Notes under the pieces: model-generated | The model's input: the letters and a program-made list of their open reading frames with translations, nothing else | What the model was told of the DNA's origin: nothing | Databases searched by the model: none | In this document: piece after piece, positions 1 to 64,000 of the stretch | Layout of the letters: every line of letters begins with the position of its first letter | Position numbering within the stretch: position 1 is the stretch's first letter | Assembly: GCF_008802355.1 (NCBI RefSeq) | Contig: NZ_VZRA01000003.1 | Coordinates: forward strand, 566,361 to 630,360 | Length of the DNA: 64,000 nucleotides | Source: Oryzomonas sagensis | GTDB lineage: Bacteria > Desulfobacterota > Desulfuromonadia > Geobacterales > Pseudopelobacteraceae | Direction of reading: 5' to 3' | Position numbers and translations under genes: made by a program

Positions 1-382
1 GGTCCTTGGCGTCCATCAGATGGATCGGTTTCTTGCCGATCACGCCCGCCAGAGGGCCGCCAGCAGTATGGACATTGACCCGCTTGCCGGCCGTCAAGTG
101 GGCATCCACCCCGCCCACGGCAGCGAAGTAGAGGAACCCTTTGTCGTCGATGTACTTGACCTGCAGGCCGATCTCGTCGGTATGCCCCACGATCATGACC
201 CGCGGCAGGTCCTTACCCTTGCCGGAGATGCGGGCAAAGACATTGCCCATCACGTCGGTGGTCAACTCGTCGCAGTAGGGGGCGACATAGTCGCGAAAGA
301 CCCGCTGGGCCGGCTGTTCGTAGCCGGAAGGACTCGGGGCGTCGAGAAGTTTTTCCAGAAATGCCAGTGATTCTTTACGCAT
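1..382 (-). CDS. M42 family metallopeptidase, N-terminal part (cut by window edge)
   Basis: The reverse strand from an ATG at 382 reads about 127 codons without a stop to the window edge, so the C-terminal two thirds are missing. The start MRKESLAFLEKLLDAPSPSGYEQP is typical of M42 (FrvX/endoglucanase M) aminopeptidases, which are cytosolic, form dodecamers and use two metal ions. The first metal-ligand motif GHTDEIG is present near residue 67, and a second conserved stretch, GVDAH, follows near residue 88. A GAGGTG ribosome-binding site lies inside the end of the upstream radical SAM gene, whose TAA ends 3 bases before this ATG, so the two are probably co-translated. The specific substrate cannot be told from this fragment. 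Confidence 0.88.
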   Translation of the reverse strand, partial: MRKESLAFLEKLLDAPSPSGYEQPAQRVFRDYVAPYCDELTTDVMGNVFARISGKGKDLPRVMIVGHTDEIGLQVKYIDDKGFLYFAAVGGVDAHLTAGKRVNVHTAGGPLAGVIGKKPIHLMDAKD

Positions 383-385
383 GAC

Positions 386-1444
386 TTACACCTCGCTGAT
401 GTTGTAATTCAAATCTGTTACAATATTGCCTTTAAAGCATTGCCCAAAGTATTCAACCGTAACTTCTTCCAGCAAAAGCGAATCATCAGGGACAACCCTG
501 ACAGGGATGCCGGATGGCCGCAGGCGCATCAAGTTGCGCCGTTTTTGGCCGATCACGTCCGAGACCCGCGCAGGATGGCAGGTCACACTGAAAGGCGCAT
601 CGTCGGGCACAGCCGCTGCGATCTGCCGCACCAGATCAAAATACAACTCCGAACGCACCAACTGACCGAGCGCCGGGTGCCAGCAACCGGCCAGCACCGT
701 TGCGCTGTTCAACCCATCGCCGGCCTGGAGGCCGATGCGGATGACATCAATCCCATCCCGCATGGCGCGATGCAGAAGCTGCTTGCAGAGCGCAATGCCC
801 TGTTCCAAATCCAGGGGGTGGTATTCGCCCGTTTGATAACTCCGGGCCAACGGTGTCCCCGCCAGCACCACTACCGGGTAGAACCGCACAAAATCCGCCC
901 CGGCTGCGATTACCCGCTCCAGCGACCTGAACGCAGCGGCGGGAGTATCGCCCGGAAGGCCGGGCATCAACTGGGCCCCGGCAACCAGGCCCTGTTCCCT
1001 GAGGCAGCGCAGAGCAGCCTCGGATGCGGCCGCGTCATGCCCCCGGCCGCTCAGCGCCAGGACGCCGTCATCCATGGACTGCACGCCGATCTCGACGACA
1101 GTGACACCTTGGCCGGCCAGGCGGCGCGCCGTAGCGCCATCCAGACAGTCCGGCCGGGTGGAGACCCTGACCGACCGCACAACGCCGTTTTCCAGAAAGG
1201 ACTGAACAGGGGCCAGCAACTCATCCTGCACCTGTTCCGGCAGGGCGGAAAAACTGCCGCCGAAAAAGGCCACCTCCAGGGGGCGCCCGGCGGCGGAACG
1301 CTGCCAGGAACCGATGGTGGTGCTAATCTGCTGCCGGCTCGGCAGAGTGCCGCAGGAGCCGGAAATGACGCGCTGGTCACAGAATACACACGCGTGGGGG
1401 CACCCCTGGTGACTGATGAAGAAGGGAACCGTGACCGCTCTCAC
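386..1444 (-). CDS. Radical SAM protein, Elp3/HemN-like, without acetyltransferase domain
   Basis: This 352-residue protein opens with a radical SAM cluster motif, CPHACVFC, near residues 15-22, then GGSFS and the QSMDDGVL and SGRGHD stretches found in the Elp3/HemN branch. It is much shorter than tRNA-modifying Elp3 and has no C-terminal GNAT domain, so tRNA carboxymethylation should not be assumed. The start is GTG and lies one base after the rnc stop, which suggests translation coupled to rnc. The middle operon position (rnc - this gene - M42 peptidase) hints at a housekeeping role, but substrate and product are unknown. Confidence 0.85.
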   Translation of the reverse strand: MRAVTVPFFISHQGCPHACVFCDQRVISGSCGTLPSRQQISTTIGSWQRSAAGRPLEVAFFGGSFSALPEQVQDELLAPVQSFLENGVVRSVRVSTRPDCLDGATARRLAGQGVTVVEIGVQSMDDGVLALSGRGHDAAASEAALRCLREQGLVAGAQLMPGLPGDTPAAAFRSLERVIAAGADFVRFYPVVVLAGTPLARSYQTGEYHPLDLEQGIALCKQLLHRAMRDGIDVIRIGLQAGDGLNSATVLAGCWHPALGQLVRSELYFDLVRQIAAAVPDDAPFSVTCHPARVSDVIGQKRRNLMRLRPSGIPVRVVPDDSLLLEEVTVEYFGQCFKGNIVTDLNYNISEV

Positions 1445-1445
1445 G

Positions 1446-2150
1446 TCAGCGTTCCCGATTGGATGAAAGCCGTTCCAACGCCTGTGCAGCCGCGGCCTGC
1501 TGGGCTGTTTTTTTCGACCGGCCCTCGCCCTCCCCCATCACGTCCCCCCCCACCAGCAACTGAAAATGGAACAGCCGGTCGTGGGGAGGGCCGGACTCTG
1601 CGCTCAGCCGGTATTCCGGCGGCGGCAGGCTTCTGGCCGAGAGCAGTTCCTGTAACTCGCTCTTGGCATCCCGCCCGACCTCCCGGCTGTCGGGGGCGGC
1701 AAGCAGGTTGCTGAACAGGCGCGACACCAGGGCACGGGCGGCTTCCAATCCCCCATCCTGATAGACTGCGGCGATCAGGGCCTCAAGGACATCCGACAGG
1801 ATCGAGTCCTTGCTGCGGCCCGAGGTTTGCTCCTCGCCCCGCCCGAGACGAATAAAACCGCCAAGTTCAAGGGAACGGGCCAGGTTTGCCAGAGTCCCCT
1901 GCCCTGCCAGATGGGCCCGAGAACGGGAGAGGTCCCCTTCATGCCAGCCGGGGAAACGGGAATAGAGCATCTCGGCCAGCACCATGCCCAACACGGCATC
2001 GCCGAGGAATTCCAGGCGCTGATAATCGTCACCGCCCGCCTCATTGCACTCATGCTGCCAGGAAGGATGGGTCAGGGCGCGGCACGCCAGGCTGCGGTCC
2101 TTGAAAAGGTATGCAAGCCGTTCTTCCAAACGGGTGTAATCTATCGTCAC
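1446..2150 (-). CDS. rnc: Ribonuclease III
   Basis: Ribonuclease III cleaves double-stranded RNA in rRNA and mRNA maturation. The 234-residue protein has the RNase III signature RLEFLGDAVLGMV near residues 45-57, with the metal-binding Glu and Asp. It also has the second acidic pair DVLEALIAAVYQD near 120, and a C-terminal double-stranded-RNA-binding domain (AKSELQELL to KTAQQAAAAQAL). Its length is typical. The start is GTG, preceded by an AGGAGA ribosome-binding site, and a near-consensus promoter lies just upstream, divergent from tmk. Confidence 0.97.
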   Translation of the reverse strand: MTIDYTRLEERLAYLFKDRSLACRALTHPSWQHECNEAGGDDYQRLEFLGDAVLGMVLAEMLYSRFPGWHEGDLSRSRAHLAGQGTLANLARSLELGGFIRLGRGEEQTSGRSKDSILSDVLEALIAAVYQDGGLEAARALVSRLFSNLLAAPDSREVGRDAKSELQELLSARSLPPPEYRLSAESGPPHDRLFHFQLLVGGDVMGEGEGRSKKTAQQAAAAQALERLSSNRER

Positions 2151-2173
2151 TTCACTGCTCTCCTAACAGAGGA

Positions 2174-2202
2174 ACTATAGTCATGCGACCCGAGTTTGGC
2201 AA
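2174..2202 (-). promoter_or_regulatory. Sigma-70 promoter of rnc
   Basis: On the minus strand, TTGCCA (2202-2197) and TATAGT (2179-2174) are separated by exactly 17 bases. Each hexamer matches five of six consensus positions. The site lies 24 bases upstream of the rnc GTG, leaving room for a short leader with the AGGAGA ribosome-binding site. It is back to back with the tmk promoter about 60 bp away. Confidence 0.75.
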
Positions 2203-2257
2203 TAGAAAGCTATGTTATCAGACATGCGCAGTTATGCACCTATGAACAGAAATTCAG

Positions 2258-2286
2258 TTGCGAATTCGCGACAACTCGCCTATAAT
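2258..2286 (+). promoter_or_regulatory. Sigma-70 promoter of tmk-holB-ricT-metG
   Basis: TTGCGA (2258-2263), a 17-base spacer and a perfect TATAAT (2281-2286) precede tmk. The predicted transcript start near 2293 lies inside the longest possible tmk frame, which opens at 2212. This argues for the internal start at 2317/2323. Confidence 0.75.
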
Positions 2287-2322
2287 TCAGCATTTGCAGA
2301 TAAACGGCATCAAGGGATGGGC

Positions 2323-2979
2323 GTGGGCTATTTCATCACATTCGAAGGCATCGAGGGGTGCGGCAAAACCACCCAGATCAAGCTGTTGGCCGAACATCTG
2401 AGGGCAGCCGGCCGGCGTGTCACACAGACACGGGAGCCGGGCGGCTGTGCCATTGCCGACCAGATTCGCCGTATCCTACTGGACGCCGACAACCGCGCCA
2501 TGCTGCCCCACGCCGAGCTTTTACTCTACGCCGCTGCCCGTGCCCAGCATGTGGGCGAGGTCGTCAAGCCGGCCCTGGATGCGGGGGGCGTGGTGCTGTG
2601 CGACCGCTTCACCGACGCGACCATCGCCTATCAGAGCAACGGCAGGGGTATCGACCGCGAGACCGTCGACACCCTGAACACCCTGGCATGCGGAGGGGTG
2701 CGCCCCGACCTGACCCTGCTGATCGATTGCGAACCGGTTCAGGGTCTTGAGCGGGCGCGCCGCAGGATAGATGCCTCCAGCGGCCCCCGTGAGGAGCGTT
2801 TTGAGTTGGAGGCCCTGGCCTTTCACCAGCGGGTCAGGGACGGTTACCTGGCCCTGGCTGCCGGAGAGCCGCACCGTTTCCTGATTGTGAACGGCAGCGA
2901 TACGATTGAGCGGATCGCCGCCGCCATCGCCCGGCAGGTGGTCTCGCGCATGGAGGAACAGCACCATGCCGTTCGCTGA
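2323..2979 (+). CDS. tmk: Thymidylate kinase
   Basis: Phosphorylates dTMP to dTDP in the cytoplasm for DNA synthesis. The protein begins MGYFITFEGIEGCGKTTQ, with the P-loop GxxGxGKTT at the N-terminus. It has the CDRF motif (DR of the dTMP-binding site) near residue 93, and RPDLTLLID follows. The frame is open from 2212, but the family start and the promoter ending at 2286 place initiation at GTG 2323, with AAGGG upstream; ATG 2317 is the alternative. The resulting length of 218 residues is normal. It overlaps holB by 14 bases. Confidence 0.95.
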   Translation: MGYFITFEGIEGCGKTTQIKLLAEHLRAAGRRVTQTREPGGCAIADQIRRILLDADNRAMLPHAELLLYAAARAQHVGEVVKPALDAGGVVLCDRFTDATIAYQSNGRGIDRETVDTLNTLACGGVRPDLTLLIDCEPVQGLERARRRIDASSGPREERFELEALAFHQRVRDGYLALAAGEPHRFLIVNGSDTIERIAAAIARQVVSRMEEQHHAVR

Positions 2980-3940
2980 CATCATAGGGCATGAGCGGGT
3001 TGTGGAGGTATTCCGCCGCGCGCTCCGATCCGGGAAGACCTCCCACTCCTACCTGTTCGAGGGGCCGGCCGGCTGTGGCCGCAAGACGACCGCCCGCGCC
3101 CTGGTGCAGGCAATGTTCTGCACGGAGCGGGAGGACGACGCCTGCGGCGTTTGCGCCTCGTGCCGCAAGGTGGCTGCCGGTTCCCATGCCGACATCCATT
3201 ACATCGAACCGGACGGCCAGTTCATCAAGATCGAACAGGTCAGGGAGCTGCAGCGCGACTTGTCCATGCGCCCCTACGAGGCGCCGCGCAAGGCCTGCAT
3301 CATCGAGTCGGCCGAACGCTTCAACCCGTCAGCCGGCAATTCGCTGCTCAAGACCCTGGAAGAGCCGCCCGGCAATGCCATCATCATCCTGCTGACCGAG
3401 AACGCCGGCATGTTGCTGCCGACCATCCGTTCCCGCTGCCAGTTGATCCGTTTCTCGGCCCTATCCACCGAGAACGTTCGGCTGCTGCTGGAACAACACA
3501 GCATGGCTCCCGAGACGGCCGAACTGCTGGCCCCCATGTCCGGGGGGAGTATCCAGCGTGCTCAGGAGTTGGACAACGATACCCTGGGTAACCGCAAGGA
3601 GACCCTGTTGGCGCGCCTTTCCGCTCTTGACCGGAACAGGATCGCCACGATCTTCGACGCTTCCGAGGAATTGGGCACCAGCCGGGACGAGACCCTGGAA
3701 ACCCTGGATATGCTCATCTCGTTCATGCAGGACACCGCCCACCTGGCAGCCGGCAGCAATGCCATCGTCAACGCGGCTGTTCGCCCGGCGCTGGAAGGCT
3801 TTGCCGCCAAATGGCCCCTGCAGCGGACGCTGCAGATACTGGAAGATAGCATGGAAACCCGGCGGGCGGTCCAGCGCAACGCCAACAGCAAGCTCGCCCT
3901 GGACCGGCTGTTCATGCGGATCGCCGCCACGGCGTGCTAA
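2966..3940 (+). CDS. holB: DNA polymerase III delta-prime subunit
   Basis: Clamp-loader subunit that helps load the sliding clamp. The 324-residue protein has a Walker A motif GPAGCGRKTT near residue 39, a four-cysteine zinc module (C62 region to CGVCASCRK) and the LLKTLEEPPGNA sensor/SRC region (TIRSRCQ) conserved in DnaX/HolB proteins. The start is ATG 2966, with GGAGG ten bases upstream inside the tmk end. The longer frame from 2906 would overlap tmk more without family support. As in many bacteria, holB follows tmk directly. Confidence 0.93.
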   Translation: MPFADIIGHERVVEVFRRALRSGKTSHSYLFEGPAGCGRKTTARALVQAMFCTEREDDACGVCASCRKVAAGSHADIHYIEPDGQFIKIEQVRELQRDLSMRPYEAPRKACIIESAERFNPSAGNSLLKTLEEPPGNAIIILLTENAGMLLPTIRSRCQLIRFSALSTENVRLLLEQHSMAPETAELLAPMSGGSIQRAQELDNDTLGNRKETLLARLSALDRNRIATIFDASEELGTSRDETLETLDMLISFMQDTAHLAAGSNAIVNAAVRPALEGFAAKWPLQRTLQILEDSMETRRAVQRNANSKLALDRLFMRIAATAC

Positions 3941-4012
3941 ATCACAACGAATCGGTCCGGGGCGCCGGTTTATACGGCGCTCGCATCGGACGCTTGGAAT
4001 AAAGGAGATATT

Positions 4013-5140
<1,128 letters not shown>

Positions 5141-5141
5141 C

Positions 5142-6662
5142 ATGAAACCTACGTTCTACCTCACCACGCCCATATACTACGTCAACGACGTGCCCCACAT
5201 CGGCCACGCCTACACCACGGTGGCGGCCGACGTCCTGGCCCGCTACAAGCGCCTCATGGGATACGACGTCTATTTTCTGACCGGCAGCGATGAGCACGGC
5301 CAGAAGGTGGAAAAGGCCGCGACAACCGCCGGCGAAACGCCCCTGGAGCTGGCCGACCGTGTGGTGAAGCGTTTCCAGGCGCTCTGGGAGCGGTTGGGCA
5401 TCTCCAACAACGATTTCATCAGGACCACCCAGGAGCGCCACAAAAAAGGCGTGAGCCATATCTTCAAGGACCTTCTCGAAAAAGGCGACATCTACCTGGG
5501 CGAGTACGAAGACTGGTACTGCACCCCCTGCGAAACCTTCTGGACCGAAACCCAGTTGATCGACGGCCGCTGTCCCGACTGCAACCGGCCGGTGGAAAAG
5601 CTGAAGGAAGAGTCCTACTTCTTCCGCATGAGCAAGTACCAGGACCAACTCCTGGCCTATATCGACTCCCACCCCGACTTCATCCAGCCCAAGAGCAAGC
5701 GTAACGAGATCATCTCATTCGTCAAGGAGGGGCTGCGCGATCTGTCCGTGTCGCGTACCACCTTTACCTGGGGCATCCCGGTGCCGGGCAACGACAAGCA
5801 TATCGTCTACGTCTGGTTTGACGCCCTGACCAACTATATTACGGCCCTGGGCTATCCCGAAGCCACCGAAGACTACCAGCGTTTCTGGCCGGTCAACGTG
5901 CACCTGATCGGCAAGGACATCCTGCGTTTCCACGCCGTTTACTGGCCCACCTTCCTGATGGCGGCCGGTCTGCCCCTGCCGGAAAAGGTCTTTGCCCACG
6001 GCTGGTGGACCATTGAGGGCCAGAAGATGAGCAAGAGTCTGCAAAACGTGGTCGAGCCCAACATGCTGATCGACAAGTACGGCGTGGACGCGGTCAGGTA
6101 CTTCCTGCTGCGCGAGGTGCCTTTCGGCCTGGATGGCGACTTCTCCCACCCCGCCCTGGTCCAGCGGATCAACTCCGACCTGGCCAACGACCTGGGCAAC
6201 CTGCTCAGCAGGTCAACGGCCATGGCGGTCAAGTATTTCAACGGCATCCTGCCCGCCCCGGGGGAATTGAACGCAAGCGACCTGGCGCTGAAACGGCGCA
6301 CCGAAGAGATGATCGTCACCATGGAAACCTGCATGAACGACCTAGCCTTCAGCAAGGCGCTCCAGGCCATCTGGGAGGTGATCTCGGCGGGCAACAAGTA
6401 CATCGACGAATCGGCTCCCTGGACCCTGGCCAAGGACCCGGCACTCAAGGGACGGCTGGCCACGGTCATGTACTGTCTCCTGGAGTCCCAGCGCATCGTA
6501 CACATCATCCTGACGGCCTTCCTGCCGGCCACGGCGAAGAAGGCGCTTGCCAGCCTGGGATGCGGGGAGGAGAAGGAATTGGCCGGTCTGACCTGGGGCG
6601 GGCTGAAGGAGGGTACGGTGATTACCAAGACCGAAGCCCTGTTCCCGAGGATCGAAGGATAA
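5142..6662 (+). CDS. metG: Methionyl-tRNA synthetase, short form
   Basis: Charges tRNA-Met. The 506-residue class I synthetase has the HIGH-like motif PHIGHAYT near residue 21, a four-cysteine zinc knuckle (CTPCETFW with CPDC) near 126-147 and the KMSKS loop (QKMSKSLQN) near 298. The anticodon-binding helical domain follows. The C-terminal tRNA-binding (EMAP/Trbp111-like) extension found in longer MetG proteins is absent. The start is ATG 5142, one base after the ricT stop, and it closes the tmk operon. Confidence 0.97.
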   Translation: MKPTFYLTTPIYYVNDVPHIGHAYTTVAADVLARYKRLMGYDVYFLTGSDEHGQKVEKAATTAGETPLELADRVVKRFQALWERLGISNNDFIRTTQERHKKGVSHIFKDLLEKGDIYLGEYEDWYCTPCETFWTETQLIDGRCPDCNRPVEKLKEESYFFRMSKYQDQLLAYIDSHPDFIQPKSKRNEIISFVKEGLRDLSVSRTTFTWGIPVPGNDKHIVYVWFDALTNYITALGYPEATEDYQRFWPVNVHLIGKDILRFHAVYWPTFLMAAGLPLPEKVFAHGWWTIEGQKMSKSLQNVVEPNMLIDKYGVDAVRYFLLREVPFGLDGDFSHPALVQRINSDLANDLGNLLSRSTAMAVKYFNGILPAPGELNASDLALKRRTEEMIVTMETCMNDLAFSKALQAIWEVISAGNKYIDESAPWTLAKDPALKGRLATVMYCLLESQRIVHIILTAFLPATAKKALASLGCGEEKELAGLTWGGLKEGTVITKTEALFPRIEG

Positions 6663-6944
6663 ATTCGCCTCTCACGGAGGCACGAAGAGAATCCAGAATG
6701 CAGGCGGCAAGATATTTCCCAAAGAAAAAGCCCCCCTTGGACAAAGGGGGGCTTTGCTTTGTTCGCGGTGCAATCCCCCTCAGTCCTCCTTTTTCAAAGG
6801 ATGAAGACAAACAGCACCTCTGTCTCGGTTATAGTACTGAAATTTTCATGTAACCAAAGGTAGTTCCCAGGTTTACACGTTTTTCTCTGTGCCTTTGCGA
6901 GCTCTGCGAGAGACGAATTTTATCTTTAAAGATTTTTCCCGCAC
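6663..6944. repeat. Intergenic region with dispersed-repeat remnants
   Basis: This 282-base convergent gap between metG and tex contains an inverted repeat of C6/G6 type (see the terminator entry). It is followed by CCCCCTCAGTCCTCC and TTTTTCAAAGGA, a sequence type that recurs in many deltaproteobacterial genomes. Stretches like CACGGAGGCACGAAGA (about 6674) and TCTCTGTGCCTTTGCGAGC (about 6890) flank it. A related pair occurs again around 60.44 and 60.53 kb in this window. Open frames here read as SKGGFFF-type peptides, known repeat artefacts, so no gene is called. Confidence 0.5.
6727..6755 (+). terminator. Probable terminator hairpin after metG
   Basis: AAAGCCCCCC (6727-6736) pairs perfectly with GGGGGGCTTT (6746-6755) around a 9-base loop, followed by a moderately T-rich GCTTTGTT. 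It lies 65 bases beyond the metG stop in a convergent gap and could work in both directions. The sequence also belongs to a dispersed-repeat type, so it may be an inserted repeat acting as terminator. Confidence 0.5.
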
Positions 6945-9236
<2,292 letters not shown>

Positions 9237-9367
9237 ATTGCTTCCTGTTCTTTTGTGTTTTTGGGGGCGTGCATACTACAACAGCGTGCGGGAAATGGGA
9301 AGGGGGAGCATACGCAAATGGGTTACAAAAGGCGGATGACCTGTAAAATCATGGCGTCATCACAGCC

Positions 9368-10699
9368 CTACTTGTCGTAGCGCCACTTGAAGTTGACGAC
9401 CTTGCAACCGGGCATTGCCCGGCGGAAATTGTTCAAGCCTTCTTCGCTGATCTTGGTGCCGCTGCAGGTCAACCATTTCAGCCCCGGGAGGCCGGTCAGC
9501 TTATGGAGTCCCTGGTCGCCGACCGCGGTGTGGTAGATGTAGACGCGTTGCAGTTCTTCAAGCGAAGCGAGTTGGGCCAGCCCCTCCTCGCTGATGGTGG
9601 TATTGGAGAGGCACAACTCCTGAAGTCCCGTAAGGCGCGTGACATGCGGCAGGGCGCTGTCGTCGATATCGTTCAGGAACAGGGCCTGAAGATCCTCCGG
9701 CTGCATGCCGTCCAGAAAATCCAGCCCATTGCCGTCTACCCCCTTGACGTCCAGCCGCACCCCCTTGCCCAGGAACACCTCCTTGACGCCCCGCGCGCTC
9801 CCCAGCCATTGCCAGTCGCGGTAGTCCGTCGAGCCGATGTTGCGCACATAGAGCGTACCGTAGCTCTTATCGGCAGGAAAGCGGATGACCCGCGTTTTCA
9901 CATGGGGGGAATTCGATGTCTCGGCCACGGCTTCCTCACCCCGCAGTACCGAAAGCCGTTTGCGCAGGTGAGCGATATCCTCGTCCGCCTTGGCGACCAT
10001 CTCGGCCAAAAGATCGATGCCGTCGGCCTGGGCCTCGGCCACGCGCAGTTTGAAGCGATAGATGTCCGTCTGCTTCAACTCGTCGATCTGGAGGATGACG
10101 GCGTGGATATTCTGCTGGAGCCGGGCGATCTGGCGGATAACCCGCACCAGTTCCGAGGCGACGTCCTTGCCTGAAACGGTTTCGGTCCCCACCTCCCAGT
10201 CCCAGAACAGTTCTTCAAGGGACTTGCGGTCGCCCGATTCGTAAGCCTGGTTGGCAACCGCCATCAACTCCTGGCGCCGCAGGCGGTCCGCCTCGTCCGA
10301 GGCCAGGTCGGGATGCACCGCCTTGGCGACCCCGCGATAGAGCGACTTGATGCTCATGGAAGAGGTGTCGGGCGGTCCCTCCTCCTCATCGTCCAAGAGG
10401 TCGGTCGTGCGCTGAAAATGGCTGAACGTCTGTTCGTCCGGCGGCTGTTCCTGGCGGGGGGACGCCTTTTCCGTGCCGAGGATGCCGTTCAGCTGCCATT
10501 CCAGCTCTTCCAGCACGGTGATCCGACCGCCCACGGTATCCTCGTAGAGCTGCTCAAAGGTGCGGATCTCGGCCTTGAGGCCGGAAAACATCCGTTCCCA
10601 GTCGTTCAGTTCCAGTTGATAGCGTTTTGCTTCACGCTGTTTGCGTTCAAGTTCGACCTCTTCCGGGGTCTTCAAACGATTATGGAAGGGGGGTGTCAT
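9368..10699 (-). CDS. Coiled-coil / J-domain-like / leucine-rich-repeat protein
   Basis: A 443-residue cytoplasmic protein with three visible parts. Residues 10-75 are charged and coiled-coil-like. Residues 116-165 resemble a J domain, with the HPD tripeptide at 129-131 in AKAVHPDLAS, followed by an Asp/Arg-rich helix. A second coiled coil spans 180-250. The last 110 residues contain leucine-rich-repeat-like units (LTGLQELCLSNTTISEEGLAQL, then two more). It has no signal peptide or membrane segment. The start overlaps the hda-like stop by ATGA, so it is coupled to ruvB-hda. A co-chaperone recruiting a partner through the repeats is an inference. Confidence 0.7.
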   Translation of the reverse strand: MTPPFHNRLKTPEEVELERKQREAKRYQLELNDWERMFSGLKAEIRTFEQLYEDTVGGRITVLEELEWQLNGILGTEKASPRQEQPPDEQTFSHFQRTTDLLDDEEEGPPDTSSMSIKSLYRGVAKAVHPDLASDEADRLRRQELMAVANQAYESGDRKSLEELFWDWEVGTETVSGKDVASELVRVIRQIARLQQNIHAVILQIDELKQTDIYRFKLRVAEAQADGIDLLAEMVAKADEDIAHLRKRLSVLRGEEAVAETSNSPHVKTRVIRFPADKSYGTLYVRNIGSTDYRDWQWLGSARGVKEVFLGKGVRLDVKGVDGNGLDFLDGMQPEDLQALFLNDIDDSALPHVTRLTGLQELCLSNTTISEEGLAQLASLEELQRVYIYHTAVGDQGLHKLTGLPGLKWLTCSGTKISEEGLNNFRRAMPGCKVVNFKWRYDK

Positions 10700-11406
10700 G
10701 GGGGCGTCCCCCGGCTCACCATCTGTTCACGGGATTGACGTGCCAGCGGCAAGGTGATGCGACGCTGTTCGGCCATGGAAAGACGGAACAGCGCCTCAAA
10801 GGTCTCGATCAGGGCGCCGACCTCGCGGCTGGCGGTCATCAGGATATAATCGACCACATCGTCCGGCACCCGCACCTGGCGGTCATCGGCGATTTTTTTC
10901 AGGATCATGCGCCGGGAGTGGTCGTCGGAGGCATCCACGCGGGCAACCAGACCCCACAAAAGGCGCGAGATCAGGTGGTCGTCCAGGTGGGGCAGTTCCC
11001 GCGGCGGCAGGAGACCGGCCAGGACAACCTTCCGGCCGCTGGCGTAGAAATCGTTGAACACCTGCCACAAGGCGGCCCGCAGGGAGGCTTCGTCAGGCAG
11101 CAGGTGCAGGTCGTCCACCACCAGGGCCGAGGCTCCGTTGAAGTGTGCGATCAGGTCCTGGGCGGAAAAGCGGTCGCGGCACGACAGGTAGCAGGCGGTT
11201 TCAGCGGGACAGAGGGAATGGGCGATGGATTGAAGAAGATGCGTCTTGCCGGAACCGGCCGGACCGTGCAGATAAAGCAGATTTTCGGCATCGGAGGTGT
11301 CGGCTATGCGCCGGGCGAACTGGAGCGCCGCGGCATTGCCGTCACAGACGACGAAGCTGTCGAAGCTGTATGCGGGTGTTATGGGAAAATCGAAAAACTG
11401 CTGCAT
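10696..11406 (-). CDS. hda: Hda/DnaA-family AAA+ ATPase
   Basis: The 236-residue protein resembles the AAA+ domain of DnaA and Hda. It has Walker A GPAGSGKTHLL near residue 49, Walker B ALVVDDLHLL near 96, sensor I, and an R-finger/sensor II region ending SREVGALIETFEALF. The DNA-binding domain IV of DnaA is missing, which gives Hda architecture. Hda in E. coli works with the sliding clamp to inactivate DnaA-ATP. The N-terminus MQQFFDFPITP contains a QxxF-like clamp-binding motif, as in Hda. It lies 2 bases after ruvB. Confidence 0.85.
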   Translation of the reverse strand: MQQFFDFPITPAYSFDSFVVCDGNAAALQFARRIADTSDAENLLYLHGPAGSGKTHLLQSIAHSLCPAETACYLSCRDRFSAQDLIAHFNGASALVVDDLHLLPDEASLRAALWQVFNDFYASGRKVVLAGLLPPRELPHLDDHLISRLLWGLVARVDASDDHSRRMILKKIADDRQVRVPDDVVDYILMTASREVGALIETFEALFRLSMAEQRRITLPLARQSREQMVSRGTPP

Positions 11407-11408
11407 GG

Positions 11409-12428
11409 TCAGAATAGGTTCCCCTGGGATGATTCGGGCGCTATGCGGTCGAAGTGCAGGTAGGCGGCGCGGGTGGCGACCCGGCCGCGCGGGGTGCGGT
11501 TCAGGAAGCCGTTCTGGATCAAAAACGGTTCGTACACATCCTCGATGGTGTCGCTCTCCTCGCCAATGGCCGCAGCGATGGTATCCAGCCCCACCGGGCC
11601 GCCGGTGAACTTGTCGATGATCGTGAGAAGGATCATGCGGTCCATCTGGTCGAAGCCCATCTCGTCGATCTCCAACAGCTTGAGCGTCTCCTGAACGACC
11701 GCCCGGGTGATGACGCCGTTGGCCCGCACCTGGGCAAAATCCCGGACCCGCCGCAGGAGGCGGTTGGCGATGCGGGGGGTGCCGCGGCTGCGCCGGGCAA
11801 GCTCGATGGCGCCCTGGGATTCGATCTCCATACCCAGGATGTGGGAAGAACGGCTGATGATGGTGGCCAGTTCCGGTTCGGTGTAGAACTCCAGACGCGA
11901 GATCACGCCAAAGCGGTCGCGTAGCGGCGAGGAGAGCAAACCGGCCCTGGTGGTGGCCCCTACCAGGGTGAAACGGGGCAGATCGAGCTTGATGCTGCGG
12001 GCGCTCGGTCCCTGGCCGATGATGATGTCCAGTTGAAAATCCTCCATGGCCGGGTAGAGGATCTCCTCCACCACGTGGGACAGCCGGTGGATCTCGTCGA
12101 TGAAGAGCACGTCGTGCGGTTCCAGGTTGGTCAGGATGGCCGCCAGGTCGCCGGGGCGCTCGATGACCGGTCCGGAGGTGGACTTGATGTTGACCCCCAT
12201 CTCGCAGGCCACGATATTGGCCAGGGTGGTCTTCCCGAGGCCGGGAGGGCCGTAGAGCAGGACATGGTCCAACGCCTCGCCCCTGCCCTTTGCGGCATCG
12301 ATGAACAGCCGCAGGTTGCCCTTGATCTTTTCCTGGCCGATATAGTCCGCCAGGGCCCGGGGCCGCAGGGTGGCATCGAACTGGAGATCGTCGTCGCTTT
12401 TTTCGGGTGTTATGGCGCGCTGCTGCAT
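11409..12428 (-). CDS. ruvB: Holliday junction branch-migration ATPase RuvB
   Basis: Hexameric motor that drives Holliday junction migration with RuvA. The 339-residue protein has Walker [12 protein letters not shown] near residue 61, Walker [10 protein letters not shown], the sensor GATTRAGLL, the arginine finger in PLRDRFG, and the C-terminal winged helix with FLNRTPRGR. This is full length. The start is ATG 12428 with a GGAG ribosome-binding site. ruvA and ruvC are not adjacent downstream; the operon instead continues into hda and the J-domain/repeat protein. Confidence 0.97.
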
Positions 12429-12466
12429 TGCTACTCCGCTGTTATCGTACCGGCATGAACCGCTAG

Positions 12467-12495
12467 ACTATGGCCTATTTTGCAACAATTGTCAA
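12467..12495 (-). promoter_or_regulatory. Sigma-70 promoter of ruvB-hda operon
   Basis: On the minus strand a perfect TTGACA (12495-12490) and CATAGT (12472-12467, four of six) are spaced by 17 bases. The site is about 40 bp upstream of the ruvB ATG. Confidence 0.65.
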
Positions 12496-12546
12496 AGGAG
12501 GAGTACCGCTTTTCACGACGCGTTTTTGCCAATAAATGCATGGAAT

Positions 12547-12575
12547 TTGTGGCCGGCTATGCTAGTCTATAAAAT
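12547..12575 (+). promoter_or_regulatory. Candidate promoter of cupredoxin-radical SAM operon
   Basis: TTGTGG (12547-12552) and TAAAAT (12570-12575, five of six) are separated by 17 bases. The site lies about 70 bp before the cupredoxin ATG in a short AT-rich patch. The -35 match is weak. Confidence 0.4.
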
Positions 12576-12645
12576 AATAGCGCGCGGTTAATGCTTTGCC
12601 TGTTCCGGGGCGAAGAGAGAGGACGTGCGCAAGGGGGTGTACGCC

Positions 12646-13044
12646 ATGAAAACAATTATTGCCGGACTGCTGTTGTTGCTTGCCGGGACAGCCATTTGCG
12701 CCGATGATACGCCGTTCGTCGTGCCCATGGACAAGGACGGCGTCCAAAGGGTGGAGGTGCTGGGGGGGGACTATTTCTTCAAACCCCGCCACATCGTGGT
12801 CAAGATCAACCAACCGGTGGAGATGCTGGTGCGCAAGGACGGCTGGTTCATCCCCCACACCATCGTCATTGATGCCCCGGAGGCCAGCATCAAAGTAAAT
12901 GTATCGCTTTCCCGCGACCCGAAGGTCATCGCTTTCACCCCCACCAAGGTGGGCAGCTATCCGTTCTACTGCGACAAAAAGCCGCCGTTCCTTGCCAGTC
13001 ACCGGGACAAGGGAATGGAAGGCATCCTGGAGGTCGTTGAGTGA
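12646..13044 (+). CDS. Periplasmic cupredoxin-like protein
   Basis: A 132-residue protein with an N-terminal signal peptide (MKTIIAGLLLLLAGTAICA, cut before DDTP). A beta-sandwich-like body contains the ligand set expected for a type 1 copper site: His in PHTIVID near residue 75, then Cys in FYCDKK, His in ASHRDK and Met in KGMEG near the end. A longer frame opens at GTG 12625, but the signal peptide supports ATG 12646. It likely carries electrons or holds copper in the periplasm. Its stop overlaps the GTG of the next radical SAM gene (GTGA). Confidence 0.8.
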   Translation: MKTIIAGLLLLLAGTAICADDTPFVVPMDKDGVQRVEVLGGDYFFKPRHIVVKINQPVEMLVRKDGWFIPHTIVIDAPEASIKVNVSLSRDPKVIAFTPTKVGSYPFYCDKKPPFLASHRDKGMEGILEVVE

Positions 13045-14459
13045 AAGTAATCTTCATCCACCCCCACGGCAGCAACTTCATGCCGGGCGTGCAGGACATC
13101 ACCACCATCTTCAACATCATGCCCCCCCTGGGGATCATGAGTATCGCCGCCTGGCTCGAGCGCCACGGCATCGAAGTCGAGATCATCGACTGTTATGCAA
13201 CGCCTCTGGGGGTTAACGACCTGGCCGATGAGGTCATCCGCCGCCGCCCCGACGCGGTGGGATTCTCCACCACCACCTCCGCCTTCCGGGAGGGGTACCG
13301 CATCGCCAGTGCCATCAAGGAACGGGACGCCCGGATCGTCACGGTCTTCGGCGGCGCCCACCCCTGCACCATGGGCGCGCCGCTCCTGGATGACTTCCCG
13401 GCCATCGATTACCTGGTGATCGGCGAAGGGGAGCAGACCATGCTGGAGCTGGCCCAGGCCGGTTTTAAGGGGGTGGAGTCCCTGCCCGGCATCGCCTTCC
13501 GCCGCGACGGCAAAGGCGTGCTCACCAGCCAGCGCGACCTGATCGCCGACCTTGACGACCTTCCCTTCCCCGCCTATCACCTGCTGCCCGGCTTTCCCGA
13601 ACGCTACACCCTGCCGCTGTTCAGTTTTCCCACGGCCCCCAACACGAGCATCATCTCCAGCCGCGGCTGCCCCTATGCCTGTTCCTACTGCGACCGGTCG
13701 GTATTCTCCCGCGGCTTCCGTTTCAACTCGCCCGAATACATCGTCGAGCACGTGGCCATGCTCAACCGTGACTACGGCATCCGCCACGTCTTTTTCTACG
13801 ACGACCTGTTCACCTTCGACCGCACACGGGTGGCCGAATTCTGCGACCTCAAGGCGAAAAGGGGGCTCAAGGTTACCTACAACTGCATCGCCCGGCTCGA
13901 ACACGTGGATGAGGAACTCCTGGCGTTGCTCAAGCGTTCCGGCTGCTGGCAGGTCAACTTCGGCATCGAATCGGGCGACCCGGAGGTCCTCAAGAAACAT
14001 CGCAAATTCTACGGTCTGGACGAGGTCGGCAAAAAGCTGCAAATGGTCAAGAAGGCGGGCATGCGCGTCAAGGGGCTCTTCATGATCGGCTTGCCGGGGG
14101 AGGACGAGGCCGCCATCCGCCGCACCATCGACTACGCCCTGTCTCTGCCGCTGGAAGAGATCAACGTCACAAAATTCACCCCCTTCCCCGGCGCGCCGAT
14201 CTACAAGACCATCCGCGAGCAGGGGGAGTTCGACGAGAACTGGGAGCTGATGAACTGCATGAACTTCGTCTTCGTGCCTGCGGGGATGACCAAGGAGCAA
14301 CTGGAAAGGCTCTACAACGAATTCATCCGCCGTTTCTACCATCGCACCCGCATCCACTGGGGCTACACGAAGATGCTCTGGAAATCGCCCCACAGCATCC
14401 TGGTATTCCTGCGCCATCTGCCGGAGATACTGGCCTTCGAGCGGAAGCAGAAATGGTGA
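13041..14459 (+). CDS. B12-binding-domain radical SAM protein
   Basis: The 472-residue protein has an N-terminal Rossmann-like cobalamin-binding-type domain (residues 1-140, with PLGIMSIAAWLE and a GGAHPC strand). A radical SAM domain follows, with CPYACSYC (Cys 209, 213, 216), and GIESGD and MIGLPGE further on. The DxHxxG cobalamin motif is absent, so any B12 would be bound without a protein His ligand, as in many class B enzymes. It starts at GTG overlapping the cupredoxin stop. Its architecture matches the B12-type radical SAM genes at 28.4-35.2 kb, but it lies outside that operon. The substrate is unknown. Confidence 0.88.
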   Translation: MKVIFIHPHGSNFMPGVQDITTIFNIMPPLGIMSIAAWLERHGIEVEIIDCYATPLGVNDLADEVIRRRPDAVGFSTTTSAFREGYRIASAIKERDARIVTVFGGAHPCTMGAPLLDDFPAIDYLVIGEGEQTMLELAQAGFKGVESLPGIAFRRDGKGVLTSQRDLIADLDDLPFPAYHLLPGFPERYTLPLFSFPTAPNTSIISSRGCPYACSYCDRSVFSRGFRFNSPEYIVEHVAMLNRDYGIRHVFFYDDLFTFDRTRVAEFCDLKAKRGLKVTYNCIARLEHVDEELLALLKRSGCWQVNFGIESGDPEVLKKHRKFYGLDEVGKKLQMVKKAGMRVKGLFMIGLPGEDEAAIRRTIDYALSLPLEEINVTKFTPFPGAPIYKTIREQGEFDENWELMNCMNFVFVPAGMTKEQLERLYNEFIRRFYHRTRIHWGYTKMLWKSPHSILVFLRHLPEILAFERKQKW

Positions 14460-14502
14460 TGACACGAACGGGACCGACCCGCATGAAGGCGAGTTCTCGC
14501 CC

Positions 14503-15396
14503 ATGACCACCGAACAACGCGGTACTCCGTGGCCGCCGGGCCGGTTCTTCAGCTTCATGGCGGCCGTCATACGGGATTTCCGGCGCAACCAGGGTTTTCT
14601 TTTGTCCGGCGCCGTGGCCTACTACACCCTGCTGTCGGTGGTACCCCTGTCGATCCTGGTCCTGACCGTGCTATCCCACGTTATCGGCGAGGAACGGCTG
14701 GTAGCCACCATGGCGACCTATCTGGAGATGGTAGTGCCCGGTTATACGACCACCCTGCTGGAACAGGTGCGGGTCTTCATGGAGAACCGCCAGGTGATCG
14801 GCTTCATCGGTTTTATCGTCATGCTGTTTTTCAGTTCCATCGCCTTTACGGTCCTGGAAAACGCCATCTCGGTGATCTTTTTCCACCACGTCAGGCACGA
14901 GCGCCGCGGTTTCCTCGTCTCCGCCCTGATCCCCTTCGTCTATATCTGTGCCCTTGCCCTGGGCATCGTGCTGGTATCGGTGGTGGTGGGTGCGGTGGAG
15001 ACCCTTGAAAGCCGGCATTTGGTCCTGTTCAACCGGAGCGTGAGCCTGGCCGGAACGGAGCGGATTGCATTATATACCTTGGGGATCGTCGGCGAACTGC
15101 TGATGCTCACGTCCATCTACCTGGTGATGCCGGTGGTACGGGTCACCTTTCGCCATGCCCTGATCGGCGGAGTGGCTGCCACGCTGTTATGGGAGATCAC
15201 CCGCCGCATACTGGTCTGGTATTACGCATCCCTCTCCATGGTAAACATCATCTACGGCTCCATTGCCACGGTGGTGGTGACCCTGCTCAGTATCGAGGTG
15301 TCGGCCCTGATCCTGCTCCTGGGCGCTCAGGTCATTGCCGAACTTGAAACCACCCGTTTAACGGCCGCGGATAAGCCGGACGGGTTCGAGACATGA
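14503..15396 (+). CDS. YihY/BrkB family inner-membrane protein
   Basis: The 297-residue protein has about six hydrophobic segments. The early SGAVAYYTLLSVVPLSIL motif (residues 32-49) and late segments MVNIIYGSIATVVVTLL are typical of the YihY/BrkB family, once thought to be RNase BN. The family role is unclear; members are integral inner-membrane proteins. ATG 14503 follows a small GGCGAG/CTCGCC palindrome that could affect ribosome access. The gene lies 43 bases after the radical SAM gene and probably shares its transcript. Confidence 0.88.
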   Translation: MTTEQRGTPWPPGRFFSFMAAVIRDFRRNQGFLLSGAVAYYTLLSVVPLSILVLTVLSHVIGEERLVATMATYLEMVVPGYTTTLLEQVRVFMENRQVIGFIGFIVMLFFSSIAFTVLENAISVIFFHHVRHERRGFLVSALIPFVYICALALGIVLVSVVVGAVETLESRHLVLFNRSVSLAGTERIALYTLGIVGELLMLTSIYLVMPVVRVTFRHALIGGVAATLLWEITRRILVWYYASLSMVNIIYGSIATVVVTLLSIEVSALILLLGAQVIAELETTRLTAADKPDGFET

Positions 15397-15448
15397 TATC
15401 GCACAACCGGCAATACCACTCCACACAACAGGTCGGTGAACTTCTCGT

Positions 15449-16036
15449 ATGACAAAAAGAACAATCCTGATCACCCTTGCCCTCATTGCCTTCCTCGCCC
15501 CGCTCCCGGTCCGGGCAGAAACCGTCGTCACCACGGCCCAATCGGAATATGCCCTGCTGACCGGCTACGGCATCACCCACCGTTATTTCGGCGCCACCCG
15601 CACCCAGGTGCAGACCTGGGACGCCATCGCCCGCTATGGCCGTTTCCTCTCCCAGGAGGTCGGCAGGGGAAGCTGGTATCAGGGGAGACACGAACTGCTG
15701 GTGGAGGTGCCCTATCACATGGCCGTGGACCATGACGCCAGGTCCATGGTGGGGGGGTATCTATTGGGAAGCTGGAAATTTACCGGGTTGGAGGGCATCT
15801 CCCCCTACGTCTTTGCCGGCGGGGGGATACTCTATGTGGATCTGGGGCTGCCCACCATGGGGACCAAGCTGGATTTTTCCTACCAGGGGGGAACGGGGGT
15901 GCAGTACTTCGTACGCAAGGACACGGCGCTCATGGCCGAGTACCGCTACCATCACATCTCAAACGCCGGAACCGCCGCGCCCAACGAGCCGCTCAATTCC
16001 AGCAAGTTCCTGGTGGGCGTGACATTCTATCGTTGA
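15449..16036 (+). CDS. PagL-like outer-membrane lipid A deacylase family protein
   Basis: The 195-residue protein has a cleavable signal peptide (about residues 1-23, ending VRAET) and alternating beta strands, and it ends in an aromatic strand (VGVTFYR) as outer-membrane barrels do. Near the C-terminus, YRYHHISNAG carries the His-x-Ser-Asn-Ala-Gly pattern of PagL-type lipid A 3-O-deacylases (His169, Ser171); Glu180 could complete the triad. PagL removes the 3-position acyl chain of lipid A. The family is divergent, so activity is inferred from the motif. The gene faces the MMPL exporter convergently, with a 6-base gap. Confidence 0.75.
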   Translation: MTKRTILITLALIAFLAPLPVRAETVVTTAQSEYALLTGYGITHRYFGATRTQVQTWDAIARYGRFLSQEVGRGSWYQGRHELLVEVPYHMAVDHDARSMVGGYLLGSWKFTGLEGISPYVFAGGGILYVDLGLPTMGTKLDFSYQGGTGVQYFVRKDTALMAEYRYHHISNAGTAAPNEPLNSSKFLVGVTFYR

Positions 16037-16042
16037 GCCTTG

Positions 16043-18583
16043 TCAATCCTCCTGGTAAAACCCTTTCAGGGCCATGGCCGCCGGCAGGGTCACCAGGGAA
16101 AAGAAGGTGATGAACCCCACCCCCAGGTTCGTGGCCCAGCCGATGGAGGACATGGCGCCGTAGTCGGTCAGGGCCAGGGACCCGAACCCGACGATGGTGG
16201 TCATGGCCGAAAGGAATACCGACCGGCCGATCTGCACATACTGCCGCTCCCGTTCGCCGGGTGCCGCCCCCGTGACCCGGAAGCGGATATACAGGCCGAA
16301 ATCGCTCCCCATCCCCACGATCGTCACCAACACCATGGCATTCATGAAATTGAGCCCCATGCCGCTCAACGCCATGGTTCCCAACATGCACCCGGAGGCC
16401 GCCGCCACCGGAAACAGGGAATAGAGCACCCCCGACGGCATGCTGGCAAAATGAGCCAAAAGAAAGAACAACACCAGCACCCCACCCAACAGGAAGGCGC
16501 CGGTAAAGCTGTTCCGCACCGCATCCTTCAACTGGTTGCTGATCAGGTCGATGCCGGTCATGCGCGCCGCAGGGTCCAGAGCCGCCAGCGCGGCTTGAAA
16601 GGCGGGCAGATCGAGCGTGGAGCCGGAATAGTGCAGATACGCCAGGGCGTGGTAACCGGTGGCGGTTTTAACCAGATGGCGATCGACAACCCCCTTGAGG
16701 GGCGAGGCCGAAAGGCGGGCCACAGCCTCTTCGGGGCTTACCGGTACGGCTCGTTGCAGATTGCTCATCCCATCCAGAAACGGTTGGAACTGCTCCGTGG
16801 CAAACCCCTGCCGGTCAAGCGCCCCCCGCATGGACTTTTCAAGGCGTGCGCCGCCAAACTGCTCCCGTAGCCGGAGAGACAACTCCATTTGTGTCTTCTG
16901 GCTGTTGATCACACGGCAGAGGGATGACCACGCCACGATCTGTCCGCGCGCCTGGAGGGATGCCGCCAGTGCGTCCAGCCGAGAAACCCGTTCCAGAACA
17001 TCGGGAAGATCACGCCCCTCCAACGCCACCAGTATCTGTTTCGGCGCGATACTCAAGTTCCGTTCAATCTTCTCCTGCGCGAGAAAAGCCTCGGAATGGC
17101 GCGGCTGCAGGTTTTTGAGTTCGCCATCGAACGTGATGGCAAAGGCCGCCCAGCAGAGCCCTGCCGTCATCAACAGGGAACCTGCGGCAACCACCGCCGG
17201 ATGCCGCAGCACGGCGCGCCAGAGGCGTGGCAGGCCGAGACCGGGTATGGGACGGTAGGTGATGGGAAAGCGGCGTTCCATGAACAGCAGCAGAGGCGGC
17301 AGGAAAAACAAAGTGGCATAGAGGGAATAGATCACCCCCAGCCCCACCAGCAGGCCGAGTTCGTAGAGTGCGCGGACATCCGACACCATCAGCGCCAAAA
17401 ACGGGACCGCCGTGGTAATGGCAGCGGTGAAGACGCCGCGGCCGGTGTCGAGAATCGCCAGTTCCAACGCTTCCTGAGATGTTTTGCCGGCAGCCCGCTC
17501 GCTATGGAAACGGTCATAGATATGGATCGAATAGTCGGTGCCGATGCCGGTGATGAGGGCGGTAAAGGCAAAGGAAATGATATGGATCGACCGGAGAAAC
17601 AGCCCGGCGGTCCCCAGGGCGAACAGCACGCCGCACGCCAGGATCAGCGGAATGAGGAGGGTTGGCAACAAGCGCCGGTAGGCAATGTAGAAAATGCCCA
17701 ACACCACCAAGAGCGAGATAACGATGCTGACGAGGACATTGGACTTCATCGCCGCTTCATCCAGCACGGCGCTGATATGTGCACCGGCGCAGGAGATCGA
17801 GATCGGAGAACTACGGCGGGCATCGTTGATGGCCGCCACCAGCTTGCGGGCGAACACCATGTCCTGGACCGGTCTGGCAGGTTCGGCGATCATGATCAGC
17901 ACCGCACCGTTGCGGGAGAGAAAATAGGGGGATGCCGGATCGAGGTCGAGGGCCTGACCGCCGGTCTTGAGACGCGGCAGGATCAGGTCGCGCAGGGAAA
18001 ACGGGTCAACGGTGGCCAAGCCGCTGGCAAAACCGCCGAACTGCCCGGCCAGGTTGGCCTGGAGTTGTTGCAGGGCTGCGTTTGCCTGGTCGGGGGCAAA
18101 ACGGGCAACAAAACGAGGCAGATCATCCGGCTGAATGAAGAGCTGGGGATGGATGACGGCATAGGCAATCAGTTCTTTGAAGGATGCCGCCTGACTTTCG
18201 TCGTAGATCCTCCAGGTGATTCGTTTGAAGGCGGGCTGTCCATCGACGCGGGCCTGTCCGAGACGCTCGGCAAAACGTCCAGCCTCTGCAGGCAGGGACG
18301 GTGGATCGCCCTCCAGCAGAAAGTAGGCTTCATTGGCGCTGCCGGTCCACTCAAGCGAATCGAGCAACAGCCTGAGTGCTGGCTGGCGGGACGGGAAAAG
18401 CCGGAAGATATCCGTTTCGAAATGGATGGAGGTAATCACCGCGACCGACAGAACCACGGCAGCCGCGAACAGGCAAATGACGGCCAGGGGGCGCGTCGAG
18501 GCGACACGGAAGACCCAAGCCAGGTGACGGCGCGTAAGGGAGTTGCTGGCGGCGATGATACGTGAGGACCACGCGCGGAACAT
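16043..18583 (-). CDS. MMPL/RND-family lipid exporter
   Basis: The 846-residue inner-membrane protein has the duplicated RND layout. It contains one N-terminal membrane helix, a roughly 200-residue periplasmic loop, five helices (VLVSIVISLLVVLGIFYIAY onward) and then a repeat of the same arrangement with the second helix bundle near 670-840. The GIGTDYSIH and VTIVGMGSDFGLYI stretches match the MMPL family, which includes hopanoid exporter HpnN and exporters in aryl-polyene clusters. It is last in the fabG-KS operon, just after the LolB-like lipoprotein, so it probably moves the acyl product to the outer leaflet or periplasm. Confidence 0.88.
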   Translation of the reverse strand: MFRAWSSRIIAASNSLTRRHLAWVFRVASTRPLAVICLFAAAVVLSVAVITSIHFETDIFRLFPSRQPALRLLLDSLEWTGSANEAYFLLEGDPPSLPAEAGRFAERLGQARVDGQPAFKRITWRIYDESQAASFKELIAYAVIHPQLFIQPDDLPRFVARFAPDQANAALQQLQANLAGQFGGFASGLATVDPFSLRDLILPRLKTGGQALDLDPASPYFLSRNGAVLIMIAEPARPVQDMVFARKLVAAINDARRSSPISISCAGAHISAVLDEAAMKSNVLVSIVISLLVVLGIFYIAYRRLLPTLLIPLILACGVLFALGTAGLFLRSIHIISFAFTALITGIGTDYSIHIYDRFHSERAAGKTSQEALELAILDTGRGVFTAAITTAVPFLALMVSDVRALYELGLLVGLGVIYSLYATLFFLPPLLLFMERRFPITYRPIPGLGLPRLWRAVLRHPAVVAAGSLLMTAGLCWAAFAITFDGELKNLQPRHSEAFLAQEKIERNLSIAPKQILVALEGRDLPDVLERVSRLDALAASLQARGQIVAWSSLCRVINSQKTQMELSLRLREQFGGARLEKSMRGALDRQGFATEQFQPFLDGMSNLQRAVPVSPEEAVARLSASPLKGVVDRHLVKTATGYHALAYLHYSGSTLDLPAFQAALAALDPAARMTGIDLISNQLKDAVRNSFTGAFLLGGVLVLFFLLAHFASMPSGVLYSLFPVAAASGCMLGTMALSGMGLNFMNAMVLVTIVGMGSDFGLYIRFRVTGAAPGERERQYVQIGRSVFLSAMTTIVGFGSLALTDYGAMSSIGWATNLGVGFITFFSLVTLPAAMALKGFYQED

Positions 18584-18586
18584 GGA

Positions 18587-19288
18587 TTATTGCTTTCCTT
18601 GCAGTGCGGACAACGGGTAGATGGTCAGGTTGTCCACATGGGGGGTGAAGGCCTCCGGCGCCAGGTCGGTGTTGACCTCCGGTTCGGTGATCTTGATGCG
18701 GAAGCGGCCGCCGTCGTGGCTGTACATGATGATCTCCGTGGCCAGGGGCACGCCGTTCACCAGCTCGTAATCGTTGTAATGGGCCTCGTCGCCGTTAGCC
18801 AGACTTTTGACAACCACCAGCCCGTTCTCGAAGGTCACCCGTTCCTTCAGCCCCATACTGCCGGTCCGCTCCACGGTACCGTCGCGCAACGAACTGCCGG
18901 GGGCCGGCACCTCCATGACCCAGCGCGCCTGGCGCCAAGTATCCCCCTGCCCCTGTTGGGGAAGCTCGGCCAGCAAGCCGCGGAACGCCACCCCCTTGGA
19001 ATTGTCCACAACCGTGACCTCTTCGCCCACCACAACGGTTTCCATTATGGTGGTGCCAAAGGGGGAAAGGATCACCATCCTCATCCGGTCGGGGCGCCGG
19101 TAGAGCAGAAAGCCGTTTGCGCCCATGCCCTGTTCACCCTTGGTGATGGAGAGGGACACGCCCGCCGAAAGGGTATCCACCTGGACGCCGGGCCGATACT
19201 CAAGGGGAGGCTTGGGGGTGAAGATGGCACAGCCGGAAGCCAGGAAGAAGATGGAAAACAGGAACAATAGGGGAAAATGACGTTTCAT
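18587..19288 (-). CDS. LolB-like outer-membrane lipoprotein
   Basis: From ATG 19288 this reads 233 residues, with a lipoprotein signal peptide and lipobox LASGC near residue 20. The body has the beta-rich pattern of LolA/LolB domains: GANGFLLYRRPDRMRMVILSP, a central FGTTIMETVV strand and a late TEIIMYSH strand. LolB accepts lipids or lipoproteins from LolA at the outer membrane. An alternative start is ATG 19303. It sits between a LolA-like gene and the MMPL exporter, so the three could form a dedicated lipid-transfer path separate from the main Lol system. Confidence 0.75.
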   Translation of the reverse strand: MKRHFPLLFLFSIFFLASGCAIFTPKPPLEYRPGVQVDTLSAGVSLSITKGEQGMGANGFLLYRRPDRMRMVILSPFGTTIMETVVVGEEVTVVDNSKGVAFRGLLAELPQQGQGDTWRQARWVMEVPAPGSSLRDGTVERTGSMGLKERVTFENGLVVVKSLANGDEAHYNDYELVNGVPLATEIIMYSHDGGRFRIKITEPEVNTDLAPEAFTPHVDNLTIYPLSALQGKQ

Positions 19289-19416
19289 CGAAGGTCCGAT
19301 CATTGGTCGCAAGGGTTATCCCGAAAAAATATTTGTCGCAGCGTCACGGAGACAACGCGCTATGATGTCATACGGCATTTACGTGAGGGCAAAAGGACCC
19401 GCATTGGTTAGGTTTG

Positions 19417-20079
19417 TCACTCCAGCCGGAAATCGCGGTCCGTCAGCCCCACGTTGCGGCGCACCTTCTTGAAGGTCATCACGGCACGGTCGCCGTTCCG
19501 CTCCATGATGACCAATTTCCTGATCGTGCCATCTTCCAGGAAGGTTATGACCAGTTCCTTGACCTGCCCCTTGCCGCGGGGCGCAATGGTGACGGTATAG
19601 ACCGGGCCGGTCGCATCGGCGTGGACGCCCAGACCTTCCGGCAGGGTGGTGATCGGTGTGGCCAGTCGGGAGAACCACCGTTTCAGTCCCTGCTCCGGGG
19701 GCAGGACGATCCGGTTCCGTTCCCCGCCCGTACCCATGACCTGCTCGATGGTACTGTCCCGCAGGACCATGCGGCTGGCATAGGGTGCTTTGAGTTCAAG
19801 ATAGAACTGGTCGGGCTTGCGAAAGCGCACCGTTCCGTTCATGGTCATGGCCCGTTTCATCACCGAGAGGCGCTTTTCCTGGCTGATATCGGCCGTAAAG
19901 TCCGTGACTCCGGTAAAGGCCTTGCGGAGAGCTTCGAGCCCGTCCACGGCCGGGATCTGGCGGGCCTGGCAGGGAAAAGCGCCCACGAGCAGCAGAAACA
20001 GCGCGGCGCATACAGCAGAGGTCCGCCACCAGGTGGCGGGGCTCTGAAAAAAGCGGGAACCTCGTGCAATCGGCATCAT
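19417..20079 (-). CDS. LolA-like periplasmic lipid carrier
   Basis: The 220-residue protein has an N-terminal signal segment (AVCAALFLLLVGAFPCQA, residues 22-39). A LolA fold follows, with FTADISQEKRL near residue 60, MNGTVRFRKPDQFYLEL near 80 and a late VKELVITFLEDG strand. LolA shields an acyl chain in the periplasm between the inner and outer membranes. The start overlaps the dehydratase stop by ATGA. In aryl-polyene clusters a LolA-like protein occurs in the same setting. Confidence 0.82.
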   Translation of the reverse strand: MMPIARGSRFFQSPATWWRTSAVCAALFLLLVGAFPCQARQIPAVDGLEALRKAFTGVTDFTADISQEKRLSVMKRAMTMNGTVRFRKPDQFYLELKAPYASRMVLRDSTIEQVMGTGGERNRIVLPPEQGLKRWFSRLATPITTLPEGLGVHADATGPVYTVTIAPRGKGQVKELVITFLEDGTIRKLVIMERNGDRAVMTFKKVRRNVGLTDRDFRLE

Positions 20080-20456
20080 AGTTTACCTACTCCCAGGGTA
20101 AGTTGGGCCGTCACCAGCGTCCGGCCGTCGCATGTCACCTCTCCCTCCACCATGAAAAGCCTGCCAAAGGCCTTGATCACCCGAACCGAGACCGAAAGCT
20201 CATCTCCGGCCCGGGGCGCGCCGGAGAATTCGGCCCGGTCGACGGCCGCCAGAAAACCACCCTCCCCCTCGTCCTGAATGGTGAGGATGCCGGCCAACTG
20301 GGCGATGCACTCCACCAGCAGCACCTGGGGAAAGCTGCGGCCCGACGTGACGGCAACCCGGGCGGCCGCACGGGCGCCGGTCTCCAGTTCGACGACCCGG
20401 TCAAGGAGCAGAAAGGGGTAACGGTGGGGGAGATATGCCGCAGGATCAGACGTGAT
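20076..20456 (-). CDS. FabZ/ApeI-like 3-hydroxyacyl-ACP dehydratase with apparent ATC start
   Basis: A 126-residue hotdog-fold dehydratase that would remove water from 3-hydroxyacyl-ACP. YLPHRYPFLLLDRV near the N-terminus carries the catalytic His (residue 11), and LLVECIAQLAG near 50 supplies the acidic residue. The first ATG in frame, at 20324, would delete the catalytic His. Upstream of the motif and downstream of an in-frame TGA there is no ATG, GTG, TTG or CTG. The best candidate is ATC at 20456, with AAGGGAG six bases upstream, overlapping the end of the preceding gene by 11 bases. The FPG loop of FabZ is shortened here. Confidence 0.8.
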   Translation of the reverse strand: MTSDPAAYLPHRYPFLLLDRVVELETGARAAARVAVTSGRSFPQVLLVECIAQLAGILTIQDEGEGGFLAAVDRAEFSGAPRAGDELSVSVRVIKAFGRLFMVEGEVTCDGRTLVTAQLTLGVGKL

Positions 20457-21531
20457 GCGAAGCTCCCTTCACTTCGCCGGGGATGCACGCCGTGGCTGCG
20501 CCTCCCGTGAAGCGGATGGCGTAGTAGGGGCCCTCGGGAGAGGCCGCCAGGTGCACCCCCTGTTGGCCGGGCTGAAGCTTGGCCAGCAGGGTAGCCATGG
20601 CCGTGCCCCCCATGGCCAGGGAACGTCCCAGAATGGCGGCGGTGTCGATGATGCCCCGGGCCTCGACCCGTTGCATCAGAAGCGGGGTGCCGCCGACGGT
20701 GCCGGAAAGGGAGAGCAGATCGCATCGCTCAACGCCGCTGAACAGACGTTCCACCCCCTCCTGTTCACGACCGGCCGGGAGCAGGCCGATGGTGGCGACC
20801 GTTCCGACTCTTCCCTTGACCGGGGCATTGCGGCGGGCGGCGTGGGCCGCGCTCTCCAACACCAGGATGCCGCTCCCCTCGCCGAAACAGGCGGCATAAC
20901 GCCGCAGTTGGCCGGTGGCGGCAAAGCCTGCGATCATCAGCGGCGTCAGGTCATCGGCCCCGCCGGTCACCATGACGTCGGCCCGCCCTTCGGCGATGAA
21001 ACGACAGGCCATGACAAAGGCCGACTCGGCTGAGCAGAAGCGCTGCACCAGGGTAACGTTGGGGCCCTTCAGGCCATGCTCGATGGAGGCGTTGCTGGCG
21101 GGAGCATTGGAGACGGTATTGGGGAAGAGCACCGGCGCCAATCCCTCGGCGCCGCTTTTGAAATAACCGCCGAGAAATTCGGCGGAATTGGCCACGCCAC
21201 CGAAACCGCACCCCAGGGCGATCCCGATCCGCTCGGGATCGATGCTCTTCAGATCAATCCCGGCATCCTTGAGAGCCAGCCCCGAGGCACCGACGGTAAA
21301 GTGGCTGCACCGGTCCATCTTGCGAGCCTTGAGCGGCGGCATGAAATCCGAGGCCTTGAAGCCTGACGCTTTGCCCCAGCGCTGGCCCGCCCCCCCCGGC
21401 ACATCGTCCGGTACGGGCGACAGGGCGTCCCGACCCGACCCGAGGAGTTCCAGCACCGCCTTCATGCCGTTGCCGGCGGCGGTCACGGCCGAGAAGCCGC
21501 TGACGACGATATCGTTGAAGGAGTAGATCAT
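20446..21531 (-). CDS. Ketosynthase-like chain-length factor
   Basis: A 361-residue ketosynthase-fold protein, somewhat short for the family. It keeps the nucleophile region as RFCSAESA (Cys166) and the late GEGSGILVLES. Both catalytic His motifs of the adjacent ketosynthase are gone: the NAHGTGT position reads SLSGTVGGTP and the GH motif reads ILGRSLAMGG. This pattern fits a chain-length-factor partner (as ApeC with ApeO). ATG 21531 overlaps the ketosynthase stop (ATGA), as expected for heterodimer subunits. A longer frame from 21639 lies inside the ketosynthase gene and is rejected. Confidence 0.85.
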   Translation of the reverse strand: MIYSFNDIVVSGFSAVTAAGNGMKAVLELLGSGRDALSPVPDDVPGGAGQRWGKASGFKASDFMPPLKARKMDRCSHFTVGASGLALKDAGIDLKSIDPERIGIALGCGFGGVANSAEFLGGYFKSGAEGLAPVLFPNTVSNAPASNASIEHGLKGPNVTLVQRFCSAESAFVMACRFIAEGRADVMVTGGADDLTPLMIAGFAATGQLRRYAACFGEGSGILVLESAAHAARRNAPVKGRVGTVATIGLLPAGREQEGVERLFSGVERCDLLSLSGTVGGTPLLMQRVEARGIIDTAAILGRSLAMGGTAMATLLAKLQPGQQGVHLAASPEGPYYAIRFTGGAATACIPGEVKGASHHV

Positions 21532-22733
21532 ATGCCCAGCACCAGTGATGTGATGTTGCCCCCGAAGGCAAAGGAATTGGACATGGCGATGTCGGCCTCG
21601 CAGGAGCGTTTCCCCTCGTGGCAGTAGTCCAGGTCGCATTCCGGGTCGCGGCCACGGAAGTTCAAGGTTTGGGGAATGATGCGATGATTGAGGGCGATGA
21701 CCGTGGCCAGGGCCTCGATAGCGCCGGCCGCCCCCAGACAGTGGCCGGTCATGGCCTTGGTGGAGATCAGCGGAACCGAGGGGATCCGTTCCCCGAAGAC
21801 CAGCTGCATGGCATGGGACTCCACCACATCATTGAGCGGCGTGCCGGTGCCGTGGGCGTTGACCCACCCTACCCGACCGCTGTCGATACCGGCTGCGGCA
21901 ATGGCGTTGCGCATGACCCTCGCCGCCGTGGAACCGGTCGGCTCCGGAGCGGTCATGTGATACGCCTCGCCGGCCAGGGCATAGCCGAGTACGGCCCCAT
22001 ACACCCGGGCTCCCCGCGCCACGGCATCCTCTTCGCTCTCCAACACCAGAAAGGCCGCTCCCTCTCCCAGGGAAATTCCCTGACGCCCCAGGCTGAAGGG
22101 GGAGCAGGGCTCGGGATCGACCACCTTCAGCGAATTGAAGCCGCCGAAGGTCAGAAGCGACAGGGTATCGGAACCACCAGCCAGCACGGCGCGCTGTTGG
22201 CCGGTGGCAACCAGTTCGGCGCCCCAGCCGATGGCGGTGGCCGAGGAGGAGCAGGCCGTGGTGACCGTCCCCTGGTAGCCGGCAAGGTTGCAGGCCCGGG
22301 CTATCTCGGTGGCGGTCTTGTCGGGCAGCACGCCGCGCAGCAAGACCGGCGGCGCGTTCTCTCCAACCAGCTGCGCTTTCAGCCACCGCTCCGCCTGGAA
22401 CATGCCGGCCGCCCCTCCACCCATGGAAATCCCCATGTCAAAGGGTGAATAGGTCTCGGACAGGCCGCTGTCCGCCAGGGCCTCAGCGGCGGCGATCAGG
22501 CCGAACTGGTCGGCACGGGAGAGTTTCCGCGCCGTTATACGGTCGAAATGGTCCAGCGGATCATACCCCTTGACCTGGCAACCGATATGGGAAGGAAAGG
22601 CCGACACGTCGAACAGGTCCAAGGGCCCGATGCCGCTCTTACCGTTCAGCAGGGCATCGCTGAACTGGGCCACATTCTTGCCGGCCCCGCAGAAAACCCC
22701 CAGCCCGGTTATGACAACGCGTTTTTTAACCAT
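21528..22733 (-). CDS. FabF-like beta-ketoacyl-ACP synthase
   Basis: Condenses acyl and malonyl-ACP to lengthen a chain. The 401-residue protein has the complete Cys-His-His triad: TACSSSA (Cys161), NAHGTGTPLND and KAMTGHCLGAAG. The closing NSFAFGGNITSLVLGI is the usual end of FabF proteins. It is coupled by ATGA to the chain-length-factor-like gene and follows the ketoreductase by 91 bases. The gene is not beside fabH, fabD or acpP housekeeping genes, so it probably serves the dedicated pathway here. Confidence 0.92.
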   Translation of the reverse strand: MVKKRVVITGLGVFCGAGKNVAQFSDALLNGKSGIGPLDLFDVSAFPSHIGCQVKGYDPLDHFDRITARKLSRADQFGLIAAAEALADSGLSETYSPFDMGISMGGGAAGMFQAERWLKAQLVGENAPPVLLRGVLPDKTATEIARACNLAGYQGTVTTACSSSATAIGWGAELVATGQQRAVLAGGSDTLSLLTFGGFNSLKVVDPEPCSPFSLGRQGISLGEGAAFLVLESEEDAVARGARVYGAVLGYALAGEAYHMTAPEPTGSTAARVMRNAIAAAGIDSGRVGWVNAHGTGTPLNDVVESHAMQLVFGERIPSVPLISTKAMTGHCLGAAGAIEALATVIALNHRIIPQTLNFRGRDPECDLDYCHEGKRSCEADIAMSNSFAFGGNITSLVLGI

Positions 22734-22824
22734 TTAGCACCGTATATCGATACGTTATATTAACAATATAAAGTAAAACCTGAACAACAAAATCCCCGGA
22801 TCCTCCCCCAGGGCACATCTGTTC
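22734..22824. other. AT-rich spacer between ketoreductase and ketosynthase genes
   Basis: A 91-base spacer with an unusual AT-rich core, including the inverted repeat TATATT-AAC-AATATA (22756-22770) and a CGTATATCGATACG-like palindrome. It could hold a secondary promoter for the ketosynthase gene or an RNA processing site. No clear -35/-10 pair stands out. Confidence 0.3.
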
Positions 22825-23565
22825 CTAGACCGTGCCGCCATCCACGACCAAGGTCTGGCCGGTGATGTAGGAGGCCCGCTGGGAGGCCAGAAAAAGAACC
22901 GCTTCGGCGACCTCTTCGGGGGTGCCGATCCTGCCGAGGGCCGAGCCTTTGACGATCCGTTCCACCACGTCCTGCTTCAGCCCGGCGGTCATATCGGTTG
23001 CAATCAGGCCGGCCACGACGGTGTTGACCCGGATGCCCATCCCCCCAACCTCCCGGGCCAGGGATTTGGCAAAACTGATGGCGGCCCCCTTGGAGGCTGC
23101 GTAATTGGTCTGGCCGGCGGTGCCGGTCAGGGCGGAAATGGAGGACACCGTCACGATGCTGCCGCAGCGGCGGGCCATCATCTTGCGCACCCCCCACTTG
23201 CAACAGTGGAACAGGGGGGAAAGATTGGTGTGCATGACCGCCGCCCAATCCTCTTCGGCCATCATGGCCAGCCAGCCGTCGCGGATGATACCGGCGTTGT
23301 TGACCAGTACGTCGATATGGCCGCTCTCGCGCGAGGCCGCGTCGATCAGCTCCCTGGCCCCTGCAGCCGTGCCCACGTCGGCCTTGATCACGCTGATCGT
23401 GCCGGCCAGCCCCTGCGCCTCAGCGACCAGAGTTGCCGCCGCCTGGTCGTTGCTCAGGTAGGCGGCAAAGACGCGTGCCCCCTGACGGGCGAACAGCAGG
23501 GAAACGGCCCGGCCAATGCCGCGCGTGCCGCCGGTTACCACCACGATATGGTCTTTGAATTCCAT
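22825..23565 (-). CDS. FabG-like 3-oxoacyl-ACP reductase (SDR)
   Basis: NADPH-dependent reduction of 3-oxoacyl-ACP. The 246-residue short-chain dehydrogenase has VTGGTRGIGRA at residue 10, the NNAG motif near 86, catalytic Ser (VSSIS) near 138 and the YAASK tetrad near 152-156. The end DGGTV is usual for FabG. The start is ATG 23565, with CCGGAG six bases upstream; a longer frame from 23583 has no ribosome-binding site. It is the first gene of the operon fabG-KS-CLF-dehydratase-LolA-LolB-MMPL. Confidence 0.92.
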   Translation of the reverse strand: MEFKDHIVVVTGGTRGIGRAVSLLFARQGARVFAAYLSNDQAAATLVAEAQGLAGTISVIKADVGTAAGARELIDAASRESGHIDVLVNNAGIIRDGWLAMMAEEDWAAVMHTNLSPLFHCCKWGVRKMMARRCGSIVTVSSISALTGTAGQTNYAASKGAAISFAKSLAREVGGMGIRVNTVVAGLIATDMTAGLKQDVVERIVKGSALGRIGTPEEVAEAVLFLASQRASYITGQTLVVDGGTV

Positions 23566-23570
23566 CGAAA

Positions 23571-23621
23571 CTCCGGTGAACATCTGATTACAAGGTCTTC
23601 ATTCTAACGTTTTCACCGGAG
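23571..23621 (-). promoter_or_regulatory. 10-bp inverted repeat around the fabG operon start
   Basis: CTCCGGTGAA (23571-23580) and TTCACCGGAG (23612-23621) are perfect inverted copies separated by 31 bases. One arm lies in the promoter spacer and the other over the fabG ribosome-binding site, so the arms bracket the -10 box and transcript start. Because the distal arm is not transcribed, a DNA operator is more likely than an RNA hairpin. The regulator is unknown. Confidence 0.5.
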
Positions 23622-23629
23622 CATGTCCA
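23601..23629 (-). promoter_or_regulatory. Sigma-70 promoter of the fabG-KS-MMPL operon
   Basis: On the minus strand TGGACA (23629-23624) and TAGAAT (23606-23601) each match five of six consensus positions, with a 17-base spacer. The ATG of the fabG-like gene lies 36 bases downstream. Confidence 0.72.
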
Positions 23630-23723
23630 GAGCTGACATCAATTGTGCCCATCTACAGAGATCCAAGTCCTTTCGTTTTACGGCTTTTCAGCCGCCGGGG
23701 TGATTGCTTCGGTGTGAAGGCCC

Positions 23724-23753
23724 TTGACAGCGCGGCCGGTACGCTTGTATGGT
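23724..23753 (+). promoter_or_regulatory. Promoter of riboswitch-ribB
   Basis: A perfect TTGACA (23724-23729) is followed after 18 bases by TATGGT (23748-23753, four of six). It ends about 10 bases before the riboswitch begins, as expected for the RNA leader. Confidence 0.6.
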
Positions 23754-23762
23754 GATCGCACT

Positions 23763-23910
<148 letters not shown>

Positions 23911-24031
23911 GCAGCGACCCACCCACTTGGTAACCGACATCCAACCGACACGCATCCACGTGCGCGCCGGCATGTCCCGTCTGCCGTCCTGCCGCCCTGA
24001 GACCAATTCCCCTTGTTGAAGGAGTCGAATC

Positions 24032-24679
24032 ATGTCTCAGGAACTGCTGGTCTCTTTTGGTACCCCTTTTGAACGTGTTGAAAGCGCCCTGGCCGCATTG
24101 CGCACCGGTGCCGGCGTGTTGGTCACCGATGATGCGGAACGGGAAAACGAGGGTGACCTCATCTTTGCCGCCGAGTCCCTGACCCCGGCCCAGATGGCGC
24201 TCATGATCCGGGAGTGCAGCGGGATCGTGTGTCTCTGCCTGACCCCCGAAAAGGTTGCATCGCTCAACCTGTCGATGATGGTGGCGGAGAACTCCAGCCG
24301 CTATCAGACCGCCTTCACGGTCACCGTCGAGGCTGCGGAAGGCGTGACCACCGGGGTTTCCGCCCAAGATCGGGTGACCACCATCCAGGCCGCCATTGCC
24401 GACCGGGCCCGGCCGTCGGATTTGAACAGCCCCGGCCATGTGTTCCCCTTGCGGGCGCGTCCCGGCGGCGTACTGGAGCGTGGGGGGCACACCGAGGCAA
24501 CGGTTGACCTGATGCGCCTGGCCGGGCTCAAACCGTGCGGCGTACTGTGCGAGTTGACCAATGAGGATGGCACCATGGCCCGGATGCCGGAAATTATCTC
24601 GTTTGCGAAGAAGCATAAGCTCCCGGTGGTTACCGTTGCCGACCTGATAGCCTATCGGCAGCAGGGCGGACACGCCTGA
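24032..24679 (+). CDS. ribB: 3,4-dihydroxy-2-butanone 4-phosphate synthase
   Basis: Converts ribulose 5-phosphate to the four-carbon precursor of riboflavin. The 215-residue protein is the single-domain RibB type (no fused GTP cyclohydrolase). It shows the metal-binding [12 protein letters not shown] motif near residue 31, SGIVCLCL near 67, [11 protein letters not shown] near 109 and [16 protein letters not shown] near 147. ATG 24032 has GAAGGAG upstream. It stands alone on the plus strand behind the FMN riboswitch, between two minus-strand lipid operons. Confidence 0.97.
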
Positions 24680-24712
24680 ACGGCGTTGAGGCGATCAAGG
24701 GGGGATAACGTG

Positions 24713-24765
24713 GTTGATTCCGCCGCCGTGCCGCTTCTATTCGCGGGCATGGCAGCGGAATCAAC
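24713..24765. other. Long intergenic hairpin after ribB
   Basis: GTTGATTCCGC (24713-24723) pairs perfectly with GCGGAATCAAC (24755-24765). The 31-base interior can also pair imperfectly (GCCGTGCC with GGCATGGC). It lies between the convergent ribB and DUF2461 genes. No T-run follows, so it is not a classical intrinsic terminator but may protect transcript ends. Confidence 0.5.
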
Positions 24766-24818
24766 TGCCTGACAGGGATGGTGTACCAGCCGAAAATTTT
24801 CAGCTGACGCGGTGAGCC

Positions 24819-25502
24819 CTACCCGCCCCGCACCCGCCATAACAGGTGATAGAGCGGGGCAAGCCGGATAAATCCCTCTTCCAGTTCCCGGCGCAACTCC
24901 GGCGAGAACAGCCGCGCATCCGCTTCGCGGTTGCAGACCAGGTAGACATTCTTGCGTTGGTGCCACTGTTGCAGATCCTCCGCCAAGCCCGGATTGAGCG
25001 GCCGCCGGTACAGGTCCCCTTCCAGCTCAAAGACCGTCTGTTTTCCAAGGCAGGCCGCAATCTTCCTGAACTCGACCGGCTTTGTGTCGATGAACCGGCG
25101 CAGTTTATCCATGGTCTCCCGTGACGCGCCGTAAAACCCCATACCGTACCGGTAACTGTCCGCCGTAATCTCGAAGAAGAAGCAGGGGGCGTCCTTCCAC
25201 TCCTTGCTGAGACGCTTGAAACTGACCCAGAGACAGGTCTTGTAGGGGGCTTTGTTGCGGGAAAAACGGGTATCCCGGTAGATGCGGGAGATGGTCTTGT
25301 CCACGGCCGGAATGGTGATCACCTGGGGATCGATGGCCAGCATGGCGTCGGCAAGGTCGCAAACGAGCGCCTTGAGGGGCTCCATGAGGTAACTCTCGAA
25401 CTCATGGCGGTGGGCCTCAAACCACGGCTTGGTGTTGTTGGCGGCCAGTTGTTCGAAAAATCCCGTCACATGGGGCAAAAAACCGGTGAATGCGTGTTCC
25501 AT
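24819..25502 (-). CDS. DUF2461 (TIGR02453) family protein
   Basis: The 227-residue cytoplasmic protein matches the DUF2461 family. It starts with FEQLAANNTKPWFEAHR near residue 16, and TRFSRNKAPYKTCLWVSF near 77 and RYGMGFYGASRETMDKLR near 118 follow. The biochemical role of the family is not established. It is the last of a same-strand run that starts at 39.3 kb, 50 bases after the flavin-binding protein. Confidence 0.85.
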   Translation of the reverse strand: MEHAFTGFLPHVTGFFEQLAANNTKPWFEAHRHEFESYLMEPLKALVCDLADAMLAIDPQVITIPAVDKTISRIYRDTRFSRNKAPYKTCLWVSFKRLSKEWKDAPCFFFEITADSYRYGMGFYGASRETMDKLRRFIDTKPVEFRKIAACLGKQTVFELEGDLYRRPLNPGLAEDLQQWHQRKNVYLVCNREADARLFSPELRRELEEGFIRLAPLYHLLWRVRGG

Positions 25503-25552
25503 CGCGTTACTCCCTGTCTAGTGCGGAAACGGCGTCATCCCGTGGAGTGCCG

Positions 25553-26017
25553 TCACCTTCGCGCCTTGCCGCAGATGTCGTCTATACTGATCTTGAATAC
25601 CTTGGTTAGTTCCCGCTTGGCCTCGATGTAGTCTAACCCCGACAAGCGGAACGCCGTGGAGTACTTGGCCAGGAGTCCTTCCAGGGCCTGCTGCTTCTCC
25701 TCCTCGAAGACCTCCGTCGCCCTGCCGGAGATGACGACGCTTTCATACCTGGTGGCAAACTGGTCGGGAAGGACCTCGGTCGTGCCCACGACACAGAACG
25801 ATACCCTGCTGTCGGCGGCAATGTCGGTCAGCTTGTGCCCTTCCAGGGCGCAGTGGAAGTAGATGGCGTCGTTGCCGAGGCAGTAACTGAGCGGGATGCC
25901 GTACGGCTGGCCATCCGGGTCACAGGTGGAAAGGATTCCGTATTCGCCCCGTTCCAGGATCGCCCTCGCCTCCGGCTCCGTAAGGGCCCGCTCTTTGCGG
26001 CGCAGTTCATGGTGCAT
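25553..26017 (-). CDS. Pyridoxamine-phosphate-oxidase-fold FMN-binding protein (NimA-like)
   Basis: The 154-residue protein has the split-barrel pattern of the pyridoxamine 5'-phosphate oxidase superfamily. ILERGEYGILSTCDPDGQPYG near residue 20, PLSYC and the IYFHCALEGHK stretch near 55 are common to the NimA/5-nitroimidazole-reductase-like group. It should bind FMN as a dimer. The substrate is unknown. It lies 40 bases after the aldo/keto reductase on the same strand. Confidence 0.85.
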   Translation of the reverse strand: MHHELRRKERALTEPEARAILERGEYGILSTCDPDGQPYGIPLSYCLGNDAIYFHCALEGHKLTDIAADSRVSFCVVGTTEVLPDQFATRYESVVISGRATEVFEEEKQQALEGLLAKYSTAFRLSGLDYIEAKRELTKVFKISIDDICGKARR

Positions 26018-26057
26018 GTCGACAACTCCTTATCGGTATGGATTGTATTGTCAGGGC

Positions 26058-27044
<987 letters not shown>

Positions 27045-27063
27045 GCTCAATCTCCTTGTGGTG

Positions 27064-27252
27064 TCAGCGAACGGGCCAGACAAATTTTTCTCCCACGGCC
27101 ATCCGCTTCATGGCCGGATGGGGGCCATCCTTGGGCAGGGCGGCCAGTTCCCGGGCGAAGAATGCAACTTCGCGCCATGACGCAACCGGCCACATGCAAG
27201 CTGCCATAAAAGCGGCCTGTTCAGAAAGTTGCCCGGCGCAAAAATACGACAT
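27064..27252 (-). CDS. Small hypothetical protein (62 aa)
   Basis: A 62-residue frame fills almost exactly the gap between the MFS stop (ATG 2 bases after it, with GGAAT upstream) and the aldo/keto reductase (19 bases downstream). Codon third positions are GC-rich like the neighbours. The peptide [15 protein letters not shown] continues with a mixed, folded-looking sequence ending EKFVWPVR, without membrane segments. I recognise no family. It could be a real small gene or chance. Confidence 0.45.
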
Positions 27253-27254
27253 AC

Positions 27255-28460
27255 TTATTCCGAATGGCTTCCCATGGTCCCGATCCGCCTGCGCGACAGG
27301 ATCAACACGCCGGCCAGCACCGCAATAGCGCCCAGAACCAGATTGGAGACCAGAAAGGCATGCCGCGCTCCATGGTGCTCAAAGGCGCCCCACATGCTCC
27401 CCGCCAACAGGCTGCCTAAGCCCTGACCGGCCACCCGGGCCACGGAGAGCAGGCCCGAGGCGACCGCCTCGGTCTCCGGCGGCGCCTGGGAGAGCACGGC
27501 GGCATTGTTGGCGGCCTGAAACAACGCCCGGCCGATACCGATACCGGTCAGACCGGGCACGACCCGGCCGGTGATGCCCTGAACCCAGGAGGACAGGGCC
27601 AACACCGCGCTGCCGAGCCAACTGACCCGCTCGTAGCCGACACGGTCCGAGAGCCGTCCCGCCACCGGGCCGAGGACCATCAGCAGCACCGGGGGCAGCA
27701 GCATGGCGAGCCCGACCCGGCTGGGGGTCATGCCGCCCGCTTCCAGGTAAAAGGGCCATAACAGGTTGCTGCCGAAGGACTGGGCAAAGAAACAGACCGT
27801 GGCCAGGAGGGCCAGCAGGAAGCGGGGGGCGCGGATGGCGCGGCGCAGCCCTTCCCGCAGCCCCACGCCGTGTAGTTCGGTCAGACGGCCGGAGAGCAGA
27901 AAGGCCGCCAGTCCGAAGGGCAGATTGATGAAGAAGATGCTGCGCCAGCCGAACCAATCCACCATGAAACCGCCCAGGGGGGGCCCCATCATGGTACCGG
28001 CAGCGACTGCACCCGCCACCATCCCCAGAGCCCAGCCGCGACGTTCGGGAAAGGTGGCGGCGGTCATGCCCGGCACCAGGCCGACGATGCCTGCTCCGGC
28101 AACCCCTTGCAGAAAACGCAGAAGGTACAGTACCGCCAGGTTGGGCGAAAGCGCCAAGAAGAACGAGATCATGCTGAAGCAGATCAGCGAGGCGCGGTAG
28201 ACCCGCACCGTGCCGACCCTGCCGGCCAGACCGGACAGGGGCAGAAAGGCGAGGGCCGAACCGACCAGATAGAGGGTGGAGGCCCACTGGACGTCGCCGG
28301 CATGGCTGTGAAAATGGGCCGCCAGGGACGGCAGCGCCAGGTTGAGGGCGCTGGAATCCACCGTGGAAAGGGTGATGCCGATGAGGAGTGCCGCCAGCCG
28401 CAGGTCGATACGGGGCGCGGATGATTTGGCAGAAGCAATCACGGGAGTCGATGAGGGCAT
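27255..28460 (-). CDS. MFS drug-exporter-like transporter
   Basis: The roughly 401-residue integral membrane protein has about 12 hydrophobic helices. It has the DHA-family motif C (GLVPGMTAATFPERRGWALG near 130) and VAAGTMMGPPLGGFMVDWFGWR near 154. This is typical of EmrB/QacA-like proton-driven exporters. ATG 28460 overlaps the upstream radical SAM stop (TGATG), so it is translationally coupled to the lipid-cluster genes and may export an intermediate or protect against it. Confidence 0.88.
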   Translation of the reverse strand: MPSSTPVIASAKSSAPRIDLRLAALLIGITLSTVDSSALNLALPSLAAHFHSHAGDVQWASTLYLVGSALAFLPLSGLAGRVGTVRVYRASLICFSMISFFLALSPNLAVLYLLRFLQGVAGAGIVGLVPGMTAATFPERRGWALGMVAGAVAAGTMMGPPLGGFMVDWFGWRSIFFINLPFGLAAFLLSGRLTELHGVGLREGLRRAIRAPRFLLALLATVCFFAQSFGSNLLWPFYLEAGGMTPSRVGLAMLLPPVLLMVLGPVAGRLSDRVGYERVSWLGSAVLALSSWVQGITGRVVPGLTGIGIGRALFQAANNAAVLSQAPPETEAVASGLLSVARVAGQGLGSLLAGSMWGAFEHHGARHAFLVSNLVLGAIAVLAGVLILSRRRIGTMGSHSE

Positions 28461-29839
28461 CACAACGGTCTGATGCGGCTTCTGCCCAGGCGCTTCATCA
28501 GTTTCCAGAGCGGCCCCTTGACCGGGAACATGCGCAGGGCCTCCAGCATGGCGTCGCTGATATTCACCTCCAGGCCGGGTACGACCCAGTTTTTGCGCTT
28601 GATCGCCTCCGACGTGACCAGTTCGGTCAACTCGTCCCTGACGGCCGGCGAGATATAGAAGACCGGCTCCAGCAGGTTGGTGGCGCTATCGATGACCCCT
28701 TCCGCCAGGGCGGTCCGGTGCAACGGCGTGCCGGGAAAGATACGGATGCCGGTCATGGCGATGATCGCCGTCGGTTCCAGTTCGTCCATCAAGTTGAAGC
28801 TTTCCAGGATAGTCTCCCGCGTCTCCCCCGGCCCGCCGAACAGGATGTAATGGGCGAAATCCACCTGCCGCTCGCGGCATAGACGCGAACCTTCACGGAC
28901 GTCGGCCACCGTAAATGCCTTGCCCAGATTCTTCAGCATGACCGGCGAGCCGGATTCGGTGCCGTATTCCACGGCGTCGCACCCCGCGGCCAGCATGACA
29001 TCCAGCAGGCCGGGCGGCATGAAGGCCGGATTGATGAAGGCCGACCAGTTGATCGCCAGCCGCTCCGCGGTCATGGCCCGGCAGAGCTGTTCGGCGAACT
29101 CGGTCGGGTAGTTGAAGATGTCGTCCACAAAATAGATATAGCTGACCCCGTGATCCTCCACCAGGGCGCGGACCTCGGCGATGATGTCACGGATCGGCCG
29201 CAGGCGCATCCGACGCCCTTCCAGCAGGGGATAGGTGCAGTAGATGCAGGCGAAGGGGCAGCCGCGCTTGGTCTGCACATTGGCCATGCCACCCTGGCGC
29301 TGGTAGCGTGCCACGTCGAACAGGTTCCGGTCAGGGGTAGCGATCCGCTCCACCGGCAACGCCGGCAGAAATTCATCAGCACCCCGCGCCAGCACTCCCG
29401 GCAGGCCGGACGGGCAGGCGCCCTGCCCGATCGCTTCCACGAGCCGGGGCAGCACCTCCTCCCCCTCGCCCACCACGCCGTAATCGGCGTCCACATAGGC
29501 CAGGATCTCCCGGGGCATCAGGGAAAAACCGGAACCGCCCACCACGACCCGGGCACTCCTGCGGCAGACGGAGACCACCTCCCGCACCCCGGCCAGATAG
29601 GAACGGCAACCGGGCCAGGTCACATTGTCGATGTTACGCAGGGAGACCACCACCAGGGCCGGCGAGAATGAGGCGAGTCGTTCCTCCAAGGCCGTTTCGG
29701 GCTCCTGTTCGAAACAGAGGTCGAGCACGGCAAGTTCATGGCCGGCAATTGCCAGGGGGGCAGCCAGATAGGAGAGACCGATGGGGAACACCGGATAGGG
29801 GGAATGTTCACGGTTGGCCGAAACCAGTAGGATCTTCAT
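28460..29839 (-). CDS. B12-binding-domain radical SAM protein (cluster copy 4)
   Basis: The 459-residue protein has an N-terminal cobalamin-type Rossmann domain (PIGLSYLAAPLAIAGHEL, VVVGGSGFS). Its radical SAM domain has CPFACIYC (Cys194, 198, 201), and YGTESGSP and LFGGPGETRET follow. No DxHxxG motif is present. It overlaps the thioesterase upstream (ATGA) and the MFS gene downstream. Members of this superfamily include methyltransferases and ring-forming enzymes; which chemistry is done here cannot be told. Confidence 0.88.
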   Translation of the reverse strand: MKILLVSANREHSPYPVFPIGLSYLAAPLAIAGHELAVLDLCFEQEPETALEERLASFSPALVVVSLRNIDNVTWPGCRSYLAGVREVVSVCRRSARVVVGGSGFSLMPREILAYVDADYGVVGEGEEVLPRLVEAIGQGACPSGLPGVLARGADEFLPALPVERIATPDRNLFDVARYQRQGGMANVQTKRGCPFACIYCTYPLLEGRRMRLRPIRDIIAEVRALVEDHGVSYIYFVDDIFNYPTEFAEQLCRAMTAERLAINWSAFINPAFMPPGLLDVMLAAGCDAVEYGTESGSPVMLKNLGKAFTVADVREGSRLCRERQVDFAHYILFGGPGETRETILESFNLMDELEPTAIIAMTGIRIFPGTPLHRTALAEGVIDSATNLLEPVFYISPAVRDELTELVTSEAIKRKNWVVPGLEVNISDAMLEALRMFPVKGPLWKLMKRLGRSRIRPL

Positions 29840-30258
29840 GTCGCCTCCAGCCAGGCCTTCATCCGCTCGACCCGCTCGGCAACCGCAGGCGGCATCTGGA
29901 ATTGCAGAACGCCGTTCAGGTCGGTCAGGGCGTGGCGGGTCAGGCCGGTGGCCAGTTTTTTGCCGTCAGGGTCCAGTATGACGCTTTCAAAGACCAGGGT
30001 GGCCGTCTCGCTCGGCGTCAAGGTGGTGCGGACGGTCAACAGGTCGTTGTAGCGGGCGGAACGCAGGTACTTTATCTCCAGCGCGACCACCGGGCCAAGA
30101 TAGCCGAGAGCCCCCAATTGGAAGGCATCCAGCCCGAATCTGCCGGCCAGTTCACTGCGGCCGATCTCCATCCAGGCAACGTAATGCCCGTGCCAGGCCA
30201 CCTGGTAGGCGTCCACCTCGTTGAAGCGCACGGTTATGGCGGTTTCGTGGTAGTTCAT
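29836..30258 (-). CDS. 4HBT/YbgC-type acyl thioesterase
   Basis: The 140-residue hotdog protein begins MNYHETAITVRFNEVDAYQV. The catalytic Asp is in NEVDAYQVAWHGHYVAWMEIG (residues 13-33), the signature of the 4-hydroxybenzoyl-CoA thioesterase family. It would release or transfer an acyl chain from ACP or CoA. It is coupled at both ends (ATGA with the acyltransferase and with the radical SAM gene). Such thioesterases are also found in aryl-polyene clusters. Confidence 0.88.
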   Translation of the reverse strand: MNYHETAITVRFNEVDAYQVAWHGHYVAWMEIGRSELAGRFGLDAFQLGALGYLGPVVALEIKYLRSARYNDLLTVRTTLTPSETATLVFESVILDPDGKKLATGLTRHALTDLNGVLQFQMPPAVAERVERMKAWLEAT

Positions 30259-31091
30259 AGCCTGCTCTCGATCCAGCGATTGTATTTCTTGAGCGAATCC
30301 CCCGCCCCCACTTCCACGAAACGGGCTGCGCCGGACCGCTTCAGGGCGCGATAGGTCTGTTCCCAGTGGACCGTTTCCGTCAATTCCCGCATCAGGAACG
30401 AGGGAATCTCGGCGGCGGTGAGGAACTCCTGATCAATGTGGTTCATGAGCGGGATAGCCGGTTCCCGGTAGCGATAATCCCGGAAAATGGCCGTCAACTC
30501 CTCCTCCGCCTCGGCCAGGAGCGGGGTATGCAACGGGGCGTCGCAGGGGAAGAGCTTGGCCGAAAAGGCCCCCGCTGCGAGAGCTTCGCTCAAGGTGGCC
30601 TCCATGTCGTGACGCCTGCCGGCCAGCAGAAAATGGTGCGAGGTGTTGTGATTGGCAAGAAAGACCGCACCTTCGGCGGCCAGTACCGCCAACTTCTCCG
30701 CCGTAAGCCCCACCAGGCATCCCAGGGCATAATCCCGTCCCAGGAAGCGCTGTTCCATGCAGGCACCCACCCGAAAGGCAATCTCCAGGGCCTCCCCTTC
30801 GCTGACCGAACCGCAGGCCGCCAGGGCGGCGTAGATTCCCATGCTGTGCTCGGCCGCCAGCGCCGGCTTCACCCCTTCCAGCCGCAGGCAGCGTTGGCGA
30901 TAGAGACTCACGGCCACCCCGTAGACCTGGAGGGCCACCTGCTCCGTATGCGTTCCCTCCGGCCAGGTGAAGGTAGCCAAGTCCAGCCCGGTATGGGCGC
31001 GGGCCAGCGCGGCGACCGCGCTGAAATCGGCGTTGCAGGGAAGTATGGCATCGTGGGCCAGAGGTTGACCGGGAAACATGAAACAGATCAT
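30255..31091 (-). CDS. FabD-like acyltransferase with altered specificity residues
   Basis: The 278-residue protein follows the FabD fold. The nucleophile Ser83 is in AEHSMGIYAAL (FabD has GHSxG) and the second catalytic His188 is in PLHTPLL. The FPGQG motif is reduced to FPGQP. The Arg that holds the malonyl carboxylate in FabD (R117, 25 residues after the Ser) is Val108 here, with Arg107 next to it. It may thus transfer a monocarboxylic acyl group (starter or finished chain) rather than malonyl. It starts 4 bases inside the end of the upstream radical SAM gene. Confidence 0.8.
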   Translation of the reverse strand: MICFMFPGQPLAHDAILPCNADFSAVAALARAHTGLDLATFTWPEGTHTEQVALQVYGVAVSLYRQRCLRLEGVKPALAAEHSMGIYAALAACGSVSEGEALEIAFRVGACMEQRFLGRDYALGCLVGLTAEKLAVLAAEGAVFLANHNTSHHFLLAGRRHDMEATLSEALAAGAFSAKLFPCDAPLHTPLLAEAEEELTAIFRDYRYREPAIPLMNHIDQEFLTAAEIPSFLMRELTETVHWEQTYRALKRSGAARFVEVGAGDSLKKYNRWIESRL

Positions 31092-32527
31092 TTTTTACCT
31101 TCACAGGTGATTTGCGGGGCCCGGCAGCGGTTCGCGCGGTGTTCCCGCAGGTATTCGGCCGGCTTCATCATGCGTTGGGTGCGCAGCAGGACCCGGATGA
31201 TATAGGGTATCTGGGAGGGGCGCACCTGGCGGACCCAGTCCAGGAGACTCTTGTTGCCGGCGGTATTGAGGATCGAACGGCGCCAGGTCTCGGCGTACAG
31301 CTCGAAGAAGCGCTCTGCCCCCAGACGCGGCTCCCACAGCAGGTGGTGCATATCGAAGTTGGCCCACGGCTGGCCGGCGGTGCGGGCCAACTCGCTTTGA
31401 TAGTAGTCGGTCCCCGGCAGGGGGGTCAGGATGGTGAAACCGGCCCGCTGCAGGCCGTGGCGTTCCACAAACGCCCACAATTCCCGGAACTGCGCCTCAT
31501 CCCAATCCGGGTCCACCAGAAAGTTGCCGTTGATGCCGTAGCGCAGTTCCCGGGCGATGCGCACCGCCTCGATGCTGTCGCCGATGCCGGAATCCTTGGA
31601 CAGGCCGGCCAGACCGTCGTCGCTGGCCGCCTCCAACCCCAGGAAGATGTCGAAATCCTTGGCCAGGGGGCGCCAGGCGGCCATGAGTTCGCCACTGCGG
31701 CGGATCAGATCGGTGCGGGTCTGGACCAGAATCCAGCGTTTATACACCCCGCGGCGCTTGAGGGCGGCGGCCAGCTCGAGGCTGCGCTCGGGATTATACC
31801 AGAACAGGTCGTCAGCCACAAAGATAGCATCGCCGCAGGTGGCAAAATCCTCCACCACCGCCGCGATGGAGCGCTCCCGGCAGGTGCGGCCGTAAAGCTG
31901 CCACACCGAGCAGAACGAGCAGCGGTGCGGACAGCCCCGGGCGGTCTCGATCAGCCAGACCGGCTTGAACAGCAGACAGTGATACCCGGTGCGATGCCGC
32001 TGCACCAGGTTGCGGGCAGGCAGGGGGACCAGGTCGAGCGGGGTGCGTTCCTCCAGGGGAGGGGTCGTGATCCAGCCATCGGCAGTCCTGAGCCGCAGTG
32101 CCGGCACCCGGGCAAGCTCCCCACCCTGTTCCAGGCAGGCTGCCAGGCGCACAACCGCCTCTTCGCCGTCATCCACCATAATGGCGTCGATCGGGTCATG
32201 CTCCAAAGGCGCCGGGAAGGCCGCGGCGGCATGCCCTCCCACCACGATGAAGGCCTCCGGCGAGGCCAGTCGCACCTCTCGGGCGGTTTCAAGCACCCGG
32301 TCGAATTCCAGGGAGTGGAGGCAACTGATGCCCACCAGGCGGGGGCGTGTGCGGCGTACCCAGGTTGCGGCACCTGGCCGAAAACGCAGGTCGGCGATAG
32401 TGACATGGTGCCCCGTACCCATCAGGGCCGCAGCGATGTATTCGAGCCCCAAAGGCTCGACCCGGAAGAAGGGGCCAAGCCCGAAACGGTCATTGCCGGG
32501 ATGGGGACGGAGCAACAGGATGTTCAT
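31088..32527 (-). CDS. B12-binding-domain radical SAM protein (cluster copy 3)
   Basis: The 479-residue protein begins with a cobalamin-type domain (VEPLGLEYIAAALMGTGHHV, VVGGHAAAAFP). A radical SAM domain with CPHRCSFC (Cys199, 203, 206) is followed by GLEAASDDGL and LTPLPGTDYY. A C-terminal 100-residue extension (FELYAETWRR) resembles that of HpnR/HpnJ-like lipid-modifying enzymes. It overlaps neighbours by 4 bases at each end, so it is tightly coupled in the operon. Activity on a lipid chain is inferred from context. Confidence 0.88.
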   Translation of the reverse strand: MNILLLRPHPGNDRFGLGPFFRVEPLGLEYIAAALMGTGHHVTIADLRFRPGAATWVRRTRPRLVGISCLHSLEFDRVLETAREVRLASPEAFIVVGGHAAAAFPAPLEHDPIDAIMVDDGEEAVVRLAACLEQGGELARVPALRLRTADGWITTPPLEERTPLDLVPLPARNLVQRHRTGYHCLLFKPVWLIETARGCPHRCSFCSVWQLYGRTCRERSIAAVVEDFATCGDAIFVADDLFWYNPERSLELAAALKRRGVYKRWILVQTRTDLIRRSGELMAAWRPLAKDFDIFLGLEAASDDGLAGLSKDSGIGDSIEAVRIARELRYGINGNFLVDPDWDEAQFRELWAFVERHGLQRAGFTILTPLPGTDYYQSELARTAGQPWANFDMHHLLWEPRLGAERFFELYAETWRRSILNTAGNKSLLDWVRQVRPSQIPYIIRVLLRTQRMMKPAEYLREHRANRCRAPQITCEGKK

Positions 32528-33855
32528 GGTTTTATTCCTTGCTCGTGACCAAGGGGGCCGCCGGAACCCTTTGGGGGGTACACGACCTCCTCGTCCCCGT
32601 AGACGCCTCCCCGGCGCAGGACATTATAGGCCAGATTGACGAGCTTGCCGTTTCCCCGCATGACGCGCGAGAGGACCGAGGGCCAGCGGTAGACCTCACG
32701 ACGCGCCGCCCGCCATCCCCGGTACAACTGCTCCGGCGACATCAGCTTGGGACGGAAGACCACCTGATTATGGTCATAGTGCTGCCACTCCTTATGGAGC
32801 ATGCGCCCCTCCCGATCGAACTGCTCGAACAGCGCCGTACCGGGATAGGGGGTCAGGATGTGAAAGGTCGGGATACTGGGCGCACACTCCTCCAGATACC
32901 GGACCGTGGTCTCGAAAACGCTCTCGTCATGGTCATCGAAGCCGAAGATCATGGAGGCTTCCAGCACGATGCCGGTGTCCCGCACCCGTTTGATCAGGTC
33001 GGCCTGACTGAATCTGCTGCCGGTCTTGGGGTGGTTGGCCTGGAGCCCGGTGACCGATTCGATGCCGACAAAGATGCCGATGCAACCGGATTGTGCCAGG
33101 AGGCTCACCAATTCGGGGTCCTCGGCAAAGCGGAGATTGGCCTGCCCGCCCCAGCGCAGCCCGAGACCGGCCATGCCGCGCAGGATCGGCTTGGCCCGCT
33201 CCGGGTCGCCCAGGATATTGTCATCGAGAAATACCGTCAGCTTGCGGTCGAAGGAGCGCAGTTCCGCCAGGATGTCGTCGGGGTCGCGATAGCGGAAGGT
33301 GCGGCCGAAATAGGGGGTGACCGTGCAGAACGGGCAGTCGTAAGGGCAGCCGCGGCTGGCCTGAATGGTCTGGGTGGTAAGGTAGGTGCGGCCCGCCAGA
33401 AAATCGCGCCGCGACCAGGGGATCTCCAGGAGATCGCCATGGGGGATGGCGCGGTAGCGCGGCGCCATGCGCCCGGCCTGCAGATCGCTCAATAGCTGCG
33501 CCCAGACCGGCTCCGCCTCGCCGATCACCACCGCATCGGCATGCTGTAACGCCTCGTCGGGAAGCACCGTGGGATGGATGCCGCCCAAAACCACCGGAGT
33601 CCCCCGCTGCCTGAAACGGTCGGCAATCTCATAGGCCCGGACCGCCTGATGGGTCATGGCGGTAATTCCCACCAGGTCGAATTGGCCGTCAAAAGGGATA
33701 TCTTCATGGATTTCGTCGGCCAGCAGCACCTCCCACTCGGGCGGCGTTGCCGCGGCGACCTGCTTCAGGGAGAGGGACGGAAGTTGAAAACGGCGCACCC
33801 ACCCCAATTTTTGGGTGGCGGGATAGATCAACAGCAGTCTCGGAGCGGCAGTCAT
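32524..33855 (-). CDS. B12-binding-domain radical SAM protein (cluster copy 2, tandem paralog)
   Basis: From ATG 33855 the protein has 443 residues: a cobalamin-type domain (PSLSLKQVAAATPPEW, VVLGGIHPTVLPDEAL), a radical SAM motif CPYDCPFC (Cys170, 174, 177), FLDDNI, and FVGIESV with LTPYPGTALF. It is clearly related to the next gene upstream (33932-35218), sharing ATPPEW, PRAYEIAD/VRAYEIAD, LPDEAL-HADAVV and GRTFRYR/GRKYRKR. It is therefore a tandem duplicate. The frame is open from 33918, but no better ribosome-binding site was seen there. Confidence 0.86.
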   Translation of the reverse strand: MTAAPRLLLIYPATQKLGWVRRFQLPSLSLKQVAAATPPEWEVLLADEIHEDIPFDGQFDLVGITAMTHQAVRAYEIADRFRQRGTPVVLGGIHPTVLPDEALQHADAVVIGEAEPVWAQLLSDLQAGRMAPRYRAIPHGDLLEIPWSRRDFLAGRTYLTTQTIQASRGCPYDCPFCTVTPYFGRTFRYRDPDDILAELRSFDRKLTVFLDDNILGDPERAKPILRGMAGLGLRWGGQANLRFAEDPELVSLLAQSGCIGIFVGIESVTGLQANHPKTGSRFSQADLIKRVRDTGIVLEASMIFGFDDHDESVFETTVRYLEECAPSIPTFHILTPYPGTALFEQFDREGRMLHKEWQHYDHNQVVFRPKLMSPEQLYRGWRAARREVYRWPSVLSRVMRGNGKLVNLAYNVLRRGGVYGDEEVVYPPKGSGGPLGHEQGIKP

Positions 33856-33931
33856 CACAACGATACCGCCCCCGGATGGCATGGCGCTGCCGCGGCGCCC
33901 TCCCCTGCCGAAGACCAAACGGCCCGATGCG

Positions 33932-35218
33932 TCATGCCGTCACCTTCCTGCGCTTCAAGGCCGCGCGGAAACCGAAATTCATCGGTCCGAAGACCTGCAC
34001 CGAGCGGTGCAGTTTGAAAATCCGGCGGTACATGGACGAAAAGGAGTAGAATGAGCGGCAGAGTTGTTCATAACCCTGCTGGAGCTGTTCGGCACTCATG
34101 CCGAGCGGCCGGAAGGTAACGTGTTCCATATCGTAGTCGCGCCAGTTGTTGGAAAAGATGCGCCCTTCGGCCTCGAGGCGGCGACGGACGCTGGTTCCGG
34201 GATACGGGGTCAGGATGGGAAAGATGGCCGCCTCGAGACGGGCGTCCTCGCAAAAGCGCAACGTCTGTTCGAAGATGGCCGGGGTATCGCCATCGTACCC
34301 CATGACAAAGGAGCCCAGAATGCCGATGCCATTGTCGCGAAAGGCCTGGGCGTCCTCCAGGTAGGAACGGGCCCGGTTGGTGACCTTGCCCATGGCCGAC
34401 AGGGACTCCTGGTTCAGGGATTCGAAGCCCACGAACATCCCCACGCAGCCCGATTCCCCAGCCGCCTTCATCAACTCCCGGTCGGCGGCGAAATCGATGG
34501 GTGAATGGGAGAGCCACTTGAAATCCATCCCCTTCATGCCGGCAAACAGTTCCAGGGCGTACTTCCGGTCGGCAACGATGTTGTCATCCACAAAAAAGAG
34601 AAACGAGTTGGCCTTGCGGAGCAGCTCAAGTTCCTGCAGGATGTTTGCCACCGGCCGCTTGCGATATTTGCGGCCGTAGAAAGCGGTCACCGAGCAGAAC
34701 TCGCAGTCGAAGGGGCAGCCGCGGGTGGTCTGGACGGTGTTGGTGAGCAGATAACGCTTCCCCGTAAAGATCTCGCGGCGGGCGCGAGGAATGGCGGCCA
34801 TCTCCATCTGGGTGCCGGATTGGTAGAGGCGCTTGAGGCTCCCCTGGCGATAGTCGGCCAGAAGCTGCGGCCAGACCAGTTCCCCCTCCCCCACCACCAC
34901 GGCATCCGCGTGGCCGAGCGCCTCGTCCGGCAGGTTGCTGGCATGGAAGCCCCCCATGACCACCGTCTTCCCCCGGCGGCGGAATTCGTCGGCGATCTCG
35001 TAGGCGCGGGGCGCCTGGGGGGTCATGGCGGTCAGGGCGACGAGGTCGGCTGTGCAGCAGTAGTCAATGGTCTCGAAATTGTCGTCAAGGAAGGCGACGT
35101 CCCATTCCGGCGGGGTAACGGCGGCAATCGACGCCAGGGAGAGGGTGGGAAACTTGAAGGCCAACTCCCCCCACAGTCGCCCCTTTTCCCAGCCGGGCGA
35201 GACGAAGAGCACCTTCAT
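33932..35218 (-). CDS. B12-binding-domain radical SAM protein (cluster copy 1, tandem paralog)
   Basis: The 428-residue protein has a cobalamin-type domain (PTLSLASIAAVTPPEW, VVMGGFHASNLPDEAL), a radical SAM motif CPFDCEFC (Cys168, 172, 175), FVDDNIVADR, FVGFESLNQES and LTPYPGTSVR. It is paralogous to the following gene throughout its length. The start overlaps the ACP stop (ATGA), so the enzyme is made together with the carrier protein, consistent with ACP-bound or lipid substrates. The reaction is not known. Confidence 0.88.
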   Translation of the reverse strand: MKVLFVSPGWEKGRLWGELAFKFPTLSLASIAAVTPPEWDVAFLDDNFETIDYCCTADLVALTAMTPQAPRAYEIADEFRRRGKTVVMGGFHASNLPDEALGHADAVVVGEGELVWPQLLADYRQGSLKRLYQSGTQMEMAAIPRARREIFTGKRYLLTNTVQTTRGCPFDCEFCSVTAFYGRKYRKRPVANILQELELLRKANSFLFFVDDNIVADRKYALELFAGMKGMDFKWLSHSPIDFAADRELMKAAGESGCVGMFVGFESLNQESLSAMGKVTNRARSYLEDAQAFRDNGIGILGSFVMGYDGDTPAIFEQTLRFCEDARLEAAIFPILTPYPGTSVRRRLEAEGRIFSNNWRDYDMEHVTFRPLGMSAEQLQQGYEQLCRSFYSFSSMYRRIFKLHRSVQVFGPMNFGFRAALKRRKVTA

Positions 35219-35472
35219 TTTTTATGTTCCGCGATATACTCCGCCATGCTGCGCACCGAGGCAAACACCTTCGTGCCGGTGGCCGCGTCGGGCACGACCA
35301 CGCCGAAATCCTTTTCCATGGCCACAACCAGTTGCAGGGCATCTATGGAGTCGAGCCCCAAACCTTCGCCGAACAGGGGGGCGTCGGTCTCGATCTCGTC
35401 GGGGGACATCCCTTCGATGCGCAGGCTTTCAATGATCAACTGTTTCACTTTTGGAATCAACTCTTCACTCAT
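35215..35472 (-). CDS. Acyl carrier protein
   Basis: The 85-residue acidic four-helix protein carries GLGLDSIDALQL with the phosphopantetheine-accepting Ser42. It diverges from housekeeping AcpP (DSLD replaced by DSID and a longer helix 2-3 loop), so it is probably pathway-specific and carries the growing chain between the ketosynthase, reductase and dehydratase encoded at 20-24 kb. It lies 45 bases after the LpxL-like acyltransferase and is coupled to the radical SAM gene that follows. Confidence 0.92.
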   Translation of the reverse strand: MSEELIPKVKQLIIESLRIEGMSPDEIETDAPLFGEGLGLDSIDALQLVVAMEKDFGVVVPDAATGTKVFASVRSMAEYIAEHKK

Positions 35473-35516
35473 TCACAAGTCCTCTCACCAATATAGTGCC
35501 TCGCACGTGCCTTTTG

Positions 35517-36434
35517 TCAGCGTTCTTCCCTTCGTTTGCGCGGTTCCGCGGCGGAGTGTTCCCCGCCCCAGAAATCGAAGAAATTGTACCACTGGTCGGG
35601 ATACCGCCCGATATAGCGTTCGAACACCGCAGCCAGTTGTTCCATACCGCTCCGAATCGCCTCGGTATGCCCCCCATGGCCCCCTTTGAAATAGATCGGT
35701 TCATCCATCAACGTGGCGTACCGATCCCCCTCAAGCGGTACGAAGACCGGGATGACCGGAGCTCCGCTGGCCAGGGACAGATAGGCGGCCCCCACCGGGA
35801 AGGGGGTCGGCTTTCCGAAAAAATCAATGATGCTGGTATGGGAAGAGCCGTCGCGCTCCCCCAGGAGGCAGAGCACCTCGTTGCGCCGCAGGGCGTTGAC
35901 CGCCTCGATGATCGCAAGTGGCGAGGTATCGTCGCGATCGACGTAAATAAAGCCGATACCGCGCATGCCGCGCACCTTCTCCCGCAGTTCGTTCACCTTC
36001 TCATCAGGCTCCCGGAAGGTGAGCACGTTGACCTTGTATCCCAGGTCGGCCAGTCCCAGTCCGCCCAGTTCCCAGTTGCCGAAATGGGGCGAGACCAGGA
36101 TGGCGCCGGTTCCCGCGGCCAGAGCGTCGTCCAGCGGTTTCTGGGTACTGCGCCGGCCGATGAGGGCCTGCAACCGTGGGCCGGTAAGGCGCATCATCAG
36201 CATCACGTCGCACCAGTTGCGTGCATATTTGTAGTAGGCTGAAACCACCAGCCGCTCCACATTGGCGCGTCCGGTGACGGTGCGCATGTTTGCCCGAAAG
36301 CCGCGGCGCTTCTCGCCAAGAAGGAGGTAGAACAGCATCACGCAGCAGAAGGCGGCCGGAGGAAACAGCCTGCGCGGCACCACAATGGTGAACAGGTTGA
36401 TAAGGAACAGGTTGATACCGCTGTAGAGGGCCAT
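35517..36434 (-). CDS. LpxL/HtrB-like membrane acyltransferase
   Basis: The 305-residue protein has an N-terminal hydrophobic anchor (residues 5-40). The catalytic HX4E motif is SPHFGNWELGG (His117, Glu122), then DRDDTSP, LGERDGSS and FFGKPTPFP typical of the LpxL/LpxM lysophospholipid-acyltransferase family. It would transfer an acyl chain, perhaps from the cluster ACP, to a lipid or sugar-lipid acceptor at the inner membrane. ATG 36434 comes right after the radical SAM stop; the longer frame from 36623 overlaps that gene and is rejected. Confidence 0.9.
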   Translation of the reverse strand: MALYSGINLFLINLFTIVVPRRLFPPAAFCCVMLFYLLLGEKRRGFRANMRTVTGRANVERLVVSAYYKYARNWCDVMLMMRLTGPRLQALIGRRSTQKPLDDALAAGTGAILVSPHFGNWELGGLGLADLGYKVNVLTFREPDEKVNELREKVRGMRGIGFIYVDRDDTSPLAIIEAVNALRRNEVLCLLGERDGSSHTSIIDFFGKPTPFPVGAAYLSLASGAPVIPVFVPLEGDRYATLMDEPIYFKGGHGGHTEAIRSGMEQLAAVFERYIGRYPDQWYNFFDFWGGEHSAAEPRKRREER

Positions 36435-36435
36435 C

Positions 36436-37812
36436 TTAGGTGCGCGACGCCTTTCCCTTTTTGACCGGGTGCCCCTTGAATTCCGCCTCCCACGCCTCAT
36501 CGGCGATCTCGCCGTAGCGTCGGGAATAGTCGTCCATACTGTCCGCCAGGCCGGTAAAGATCTCATCGGCTCCCTCGTGGGTGGCGTAGGCCCCTTCCGA
36601 GGCGAACAGTTCACGGCCCGCATCGGGGTGATCGATCAGCATGCAGGGGCGCAGCAGGTTGTCGTGCTCCCCCTGTTTCTGCCGGATTTTCTGGAACAGC
36701 GGCGACGCCAGCGCATCGCGCAGTGACGTGCGACGGATGTTATCCGCGGCAAAGTGGCAGAAGACGCACGGTTCGATATCGCCGTTGGCATTGATGTGGA
36801 AATATTTTCGCCCTCCGGCCAGACAGCCGGAGATCATCGGGCCGTCGTTCCAAAAATCCACGAACAGCATCGGCTTGGTGGCCCGGTAACCGGTCACCGT
36901 CCGGCGCAGGAGATCGCGCTGCTCGGGGGTCGGCATCAGCTCGGGGTCAGGCTTGCGCCCCACCGGCACGTAGGAGAACAGCCACATGGCAAAAACCCCC
37001 TTGTCCAGGAGCATGTCGATGTAACGGGCATTGGTGATGATGTCAGTGTTCTTGCGGGAATGGGTGAACGAACCGCAGAAGGAGAGCCCCCCCTCGCGCA
37101 GCAGGTCCATGGCCCGCATGACCTTTTTGAAATGCCCGGCCCCGCGACGTTCGTCGGTCTCCTGCTCATATCCCTCCAGCGAGAAGGCCGGCATGACGTT
37201 GCCCACCTCGGTCAACCGCTCCACCATCCGCTCGTCGATCAGGCCGCCGTGGGTAAAGACCAGAAAGGCCATGTCGCTGTGCTTCTTGAATATCTCGAAG
37301 ATGCCTTTCATGTAGAACGGCTCGCCGCCGGAGATGACCGCAAAATAGATTCCCATCTCCTTGAGCTGGTTCAGCACCGAATCAAGTTCGTCCAGGGAGA
37401 GTTCCAGGGATTTTTTGTAATCGCCGGCATAGCAGCCGTAGCAGGAGAGATTGCAGCGCATGGTCGGGCTGATCACCACGGTGGAGGGGGGATAGAAGCC
37501 GTTTTGGTCGGCCCATTCCTTGCGTTTGTTGGTGCCGTTCAGCAGGTGATTTATGGCCAGGTTGCTGATCCACTTGTCCCGCTGGTTGGGGTGCAGGTCG
37601 CGCAAGATGCGGCGGGGGAATTCGATACTGGGATGTTTCTCGCGGATCAGGCCGCGAATCCAGCGGATACGTTCTTTGTAGTAGTCTTTTTTGGGAATCA
37701 ACTCCATCAGGTGCGTCATCTTGATCAGGGTCTCATCCGATGAATTCGTCGCCATGGACAGGAGGTACGAGAGCACTTTTTCCCTGGTATAGTTTTTCAG
37801 TGTCTGGATCAT
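36436..37812 (-). CDS. Radical SAM protein without B12 domain
   Basis: The 458-residue protein has a roughly 100-residue helical N-terminus. A radical SAM domain follows with MRCNLSCYGCYAG (Cys120, 124, 127) and the SAM-binding GGEPF near 169. It ends with cysteines that could hold an auxiliary cluster (DIEPCVFCHF). Its layout resembles HpnH-like and other enzymes of lipid pathways rather than the B12-type copies in the same operon. ATG 37812 has GGAG upstream; a GTG at 37821 is an alternative. The substrate is unknown. Confidence 0.85.
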   Translation of the reverse strand: MIQTLKNYTREKVLSYLLSMATNSSDETLIKMTHLMELIPKKDYYKERIRWIRGLIREKHPSIEFPRRILRDLHPNQRDKWISNLAINHLLNGTNKRKEWADQNGFYPPSTVVISPTMRCNLSCYGCYAGDYKKSLELSLDELDSVLNQLKEMGIYFAVISGGEPFYMKGIFEIFKKHSDMAFLVFTHGGLIDERMVERLTEVGNVMPAFSLEGYEQETDERRGAGHFKKVMRAMDLLREGGLSFCGSFTHSRKNTDIITNARYIDMLLDKGVFAMWLFSYVPVGRKPDPELMPTPEQRDLLRRTVTGYRATKPMLFVDFWNDGPMISGCLAGGRKYFHINANGDIEPCVFCHFAADNIRRTSLRDALASPLFQKIRQKQGEHDNLLRPCMLIDHPDAGRELFASEGAYATHEGADEIFTGLADSMDDYSRRYGEIADEAWEAEFKGHPVKKGKASRT

Positions 37813-37867
37813 GCTTTCCACTCCACTCGTCTGAATCGGTTCGGTTGGTACGTCGGTGTTATCTTCC

Positions 37868-38530
37868 TTACATGTAACGCAGGAACGTCATGCAGATGTT
37901 CCAGGTATCCCGCACCGGACGGAAATGGCTCGTGGCGCGGCCATCGGCCACCCGCGCCGGCACCGCGAGGGAACCGATGGAAAACCCGCTGCGCCACGCC
38001 TTCATGAGAATTTCCATCTCCAGGTTATAACCGTCGGCAGCAAGCGCCACCGAGCGGAGCAGCCGCCCGGAATAGCAACGGAACCCGGACTGGCTGTCGC
38101 TGATCTCAAACCCGGTCCGCTGGCGCATGCACCAGACGCCGAAACGGTTCCAGACCTTGCGCAGGCCGCCCATCTCCTGGAACTGGCTGAAGCGGGAGGC
38201 GATCAGGATATCGAAACCGCCATTCCGGAAAGCAGCGACCAGCCGCGGAATCGAGGATACATCATGCTGGCCGTCGGCATCAAGAGTGACGACGGCATCG
38301 CAGTCATGCTCCAGCGCCCACGCAAAACCGGTCCTGAGCGCCCTCCCCTTGCCCCGGTTGCGATTATGGCGCAACAGGAGCGCCCCATACCCGGCAGCTA
38401 TACTCGCCGTGGCGTCGGCCGACCCGTCATCCACCACCACCAACGGATACCCCAGGCAGGAACACTCCTCCAGGATCGCGGCCAGGGTCTTCTCGGCGTT
38501 GAACGCCGGGATCAGGATACAGACTGCCAT
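37868..38530 (-). CDS. Glycosyltransferase family 2 protein
   Basis: The 220-residue GT-A-fold transferase has IPAFNAEKTL near residue 7, VVVDDGSADAT near 32, NRGKGRALRTGF near 57 and the metal-binding LDADGQHD near 84. It is dolichyl-phosphate-mannose-synthase-like and lacks the membrane helices of larger members. It would add a sugar from a nucleotide sugar to a polyprenyl phosphate or lipid. It overlaps the deacetylase gene by 19 bases. Aryl-polyene clusters also contain GT2/acyltransferase genes. Confidence 0.9.
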   Translation of the reverse strand: MAVCILIPAFNAEKTLAAILEECSCLGYPLVVVDDGSADATASIAAGYGALLLRHNRNRGKGRALRTGFAWALEHDCDAVVTLDADGQHDVSSIPRLVAAFRNGGFDILIASRFSQFQEMGGLRKVWNRFGVWCMRQRTGFEISDSQSGFRCYSGRLLRSVALAADGYNLEMEILMKAWRSGFSIGSLAVPARVADGRATSHFRPVRDTWNICMTFLRYM

Positions 38531-39348
38531 GAATCGACCATTTCCCGCAAGGTGATAAACGTGTAGCCGGCCAAGAGCCTCCGAAGCCGCGGCAACGCAT
38601 CCCGGCGCGTCCCATAGGAGGCAAAGCGTTTCAGGAGCGGCAGCTTGAGACGCGGCCCCAGGGGGTCAACCTCACGGGGATGCAGGTACAGCACTGCCGG
38701 CCGGCCGGCCCGGCCATACCTCTCGACCGTCGCCGCGATCAGCCCGAATGGAAACAGGCGGAATCCCCATCCGCCACCGGTGGGCAGATTTCCCAAGGGT
38801 GACCCTGATACCATGGGCGGTATCTCCCACAACGCCCCGTGCGCCGTCTCGATCCGGTACGGGTGACGAGCAGCGTTTCGATCCCCGATAAAGGGGAGCG
38901 GGTTGCGGCTGGAGTCGTAGCGATAGCCGCGCTGCGCCAGGATGTCGTCAAACCAGGGGGTATGGGCTGTTGCCGACCACTGGGGGGCGCGAAATCCGAC
39001 CGGCAAGCTACCGGTGATCCCCATGATGACGTCTTCGGTCTTGTGCAATTCATCCGCAAACTCCGCCGAGCTGAGTTCGTGGACCAGACGGTGCGAATAA
39101 CCGTGGGAGGCGATCTCATGCCCCTGCCGATGAATGGTGCGCACCAGCTCCGGATCGGCCTCTGCCACACAGCCAAGGACAAAAAAGGTTGTTTTTACCC
39201 CAAACTCTGCGAACAGGTCAAGCAGCACCTCCGTGGCTCTGTGGACACGCCAGTCATCAGGCGGGATACACGGCTGCTGTTTGAGACCACAGACGTGAAA
39301 CCAATCCTCCAGGTCAACCGATAGGCTATGTACGGCTTGCTTCGCCAC
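38512..39348 (-). CDS. NodB-type polysaccharide deacetylase
   Basis: The 278-residue protein has the NodB homology region. It contains the motif VDLEDWFH (Asp12/Asp15), TTFFVLG, the zinc ligands SHGYSH near 81-86, GFRAPQW near 117 and YLHPREVD near 215. The C-terminal FASYGTR resembles the DUF3473 extension. No signal peptide is seen, so it may act at the cytoplasmic face. It is the first gene of the long minus-strand operon. The GTG start 39348 has GGAGG upstream. It could deacetylate an N-acetyl-sugar on a lipid carrier. Confidence 0.9.
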   Translation of the reverse strand: MAKQAVHSLSVDLEDWFHVCGLKQQPCIPPDDWRVHRATEVLLDLFAEFGVKTTFFVLGCVAEADPELVRTIHRQGHEIASHGYSHRLVHELSSAEFADELHKTEDVIMGITGSLPVGFRAPQWSATAHTPWFDDILAQRGYRYDSSRNPLPFIGDRNAARHPYRIETAHGALWEIPPMVSGSPLGNLPTGGGWGFRLFPFGLIAATVERYGRAGRPAVLYLHPREVDPLGPRLKLPLLKRFASYGTRRDALPRLRRLLAGYTFITLREMVDSWQSVS

Positions 39349-39366
39349 AATCCTCCAAGATTTTAA

Positions 39367-39395
39367 AAAATACAGTAATTATATTTTTTCGTCAA
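39367..39395 (-). promoter_or_regulatory. Promoter of the deacetylase-radical SAM-ACP operon
   Basis: On the minus strand TTGACG (39395-39390) and TATTTT (39372-39367) are separated by 17 bases, in a very AT-rich stretch 19 bases upstream of the deacetylase GTG. A perfect TATAAT (39400-39395) lies slightly upstream with a weak -35 and may be a second start. Confidence 0.6.
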
Positions 39396-39439
39396 TTATA
39401 CCGAGCGGCCTGCAAAGTTGCGAGTTAAAACCGGACATG

Positions 39440-40360
39440 TCACCACGCCAACCGGTAATGCCCCATCCCGTAGGAGGCCCCCTTGCCCAAATGCAGATAC
39501 TCCCCCAGCGCCAGAAACGGCATAAGATCGTTGAAATCGCCGTTTAGGACGCCATCTCCCATGACCCCGGACAGGGCCAGGGAACGGCGGCCGGCGTCGG
39601 CGTAGAAAAAATTGTCTTCAAGCAGTTCGATACGGTTGGCAACATGGGCATACTCCCTGAAGTTGTCCCGCATCTCGTAGCCGCAATAGTAGTAGGCCAG
39701 GGCAGAGACCCTGCGCATCAGCGAACGGACAAACTGCCCGGCATCGAAAAAGTTCATGACCTTGCCGGTCTTGGCCAACTTCAGGGGGGTCATGAAGGTA
39801 ACGCCGACGGCATCGGTCGGGCGGCAACGGCTGTCAACAATGCCCTGGGCGTCCAGGGTAACCAGATTTCCCAGATCCGGCGCACCATCCCCGGTAGCTA
39901 TAACGGCCGGATTCCCGTGGAAGTCCAAGGATTCCACCCGGGGAATTGTCGCCACAGCAAAATGCCCCGCGTTGTGCCCGTTTGCGAGCAGGGAACGGAA
40001 TGCGCGTATGAACTCCGTCGTATGGTTGAGCGCCTTTCCCACCAGAACCAGCGTGCAGACGAAGTCGTCGGCCTGTCTCGGGGCGGCGCCGTGGGGCGGG
40101 AACGAAAAGATGAACGGCAAGGGGGGCTTTTGATGGCACCTCACGGCAGAAGGGTCGGCACCAAGCTGCTGGCTGAACAATACACAATAGGGACACTCCG
40201 TACAACCGGAGCCCGTTGAGCATGCGGATGCGTTTCCCGTGCAGACGAGTTTTCTGAATACCTCGGCAAAGTCCGGGCCACTGCGGTACAGATACGAAAC
40301 CACACGGGAAACATCACTGGTATGGATGGTAAAACGCAGGTGAACGAAACTGAAATCCAA
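39440..40360 (-). CDS. Orphan Cas6-like RAMP protein
   Basis: The 306-residue protein resembles the Cas6 family of CRISPR RNA endoribonucleases (PF10040 type). An N-terminal CTECPYCVLFSQ and RCHQKPPLPF block is followed by a ferredoxin-like middle (VGVTFMTPLKLA). The C-terminal glycine-rich loop GEYLHLGKGASYGMGHYRL is the RAMP signature. No repeat array or other cas gene is within the window. The start is TTG with GAGGA upstream. The catalytic His cannot be assigned with certainty. It lies between the lipid operon and frdCAB, behind the frd terminator. Confidence 0.75.
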   Translation of the reverse strand: MDFSFVHLRFTIHTSDVSRVVSYLYRSGPDFAEVFRKLVCTGNASACSTGSGCTECPYCVLFSQQLGADPSAVRCHQKPPLPFIFSFPPHGAAPRQADDFVCTLVLVGKALNHTTEFIRAFRSLLANGHNAGHFAVATIPRVESLDFHGNPAVIATGDGAPDLGNLVTLDAQGIVDSRCRPTDAVGVTFMTPLKLAKTGKVMNFFDAGQFVRSLMRRVSALAYYYCGYEMRDNFREYAHVANRIELLEDNFFYADAGRRSLALSGVMGDGVLNGDFNDLMPFLALGEYLHLGKGASYGMGHYRLAW

Positions 40361-40380
40361 GTAAAATCCTCATTCGCGAT

Positions 40381-40414
40381 AAAAAAATCGGGGCGTCCCG
40401 CAGGATGCCCCGAT
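40381..40414 (-). terminator. Rho-independent terminator of frdCAB
   Basis: On the minus strand ATCGGGGC (40414-40407) pairs with GCCCCGAT (40394-40387) around a 12-base loop, followed by a run of seven T (40387-40381). It lies 32 bases beyond the frdB stop and just before the Cas6-like gene. Confidence 0.9.
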
Positions 40415-40446
40415 TATACCACATATTGCCGTAAAACGTATCAGAA

Positions 40447-41205
40447 TTAGGCAAACTGCGCCTTGAGAAACTCCCGATTCATGCGGGCGATGAACTTGAC
40501 GTTGATCCCTTTGGGGCAGGCAGCCTGGCACTCGTAATGATTGGTGCAGTTGCCGAAACCGCATTCAGCCATGGCCTTGGTCATGGCTGTGACGCGGGCG
40601 GCAGCCTCTGTCTTGCCCTGGGGCAGGATCGACAGTTGGGAGACCTTAGCCCCGGTGAACAGCATGGCGGCGCCGTTGGGGCAACCGGCCACGCAGGCTC
40701 CGCAGCCGATGCATTCGGCGGCATCCATGGCCTCGTCGGCTACCGGCTTGGGGATCAGGATGGCATTGCCGTCGGCCACCCCGCCGGTGTGGCAGGAGGT
40801 ATAGCCACCGGCCTGAATAATGGTATCCAGAGCCGAGCGGTCGACGATCAAGTCTTTAATGATCGGAAAGGCGCGCGCCCTCCAGGGTTCAATGTAGATG
40901 GTATCGCCATCCTTGAATTTGCGCATGTGGAGTTGGCAGACGGTGGTGCGCACCTGACCGCCATGGGGTGCGCCGTTGATCACCTGGGAACACATGCCGC
41001 AGATGCCCTCGCGGCAGTCGTGGTCGAACACGATCGGCTCCCTGCCTTCGAGGATCAGGTCCTCGTTGACGCAGTCGAGCATCTCCAGAAAAGAATGGTG
41101 CTCGGTGATGTTCTTAGCGGTATAGGTCTCGAATTTACCGGGATCGCTGGCATTTTTCTGGCGCCACACGATCAGTGTCAGTGTCATGGTCTTGTGATCG
41201 CTCAT
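40447..41205 (-). CDS. frdB: Fumarate reductase/succinate dehydrogenase iron-sulfur subunit
   Basis: Carries electrons between the flavoprotein and the membrane cytochrome. The 252-residue protein has the [2Fe-2S] site CREGICGMC near residue 62, the [4Fe-4S] motif [14 protein letters not shown] near 155 and the [3Fe-4S] cysteines CGFGNC with CQAACPKG near 212-230. The start is ATG 41205 (AAGGAG upstream), sharing bases with the frdA stop (TAATG). In Geobacter a single FrdCAB enzyme can act in both directions; that may hold here. Confidence 0.95.
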
Positions 41206-43118
41206 TATTTGTAGCTCCTTACGGCGAGATGTACGTTCTCGAATTTCAACGGTTCCTTGTGCAACTCCGGCTCGGCACCCACGCCCTTGAATTCCCAGGC
41301 GCCCACATAGCAGAAGTTGACGTCGTCGCGCTTGGCCTCGCCGTCGTCGTACTGGTATTCCGAGCGGAAATGGCCGCCGCAGGACTCGTTGCGGTGCAAT
41401 GCGTCGCGGCACAAAAGTTCGGCGAACTCCAGGAAGTCGGCGGTGCGGCCGGCGTTCTCCAACTGTTGATTGAGATCGGCGCCGCTGCCGGTGACCTTGA
41501 CGTTCTTCCAGAACTCCTCGCGCAGGGCCGGAATCTTCTTGATGTTTGCCTCAAGGGACTCCTTGGTGCGTGCCATGCCGCAGTTTTCCCACATCATGGT
41601 GCCCAGTTCGCGCATGAAATCGGTAACGGTGCGTTTGCCGTTGATGGAGAGGAGCTTGTTGACATTTTTGTTGACGTCCTCCGCCGACTTCTTGAATTCG
41701 GCGTGATCTTCCTTGACCTGGCCCGGCTTGATGGTGGCCAGATAACCGCCGATGGTATAGGGGATGACGAAGTAGCCGTCGGCTAGCCCCTGCATCAGGG
41801 CCGACGCTCCCAGACGGTTGGCGCCGTGGACCGAGAAGTTGGCCTCGCCCAGCACGAACAGGCCGGGGACATTGCTCATCAGGTTGTAATCGACCCAGAG
41901 GCCGCCCATGGAATAATGGGGGGCGGGATAGATGCGCATCGGCGACTTGTAGGCGTTCTCGTCGGTGATCTTCTCGTACATTTCGAACAGGTTGCCGTAG
42001 CGCTCGCGGATGGTATCCTCGCTGAGGCGTTTGATGGAAGCGGCAAAATCCAGATACACGCCGCGGCCGCCCGGGCCGACGCCGCGACCCTCGTCGCACT
42101 GTTCCTTGGCGGCGCGGGAGGCGATGTCACGCGGGGCCAGGTTGCCGAAGCTCGGGTACTTGCGCTCCAGATAGTAATCGCGATCTTCCTCGGGAATCTG
42201 GTTGGGAGGACGGGTGTCACCCTTTTTCTTGGGTGCCCAGCAACGCCCGTCGTTACGCAGCGACTCCGACATGAGGGTCAGTTTGGACTGGTAGTCGCCG
42301 GCCTGGGGGATACAGGTCGGATGGATCTGGGTGTAGCAGGGATTGGCGAACAGGGCGCCCTTTTTGTGGGCCTTCCAGCTGGCCGTAACCGAGCACCCCA
42401 TGGCGTTGGTGGAGAGGTAGAACACGTTGACATACCCTCCGGTGCAGAGGCAGACGGCATCGGCGGCGTAGCTTTCCAACTCGCCGGTCACCAGGTTGCG
42501 CACGGTGATGCCGCGGGCCACACCGTCCACCACGACCAGGTCGAGCATCTCGCGGCGGTTATACATCTTGACCGTGCCGGCCTTGATCTGGCGGGAGAGA
42601 GCCGAGTAGGCCCCCAGCAGGAGTTGCTGACCCGTCTGACCGCGGGCGTAGAAAGTCCGGGAGACCTGGGCGCCGCCGAAGGAACGGTTATCCAGGTAGC
42701 CGGCGTAGTCGCGGGCAAAAGGGATGCCCTGGGCCACACACTGGTCGATGATGTTGTTGGACACCTGGGCCAGACGCCAGACGTCGGCTTCGCGGGCGCG
42801 GAAGTCGCCCCCCTTGATGGTGTCGTAAAACAGGCGATAGATGGAGTCGCCGTCGTTGGGATATGCCTTGGCAGCATTGATACCGCCCTGGGCGGCTATG
42901 GAGTGGGCGCGGCGCGGGCTGTCCTGATAACAGAACGCTTGCACATTGTAACCCAACTCTCCCAGCGAAGCCGCGGCAGCGCCGCCGGCCAGGCCGGTGC
43001 CGACCACGATGACGTTGTACTTCCGTTTATTGGCAGGATTGACCAGTTTCAGGTCAAAGCGGTGTTTGTCCCAGGTTTGCTCAATCGGTCCGGTTGGACA
43101 TTTTCCATCAAGTATCAC
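41205..43118 (-). CDS. frdA: Fumarate reductase/succinate dehydrogenase flavoprotein subunit
   Basis: The 637-residue flavoprotein has [12 protein letters not shown] near 38, His72 in the [12 protein letters not shown] motif for covalent FAD, and HPTCIPQAG in the capping/active-site domain near 269. It also has the succinate/fumarate-binding GGLWVDYN near 405 and NRLGASAL near 435. It is of the long type found with two-heme, single-subunit cytochromes (Wolinella/Bacillus type). GTG 43118 has an AAGGGGG ribosome-binding site. It reduces fumarate or oxidises succinate at the inner side of the membrane. Confidence 0.96.
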
Positions 43119-43128
43119 GGTAACCCCC

Positions 43129-43797
43129 TTAACCTTTCAGAATTCCAGCAAAGATTGACAACGGAACGGCGACGTACCCCAGAAACAAAACCAGCGCAAC
43201 CAGGGTGCCTGCCTTGACATAGATCGGCAGCGTCCTGTCGGTACTCCACCCCATCGTCTGGAAAAAGCTCTGTATGCCGTGTGACAGATGCAGAAACAGG
43301 GTTACCATGGCCGCCACATAGATAAAGGCCACGAAAAAGTTCTGGAAGCTGGAGACTACCATGGTAAAGACGTTGATCGCCCCCTCGGCATCGGGCACCA
43401 GGGCCATGCCGGGGACCACCTTCATGGTGAAGTGCAACAGGTGATAAATAATGAAGCAGAGAAGGAGCAGGCCGGTCCAGATCATGTTCTCGCTGGCAAA
43501 CGTGGCCTTCTGGGTCGCCTTGACGGCATACGGCTGGGGCCGGCCGCCGCGATTCTCAATGGTCAACTGAATACCGTACCAGATGTGAATGGAAACGGCA
43601 GCCAGCATAAAGGCCCGGAATGCCCACACCAGGGGAGGAAACGCATGGAGGTGGTGGGCATAGGCGTTGATGCCTCCGCTGATCCAGCCAAAAATGGTCG
43701 TATTGCCGATCAGATGGACCACGACAAACAAGATCATGAGCAGTCCCGTGATCGCCATCACGATCTTTCTGCCGATAGACGATGATAGTAGTTGCAT
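43129..43797 (-). CDS. frdC: Fumarate reductase/succinate dehydrogenase cytochrome b subunit
   Basis: The 222-residue protein has about five membrane helices. Axial His candidates for two b hemes occur in [30 protein letters not shown] and [10 protein letters not shown]. It anchors FrdAB to the inner membrane and exchanges electrons with menaquinone. The RIGK-like start [13 protein letters not shown] is typical of the family. ATG 43797 has AAGGAAGGA upstream. The order frdC-frdA-frdB is that of Geobacter. Confidence 0.95.
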
Positions 43798-44247
43798 AGA
43801 GTTCCTTCCTTTTCAAAATGGTAATAACGCTCGGAGCATCAATGGAAATAAAGCATGGGGATAGCGAGATGATAAGGGAAAGGCGGGGGACCACGCCAAC
43901 ACGACCTTGAGACGACCTGCATTCTATCCTCCTTCGGGTGTATTTGATGCGGCAGTCATGCAATTAATGCCATGTCATTTTCTCTGTGGAATCCAGACAG
44001 GGCATAGTAAACACCGTTATAAAAAATTGCAAGGGTTTTGTGTATACAGAATACAGGCGAAACAGCTCCAGGCGTCAGGCATCACCGGGATTGCATTTGG
44101 AGCGACATTCTGATAGTAAACTACACGCTATCGTAAGCATTTTGTTACGAACACATGATATGATTCACACCTGTACCTCTCCGTGACCCGGTCACCGTAG
44201 CTACGATGCGAACAAGATTTAGAACAGAATTGATAACGAGGGGTTAG
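43798..44247. other. Divergent frd/tgt intergenic region
   Basis: A 450-base gap upstream of both frdC (minus) and tgt (plus). It should carry both promoters, but I cannot pick a convincing hexamer pair for either. Two adjacent palindromes precede tgt: GTGAC-CCG-GTCAC (44183-44195) and CGTAGCTACG (44196-44205). The centre (43970-44060) is AT-rich. No gene with a good start is seen here. Confidence 0.4.
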
Positions 44248-45360
44248 ATGTTATTCCAATTAATAAAAAAAGACAAGCATTGTGCCGCCCGACTGGGCCT
44301 TATCACTACCTCGCGGGGTGAGATTCCCACGCCGATTTTCATGCCGGTGGCCACCCACGGCGCCATGAAACCGCTCACCCCTGCACAGATAGAGGAAACC
44401 GGGGCGCGGATCATTCTCAGCAACACCTATCACCTTCATTTGCAACCGGGCGAAGGTCTGGTGAAAAAGGCCGGCGGTCTGCACAAATTCATGTCGTGGG
44501 ACAAACCGATTCTGACCGACTCGGGCGGATTTCAGGTCTTTTCCCTTCCCAATAAGCGGATCACCGAGGATGGCGTTTTCTTCAAACACGAGGTGACCGG
44601 TGAGGAAATCTATCTCGACCCGGCCAGCGCCACCCGCATTCAACAGGACCTGGGGGCCGACATCATCATGGCCTTCGACGAGTGCATCCCCTACCCTTGC
44701 GACAAGGCGTACGCCGAGCAATCCACGAAAAAGACCATCCGCTGGCTCAAGGAGTGCCGTAACGCCATGACCGACAACGGCCAGGCCCTGTTCGGCATCG
44801 TCCAGGGGAGCGTGTACGAGGATCTGCGGGCCATGTGCGCCCGGGAGATGCGCAAGCTGGACCTGCCCGGCTATGCCATTGGCGGCGTCAGTGTCGGCGA
44901 AGGATTGGAACTGCTCAAAAAAGTGGTGGGCTGGACGGCGCCGCATCTGCCGGAAAACAAGCCGCGTTACCTGATGGGAGTCGGCCTCCCGGAAGACATC
45001 CTGGAGAGTGTCGAGCGAGGTGTCGACATGTTCGACTGCGTCATCCCCACCCGCTACGCCCGTAGCGCGACACTCTTCACCCGGCGGGGCAAGATCCGTC
45101 TCACCAACAAGAACTACAAACGGGATTTTTTCCCCATTGACCCCAGCTGCGACTGCTACACCTGCCGGCATTTCACCCGCGCTTACCTTCACCACCTGTT
45201 TGTGGCCAACGAGGTGCTTTCGGCGATCTTGTCCGCCCTGCACAACATCCACTTCTACCTGACCATGATGGCCGAGATCAGGGAGGCGATCGCCAATGAC
45301 CGGTTCATGGAATACAAGGGTCGGTTTCTTGGGGAATACCTGGGGAATGAACGGAAGTAA
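44248..45360 (+). CDS. tgt: Queuine tRNA-ribosyltransferase
   Basis: Exchanges guanine 34 for preQ1 in tRNAs with GUN anticodons. The 370-residue TIM-barrel protein has HGAMKPLTP near 32, the nucleophile/substrate motifs TDSGGFQVFSL near 88 and GGVSVGE near 213. VIPTRYARSA near 264 and the zinc site CDCYTCRHF (near 302-310) with a later His follow. It is full length. ATG 44248 has an AACGAGGGG ribosome-binding site. Confidence 0.97.
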   Translation: MLFQLIKKDKHCAARLGLITTSRGEIPTPIFMPVATHGAMKPLTPAQIEETGARIILSNTYHLHLQPGEGLVKKAGGLHKFMSWDKPILTDSGGFQVFSLPNKRITEDGVFFKHEVTGEEIYLDPASATRIQQDLGADIIMAFDECIPYPCDKAYAEQSTKKTIRWLKECRNAMTDNGQALFGIVQGSVYEDLRAMCAREMRKLDLPGYAIGGVSVGEGLELLKKVVGWTAPHLPENKPRYLMGVGLPEDILESVERGVDMFDCVIPTRYARSATLFTRRGKIRLTNKNYKRDFFPIDPSCDCYTCRHFTRAYLHHLFVANEVLSAILSALHNIHFYLTMMAEIREAIANDRFMEYKGRFLGEYLGNERK

Positions 45361-45477
45361 AACGCCTGCCGACACCCGTTATTTTCCTGATGCTGGAGGA
45401 TGGAGGGGTAGCAGCTCGATAGCGATGGCTCTGTGCACACAGATCGCAGAGGGTGCGTTGGCAGGGTGAGGCGTTAT

Positions 45478-46005
45478 TCAGCGCTTGATCTTTTGTTCCA
45501 ACTCAAGATCAAGATTTTTCAAACGTTCGAGACTCTGGCGCAGTTCCTTGTTATCCCGGGTGAGGGACAGATTTCGCTCCCTGAGGGTTCTCAAGTCGTG
45601 CTGGCTGTCGCGAAGAGCGCCCACAGCCACCAGGTAGGCGGCCAAGGGCGCCGCCTGTCTGGTCCAGGCGCTGCGGGGGAACTCCTTTTTCAATCGCGCC
45701 AGCAAGGCATTGGCATGGGTGTCCCCCTTTCCTCCCTCGTCGCGCAGGTGAAGCAAGGCCAACCGGAAAAGCGCTTCATCCGTCACGCCGGGCAACGCCT
45801 GGCCAGCGACGACCTGTTCCAGCAACCCCTGTGCCTCCCGTTCTTTCCCCTGCATCAGATACTGCAGTGCACCGGCAAAACGGCGTTCCTGTTCCATGGC
45901 TGGCGTGGCCGCTGGAAGCGGTTTGCCCTTCAGCAGGCTGCAGCCACCGGAAAACGCCACCACCAACGACAGTATGAGCGCAAGAGCAGCCCGCTCAAAC
46001 ATCAT
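45478..46005 (-). CDS. Lipoprotein partner of the GGDEF sensor (QseG-like)
   Basis: The 175-residue protein has a lipoprotein signal with lipobox FSGGC near residue 22. A helical TPR-like middle (ALQYLMQGKEREAQGLLEQV) and a C-terminal coiled coil (LTRDNKELRQSLERLKNLDLELEQ) follow. That tail resembles lipoproteins encoded beside membrane sensor kinases, such as QseG. It overlaps the upstream sensor gene by 11 bases, so the two products are probably partners in sensing the envelope state. Confidence 0.75.
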   Translation of the reverse strand: MMFERAALALILSLVVAFSGGCSLLKGKPLPAATPAMEQERRFAGALQYLMQGKEREAQGLLEQVVAGQALPGVTDEALFRLALLHLRDEGGKGDTHANALLARLKKEFPRSAWTRQAAPLAAYLVAVGALRDSQHDLRTLRERNLSLTRDNKELRQSLERLKNLDLELEQKIKR

Positions 46006-47314
46006 AGTTTCCCGCCTCTCTCACGATGATATAGTTACTGCCCGACGACTCCTTGACGTGATCCTTGACCTCGGCCGCAGCCGTAGCGATCTCGGCGGCG
46101 GTGGCATAATCGCCCGGCTCGCAGACCAAAACGGCAATCGACATGGATATGAGCGGAAACACCCGGGGCACGCCATAACGGTCAACCCCTTCAAATGAAC
46201 CGGCAGCGCGATCCTCGTCCGAATAAAAGAATGGGACCATGGCGTCGAATTCCTGAATGATCGTCTGGCAGGCCGATTTGGCCAGTTCCGCGCCGACGAT
46301 GACGACAAAATCGTCGCCGCCGATGTGCCCGACAAAGGCTTCGGGATCATGCAGGCGCTTGACCGCATTATGGATCAGTTCACCGGTCTCACGCAGTATC
46401 TCGCTGGCCTTGATGTAACCGTAGCGATCGTTGTAGGATTTGAAGTTGTCCAGATCCAGGTAGCACATGGCAAACGGCAGCTGCTCACGCAATCGCCGGC
46501 TGATGGAACGTTCGATGGCGATATTTCCCGGCAGCCGGGTCAGGGGGCTGGCGTCGAGACTGATCTGCTCCAACTCCTTGAGTCTGGCCGCCATACGCGT
46601 GAAATCCTGCGCCAGGGTGCCGATCTCGTCACCCGGCGGAATGCCCGGATCGTGGTCGAAGTCGCCGGCGGCAATGCGGTGGGTGGCGGTTTGCAGCTTG
46701 CCGATGGAGGAGGCGAAGGTATAGATCAGATAGACTGCCACCAAGAAGGCGAACAGCACGCCGACAAAGGCCAGACCGATGGAGCGGGTGACGGTCTTGG
46801 CCTCCTTTTCATCGGATACTTTCAACTTGTTCGCCAGGGATTCCTTCTGTTCCACCCGAATCTGTTCGATAAGATCTTCCACCCGGGCCGTAGCCTGCTT
46901 CATGGCCCCGGCGTCGACCTCCCTGCCGTTGAACACCCGCCTGGTAAGGTTTGCGTAGGCCGCGTACGCCGCAACAAGCTTGTCGCCGCCCTTGCCCTGG
47001 TAAACGCGCTGCAAAGAAGCCAACTCCGAGCGGAATTTTTCCGCATTTTGGTCGTAAAGCTCATGGAATTCCGCCTGCCGCAGGATCTGAAACTTGCCGA
47101 CATAGCGTTCCTGCGTCAGCATCATCTCGCGCAGGGTAATGGTAATGGTGGCTGCGGACAGATCGCTTCTGGCGATCTCCTCCTCCATGCGATGCATCGA
47201 CCCCAGGCCGGTGACGGCATATATCAGCGCGGCCATCATACATATCCCGCAGAGGGCAAAACTGATGATCATCTTCTGGATCAGGCTCAAGCGAAAATGT
47301 CCGAGGAATGGCAT
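45995..47314 (-). CDS. Membrane sensor with HAMP and GGDEF (GGDDF) domain
   Basis: The 439-residue protein has two membrane helices (about residues 11-33 and 182-202) flanking a helical periplasmic sensor. A HAMP-like segment (TATHRIAAGDFDHD) and a diguanylate-cyclase domain follow. The catalytic motif reads GGDDF (HIGGDDFVVIV near 333) instead of GGDEF or GGEEF, so cyclic di-GMP synthesis is possible but not assured. No EAL domain is present. The family-consistent start is ATG 47314; the open frame to 47737 runs upstream through the divergent promoter region. It is followed by the lipoprotein gene. Confidence 0.85.
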   Translation of the reverse strand: MPFLGHFRLSLIQKMIISFALCGICMMAALIYAVTGLGSMHRMEEEIARSDLSAATITITLREMMLTQERYVGKFQILRQAEFHELYDQNAEKFRSELASLQRVYQGKGGDKLVAAYAAYANLTRRVFNGREVDAGAMKQATARVEDLIEQIRVEQKESLANKLKVSDEKEAKTVTRSIGLAFVGVLFAFLVAVYLIYTFASSIGKLQTATHRIAAGDFDHDPGIPPGDEIGTLAQDFTRMAARLKELEQISLDASPLTRLPGNIAIERSISRRLREQLPFAMCYLDLDNFKSYNDRYGYIKASEILRETGELIHNAVKRLHDPEAFVGHIGGDDFVVIVGAELAKSACQTIIQEFDAMVPFFYSDEDRAAGSFEGVDRYGVPRVFPLISMSIAVLVCEPGDYATAAEIATAAAEVKDHVKESSGSNYIIVREAGNYDV

Positions 47315-47458
47315 GGCATCGGCCTCTAGTGCGCAAAATCCGTTCGGCGGCGCGGCATGGTAAGGGTACCCGACGACTACGGCTCGCCTATGGTAGTACA
47401 GAAACGGGGGCAAATGCAATTCATTGTCGCCGCATGCACGTCCACATGGCAAAAGACG

Positions 47459-47487
47459 TTGCATTGTGCCCGGCGCAGAGCTATATA
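47459..47487 (+). promoter_or_regulatory. Candidate promoter of the exported-protein/mazG operon
   Basis: TTGCAT (47459-47464) and TATATA (47482-47487) lie 17 bases apart, about 53 bases before the ATG of the coiled-coil protein. The matches are three and four of six, so this is a weak call. Confidence 0.35.
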
Positions 47488-47540
47488 AAAACCGCATGCA
47501 CTTCCGCCATAACCAAACCAACAGAAAAGGATGCAACATT

Positions 47541-48449
47541 ATGATCGAAAGACGACGTCCATCAGTCGGGACGATAGGTGTGCTGGCCGCCCTGATCCTG
47601 CTTTCCTCCGCCGGCGTACATGCGGAGGAAAATGTCTGCGGCCCGACCACGCCGAGCGAGGAGCATCTGTTCAATCTCCAACTGGAGAACGAAGGGCTCA
47701 AACTCAGAATCAAACAGCTTGAAACCGTCAAGACCATCTCAGCCGAACGTCTGCGTCAGAAAAAGGTCCAGCGCCTCCGGGAGATTGCCGCCGAGGTCAA
47801 GACCCAGCGTCAAACCACCAGCGATTTTCAGGGCTTCGTCAAATGGATGAGCACCAACCTGGCGGGCTACAACCGGTACATCCAGGCCGGTTCCTATGCG
47901 GCGGTTGCCGCCAGAATGCTCCCGATCCCCTACGCCGGGCAGGCTTCAATCTTCACCAAGTTCGTCACCCAGTTTACGGTGGCACTCAACAACGCCTCCG
48001 TTTCGGTCACCAATTACCTGAACTCATCCCAACGCTTCATCGCGCTGGTCGAGGTCATCGACCCGGCCAAACCGCTCGATGAGAAGGCAATAACCGAAGC
48101 ATCCCATTTTGCCGATCAGAAACTGTTGAAAGACATGAACGATGCCCAAACAAAACTGGCTACGGTCGCCGACCTTTCGTCCGGCGCCCTCTCCTTCCTT
48201 GAGAGCGTGAACCACTACGCCAGCGGAACGGATGAATATTGGAACAAGGTCAAGGGGCTGATGAAAAAGGATGTCGACCCCAAGGAAAAAAGCTTCCTGT
48301 CGGAGAGTACCAGCAACCTCAAGACCCAGGCCAACCGGTTCAACGGCAAGCTGAGATCCTTCGAAGAGATCACGAAAAAGGAAGCGGCGAGCGTAAAATC
48401 CCTGGCGGTCTACGATGAGCTGGCCGCCGATCTTGTGGCCGCGAAATGA
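47541..48449 (+). CDS. Exported coiled-coil protein of unknown function
   Basis: The 302-residue protein has an N-terminal signal peptide (VLAALILLSSAGVHAEE, cut near residue 28). A coiled coil follows at residues 43-95 (LQLENEGLKLRIKQLE), then a helical, Ala/Ser-rich body with LNSSQRF and no membrane spans. I do not recognise the family. ATG 47541 has an AAAAGGA ribosome-binding site. Its stop overlaps the mazG start by ATGA. Periplasmic or outer-membrane-associated localisation is inferred from the signal peptide. Confidence 0.75.
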   Translation: MIERRRPSVGTIGVLAALILLSSAGVHAEENVCGPTTPSEEHLFNLQLENEGLKLRIKQLETVKTISAERLRQKKVQRLREIAAEVKTQRQTTSDFQGFVKWMSTNLAGYNRYIQAGSYAAVAARMLPIPYAGQASIFTKFVTQFTVALNNASVSVTNYLNSSQRFIALVEVIDPAKPLDEKAITEASHFADQKLLKDMNDAQTKLATVADLSSGALSFLESVNHYASGTDEYWNKVKGLMKKDVDPKEKSFLSESTSNLKTQANRFNGKLRSFEEITKKEAASVKSLAVYDELAADLVAAK

Positions 48450-49246
48450 GCAACGAGACCGTTATGACCGCAAACCGCAGCACCTTCGACGACTTGGTGA
48501 ATATCATGCGCCGCCTGCGCGGCCCCGGCGGCTGCCCCTGGGATGCCGAACAAACCCACGAGAGCCTGACGCGCTATCTGCTGGAAGAGACCTACGAAGT
48601 CATTGAGGCCATCGACGCAAAATCTCCAGAACATCTGAAAGAGGAGTTGGGCGACCTGTTGCTGCAACCGGTCTTTCATGCCGCAATTGCCGAAGAGGCG
48701 GGAGCGTTCGACATGGCCGACGTCATCCAGGAACTCTGCGACAAGCTCGTCAGACGCCATCCCCATGTCTTCGGCGACATGGAGATCCGTGACAGCGAGG
48801 CACAGGTAGAAAACTGGGAGCGCATCAAGAAGGCCGAAAAGGGGCAGGAGCGGCCATCGGCCCTGTCCGGCGTGCCCCCGCATCTACCGGCGTTGCTCAA
48901 GGCTCAGAAGATCACCGAAAAGGCCTCGCGGGTCGGTTTCGACTGGGAACATGCCGACCAGGTCTTTGCCAAGGTCATGGAAGAGTTGCACGAGTTTGAG
49001 GAGGCGTGGGACGGGGGCGATGAGACCCGCATGGAGGACGAGCTAGGCGACCTGCTGTTCGCCATCGTCAACCTGGGGCGTTTCCTGTCGCTCAATCCCG
49101 AGGAGGCCCTGCGCAAAACGATCAACCGCTTTCAACGGCGTTTCCGGTATGTGGAGGAAAATCTCCAGGGGCAGGGAAAGAAGATGAATGAGACCCCGCT
49201 TGCCGACATGGATATCCTATGGGAAGAGGCTAAAAAGCTCGAATGA
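48446..49246 (+). CDS. mazG: Nucleoside triphosphate pyrophosphohydrolase MazG
   Basis: Hydrolyses NTPs or dNTPs to monophosphates, guarding against abnormal nucleotides. The 266-residue protein has both MazG domains. The first begins GPGGCPWDAEQTHESL near 25, with metal-binding EETYEVIEAID and EELGDLLLQ near 45-73. The second has KVMEELHEFEEAW and EDELGDLLFAI near 175-205. This is the two-domain length of E. coli MazG. It is coupled by ATGA to the exported coiled-coil gene. Confidence 0.95.
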   Translation: MSNETVMTANRSTFDDLVNIMRRLRGPGGCPWDAEQTHESLTRYLLEETYEVIEAIDAKSPEHLKEELGDLLLQPVFHAAIAEEAGAFDMADVIQELCDKLVRRHPHVFGDMEIRDSEAQVENWERIKKAEKGQERPSALSGVPPHLPALLKAQKITEKASRVGFDWEHADQVFAKVMEELHEFEEAWDGGDETRMEDELGDLLFAIVNLGRFLSLNPEEALRKTINRFQRRFRYVEENLQGQGKKMNETPLADMDILWEEAKKLE

Positions 49247-49614
49247 TCGGCGTGCCGGGGGGATAAGTCACAGGAATGTGACGTCTTTTACCATCAGGTT
49301 TCAGCTTATCCACAAAAATTGTGGATAAGCTGTGGACAACAGTGTTGATGAAATACAAAAGTTATATTTTTACAAGTGATTTTTGCACTTTGCCTTTTTT
49401 TTACACAAACGCATTTCAAAACAATTTCAACAAGTTATATTCGTCCCTTTGGATTTTGGGTAGTTAGCCGGTTGGCGGCGGCTTGGATACAACAAATAAT
49501 TTCCATGCCAAGTTGGCCTGTTCATAACTGTCATTTTTTCAGAAAAATTCGTTGCCCTTTAAATTCAACGTGTTCCATCCGTGAAAGATATTCCTTGCCT
49601 GCAATGCCGCCAAT
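49247..49614. other. AT-rich convergent gap with DnaA boxes, origin-like
   Basis: This 368-base gap between convergent mazG and murJ cannot be explained by promoters. It begins with GTCACA-GGAA-TGTGAC (49267-49282). A perfect DnaA box TTATCCACA (49306-49314) and its perfect inverse TGTGGATAA (49320-49328) follow inside a 13-bp inverted repeat. A near-match TGTGGACAA (49331-49339) comes next. The following 220 bases are strongly AT-rich with T runs, like an unwinding element. It could be the replication origin, a DnaA-titrating site or a remnant; dnaA is not adjacent. Confidence 0.6.
49303..49339. repeat. DnaA-box inverted repeat plus third box
   Basis: The arms AGCTTATCCACAA (49303-49315) and TTGTGGATAAGCT (49319-49331) are perfect inverted copies around AAA. 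Each contains a consensus 9-mer DnaA box. A third box with one mismatch (TGTGGACAA, 49331-49339) abuts the right arm in the same orientation. Confidence 0.8.
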
Positions 49615-51195
49615 TCAAGGGGCACTCCTTTTCCGTCCCAGTTTCCTTGTGAGCATTGCCAGCATCTCAAATGCCTCCTCCGACCGCAACAACCGGACGC
49701 AGAGCCCGTAGATGACGATGCCCGACGCTATGGCGCCACCAAGCACCAGGGCTTTGCCTGTTTTATGCCCCATGAGCGACCAATCGGCCCAACTGCACAG
49801 ATAACGGACCGTGATGGCCATCGGCACGGCGGCAGCCAACGACTTCAGACCGCAGTACACAACCCCCCGCCCGCCGAACGGGCCGATCTTGCGCCGCAGG
49901 AACCAGAGCAGCATAACCATATTGCCCAAGGCCGAAATCGTGGTGGCCAATGCCAATCCCCCATGTTTGAAGGGCCCCATCAGAGCCAGGCTGAAACCAA
50001 AATTGAGCAGGAACGCGCAAAAGGCGCTCCAGACCGGCGTTTTGGTGTCCTTGAGCGCATAGAAGGCCGGGGCGAGGACCCGCGTCATGGCTACGAAGGA
50101 AAGGCCCAAGGAGTAATAGAAGAGCGCCTGGGCCGAATTGACCGCCTTTGCGTAGTCGAATGCCCCCCCCATGAAGATCAGGCTGAAGATGGGGGTCGAG
50201 CAGACCAGAAGGCCGGCCATGGCCGGAATGGTGATGAAGAGGGTCAGACGCAGGCCAAATGAGAGGGACTCCTTCATGCCGTTCATGTCGCCCGCGGCCG
50301 CCTGCCGACTCATGGAGGGGAGTACGGCCTGGGCAACGGAGACCGTGAAGATACCCTGGGGAAATTCGAACAACCGCTGGGCGTAGTAGAGGTACGACAC
50401 GCTCCCCTGGGGCAGCAGCGAGGCCAGTATGGCGCTGACGGTAATATTGAGATAGTAGACCCCCACGCCAAAGATGGACGGCAGCATCAGGAGGGCAATA
50501 CGGCGCACCTGGGGATGGCCGAAGGCGAAACGGGGACGGAGCGGAAATCCTTTGCGCCACAGCACCGGCAGTTGCAGAAACAGTTGCACGATACCGCCGA
50601 TCAACACGCCTGTTGCCAGCGCCGTAATGGGAACATCGAAGAAACCCCGCAACGAGAGGGCTGCAACGATCATGGAGAGATTGAGGAAGACCGTGGAGAT
50701 GGCTGGGGTGAAAAAATGGCGGACCGTGTTGAGAATCCCCATGCAGAGCGCCACCAGGCTGATGAAGAAGATGTAGGGGAACATCACCCGGTTCAGGAGT
50801 ACGGTCAGCTCGAACTTGCCCGGCACCGCGTGAAATCCGGGAAACATCAAGCCGACGATGACCGGAGAAAACAGGATGCCGGCCAGGGTCACACCGGCCA
50901 TGACAATGGTCAAAAGACTGAAGCAGGCATTGGCCAGTTCCCGCGCCTCATGTTCGCCCCGCTTGTTGAGAGTCTCGGAAAAAATGGGCACAAAGGCCGA
51001 GGTCAGAGCCCCCTCGGCAAAAAAACGCCGCAGCATGTTGGGGATTTGGAAGGCGGCAAAAAAGGCGTCACTCGCAAATCCTGCGCCGAACAGACGCGAC
51101 ACCACCATGTCGCGCACCATGCCCATGACTCGCGACAGAATGGTTGCCGAACCGAGGATACCTGCTGCCCGCGCTATATTGCCCTTTTCAGACAT
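49615..51195 (-). CDS. murJ: Lipid II flippase MurJ
   Basis: Flips peptidoglycan precursor lipid II across the inner membrane. The 526-residue protein has about 14 hydrophobic helices. Its N-terminus (ILGSATILSRVMGMVRDMVVSRLFGAG) and FAEGALTSAFVPIF near 57 are diagnostic of the MviN/MurJ family, and DTKTPVWSAF near 380 is conserved. It is full length. The start is 2 bases after the rmuC stop, so rmuC-murJ form an operon. It ends at the DnaA-box region. Confidence 0.95.
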   Translation of the reverse strand: MSEKGNIARAAGILGSATILSRVMGMVRDMVVSRLFGAGFASDAFFAAFQIPNMLRRFFAEGALTSAFVPIFSETLNKRGEHEARELANACFSLLTIVMAGVTLAGILFSPVIVGLMFPGFHAVPGKFELTVLLNRVMFPYIFFISLVALCMGILNTVRHFFTPAISTVFLNLSMIVAALSLRGFFDVPITALATGVLIGGIVQLFLQLPVLWRKGFPLRPRFAFGHPQVRRIALLMLPSIFGVGVYYLNITVSAILASLLPQGSVSYLYYAQRLFEFPQGIFTVSVAQAVLPSMSRQAAAGDMNGMKESLSFGLRLTLFITIPAMAGLLVCSTPIFSLIFMGGAFDYAKAVNSAQALFYYSLGLSFVAMTRVLAPAFYALKDTKTPVWSAFCAFLLNFGFSLALMGPFKHGGLALATTISALGNMVMLLWFLRRKIGPFGGRGVVYCGLKSLAAAVPMAITVRYLCSWADWSLMGHKTGKALVLGGAIASGIVIYGLCVRLLRSEEAFEMLAMLTRKLGRKRSAP

Positions 51196-51197
51196 AA

Positions 51198-52538
51198 TCA
51201 GTGTTCATCCCCCTCACCCATTTCAGGTAAGCCAAGGAGTCCGGCGGCCTCTCCCTGGGGCAGTTCCTGCACGTCCCGCAACTTGCGTTCGATAGCCCGG
51301 GTGCGGATGGCGGCCTGATCGATATGATTGCCCGCCTCTTGCAACTTCTTGCTCGTTTTTTCGAGTACCCCCCCGAACTTGGCGAATTCGGTCCGCACCG
51401 CGCCAAGCAGGGTCCAGACTTCGGCCGAACGTTTCTCGATGGCCAGGGTGCGAAAACCCATCTGCAGGCTGTTCAAAAGCGCCGCCAGGGTGGTGGGCCC
51501 GGCCGCCAGGACCTTGTATTCCCGCTGCAACGTCTCGGCCAGGCCGGGCCGCCGCAATATCTCGGCATACAGTCCCTCGGTAGGAATGAACATGATGCCG
51601 AAATCGGTGGTATGGGGGGGGTCCAGATACTTGTCGCGGATGGCCTTGGCCATCTCCTTGATCGCCCGTTCCAGCTGACGGGCAGCTTCCTCGGCGGCAA
51701 CGGCATCGGCGTTGTCCTGGGCCTCCACCAGGCGGAGATAGTCCTCCTGGGGAAACTTGGCGTCCAGCGGCAACCAGACCATGCCCTCCGCCGTACCGTC
51801 CCGGCCGGGCAGGCGCAGGGCGAACTCCACCCGCTGTCCGCTCCCCTTTTTAGATTCGACGTTGCTTTCGTACTGCCCCGGCGCCAGTATCTGCTCCAGC
51901 AGACTGGCCAGTTGAACCTCGCCGAAGGTGCCGCGGGTCTTGACGTTGGTCAGAACCTTTTTCAGGTCCCCGACACCGCTGGCCAGGGTCTGCATCTCCC
52001 CCAGACCGCGCTGGACCAGTTCAAGACGTTCGCTGACCAGCTTGAAGGACTCGCCCAGGCGTTTTTCCAGGGTATCGTGCAGTTTTTCATCAACCGTCGC
52101 CCGCATCTGCTCCAGTTTCCGGGCGTTATCCTCCTGAATCAGCCGCAGACGGTCCTCCACGGTCTCCCGCAGCTTGTCCAGCCTCCCCTCATTGCTCGCG
52201 GTCAGGTTTTTCAGCTGGCCGGCAAAGATGTCCAGTTGATTCTTCTGCAAGCCGGCAATCTCGCTCATGCGTTTCAGGAGCGAATCCCCCAGGGCACCCA
52301 CGAGCGATGTTCCTTCCTCGCGTCCCTGGCGGGCCGAGAGCTGGGCTTCCTCACGGTTTCTGGCAAGTTCGTCGCGCAGCATGCGCTCCATACGTTCCAA
52401 CTGCCGCTCCAGGGCATCGATACGCACGTCAAACGATGCGTTTGAAGCGATGCGCGAGAGCCGCGCCAGCACCAGGGCCGACAGTATCAGGGAAAGTAGC
52501 GACACTATGAGTAGCAGGTAAAATAATGGTGCTGTCAT
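51198..52538 (-). CDS. rmuC: DNA recombination protein RmuC
   Basis: The 446-residue protein has an N-terminal membrane helix (LFYLLLIVSLLSLILSALVLA) and a long coiled coil (residues 40-180). The RmuC domain follows, with TRGTFGEVQLASLLEQIL, VEFALRLPGRDG and VWLPLDAKFPQEDYLRL near 195-275, which has a PD-(D/E)XK-like nuclease fold. It limits inversions and recombination at inverted repeats in E. coli. ATG 52538 was chosen; no odd features. It starts the rmuC-murJ operon. Confidence 0.93.
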   Translation of the reverse strand: MTAPLFYLLLIVSLLSLILSALVLARLSRIASNASFDVRIDALERQLERMERMLRDELARNREEAQLSARQGREEGTSLVGALGDSLLKRMSEIAGLQKNQLDIFAGQLKNLTASNEGRLDKLRETVEDRLRLIQEDNARKLEQMRATVDEKLHDTLEKRLGESFKLVSERLELVQRGLGEMQTLASGVGDLKKVLTNVKTRGTFGEVQLASLLEQILAPGQYESNVESKKGSGQRVEFALRLPGRDGTAEGMVWLPLDAKFPQEDYLRLVEAQDNADAVAAEEAARQLERAIKEMAKAIRDKYLDPPHTTDFGIMFIPTEGLYAEILRRPGLAETLQREYKVLAAGPTTLAALLNSLQMGFRTLAIEKRSAEVWTLLGAVRTEFAKFGGVLEKTSKKLQEAGNHIDQAAIRTRAIERKLRDVQELPQGEAAGLLGLPEMGEGDEH

Positions 52539-52665
52539 GGCTGTTGTTCCGTTTCATGCGTGGTTGGTTTACTGCTGTTCTTCATGCCACATCCTCGTTA
52601 TACTTAGCAACTAGTTTTTGTATTCGGCAACTCAGTAGTTAATCAATTTTTCCCTATTTATTTTC

Positions 52666-52693
52666 TTGATTTATACCGGTATTTCGTGATAAC
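52666..52693 (+). promoter_or_regulatory. Candidate promoter of the MucR-like gene
   Basis: TTGATT (52666-52671) and GATAAC (52688-52693) are 16 bases apart, in an AT-rich 190-base divergent gap, about 38 bases before the ATG. Each matches four of six positions. The call is tentative. Confidence 0.35.
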
Positions 52694-52730
52694 CCGTAAT
52701 AGAGTTAAACATATATATCAAGGAGGACGT

Positions 52731-53270
52731 ATGACAGCAACTCTTGTTGAACTGACTGCGGGTATTGTTTCTTCCCATGCGGCCGGTACAGAGATGAACA
52801 GTGACGATCTTATCCAGGAAATCAACCGGGTCTTCACGACGTTGAAAAAGCTGGAAACCGAAGGAGCCACGGCGGCAGAAGGCGCCGCTGCGCCGGGTGC
52901 ACCGGCCATGCCGATCAAAAAAGCCTTCCAGAACGATCAGGTCTGCTGCCTGATCTGCGGCAAAACGGGGTTCAAGACCCTTACCCGCCACCTTAAACAG
53001 GCTCATGACATGAAACCGGGCCAGTACCGCAAACAGTTCAATATCCCCGCATCCCAGTCCCTGACCGCCAAGAACTACTCCGAGGCCCGCCGCAAGGCTG
53101 CCAACGAAAACAATCTGGCTGCCAACCTGGAAAAGGCCCGCGCCGTGCGTGCCGCCAAAAAGGACGCCGCCAAACCGGCAAAACCGGTAAAGGCAGCTGC
53201 AGCGAAACCGGCAAAACCGGTTAAAGCAGCGAAAGCCGTCAAGGCAAAACCGGCCAAGGCCAAAGCCTAA
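52731..53270 (+). CDS. Ros/MucR zinc-finger regulator with histone-like tail
   Basis: The 179-residue protein has an acidic N-terminal helix region (MNSDDLIQEINRVFTTLKKLE). A Ros/MucR C2H2-type zinc finger follows: CLICGKTGFKTLTRHLKQAH near residues 80-99, then KPGQYRKQFNIP. A 45-residue Lys/Ala/Pro-rich tail with repeated AKPAKPVKA units resembles histone H1-like nucleoid proteins. ATG 52731 has AAGGAGG six bases upstream. It likely binds AT-rich DNA as a global regulator. The tail is unusual for MucR and could add non-specific DNA binding. Confidence 0.85.
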   Translation: MTATLVELTAGIVSSHAAGTEMNSDDLIQEINRVFTTLKKLETEGATAAEGAAAPGAPAMPIKKAFQNDQVCCLICGKTGFKTLTRHLKQAHDMKPGQYRKQFNIPASQSLTAKNYSEARRKAANENNLAANLEKARAVRAAKKDAAKPAKPVKAAAAKPAKPVKAAKAVKAKPAKAKA

Positions 53271-53284
53271 TTATTCTACCCAGT

Positions 53285-53328
53285 GCCACAACAAAAAAAC
53301 CGCTGAGAGGCGGTTTTTTTGTTGTGGC
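53285..53328. terminator. Bidirectional terminator between MucR-like gene and rsmA
   Basis: GCCACAACAAAAAAACCGC (53285-53303) pairs perfectly over 19 bp with its complement (53310-53328), around the loop TGAGAG. The internal A/T runs give a T-rich 3' side on both strands. It lies 15 bases beyond the MucR-like stop and 27 bases beyond the rsmA stop. Confidence 0.92.
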
Positions 53329-53354
53329 GTTCTTCTCTCAATCCCCTGCTGTTG

Positions 53355-54179
53355 TCAGCGTCCCACTGTTTGAAGAGCCGTCAGACACCGGGAAAGTGCA
53401 GCGAACTCTTCCATGGAAAGGGTCTCGCCCCGGCGTTTTCCATCGATCCCGCACTGTTCCAAAATCCCGTGCATCTCATCCGGCGAGGCGAGTTCAGCCG
53501 CTTTCAAGCAGTTGGACAAGGTCTTGCGGCGCATGGCAAAGGCCCCCTTGACCACTTTTCGGAAAACCGACTCATCACCGACCTCAACCCGGGGGCGCGC
53601 AAGCGGCACGAAGCTCAACACAGCCGAGTCCACCTTGGGACGGGGATGAAAGCAGGTCGGCGGAACGATGAACTCCCGGCGGATATCGAACCACAACCCC
53701 AACAGCAGCGTCGTCACACCGTAATCGGCACAATCCGGGGAGGCCACCAGCCTTTCCCCGACCTCGCGTTGCAGCATCAGCACCAGTCGCGAAAAAAGAC
53801 TGCGCAACTCCAGCAGGCGGAAGAGTATCGGCGTCGAGATGTTGTACGGCAGGTTGGCCACCACCTTCCAGGCCGCCGGTTCCGCGCCCAGCACCACGGC
53901 AAGGTCGAGCGCCAGGATGTCGCCGTCGATCACCGTGATCCGATCGTTTCCGGTGTAGCGTTCTTTCAGGGCGGCCGCCAGCGCGTGGTCGAACTCCACG
54001 AGCGTCAGCCTGCTGCCGTGTTGCGCCAGCAGTTCGCTCAGCGCGCCTCGCCCGGGGCCGATCTCGAGGATACGGTCATCCGGGGTCAGTTCGGCAGCAC
54101 GGATGATCTTGGCAATGATGTTGCCGTCGACGAGAAAATTTTGGCCAAGGGCCTTGAGGGGGCGACGCAATGCTGTCAT
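53355..54179 (-). CDS. rsmA: 16S rRNA dimethyladenosine methyltransferase
   Basis: Dimethylates A1518 and A1519 of 16S rRNA. The 274-residue protein begins MTALRRPLKALGQNFLVDGN. It has motif I ILEIGPGRGALSELL near 40 and the catalytic NLPYNIST motif near 105. The C-terminal domain (PRPKVDSAVLSF) is complete. ATG 54179 overlaps the tsaD stop (ATGA), with AAGGA upstream inside tsaD. The longer frame to 54257 is not supported. Confidence 0.95.
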   Translation of the reverse strand: MTALRRPLKALGQNFLVDGNIIAKIIRAAELTPDDRILEIGPGRGALSELLAQHGSRLTLVEFDHALAAALKERYTGNDRITVIDGDILALDLAVVLGAEPAAWKVVANLPYNISTPILFRLLELRSLFSRLVLMLQREVGERLVASPDCADYGVTTLLLGLWFDIRREFIVPPTCFHPRPKVDSAVLSFVPLARPRVEVGDESVFRKVVKGAFAMRRKTLSNCLKAAELASPDEMHGILEQCGIDGKRRGETLSMEEFAALSRCLTALQTVGR

Positions 54180-55198
54180 GAGAACATGTCCTTGATGCGG
54201 TCCATCTCCCAGGTGGCGGTAACGTCCAGGGACAGGGATGAGGCGTGACCGTTGCACAGATAATAATTGCCGGCAACCCCCAGCATGGCCGCGTTATCGC
54301 CGCACAGGGCGGGCTTGGGGATATGCAGTTCCACGCCGAGATCTGCCGCCATGCGGGTCATACGGGCGCGCAGACCGCTGTTGCAGGCCACCCCGCCCGC
54401 TACCACCAGGCGTCGCGCCCCGCAGCGCCGGAGAGCCGCCTCGGTCTTGAATGCCAGGACATCGCAGACCGCCTCTTGGAACGAGGCGCACAGATCGCTG
54501 GCATCCTGGCTCGGCATGGCAAGGGGATGTTTGTTGACCCATTGCAGCATGGCCGTCTTCAGGCCGCTGAAGCTGAAATTGAGACTGCCGTCATTGATCA
54601 GCGGGCGGGGCAGACGCACCGCCCGGCAATCCCCCGTCCGTGCCAGGGCATCGATGCGGGCGCCGCCCGGATATTCGAGCCCCATGATCTTGGCGGACTT
54701 GTCGAAGGCCTCGCCGGCGGCATCATCGATGGTTCTGCCGATGGTCGTATAGCGGCCGAAGCCCTCAACGAGATAGAGGTGGGTATGGCCGCCCGACACG
54801 ACCAGCGCCAGGAAGGGGAACTCCACCGGCTGTTCCAGACAAGTGGCAAAGATATGCCCCTCGATGTGATGAACGCCCACAAAGGGGACGGCCTGGGCAA
54901 AGGCGATCGCCTTGGCGGCGGAAAGCCCCACCAGAAGAGCCCCGGCCAAACCCGGCCCACGCGTGACCGCCACCCCCTGGATGTCTCCCATGGCCAAACC
55001 AGCCTCATGCAACGCCTGGTTCACCACCGGGGTAATCATCTCCAGGTGTTTGCGCGAAGCAATTTCCGGCACAACGCCGCCATACTCGGCATGGATGGCG
55101 ATCTGCGACGACACCACCGACGAGAGCGTCTCGCAGCCGTCACGCACCACTGCGGCTGCGGTTTCATCGCAGGATGATTCAATGGCAAGTATCAACAC
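54176..55198 (-). CDS. tsaD: tRNA threonylcarbamoyladenosine synthase subunit TsaD
   Basis: Transfers threonylcarbamoyl to A37 of tRNAs that read ANN codons. The 340-residue ASKHA-fold protein begins LILAIESSCDETAAA. It has the metal-binding HHIEGH near 108 and VSGGHTHLYLVE near 133. LGLEYPGGA near 173 is replaced by MGLEYPGGA, and VAGGVACNSGLR lies near 272. The start is GTG 55198, with AAGGTAA upstream. It is coupled to rsmA downstream. Confidence 0.96.
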   Translation of the reverse strand: MLILAIESSCDETAAAVVRDGCETLSSVVSSQIAIHAEYGGVVPEIASRKHLEMITPVVNQALHEAGLAMGDIQGVAVTRGPGLAGALLVGLSAAKAIAFAQAVPFVGVHHIEGHIFATCLEQPVEFPFLALVVSGGHTHLYLVEGFGRYTTIGRTIDDAAGEAFDKSAKIMGLEYPGGARIDALARTGDCRAVRLPRPLINDGSLNFSFSGLKTAMLQWVNKHPLAMPSQDASDLCASFQEAVCDVLAFKTEAALRRCGARRLVVAGGVACNSGLRARMTRMAADLGVELHIPKPALCGDNAAMLGVAGNYYLCNGHASSLSLDVTATWEMDRIKDMFS

Positions 55199-55319
55199 AA
55201 TAGTTATTACCTTTTTGCGGCACGCGGCCGCCGGGATGAAAGTGAAAGCAAAAAGAGGATCTCATTACTTCGCAAAATCCTCAAGGTCTAACTCTCCCCG
55301 GCGATTCCGTGACGACGTA
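55199..55319. other. Short spacer between livF and tsaD
   Basis: A 121-base spacer with an A-rich stretch (about 55241-55258). No hairpin followed by a T run was found for the liv operon, so read-through into tsaD-rsmA is possible. Confidence 0.3.
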
Positions 55320-56075
55320 TCATCGTTCCCAAATCTCTTTTTTGTCCTTTCCCAGATAGGCCCGTTTGACCTCGGCATTCTCCAGCAACTCGGCCGACGG
55401 CCCTTCCAGGATGATCTTGCCGGTCTCCAGCACGTAGCCCCGGTCGGCCAGCTTCAGGGCGGCCTTGGCATTCTGCTCCACCAGCAGTATGGTGACGCCG
55501 TTCTCCCGGCGCAACCGCTCCAACACCCGGAAGATTTCCTGCACCACCATGGGCGCCAGCCCCATGGAAGGCTCGTCCAGCAGCAGGAGTCTGGGGTTTG
55601 CCATCAAGGCCCTGCCGATGGCCAGCATCTGCTGTTCCCCCCCCGACATGGTGCCGGCCAGTTGCCGACGCCGCTCCTCCAGCCGGGGGAACAGGGTAAA
55701 TACCTGCGCCATATCCCTGCGAATGACGGTTCGATCCTCACGGCTGCGGTAACGCAGATAGGCACCCAACTCCAGGTTGTCCTCGACCGAGAGCGGCTTG
55801 AACACCTGGCGCCCCTCGGGTACCTGGGAGATGCCGTATCTGACGATCTTGTCCGGCGTCAGGGCCGTGACCGGCTCCTTGCGGAACAGCACCTCACCGC
55901 TGCCGGCCGGCGTCACCCCGGAGATGGTATTGAGGATCGTGGTTTTACCGGCCCCGTTGGCGCCGATCAGGGTCACGATCTCCCCTTCCCCCAGATGCAG
56001 GGAAACGTTTTTAAGGGCATGGACCTTACCGTAGTAGGTATTTATATTTTTAAGTCGCAACATCGGAATAACCAC
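55320..56075 (-). CDS. livF: Branched-chain amino acid ABC transporter ATPase LivF
   Basis: One of the two cytoplasmic ATPases driving the Liv importer. The 251-residue protein has Walker A GANGAGKTTIL near 37, the Q-loop YGISQVPEGRQV near 86, the signature TMSGGEQQML near 144, Walker B LLLLDEPSMGL near 164 and the switch His in LVEQNA. The GTG at 56075 is close to GAGGG; ATG 56063, which gives the usual LivF beginning MLRLKNINTYYG, is an alternative. It is last in the liv operon. Confidence 0.93.
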   Translation of the reverse strand: MVIPMLRLKNINTYYGKVHALKNVSLHLGEGEIVTLIGANGAGKTTILNTISGVTPAGSGEVLFRKEPVTALTPDKIVRYGISQVPEGRQVFKPLSVEDNLELGAYLRYRSREDRTVIRRDMAQVFTLFPRLEERRRQLAGTMSGGEQQMLAIGRALMANPRLLLLDEPSMGLAPMVVQEIFRVLERLRRENGVTILLVEQNAKAALKLADRGYVLETGKIILEGPSAELLENAEVKRAYLGKDKKEIWER

Positions 56076-56128
56076 TACCCTCGCAAAATAAGGACGTGAA
56101 CATTAACCCGTCACCGATATTCCAAGTC

Positions 56129-56881
56129 TTACCCATCCCCCAGGTATGCCGCAATTACTTCCGTATTTTCCTGGATCTCCCGCGGCGTCCCCTCCGCCAG
56201 CTTTTTGCCCAGGTTCAGCACCACGATCCGGTCGCACACATCCATCACCAACTCCATGTCATGCTCCACCAGCACCACGGTAATACCCATCCCGCGTATT
56301 TTTCCAATCAGTTGCGCCAAGCCGAGGGTTTCCTGGCTGTTGAGCCCGGCGGCCGGTTCATCCATCAGGATGATGCGGGGCTCCACCGCCAGGGCGCGTG
56401 CGATCTCCAGTAACCGCCCCTTGCCGAAGGAGAGGTTACCGGCCGTATCGTCCGCCAGTCCCGCGATACCCGTGAACTCAAGCCAATGCATGGCAGCTTC
56501 CCGGATGCGCCGCTCTTCGGCGATGCTCCAGGGCATCATCAGGGAACAGGCCAAGAGCCCGCTGGAACTCTTGGTATGGAGTCCGACCATGACGTTTTCA
56601 AGAACACTCATGGCACCGAACAGTTCGATGTTCTGGAACGTCCGCACCATGCCGAGGCGCGCCAGCCGTTCCGGGGGAAGCCCCGTGATGTCTTTGCCGC
56701 CCAGCTTCACACTGCCGGAGGTGCGGCGGTAGATGCCGGTAATGATATTAAACAGGGTCGTCTTCCCTGCGCCGTTGGGACCGATGACGCCGGTAACGGA
56801 ACCCTGCCCGATGGTAAAGGAGACGCCATCCAGGGCCGTGACGCCACCGAATATGCAGGTAATGCCGGAGACCTCAAGCAT
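56129..56881 (-). CDS. livG: Branched-chain amino acid ABC transporter ATPase LivG
   Basis: The second Liv ATPase. The 250-residue protein has Walker A GPNGAGKTTLFN near 32, RLARLGMVRTFQ near 76, the signature NLSFGKGRLLEIARAL near 148 (LSFGK replaces LSGGQ, usual for LivG), Walker B IILMDEPAAGL near 170 and VLVEHDMELV. It overlaps livM by 8 bases, which indicates coupling. Confidence 0.93.
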   Translation of the reverse strand: MLEVSGITCIFGGVTALDGVSFTIGQGSVTGVIGPNGAGKTTLFNIITGIYRRTSGSVKLGGKDITGLPPERLARLGMVRTFQNIELFGAMSVLENVMVGLHTKSSSGLLACSLMMPWSIAEERRIREAAMHWLEFTGIAGLADDTAGNLSFGKGRLLEIARALAVEPRIILMDEPAAGLNSQETLGLAQLIGKIRGMGITVVLVEHDMELVMDVCDRIVVLNLGKKLAEGTPREIQENTEVIAAYLGDG

Positions 56882-57833
56882 TGCCGGCGCCCTCCCGTCT
56901 CCTGGCCGCTCTTCTGAAAAGTTCGGGGAGGCCCCGCACCAGCCCGCCCGGCATGAACATGACCATGATCATCAGCAGGCCGCCGTAGATGATGATATCG
57001 TAGTCCTGGGCGCCCCGCAGGAGTTCGGGCAAAAGCGTCAGGAGCGCCGCCCCCAGAAACGAGCCGTAGACACTGCCCAGGCCGCCGATCACCACCATGG
57101 TGAGTAACTCCACGGAGAAATTAAAACCAAACGAAGCCGGGGAGACAAAGGTCATGGTATGGGCGTAGAGGCTGCCGGCCAGGGAGGATATGACGGCAGA
57201 CAGGGCAAAGACCTGCACCTTGAGGATGCGGGCATCGACCCCCATGACCCGGGCCGCGACCTCGGAGTCGTTAACCGCCCGTAGGGCGCGACCGACCCGG
57301 GAACCGGCCAGATTGACGCAAAACAGCACAACCGCCAGGCCGAACGTCCAGATCAGATAGTAGTTCTTCAAGTCGTTGTCGAATACCAGGGAACCGATGG
57401 CAAGGTTGGGGATGCCCGACAGGCCGGACGGGCCTCCGGTAAGATCCACGGTCTCGTTGAACACGATATAGATGATAATGCCCAGGCCGAGGGTGGCCAT
57501 GGCGAGGTAATGCCCCTTGAGCTTGAGGATCGGGAAGCCGATCAGCCCGGCCAGTATGCCGACCGTGAGCGCCGCCAGCGGCATGGCGAGCCACGCATTC
57601 CAACCGTAGGTGGCGGTCAATATCCCGGAAAGATAGGCGCCGATGCCGAAAAAGCCCGCGTGGCCGAGGGAGATCTGACCGGCATAGCCCAACAGCAGGT
57701 TGAGCGCCACCGCCAGCATGGTGTTGATGCCGACGAACACCAGCACGTTCATCAGGTAGCCGCCCGTGAAAACCAGCGGCGCGGCAAGAATCAGTACGGC
57801 AAAAAACAAAAATTTGAGCAGCTCGCGTTTCAT
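56874..57833 (-). CDS. livM: Branched-chain amino acid ABC permease LivM
   Basis: The 319-residue integral membrane protein has about nine hydrophobic segments and the family motif GYAGQISLGHAGFFGIGAY near 50. The coupling motif NDSEVAARVMGVD lies near 190 and GGLGSVYGSFLGAALL near 265. It forms the channel with LivH. It starts four bases after the livH stop and ends within livG. Confidence 0.93.
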   Translation of the reverse strand: MKRELLKFLFFAVLILAAPLVFTGGYLMNVLVFVGINTMLAVALNLLLGYAGQISLGHAGFFGIGAYLSGILTATYGWNAWLAMPLAALTVGILAGLIGFPILKLKGHYLAMATLGLGIIIYIVFNETVDLTGGPSGLSGIPNLAIGSLVFDNDLKNYYLIWTFGLAVVLFCVNLAGSRVGRALRAVNDSEVAARVMGVDARILKVQVFALSAVISSLAGSLYAHTMTFVSPASFGFNFSVELLTMVVIGGLGSVYGSFLGAALLTLLPELLRGAQDYDIIIYGGLLMIMVMFMPGGLVRGLPELFRRAARRREGAGNA

Positions 57834-57837
57834 GCCG

Positions 57838-58719
57838 TCACACCCGCTCCGATTCGGCCTTGCCGAACAGTCCCTGGGGCCGGATGAACAGGATCAGCAG
57901 GAGGATGATAAAGGCAATGGCATCCTTGTAGCCGGAGGATATCAATCCCGCTCCCAGGGATTCGAGCACCCCCAGGATCAGCCCCCCGACCACGGTGGCG
58001 ATGCCGCTGCTCATCCCGCCGATGATGGCGGCGCAAAACCCTTTCAACCCCAGCATGATTCCCACGTCATAGGCGGTCATGGTCAGGGGGGCCACGATGA
58101 TGCCGGCCAGCGATCCCAGCATGGAACTGATGATGAAGGAGAACAGTACCATGCGGCGCACGTCGATACCCACAAGGCTGGCGGCGCGGCGGTTGTACGA
58201 GCAGGCCCGCATGGCCTTGCCGCTGATGGTGTGATAGAAGAAAAATTTGTTGACGGCAATGATCAGCACCGTGATGGTCAGTATCCAGATGTGTTGGGGC
58301 AGTATGGTCGCCCCGGCGATGGAAATCGGTTCGTCCCCTGAAAATGGCGGAATGGCATGGGTATCCTTGCCCCACAGCAGCATGGCAAGGCCGCGGATCA
58401 GGATGCTGCCGGCAATGGTGATGATCACCAGATTGATGGGGGTCGGCTGGCGTAGCGGCCTGATGGCAAGACGCTCGAACAGTATCCCGGCCAGGGCGGA
58501 TACCGCCACGGCGCAGGGGACGGCGGCCCAGAGCGGCAGGTGCAATAGTTCCAGAAAGAAGAGCGTCAGCATCCCCCCCAGCATGACGAATTCGCCCTGG
58601 GCGAAATTGATGATGCCGGTGGCATTGAAGATGATGGAGAAACCGATGCCGATCAGAGCGTAGATCGCTCCTGTGGACAGGCCGGAAAATGAATATTGGA
58701 GGATCTGTTCGAGCTGCAT
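57838..58719 (-). CDS. livH: Branched-chain amino acid ABC permease LivH
   Basis: The 293-residue permease has about eight hydrophobic segments. Diagnostic stretches are GAIYALIGIGFSIIFNATGIINFAQGEF near residue 16 and the coupling loop YNRRAASLVGID near 185, followed by GGMSSGIATVVGG. The frame is open to 58758, but the family start MQLEQILQY is at ATG 58719. A hairpin separates it from livK upstream. Confidence 0.92.
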   Translation of the reverse strand: MQLEQILQYSFSGLSTGAIYALIGIGFSIIFNATGIINFAQGEFVMLGGMLTLFFLELLHLPLWAAVPCAVAVSALAGILFERLAIRPLRQPTPINLVIITIAGSILIRGLAMLLWGKDTHAIPPFSGDEPISIAGATILPQHIWILTITVLIIAVNKFFFYHTISGKAMRACSYNRRAASLVGIDVRRMVLFSFIISSMLGSLAGIIVAPLTMTAYDVGIMLGLKGFCAAIIGGMSSGIATVVGGLILGVLESLGAGLISSGYKDAIAFIILLLILFIRPQGLFGKAESERV

Positions 58720-58740
58720 TGGCGTCCGTTTCTTACGCAG

Positions 58741-58771
58741 AAACTCCCTCCCCTTCATGGGGAGGGAGTTT
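58741..58771 (-). terminator. Intra-operon hairpin between livK and livH
   Basis: The minus-strand transcript can form a perfect 13-bp stem (AAACTCCCTCCCC, 58741-58753, with GGGGAGGGAGTTT, 58759-58771) with a 5-base loop. Only TTTCTGC follows, so it is a weak terminator. It probably protects livK mRNA and lowers expression of the membrane genes, as in other solute-binding-protein operons. Confidence 0.6.
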
Positions 58772-58793
58772 CCCTTTCATAGTGAGGCGTCCG

Positions 58794-59933
58794 CTACTTT
58801 ACGATGGACCAGTGCCGTTTTTTCACCTCTACCAGCACAAAGGCGTCTTTGTTCAATCCGGCATGATCCTGGGCCGAATAGCTGAAGGTCCCGCCGATGC
58901 CGGCAAACCCGCGCGTCCTCTCCAACTGATCCCGAATCGTGGCGCGTGTATCGCCCCCGCGTTCGATGGCGTTTTTCAGCAGCATGACCGCATCCCAGGC
59001 ATGGCCGCCGAAGTGATCCCCCTCGGCCCGGTAATGCTTTTGGTAATCCTTGACAAAGGCCGTCAGGGCCCCTTTCTGTCGATCCGAACCGGGAAGCAGG
59101 TCCGCCACGATCACCTTGCCGGAAGGGAGTTTGATCCCTTCGGCGGCATCACCGGCCAGTTCGATGAACCTTTTGGAAGATACGCCGTGACTCATGAACA
59201 GGGGCGTTTTGAGGCCCAACTGGCGGGCGTTCTTGGCGATAACCGCCGGTCCCGGGTTGGTGCCCCAGCAGATGATCGCCTGGGCCCGGGAGCCCCTGAT
59301 CCTGGTCAGTTGGGCGGTCATGTCCGTATCCTTGGGACCATAGGTGTCATCCGACACGATGGTGATGCCGTATTTTCTGGCTTGGGCCTTCAGCTGCTCG
59401 CGGCCCGAGGCACCAAAACCGTCGGAAACGGTCAGGATGGCAACCTTCGACTGTTTATGCCGTTGCAGGTATTCGTAGATTTTTCCGACAGCCAGGGTAT
59501 CGTTCTGGGCGGTCTTGAATACCCATTTCTTAACCGGTTCCGTGATCTTGATACCGGCGGAACACGAGATGAGCGGCACCTTTTCACGCTCGGCCACCGG
59601 GATGACCGCCATGGACTCGCCGGTGGTGCTGGGGCCGATGATGGCCGCCACATGGTCGTCCCTGATCAGTTTGGTGGCGAGCTGTACCGCCTTGGTTGCA
59701 TCGCCGGAGGTATCATAGACCACCAGCTCCAGTTTGTGCCCCTTGACGCCGCCGGCCTTGTTGATTTCTTCCACCACCATCTTGGCGGTATTGCGCTCCG
59801 GTTCCCCCAGAAAGGCCGCCGGGCCGGTCACGGCGAACAGCCCGCCGATCTTGATTGTTCCCGCGGCAAATACTGCTGTGGCAGATAGAAGACCGACGCA
59901 CACGACGCCGCACACTGCGATCAGTTTTTTCAT
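58794..59933 (-). CDS. livK: Branched-chain amino acid ABC substrate-binding protein LivK-type
   Basis: The 379-residue periplasmic protein has a signal peptide (MKKLIAVCGVVCVGLLSATAVFA). The Peripla_BP_6 fold follows: IKIGGLFAVTGPAAFLGEP near 27, VVEEINKAGGVKGHKLEL near 54, IIGPSTTGESMAVIPVAE near 97 and VAILTVSDGFGASG near 163. It captures amino acids for LivHMGF. Because it lies with paaK and iorAB, its ligands may include aromatic amino acids or aryl acids. Confidence 0.93.
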   Translation of the reverse strand: MKKLIAVCGVVCVGLLSATAVFAAGTIKIGGLFAVTGPAAFLGEPERNTAKMVVEEINKAGGVKGHKLELVVYDTSGDATKAVQLATKLIRDDHVAAIIGPSTTGESMAVIPVAEREKVPLISCSAGIKITEPVKKWVFKTAQNDTLAVGKIYEYLQRHKQSKVAILTVSDGFGASGREQLKAQARKYGITIVSDDTYGPKDTDMTAQLTRIRGSRAQAIICWGTNPGPAVIAKNARQLGLKTPLFMSHGVSSKRFIELAGDAAEGIKLPSGKVIVADLLPGSDRQKGALTAFVKDYQKHYRAEGDHFGGHAWDAVMLLKNAIERGGDTRATIRDQLERTRGFAGIGGTFSYSAQDHAGLNKDAFVLVEVKKRHWSIVK

Positions 59934-59971
59934 TTCCCCCCCTAGAGTTGAACCGGATGCCTCGAACCGGA

Positions 59972-60403
59972 TTACATGCTGTACAGGCGTTCCCCCGCCA
60001 ACACGCTGAAATTGTTGGCCTTAAGCACATTAATAGCCTTATCGGTCTCATCGAAACGGAAGATGATCACCGCATTGCCACCGCAGTGCTCGACAAAGGC
60101 GTACATATACTCAACATTGATCGATTCCGTATCCAGGGTCTGGAGTATGGCTCCCAAACCGCCGGGACGGTCAGGCACCTCAACGGCGACCACCTCGGTC
60201 TTGTTGACGGTGAACCCCTTGCCCTTGAGCACGTGGTTGGCCCTCTCCACATCATTCACGATCAGACGCAGAATGCCGAAATCCGAGGTGTCGGCCAGGG
60301 ACAGTGCCCGGATGTTGATGCCGTTCTCACCCAGGATGCGGGTAATTTCGGCCAGACGGCCCGATTTATTCTCGATGAAGATGGATATCTGCTCGACTTT
60401 CAT
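59972..60403 (-). CDS. Tandem ACT-domain protein next to paaK
   Basis: The 143-residue protein has two ACT domains. The first begins [16 protein letters not shown] near residue 6 and the second [18 protein letters not shown] near 73; each has the Gly-rich ligand turn. Proteins of this kind often accompany phenylacetate-CoA ligases and presumably sense amino acids. The start is ATG 60403, with AGGAGGT six bases upstream; the frame to 60448 is not used. Confidence 0.88.
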
Positions 60404-60575
60404 GATGTACCTCCTGGGGTCAAAACCCGGCTTCTGCCACAGAGCCACACAGGCACGAAGAACTTCAAAACCAATCGTAAAAAAGCTTGGGGGTAACCCC
60501 TAAAGGAATTTCGCTTTTCTCCTGTTTTCCTCTGTGTCTCTGTGTCTCAGTGGCAGATTTCGATGTTAGAATTTC
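60404..60575. repeat. Spacer with inverted CTCTGTG-type repeats
   Basis: The 172-base spacer between paaK and the ACT gene holds GCCACAGAGCCACACAGGCA (from 60436) and, about 70 bases later, an imperfect inverted copy: CCTCTGTGTCTCTGTG (from 60529) and TCTCAGTGGC. The same repeat type flanks the metG/tex gap at 6.7 kb. The arms could form a long imperfect hairpin. No gene is present. Confidence 0.5.
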
Positions 60576-61877
60576 CTAGAATTTCCGTTTGTCGATAACC
60601 CGTGTCGCCTTGCCTTCGCTGCGTTGAAGGGTCTTGGGTTCAACCAGTTTGGCGGTGCAGGTGATCCCCAGCACATCCTTGATCTCTTTTTCGATCCGCT
60701 TCGACAAGAGTTGCAAGATCTTGATCTCGTCGGAGAAGATTCCTTCATCCACCTCCACATGCACTTCCAGGGTATCCAGATTATCCTTGCGGTCCACAAT
60801 CAGCAGATAATGGGGTTCAACCCCTTCGATGCCCACCAGGATCGATTCGATCTGGGAGGGGAAGACATTGACCCCGCGAATGATCAGCATGTCGTCCGAG
60901 CGGCCGCACATGCGATTTATGCGGGCATGGGTCCGACCGCACACACAGGGCTCGTAGGTGATGCTGGTAATGTCGCGGGTGCGGTAACGGATCAGGGGAA
61001 TGCCCTGTTTGGTAATGGTGGTGATGACCAGTTCGCCCAGCTCCCCGTCGGGCAGGCGCAGGCCGGTTGCAGGATCGATGATCTCGGGGATGAAGTGGTC
61101 TTCCCAGATATGCAGCCCCTTCTTGGCCTCGATGCATTCGATGGCCACTCCCGGCCCCATGATCTCGGACAGGCCGTAGATATCGATGGCCGACAGGTTC
61201 AGTTTCGCCTCGATTTCGCCCCGCATGGCCTCTGACCAGGGTTCGGCCCCGAAGATGCCGATCCGCAGCTTGAGCTTTTTGAAATCGATTCCCGCAGCAC
61301 TGGCCTCCTCGGCCATGAAGAGCGAGTAGGATGGGGTGCAGGTCAATACCGTTGAGCCGAAATCCTGCATGATCATGATCTGGCGTTTGGTATTGCCGCC
61401 CGAGATGGGGATGACCGACGCCCCCAGCCGTTCGGCGCCGTAATGGGCTCCCAAACCGCCGGTAAAAAGTCCATAACCGTAGGCATTATGGATGATATCC
61501 CCCCTGTGGGCGCCGGCCGCCATAAACGAGCGGGCCATCAACTCACTCCAGGTTTCGATGTCCTTCTGGGTATAGCCGACCACGGTCGGCTTACCGGTGG
61601 TACCGGAAGAAGCGTGGATGCGGACGACCTCTTCCAGAGGAGCGGCAAACAGACCGTAAGGATAGGAGTCGCGCATGTTCTGCTTGGTGGTAAAGGGAAA
61701 CCGTTGCAGATCGTCCAGGCTGCGCACGTCAGCAGGTTTGAGCCCGGCCCTATCAAAAGAATCTTTGTAAAACGGGACATTGGCATACACTCTCTCAACC
61801 ACGACTTGCAGCCGTTTGAGTTGCAACGCCTCCAGCGCCGGGCGAGGCAGGGTCTCAAACTCTTCATTAAAATACAT
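60576..61877 (-). CDS. paaK: Phenylacetate-CoA ligase
   Basis: Activates aryl acetates with ATP and CoA, here probably linked to IorAB for aromatic amino acid breakdown. The 433-residue adenylate-forming enzyme has the P-loop-like [14 protein letters not shown] near 92, [11 protein letters not shown] near 130, [12 protein letters not shown] near 232 and RTRDITSI near 306. The C-terminal domain ends in the catalytic Lys region ([13 protein letters not shown]). It lies 14 bases after the carbonic anhydrase stop on the same strand. Confidence 0.93.
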
Positions 61878-61891
61878 GCGTCGTTACCTCT

Positions 61892-62473
61892 TTAAAGTAT
61901 ATGGGCAGCAAAATTCTCCTGGGTGTAACCGTCCACGACCACATCCAGATGGCCATCGTCGGGGCAGAACAGCAGGCCGTGTATCGGTACGTCCTTGGGG
62001 ATCAGCGGGTTGTGACGGATGATCTTGACCACTCGCTCCACGTTTTCCAGCGGATGGGCGAAGAGGCCCAACCACTGCTTGAGATCAGGCACATGGATAT
62101 CGATGACGTCCGGGGAGATACCGCGCCTGATCATGTCGCGCTTGACCGATTCGGCATCCAGTTCCAGTCCGGCCATGCCGCAATCCCGGTGCCCGATGAC
62201 GAACACCTCCTCTACTCCCAGCATGAAGATGCCGGCCACCAGGCTGCGGATGACAGCTCCCGCCATGGGATCGACGATGATGTTGCCGGCGTTCTTGATG
62301 ACCTTGGCGTCGCCGCGTTTAAGCCCCATGGCCGGCTCCAGGAAATCGACCAGACGGGTATCCATGCAGGTGAAGATGGCCAACTGCTTCTTGGGAGACT
62401 TGGGCAGCGGCGGAAAGGCGTTCGGCTTCGTGAAGCGCCGGTTTGCTGCGATAATAGATTCCAACTGGGTCAT
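61892..62473 (-). CDS. Beta-type carbonic anhydrase
   Basis: The 193-residue protein has the zinc ligands and active-site Asp of beta-carbonic anhydrases: TCMDTRL (Cys36, Asp38, Arg40) and GHRDCGM (His95, Cys98), with the KNAGNIIVD motif near 60. It interconverts CO2 and bicarbonate. It overlaps iorB by ATGA. IorAB releases CO2 when it decarboxylates arylpyruvates, so the enzyme may process that CO2 or supply it for the reverse, carboxylating reaction. Confidence 0.9.
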   Translation of the reverse strand: MTQLESIIAANRRFTKPNAFPPLPKSPKKQLAIFTCMDTRLVDFLEPAMGLKRGDAKVIKNAGNIIVDPMAGAVIRSLVAGIFMLGVEEVFVIGHRDCGMAGLELDAESVKRDMIRRGISPDVIDIHVPDLKQWLGLFAHPLENVERVVKIIRHNPLIPKDVPIHGLLFCPDDGHLDVVVDGYTQENFAAHIL

Positions 62474-63063
62474 GACCTACTCCAATCAACGGAACGGCCC
62501 AGGAGGAAGGCCTTTTTGTTCACCTCTACCGCTTTCTTCGGCACCATCTTTTCGATGGCTTGCAGCCAGTACTGTTCGTCGATATCCAGACGCCGGGAGA
62601 CCGCCCCCAAAAGCACCGTATTGGCCGCCCGGACATTGCCCGCCTCGCCGGCCAGTTTCTGGCCGTCCAGCAGCAGAAAATCGGGAAAGCGTTCCCTGAT
62701 CCGTTCCGTCACCCACTCAGGATAGGCTTCCTGGCCCATCAGCACCGACGGCGGCGCGATACGCAGATCATTGGCCACCACGGCTCCCCCCTTCTTGAGA
62801 AGGGGCAGGGAACGGCAGGTCTCCATCAGTTCGAAACCGAACAGGATATCCCCCTCCCCTTCCGGCACCGTAGGGGAAAAGACCTCCGCGCCATAGCGTA
62901 CGTGGGAGACCACGCACCCCCCACGTTGGGACATGCCGTGGATCTCGCTCTTCTTCACATCGAAACCGGCCAACAGGATGGCCTCGGAAAGGATCTCTGC
63001 GGCCAGCAGGATGCCCTGCCCGCCGACCCCGACCAGCAGGATGTTGGTTATGCGGTTATTCAT
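62470..63063 (-). CDS. iorB: Indolepyruvate:ferredoxin oxidoreductase beta subunit
   Basis: The 197-residue protein has the gamma-type domain of 2-oxoacid:ferredoxin oxidoreductases. NILLVGVGGQGILLAAEIL near residue 7, VKKSEIHGMSQRGGCVVSHVR near 37 and the late NTVLLGAVSR near 155 are its marks. With IorA it oxidatively decarboxylates arylpyruvates to aryl-acetyl-CoA, reducing ferredoxin. ATG 63063 overlaps the iorA stop; the longer frame to 63228 lies within iorA and is rejected. Confidence 0.93.
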   Translation of the reverse strand: MNNRITNILLVGVGGQGILLAAEILSEAILLAGFDVKKSEIHGMSQRGGCVVSHVRYGAEVFSPTVPEGEGDILFGFELMETCRSLPLLKKGGAVVANDLRIAPPSVLMGQEAYPEWVTERIRERFPDFLLLDGQKLAGEAGNVRAANTVLLGAVSRRLDIDEQYWLQAIEKMVPKKAVEVNKKAFLLGRSVDWSRS

Positions 63064-64000
63064 TTGGCCCTCCCGATCGCGTCGAACTTGCACAACTGCC
63101 GGCAGACGTCGCAGCCGGTACAGAGCAGCGGGTCGATGAAGGCCGTGCCCCTTTTGCTGCCGTCCCCGGCCGGACGCCACTCGATGGCCGGACAGCCGAT
63201 CTTGAGACAGGCGCGGCAACCGGTGCACTTCTCGACCGCGACCTCGTAGACCGGCCCCTTGTGGAAGACTCCTTCCCGTTTGACCAGGACGCAGGGTTTG
63301 TCGGTGATGATTACCGAGGGCTCAGGACGTTCCATCTCCTCCCTGAGCACGTTTTTGGTCTGCTCCAGGTCAAAGGGGTTGATCACCCGGATATGCTTGA
63401 CCCCCAGCGATGTGCAGAGCAGGGGGAAATCTATGCGATGGGACGGATCATCCATCAGGGTGAAGCCGGAGGCCGGGTTATCCTGGCGGCCGGTCATGGC
63501 GGTAATGCGGTTGTCCAGGATCACGACCGTGGAGGTCGAATTATTGTAGACCATATCCATCAGGCCGTTGATGCCGGTGTGCAGGAAGGTGGAGTCGCCG
63601 ATCACGGCCACGACCTTCTTCTTTTCCTCGGCGGATACGACCTTGCTTACGCCGGTGGCCATGCCGATGGAAGCGCCCATGCAGACGCAGGTATCCATTG
63701 CCGAGAGTGGCGGCATGAAACCCAGCGTGTAACAGCCGATATCGCCGGTAACATAGGCCTTGAGCTGATTGAGAGCAAAGAAGACCCCGCGGTGGGGGCA
63801 GCCGGGGCACATGTTGGGGGGACGTCCGGGAAGCTTGTCCCCGGCATCGGCAGGGGGCTGCTGGAGGCCGAAAGCGGTGCGAATGCGGCCCGGCGACAAC
63901 TCGCCGCACAACGAAATCAGTTCCTTGCCGGTCACGGCAACACCCATGGCTTTGACCTGCTCCTCGATAAAGGGGTCCAACTCCTCCACCACGTAGAGCT
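63060..64000 (-). CDS. iorA: Indolepyruvate:ferredoxin oxidoreductase alpha subunit, C-terminal half
   Basis: The frame runs to the window edge without a start that fits the family, so the N-terminal half lies beyond 64000. Visible are NMCPGCPHRGVFFAL, the thiamine-diphosphate-binding region GDIGCYTLGFMPP and CMGASIGMA, and the metal/TPP motif GDSTFLHTGINGL with DNRITAMTGRQDNP. Two [4Fe-4S] cluster motifs near the end are CTGCRACLKIGCP and CTGCDVCRQLCKF. It is the first visible gene of the operon iorA-iorB-carbonic anhydrase-paaK-ACT-livKHMGF. Confidence 0.94.
   Translation of the reverse strand, partial: LYVVEELDPFIEEQVKAMGVAVTGKELISLCGELSPGRIRTAFGLQQPPADAGDKLPGRPPNMCPGCPHRGVFFALNQLKAYVTGDIGCYTLGFMPPLSAMDTCVCMGASIGMATGVSKVVSAEEKKKVVAVIGDSTFLHTGINGLMDMVYNNSTSTVVILDNRITAMTGRQDNPASGFTLMDDPSHRIDFPLLCTSLGVKHIRVINPFDLEQTKNVLREEMERPEPSVIITDKPCVLVKREGVFHKGPVYEVAVEKCTGCRACLKIGCPAIEWRPAGDGSKRGTAFIDPLLCTGCDVCRQLCKFDAIGRAK

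Follow-up and report, generated by a model that had tools for sequence, protein, structure and literature searches.

The closest described systems

Aryl-polyene and flexirubin clusters carry an aryl starter ligase or lyase, and the classical ape and ishigamide synthases consist of a ketosynthase/chain-length-factor (KS/CLF) heterodimer, a ketoreductase (KR) and a dehydratase (DH), with no reductase. We know of no radical SAM enzymes in the ape or ishigamide systems. A third relevant gene set is the anammox ladderane-candidate cluster, kuste3335-3352; the accessible part of the source describing it (Rattray 2009) already lists Geobacter among the bacteria with similar clusters and states that Desulfotalea, which has one, yielded no ladderanes. 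How are ladderanes made? According to the accessible text of another source, the route is unknown and anammox bacteria lack a pure culture (PMC9821293). For the B12-binding radical SAM candidate of the cluster, ring formation has been proposed, and its role is described as unproven (PMC9821293, accessible part).

Gene content of the O. sagensis locus

The DNA analyzed here (the window) comprises 64,000 nt of Oryzomonas sagensis (GCF_008802355.1, NZ_VZRA01000003.1 positions 566,361-630,360, forward strand). A probable lipid locus occupies positions 16043-39348 of its minus strand, and all enzymes named in the preliminary description, including four B12-binding radical SAM proteins and one further radical SAM protein, were recovered there when domains were assigned by Pfam.

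The first half of the locus (16043-23583, minus strand throughout) encodes an MMPL/HpnN-like exporter (16043-18583; PF03176, tree), a LolB-like lipoprotein (18587-19312; PF03550, with a lipobox-like LASGC in its sequence), a LolA-like periplasmic carrier (19417-20079; PF03548), a FabZ-like DH (20076-20456; NCBIfam FabZ matches under cut-off), a CLF-like partner without catalytic residues (20446-21531; Pfam, motif check), a FabF-like KS with intact motifs (21528-22733; Pfam, motif check) and a FabG-type KR (22825-23583; Pfam). On codon inspection the DH frame has no ATG, GTG or TTG start; translation probably begins at an ATC. The second half (28460-39348, also minus) encodes RS1, a B12-binding radical SAM protein of NCBIfam TIGR04072, rSAM_ladder_B12 (28460-29839; score, trees, predicted fold), a YbgC/FadM-like hot-dog thioesterase (TE, 29836-30258; Pfam 4HBT), a malonyltransferase-like acyltransferase resembling MdcH and FabD (AT, 30255-31091; PF00698) and three further B12-binding radical SAM proteins, namely RS2 (31088-32527; Pfam, NCBIfam) and, with DUF4070, RS3 (32524-33918; Pfam, tree) and RS4 (33932-35218; Pfam). 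These are followed by an acyl carrier protein (ACP, 35215-35472; PF00550, NCBIfam NF006617 above cut-off), an LpxL-type acyltransferase (35517-36434; PF03279; start set at Met 64 of a listed ORF extending to 36623), the radical SAM/SPASM protein RS5 (36436-37821; Pfam, genome searches), an AglJ/PpgS-like family 2 glycosyltransferase (GT2, 37868-38530; PF00535, NCBIfam matches under cut-off) and a polysaccharide deacetylase with DUF3473 (DEAC, 38512-39348; PF01522, PF11959; nearest NCBIfam TIGR03006, under cut-off). With the CLF start placed at 21531, 4-base overlaps occur at 7 of the 16 junctions within the two halves.

The catalytic motifs are well kept. Within the family, the KS motifs retain the Cys and first His in 27 of 27 members and the second His in 26, while in CLF the Cys is replaced by Phe in 26 of 27 sequences and the first His by Ser in 25. 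The HX4[DE] motif of LpxL is kept in 18 of 18, and CX3CX2C is present in every checked sequence of all six radical SAM families. The KS scores under the FabF equivalog cut-off of NCBIfam, and a canonical FabF (680.7 bits) is encoded elsewhere in the genome; the locus KS is thus not the housekeeping ketosynthase, and primary fatty-acid synthesis is ruled out as the function of the locus. Among the radical SAM proteins, RS1 scores 408.7 bits against the curated TIGR04072 cut-off of 360, although the top-scoring members of that family in the phylum sit in another cluster type, and RS3 is by phylogeny a paralogue of RS4.

Two halves, one system

The preliminary description had called this an orphan two-operon system, and neither word held. 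Such loci are spread over the order, similar clusters in Geobacter being already on record (Rattray 2009, accessible part), and RS1 adjoins KR in a single run in 16 of the 27 loci examined, in the order DEAC-GT2-RS5-LpxL-ACP-RS4-(RS3/RS2)-AT-TE-RS1-KR-KS-CLF-DH-LolA-LolB-MMPL. The minimal form is a 16-gene run without an insert, found in the relative G075. The O. sagensis copy is split by ribB (24032-24679, plus) and four unrelated genes, encoding DUF2461, PNPOx, aldo-keto reductase and MFS proteins (23653-28463), and this insert lies outside the system: parts of it recur in four other loci of the same genus, whereas PNPOx, aldo-keto reductase and MFS genes stand at that position in 0 of 22 loci from other genera. 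Two further ORFs, 23653-24033 and 23852-24673, were rejected as genes, since they overlap ribB on the opposite strand or match no family.

Do the halves belong together? Co-occurrence of the ketosynthase pair with the radical SAM genes across genomes had been set beforehand as a check, and it was borne out. Across 76 family genomes, CLF and RS1 are both present in 45, singly in 3 and 1, and both absent in 27; for CLF and RS5 across 117 genomes the corresponding counts are 65, 2 and 2, and 48, all of these numbers coming from related genomes, whose kinship inflates their significance. The halves co-occur even when unlinked, being about 40 kb apart in G004 and on different contigs in G001, G064 and all 8 sampled genomes of genus g212. 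Two unrelated operons are thereby ruled out, and the data support the two halves being one functional unit. CLF is kept in 48 of the 76 family genomes, which excludes chance as the source of the gene set. RS5 shows very strong conservation, with 72-98% identity to its full-length matches in genome searches. RS1 and RS4 belong to the minimal set, while RS2 and RS3 vary among relatives; G027, on the other hand, retains the locus without RS1 and with only a divergent RS4-like gene there, so RS1 is not always needed.

Two plus-strand genes assigned by Pfam lie just outside the locus and are possible accessories: a sixth B12-binding radical SAM protein (13041-14459) and a PagL-like lipid A deacylase (15449-16036). 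Both are found near the locus in several genera. A BrkB gene also sits with them.

Relationship to aryl-polyene-like clusters

Some B12 radical SAM clusters were labeled "aryl-polyene-like" in this analysis from their gene content, for example those in Geobacter sp. MAGs (L146, L148, L149), Syntrophus (L151) and Victivallis (L206). They share with the O. sagensis locus RS1- and RS4-like proteins, LpxL, ACP, KS, CLF, TE, LolA and MMPL, not all of them in every locus, and homologues of the sixth B12-binding radical SAM protein occur within such clusters. They differ in having two KS/CLF sets and a GT2-DUF2062 fusion (L112), and among those examined no AT, RS5 orthologue or close DEAC was seen. 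The two kinds of cluster also appear to exclude each other, an aryl-polyene-like one being present in 0 of 50 family genomes with this gene set and in 8 of 26 others. Could this be an artefact of the score threshold? The neighborhoods of 19 further RS1-like hits in the family (208-274 bits) were read, some of them over stretches of only 3-7 kb, and no KS, ACP or LpxL stood beside any in the stretches read, so that explanation was rejected.

Relationship to the anammox cluster

The preliminary description had implied that the locus stands apart from ladderane genes; this was not upheld, since RS1, MMPL, LpxL and DEAC all point to kinship with the anammox cluster, viewed here in Candidatus Jettenia ecosi (L217/L231). 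RS1 and the anammox ladderane-candidate enzyme fall in one clade (support 99/91), within which the group containing the O. sagensis protein is sister to the one containing the candidate, and grouping of the anammox RS1 with aryl-polyene-like proteins was rejected (p-AU 2.4e-5). In the MMPL tree, from which two long rows had been removed, the clade with anammox had support of 100/99.6. For DEAC we rely on HMM scores: 265 and 185, where loci of other types reach no more than 66. Its tree has just 13 rows, one of them very long.

One Jettenia contig holds 12 gene types similar to those of the O. sagensis locus, RS5 weakly. Identities are 43% for RS1, 41% for ACP, 40% for an RS4-like protein, 37% for DEAC, 33% for LpxL, 33% for KS, 32% for GT2, 26% for FabZ, 25% for a CLF-like protein and 22% for MMPL, with LolA matching over 64 residues. 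RS5 and the kuste3343-type SPASM protein align over 302 residues with 26% identity (60 bits), and no RS5 match was found in the Jettenia genome at E 1e-40, in a search that had no genome known to match. The kinship is uneven across genes, because KS and CLF are closer to other Jettenia loci (35.6-35.9% and 29.4-30.9%) than to the ladderane-candidate contig (32.8% and 25.5%), with better KS matches on two other contigs and a better CLF match on one, and because the KR match, among the Jettenia stretches read, lies off that contig. The RS4 tree gave the Jettenia RS4 no firm position.

Proposed pathway and alternative products

What does the locus make? Our main reading, to which we give a probability of about 0.6, is a type II synthase that is self-contained: its product would be an outer-membrane lipid destined for export, with a chain that cobalamin radical SAM enzymes modify. 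From the gene content we infer that AT would load malonyl onto the dedicated ACP, that KS with its inactive CLF partner would extend the chain, and that KR and DH would process every beta-keto group. No enoyl reductase was seen in the locus, so the chain should remain a polyene; gene content does not exclude that a housekeeping enoyl reductase serves it. The ACP-bound chain, the "radical-modified chain" that we likewise infer, would be altered by RS1 and RS4, probably by forming C-C bonds, whether to close a ring or to add a methyl group, with RS2 and RS3 as presumed lineage-dependent extras and RS2 most likely a methylase. LpxL would hand the ACP-bound chain over to an acceptor, and TE would edit or release chains; a headgroup, possibly with an amino sugar, would come from GT2 and DEAC. 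MMPL, LolA and LolB would deliver the product to the outer membrane; the transfer and export genes fit the outer-membrane lipid proposed earlier and are compatible with one without proving it.

The nature of the chain alteration is less certain. The radical SAM enzymes might be C-methylases giving a multiply methyl-branched, unsaturated outer-membrane lipid without rings, a substantial possibility, if short of even odds: RS2 resembles the hopanoid C-3 methylase HpnR over its full length (231.8 bits, cut-off 650), and the closest solved fold to the predicted RS1 model (pLDDT 90.2) is that of the methyltransferase TsrM, the cobalamin radical SAM enzymes MgmA, CysS, OxsB and TokK coming at lower rank and AprD4, a radical SAM dehydratase, matching as well. 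RS1, however, falls in the clade of the anammox enzyme with proposed, unproven ring formation. A tentative and rather unlikely extension of the main reading is that, in Geobacteraceae and their order, ring closure by RS1 and RS4 on a polyene attached to ACP gives an exported, carbocyclic, ladderane-like outer-membrane glycolipid, kuste3335-3352 likewise being an outer-membrane lipid system. That the product is a true ladderane, as proposed for anammox, is highly improbable despite the kinship of four proteins and the shared gene types: no phytoene-desaturase-like amino-oxidase, phenylacetyl-CoA-ligase-like AMP-binding gene or SAM-methyltransferase was found among the locus ORFs scanned, the genome's three amino-oxidase hits lie elsewhere, and the Desulfotalea result (Rattray 2009, accessible part) points the same way. 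The full anammox cluster is ruled out by these absent genes, as the preliminary description had held.

It had also set the locus apart from aryl-polyene clusters, and rightly. Were the locus an aryl-polyene or flexirubin cluster carrying additional genes, this would explain the common plan (KS, CLF, KR, DH, ACP, LpxL-type transferase, LolA and MMPL) and the matches to flexirubin models, but both fall under cut-off (LolA2_flexi 51.6 against 125, FlxB 216 against 340), and the main ORFs scanned (13041-43797) include no aryl starter ligase or lyase domain and a single DH and ACP. These scores and absent starter genes rule out membership; in trees, too, RS1, LpxL and MMPL are separate from their counterparts in the aryl-polyene-like clusters, and this reading is barely probable. 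For KS and CLF, moreover, FabF is a better-scoring match than 6smo and 6kxd, taken here to be the aryl-polyene and ishigamide pairs. Finally, GT2 and DEAC could be envelope polysaccharide genes lying beside a lipid synthase by chance, DEAC being similar to the XrtA-system deacetylase; this is improbable, as DEAC, GT2 and RS5 are adjacent in 19 of 19 family loci where DEAC and GT2 were found, and the Jettenia cluster too has a close DEAC.

Implications and comparison with the anammox cluster

Geobacter species have working genetics and belong to the family that carries the locus, which may therefore offer an easier organism for the chemistry of the anammox ladderane-candidate genes. Given the kinship of RS1, gene deletions in this genetically workable family, read out by lipid analysis, could reveal the function of the enzyme class. 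Beyond Rattray 2009, literature searches judged by their listings brought up nothing on the locus in Geobacter, and a search for its G. sulfurreducens locus tags gave no papers. If the carbocyclic reading is true, such chains are made outside the anammox planctomycetes too, and the role of kuste3335-3352 in ladderane synthesis would need retesting, since the kinship and the neighboring LpxL, LolA and MMPL genes would point to an outer-membrane system. Sequence comparison suggests that the anammox cluster shares this export module, of which we found no mention in the accessible parts of the literature.

The O. sagensis gene set thus appears to be close kin of the anammox ladderane-candidate cluster, each having parts of its own. 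The anammox cluster has the phytoene-desaturase-like enzyme, the AMP ligase, two SAM-methyltransferases, and VTT and ATP-grasp proteins, whereas the O. sagensis locus has AT, TE, LolB, RS2 and RS3, and its SPASM protein is apparently of another kind.

Gene content of the locus

All functions named in the preliminary description were found by Pfam and NCBIfam on the minus strand between 16043 and 39348. The first half (23583 to 16043) comprises the type II synthase parts KR, KS, CLF and DH, followed by the export proteins LolA, LolB and MMPL. The second half (39348 to 28460) reads DEAC (a DUF3473 deacetylase), the glycosyltransferase GT2, RS5, the acyltransferase LpxL, ACP, RS4, RS3, RS2, AT, TE and RS1 (28460 to 29839). 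RS1 to RS4 are radical SAM proteins with B12 domains, and the fifth, RS5, is a radical SAM protein of the SPASM type. Adjacent genes overlap by 4 bases at 7 of the 16 junctions within the halves, including KS/CLF (CLF start at 21531). Separating the halves are ribB (plus strand) and genes for DUF2461, PNPOx, an aldo-keto reductase and an MFS protein.

The catalytic motifs are present in KS. Among 27 family members, the Cys position of CLF is occupied by Phe in 26 of 27, the first His by Ser in 25, the second His by Arg in 21, and the Lys by Gly in 14. In Table 2 of Rattray 2009, NP_951518 of G. sulfurreducens has Phe and Arg at the same positions and Gly for Lys, but Pro at the first His, versus Ser in the window type (PMC2649909). 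From this residue pattern, NP_951518 is probably a window-type CLF.

(DH, at 20076-20456 on the minus strand, has no in-frame ATG, GTG or TTG in the window, G049 or G052; an ATC or ATT follows a Shine-Dalgarno-like AGGGAG in all three. In G075, an ATG precedes the conserved portion of DH.) Facing the MMPL end, 13041-16036 on the plus strand holds a sixth B12 radical SAM gene, BrkB and PagL. At the other end, a stand-alone Cas6-like protein (39440-40360, minus strand) lies between the lipid locus and succinate dehydrogenase/fumarate reductase genes, a position kept in several genera (29-95% identity).

One locus, not two

Do the halves belong together? The co-occurrence check proposed for them turned out positively. 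In 76 family genomes, searched for CLF orthologues at E below 1e-80, RS1 at E up to 1e-150 and RS5 at E up to 1e-60, CLF was carried by 48, RS1 by 46 and RS5 by 48. CLF and RS1 were both present in 45 and both missing in 27 (Fisher p 3.8e-16, shared ancestry ignored); G027, G035 and G067 have CLF without RS1, and G050 the reverse. Within genus g4 (39 genomes), 18 have both, two CLF only and 19 neither. The order sample (117 genomes, family members included) gave 65 with both CLF and RS5, 2 and 2 with one singly, and 48 with neither (p 7.6e-28, again with shared ancestry ignored). The two genes share a contig in 45 of these 65 genomes, at most 21 kb apart in 44 of the 45; in G004 they are 40 kb apart on one contig. 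In the other 20 they are on separate contigs, some far from the ends of long contigs. That both persist without linkage speaks most strongly for a shared function.

Gene layout was compared by tblastn and profile HMMs over the window and 26 stitched family loci. RS1 adjoins KR in 16 of the 27; in six (the window, G037, G049, G051, G052 and G053) 4-9 kb separate them, and in four (G001, G004, G064 and G073, the last ending at a contig end) RS1 is not in the fetched stretch. With RS1 beside KR so often and the halves co-occurring, the earlier "two-operon" label is not supported. G075 has a minimal form of 16 genes, with RS5, RS4 and RS1 as its radical SAM genes. RS2 was detected in 10 of the 27 loci and RS3 in 17, with contig ends truncating some of these loci; RS3 is the sister paralogue of RS4 (96/81). 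In the G027 locus, which lacks RS1, TE adjoins KR; this genome offers a natural test of RS1's contribution. (The locus, L072 and L073, otherwise keeps its run, with only a divergent RS4-like gene.)

The AlphaFold model of RS1 (pLDDT 90.2) is nearest to TsrM among solved structures, then to MgmA, AprD4, CysS, OxsB and TokK. The modeled fold is that of a cobalamin radical SAM enzyme, which fits methylation and ring closure alike. Methylation is favored for RS2 alone, because it is similar to HpnR over its full length.

A second cluster type in the family

In eight family genomes (G003, G013, G014, G026, G032, G038, G057 and G058), RS1-like genes score 280-318 bits at 35-39% identity, and their neighborhoods, over the extent fetched (5.4 kb in G014), are all aryl-polyene-like, our label from gene content. 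The window type is absent from all eight. At least one of window-type CLF, RS1 and RS5 is found in 50 of the 76 family genomes, and neither cluster type in 18. The two types do not occur together in these genomes (Fisher p 8.3e-5, ancestry ignored; p 0.02 within g4), a pattern suggestive of two lipids that stand in for each other. At E 1e-40, RS5 was not matched in ten genomes taken from named loci, nine of the aryl-polyene-like type plus Jettenia. Nineteen other RS1-like matches (L242-L260; 208-274 bits), many in window-type genomes of the family, had no KS, ACP or LpxL nearby in the stretches read, and as far as read are not aryl-polyene-like clusters.

The aryl-polyene-like cluster, with its B12 radical SAM genes, is seen in Geobacteraceae (L146, L148, L149, L150, L154, L183, L234-L241). 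Shared sequence identifies some of the family genomes above with the Geobacter sp. records L146 and L148, which makes Geobacteraceae very probably the family of the window. Such clusters of the phylum contain homologues of the sixth radical SAM protein (46-48%) and PagL-like genes. In L188, L192, L194, L206 and L215, from Bacteroidales, an Alistipes and Victivallis vadensis, RS1-like genes adjoin KS, ACP and LpxL genes, in some cases accompanied by KR plus a deacetylase or GT2 gene.

Relationship to the anammox cluster

RS1 scores over the TIGR04072 cut-off. Of 297 sampled genomes of the phylum, 63 reach this cut-off, against none of 14 control genomes. The best 80 loci, out of at least 510 relatives in an RS1-alignment scan of named genomes, come from delta-proteobacteria, Nitrospirota, Bacteroidota, Lentisphaerota and others; Candidatus Jettenia ecosi (L217) is the one anammox bacterium among them. 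In order, L217 encodes deacetylase, KS, CLF-like protein, methyltransferase, KS, AMP ligase, SPASM radical SAM, B12 radical SAM, ACP, FabZ, methyltransferase, MMPL, amino-oxidase and GT2. This order matches the functions given for kuste3352 to 3335 in the portion of PMC4790861 available; L217 showed no counterpart of FabG (3341) or of the second ACP (3350).

A careful RS1 tree (52 proteins) places the window type, together with f11 and f14 relatives, as sister to an anammox type comprising Jettenia and three genomes of the window's phylum (joint clade 99/91), and separates both, at 100/99, from the groups labeled aryl-polyene-like and Bacteroidota. A quick tree of 132 rows recovered the sister relation (SH-aLRT 87). 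Grouping anammox RS1 with the aryl-polyene-like RS1 was rejected (p-AU 2.4e-5); constraining it with six intermediate sequences was rejected weakly (p-AU 0.036). Jettenia also groups with the window type in the MMPL tree (100/99.6, two long rows omitted) and falls on its side in a quick LpxL tree (SH-aLRT 99), where the group also takes in three other LpxL proteins. Among the loci compared, close DUF3473 deacetylases occur only in window-type loci, Jettenia and L115. Upstream of L217 on the Jettenia contig, LpxL and LolA lie on a single strand with two radical SAM genes, one of the SPASM type and one RS4-like with a B12 domain (40% to RS4). (This stretch, L231:3152-9508, on the same strand as the ladderane-candidate locus, also has VTT; its SPASM radical SAM protein is another one.)

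Two further Jettenia loci have KS pairs and RS4-like genes, and would seem to resemble kuste2802-2805 and 3603-3608. Against a simple picture of kinship, it is these two loci, not the L217 contig, that the window KS and CLF match best, and one of them holds the match to KR.

Comparison with known systems

According to the portions of PMC9821293 and PMC4790861 available, no ladderanes were made on heterologous expression of anammox genes, and the radical SAM proteins kuste3342 and 3343 went undetected. "Ladderane" BGC calls are made in many non-anammox phyla, with function unknown, according to the part of PMC9902471 available. Rattray 2009, in the text available, mentions Geobacter at one place (PMC2649909), and literature searches found no later treatment of the Geobacter locus. 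Overall, the observation in the preliminary description was confirmed; its reading, an undescribed outer-membrane lipid with a radical-modified chain, is partly supported.

By its genes, the window cluster is a sister variant of ladderane-type synthase clusters. As had been claimed, it is not the ladderane cluster in full: no amino-oxidase, AMP ligase or SAM-methyltransferase was found among the ORFs scanned. Because these three gene kinds are missing, and because it has AT, TE, LolB, RS2 and RS3 in addition to what the anammox ladderane-candidate cluster contains, it is not filed as a ladderane cluster.
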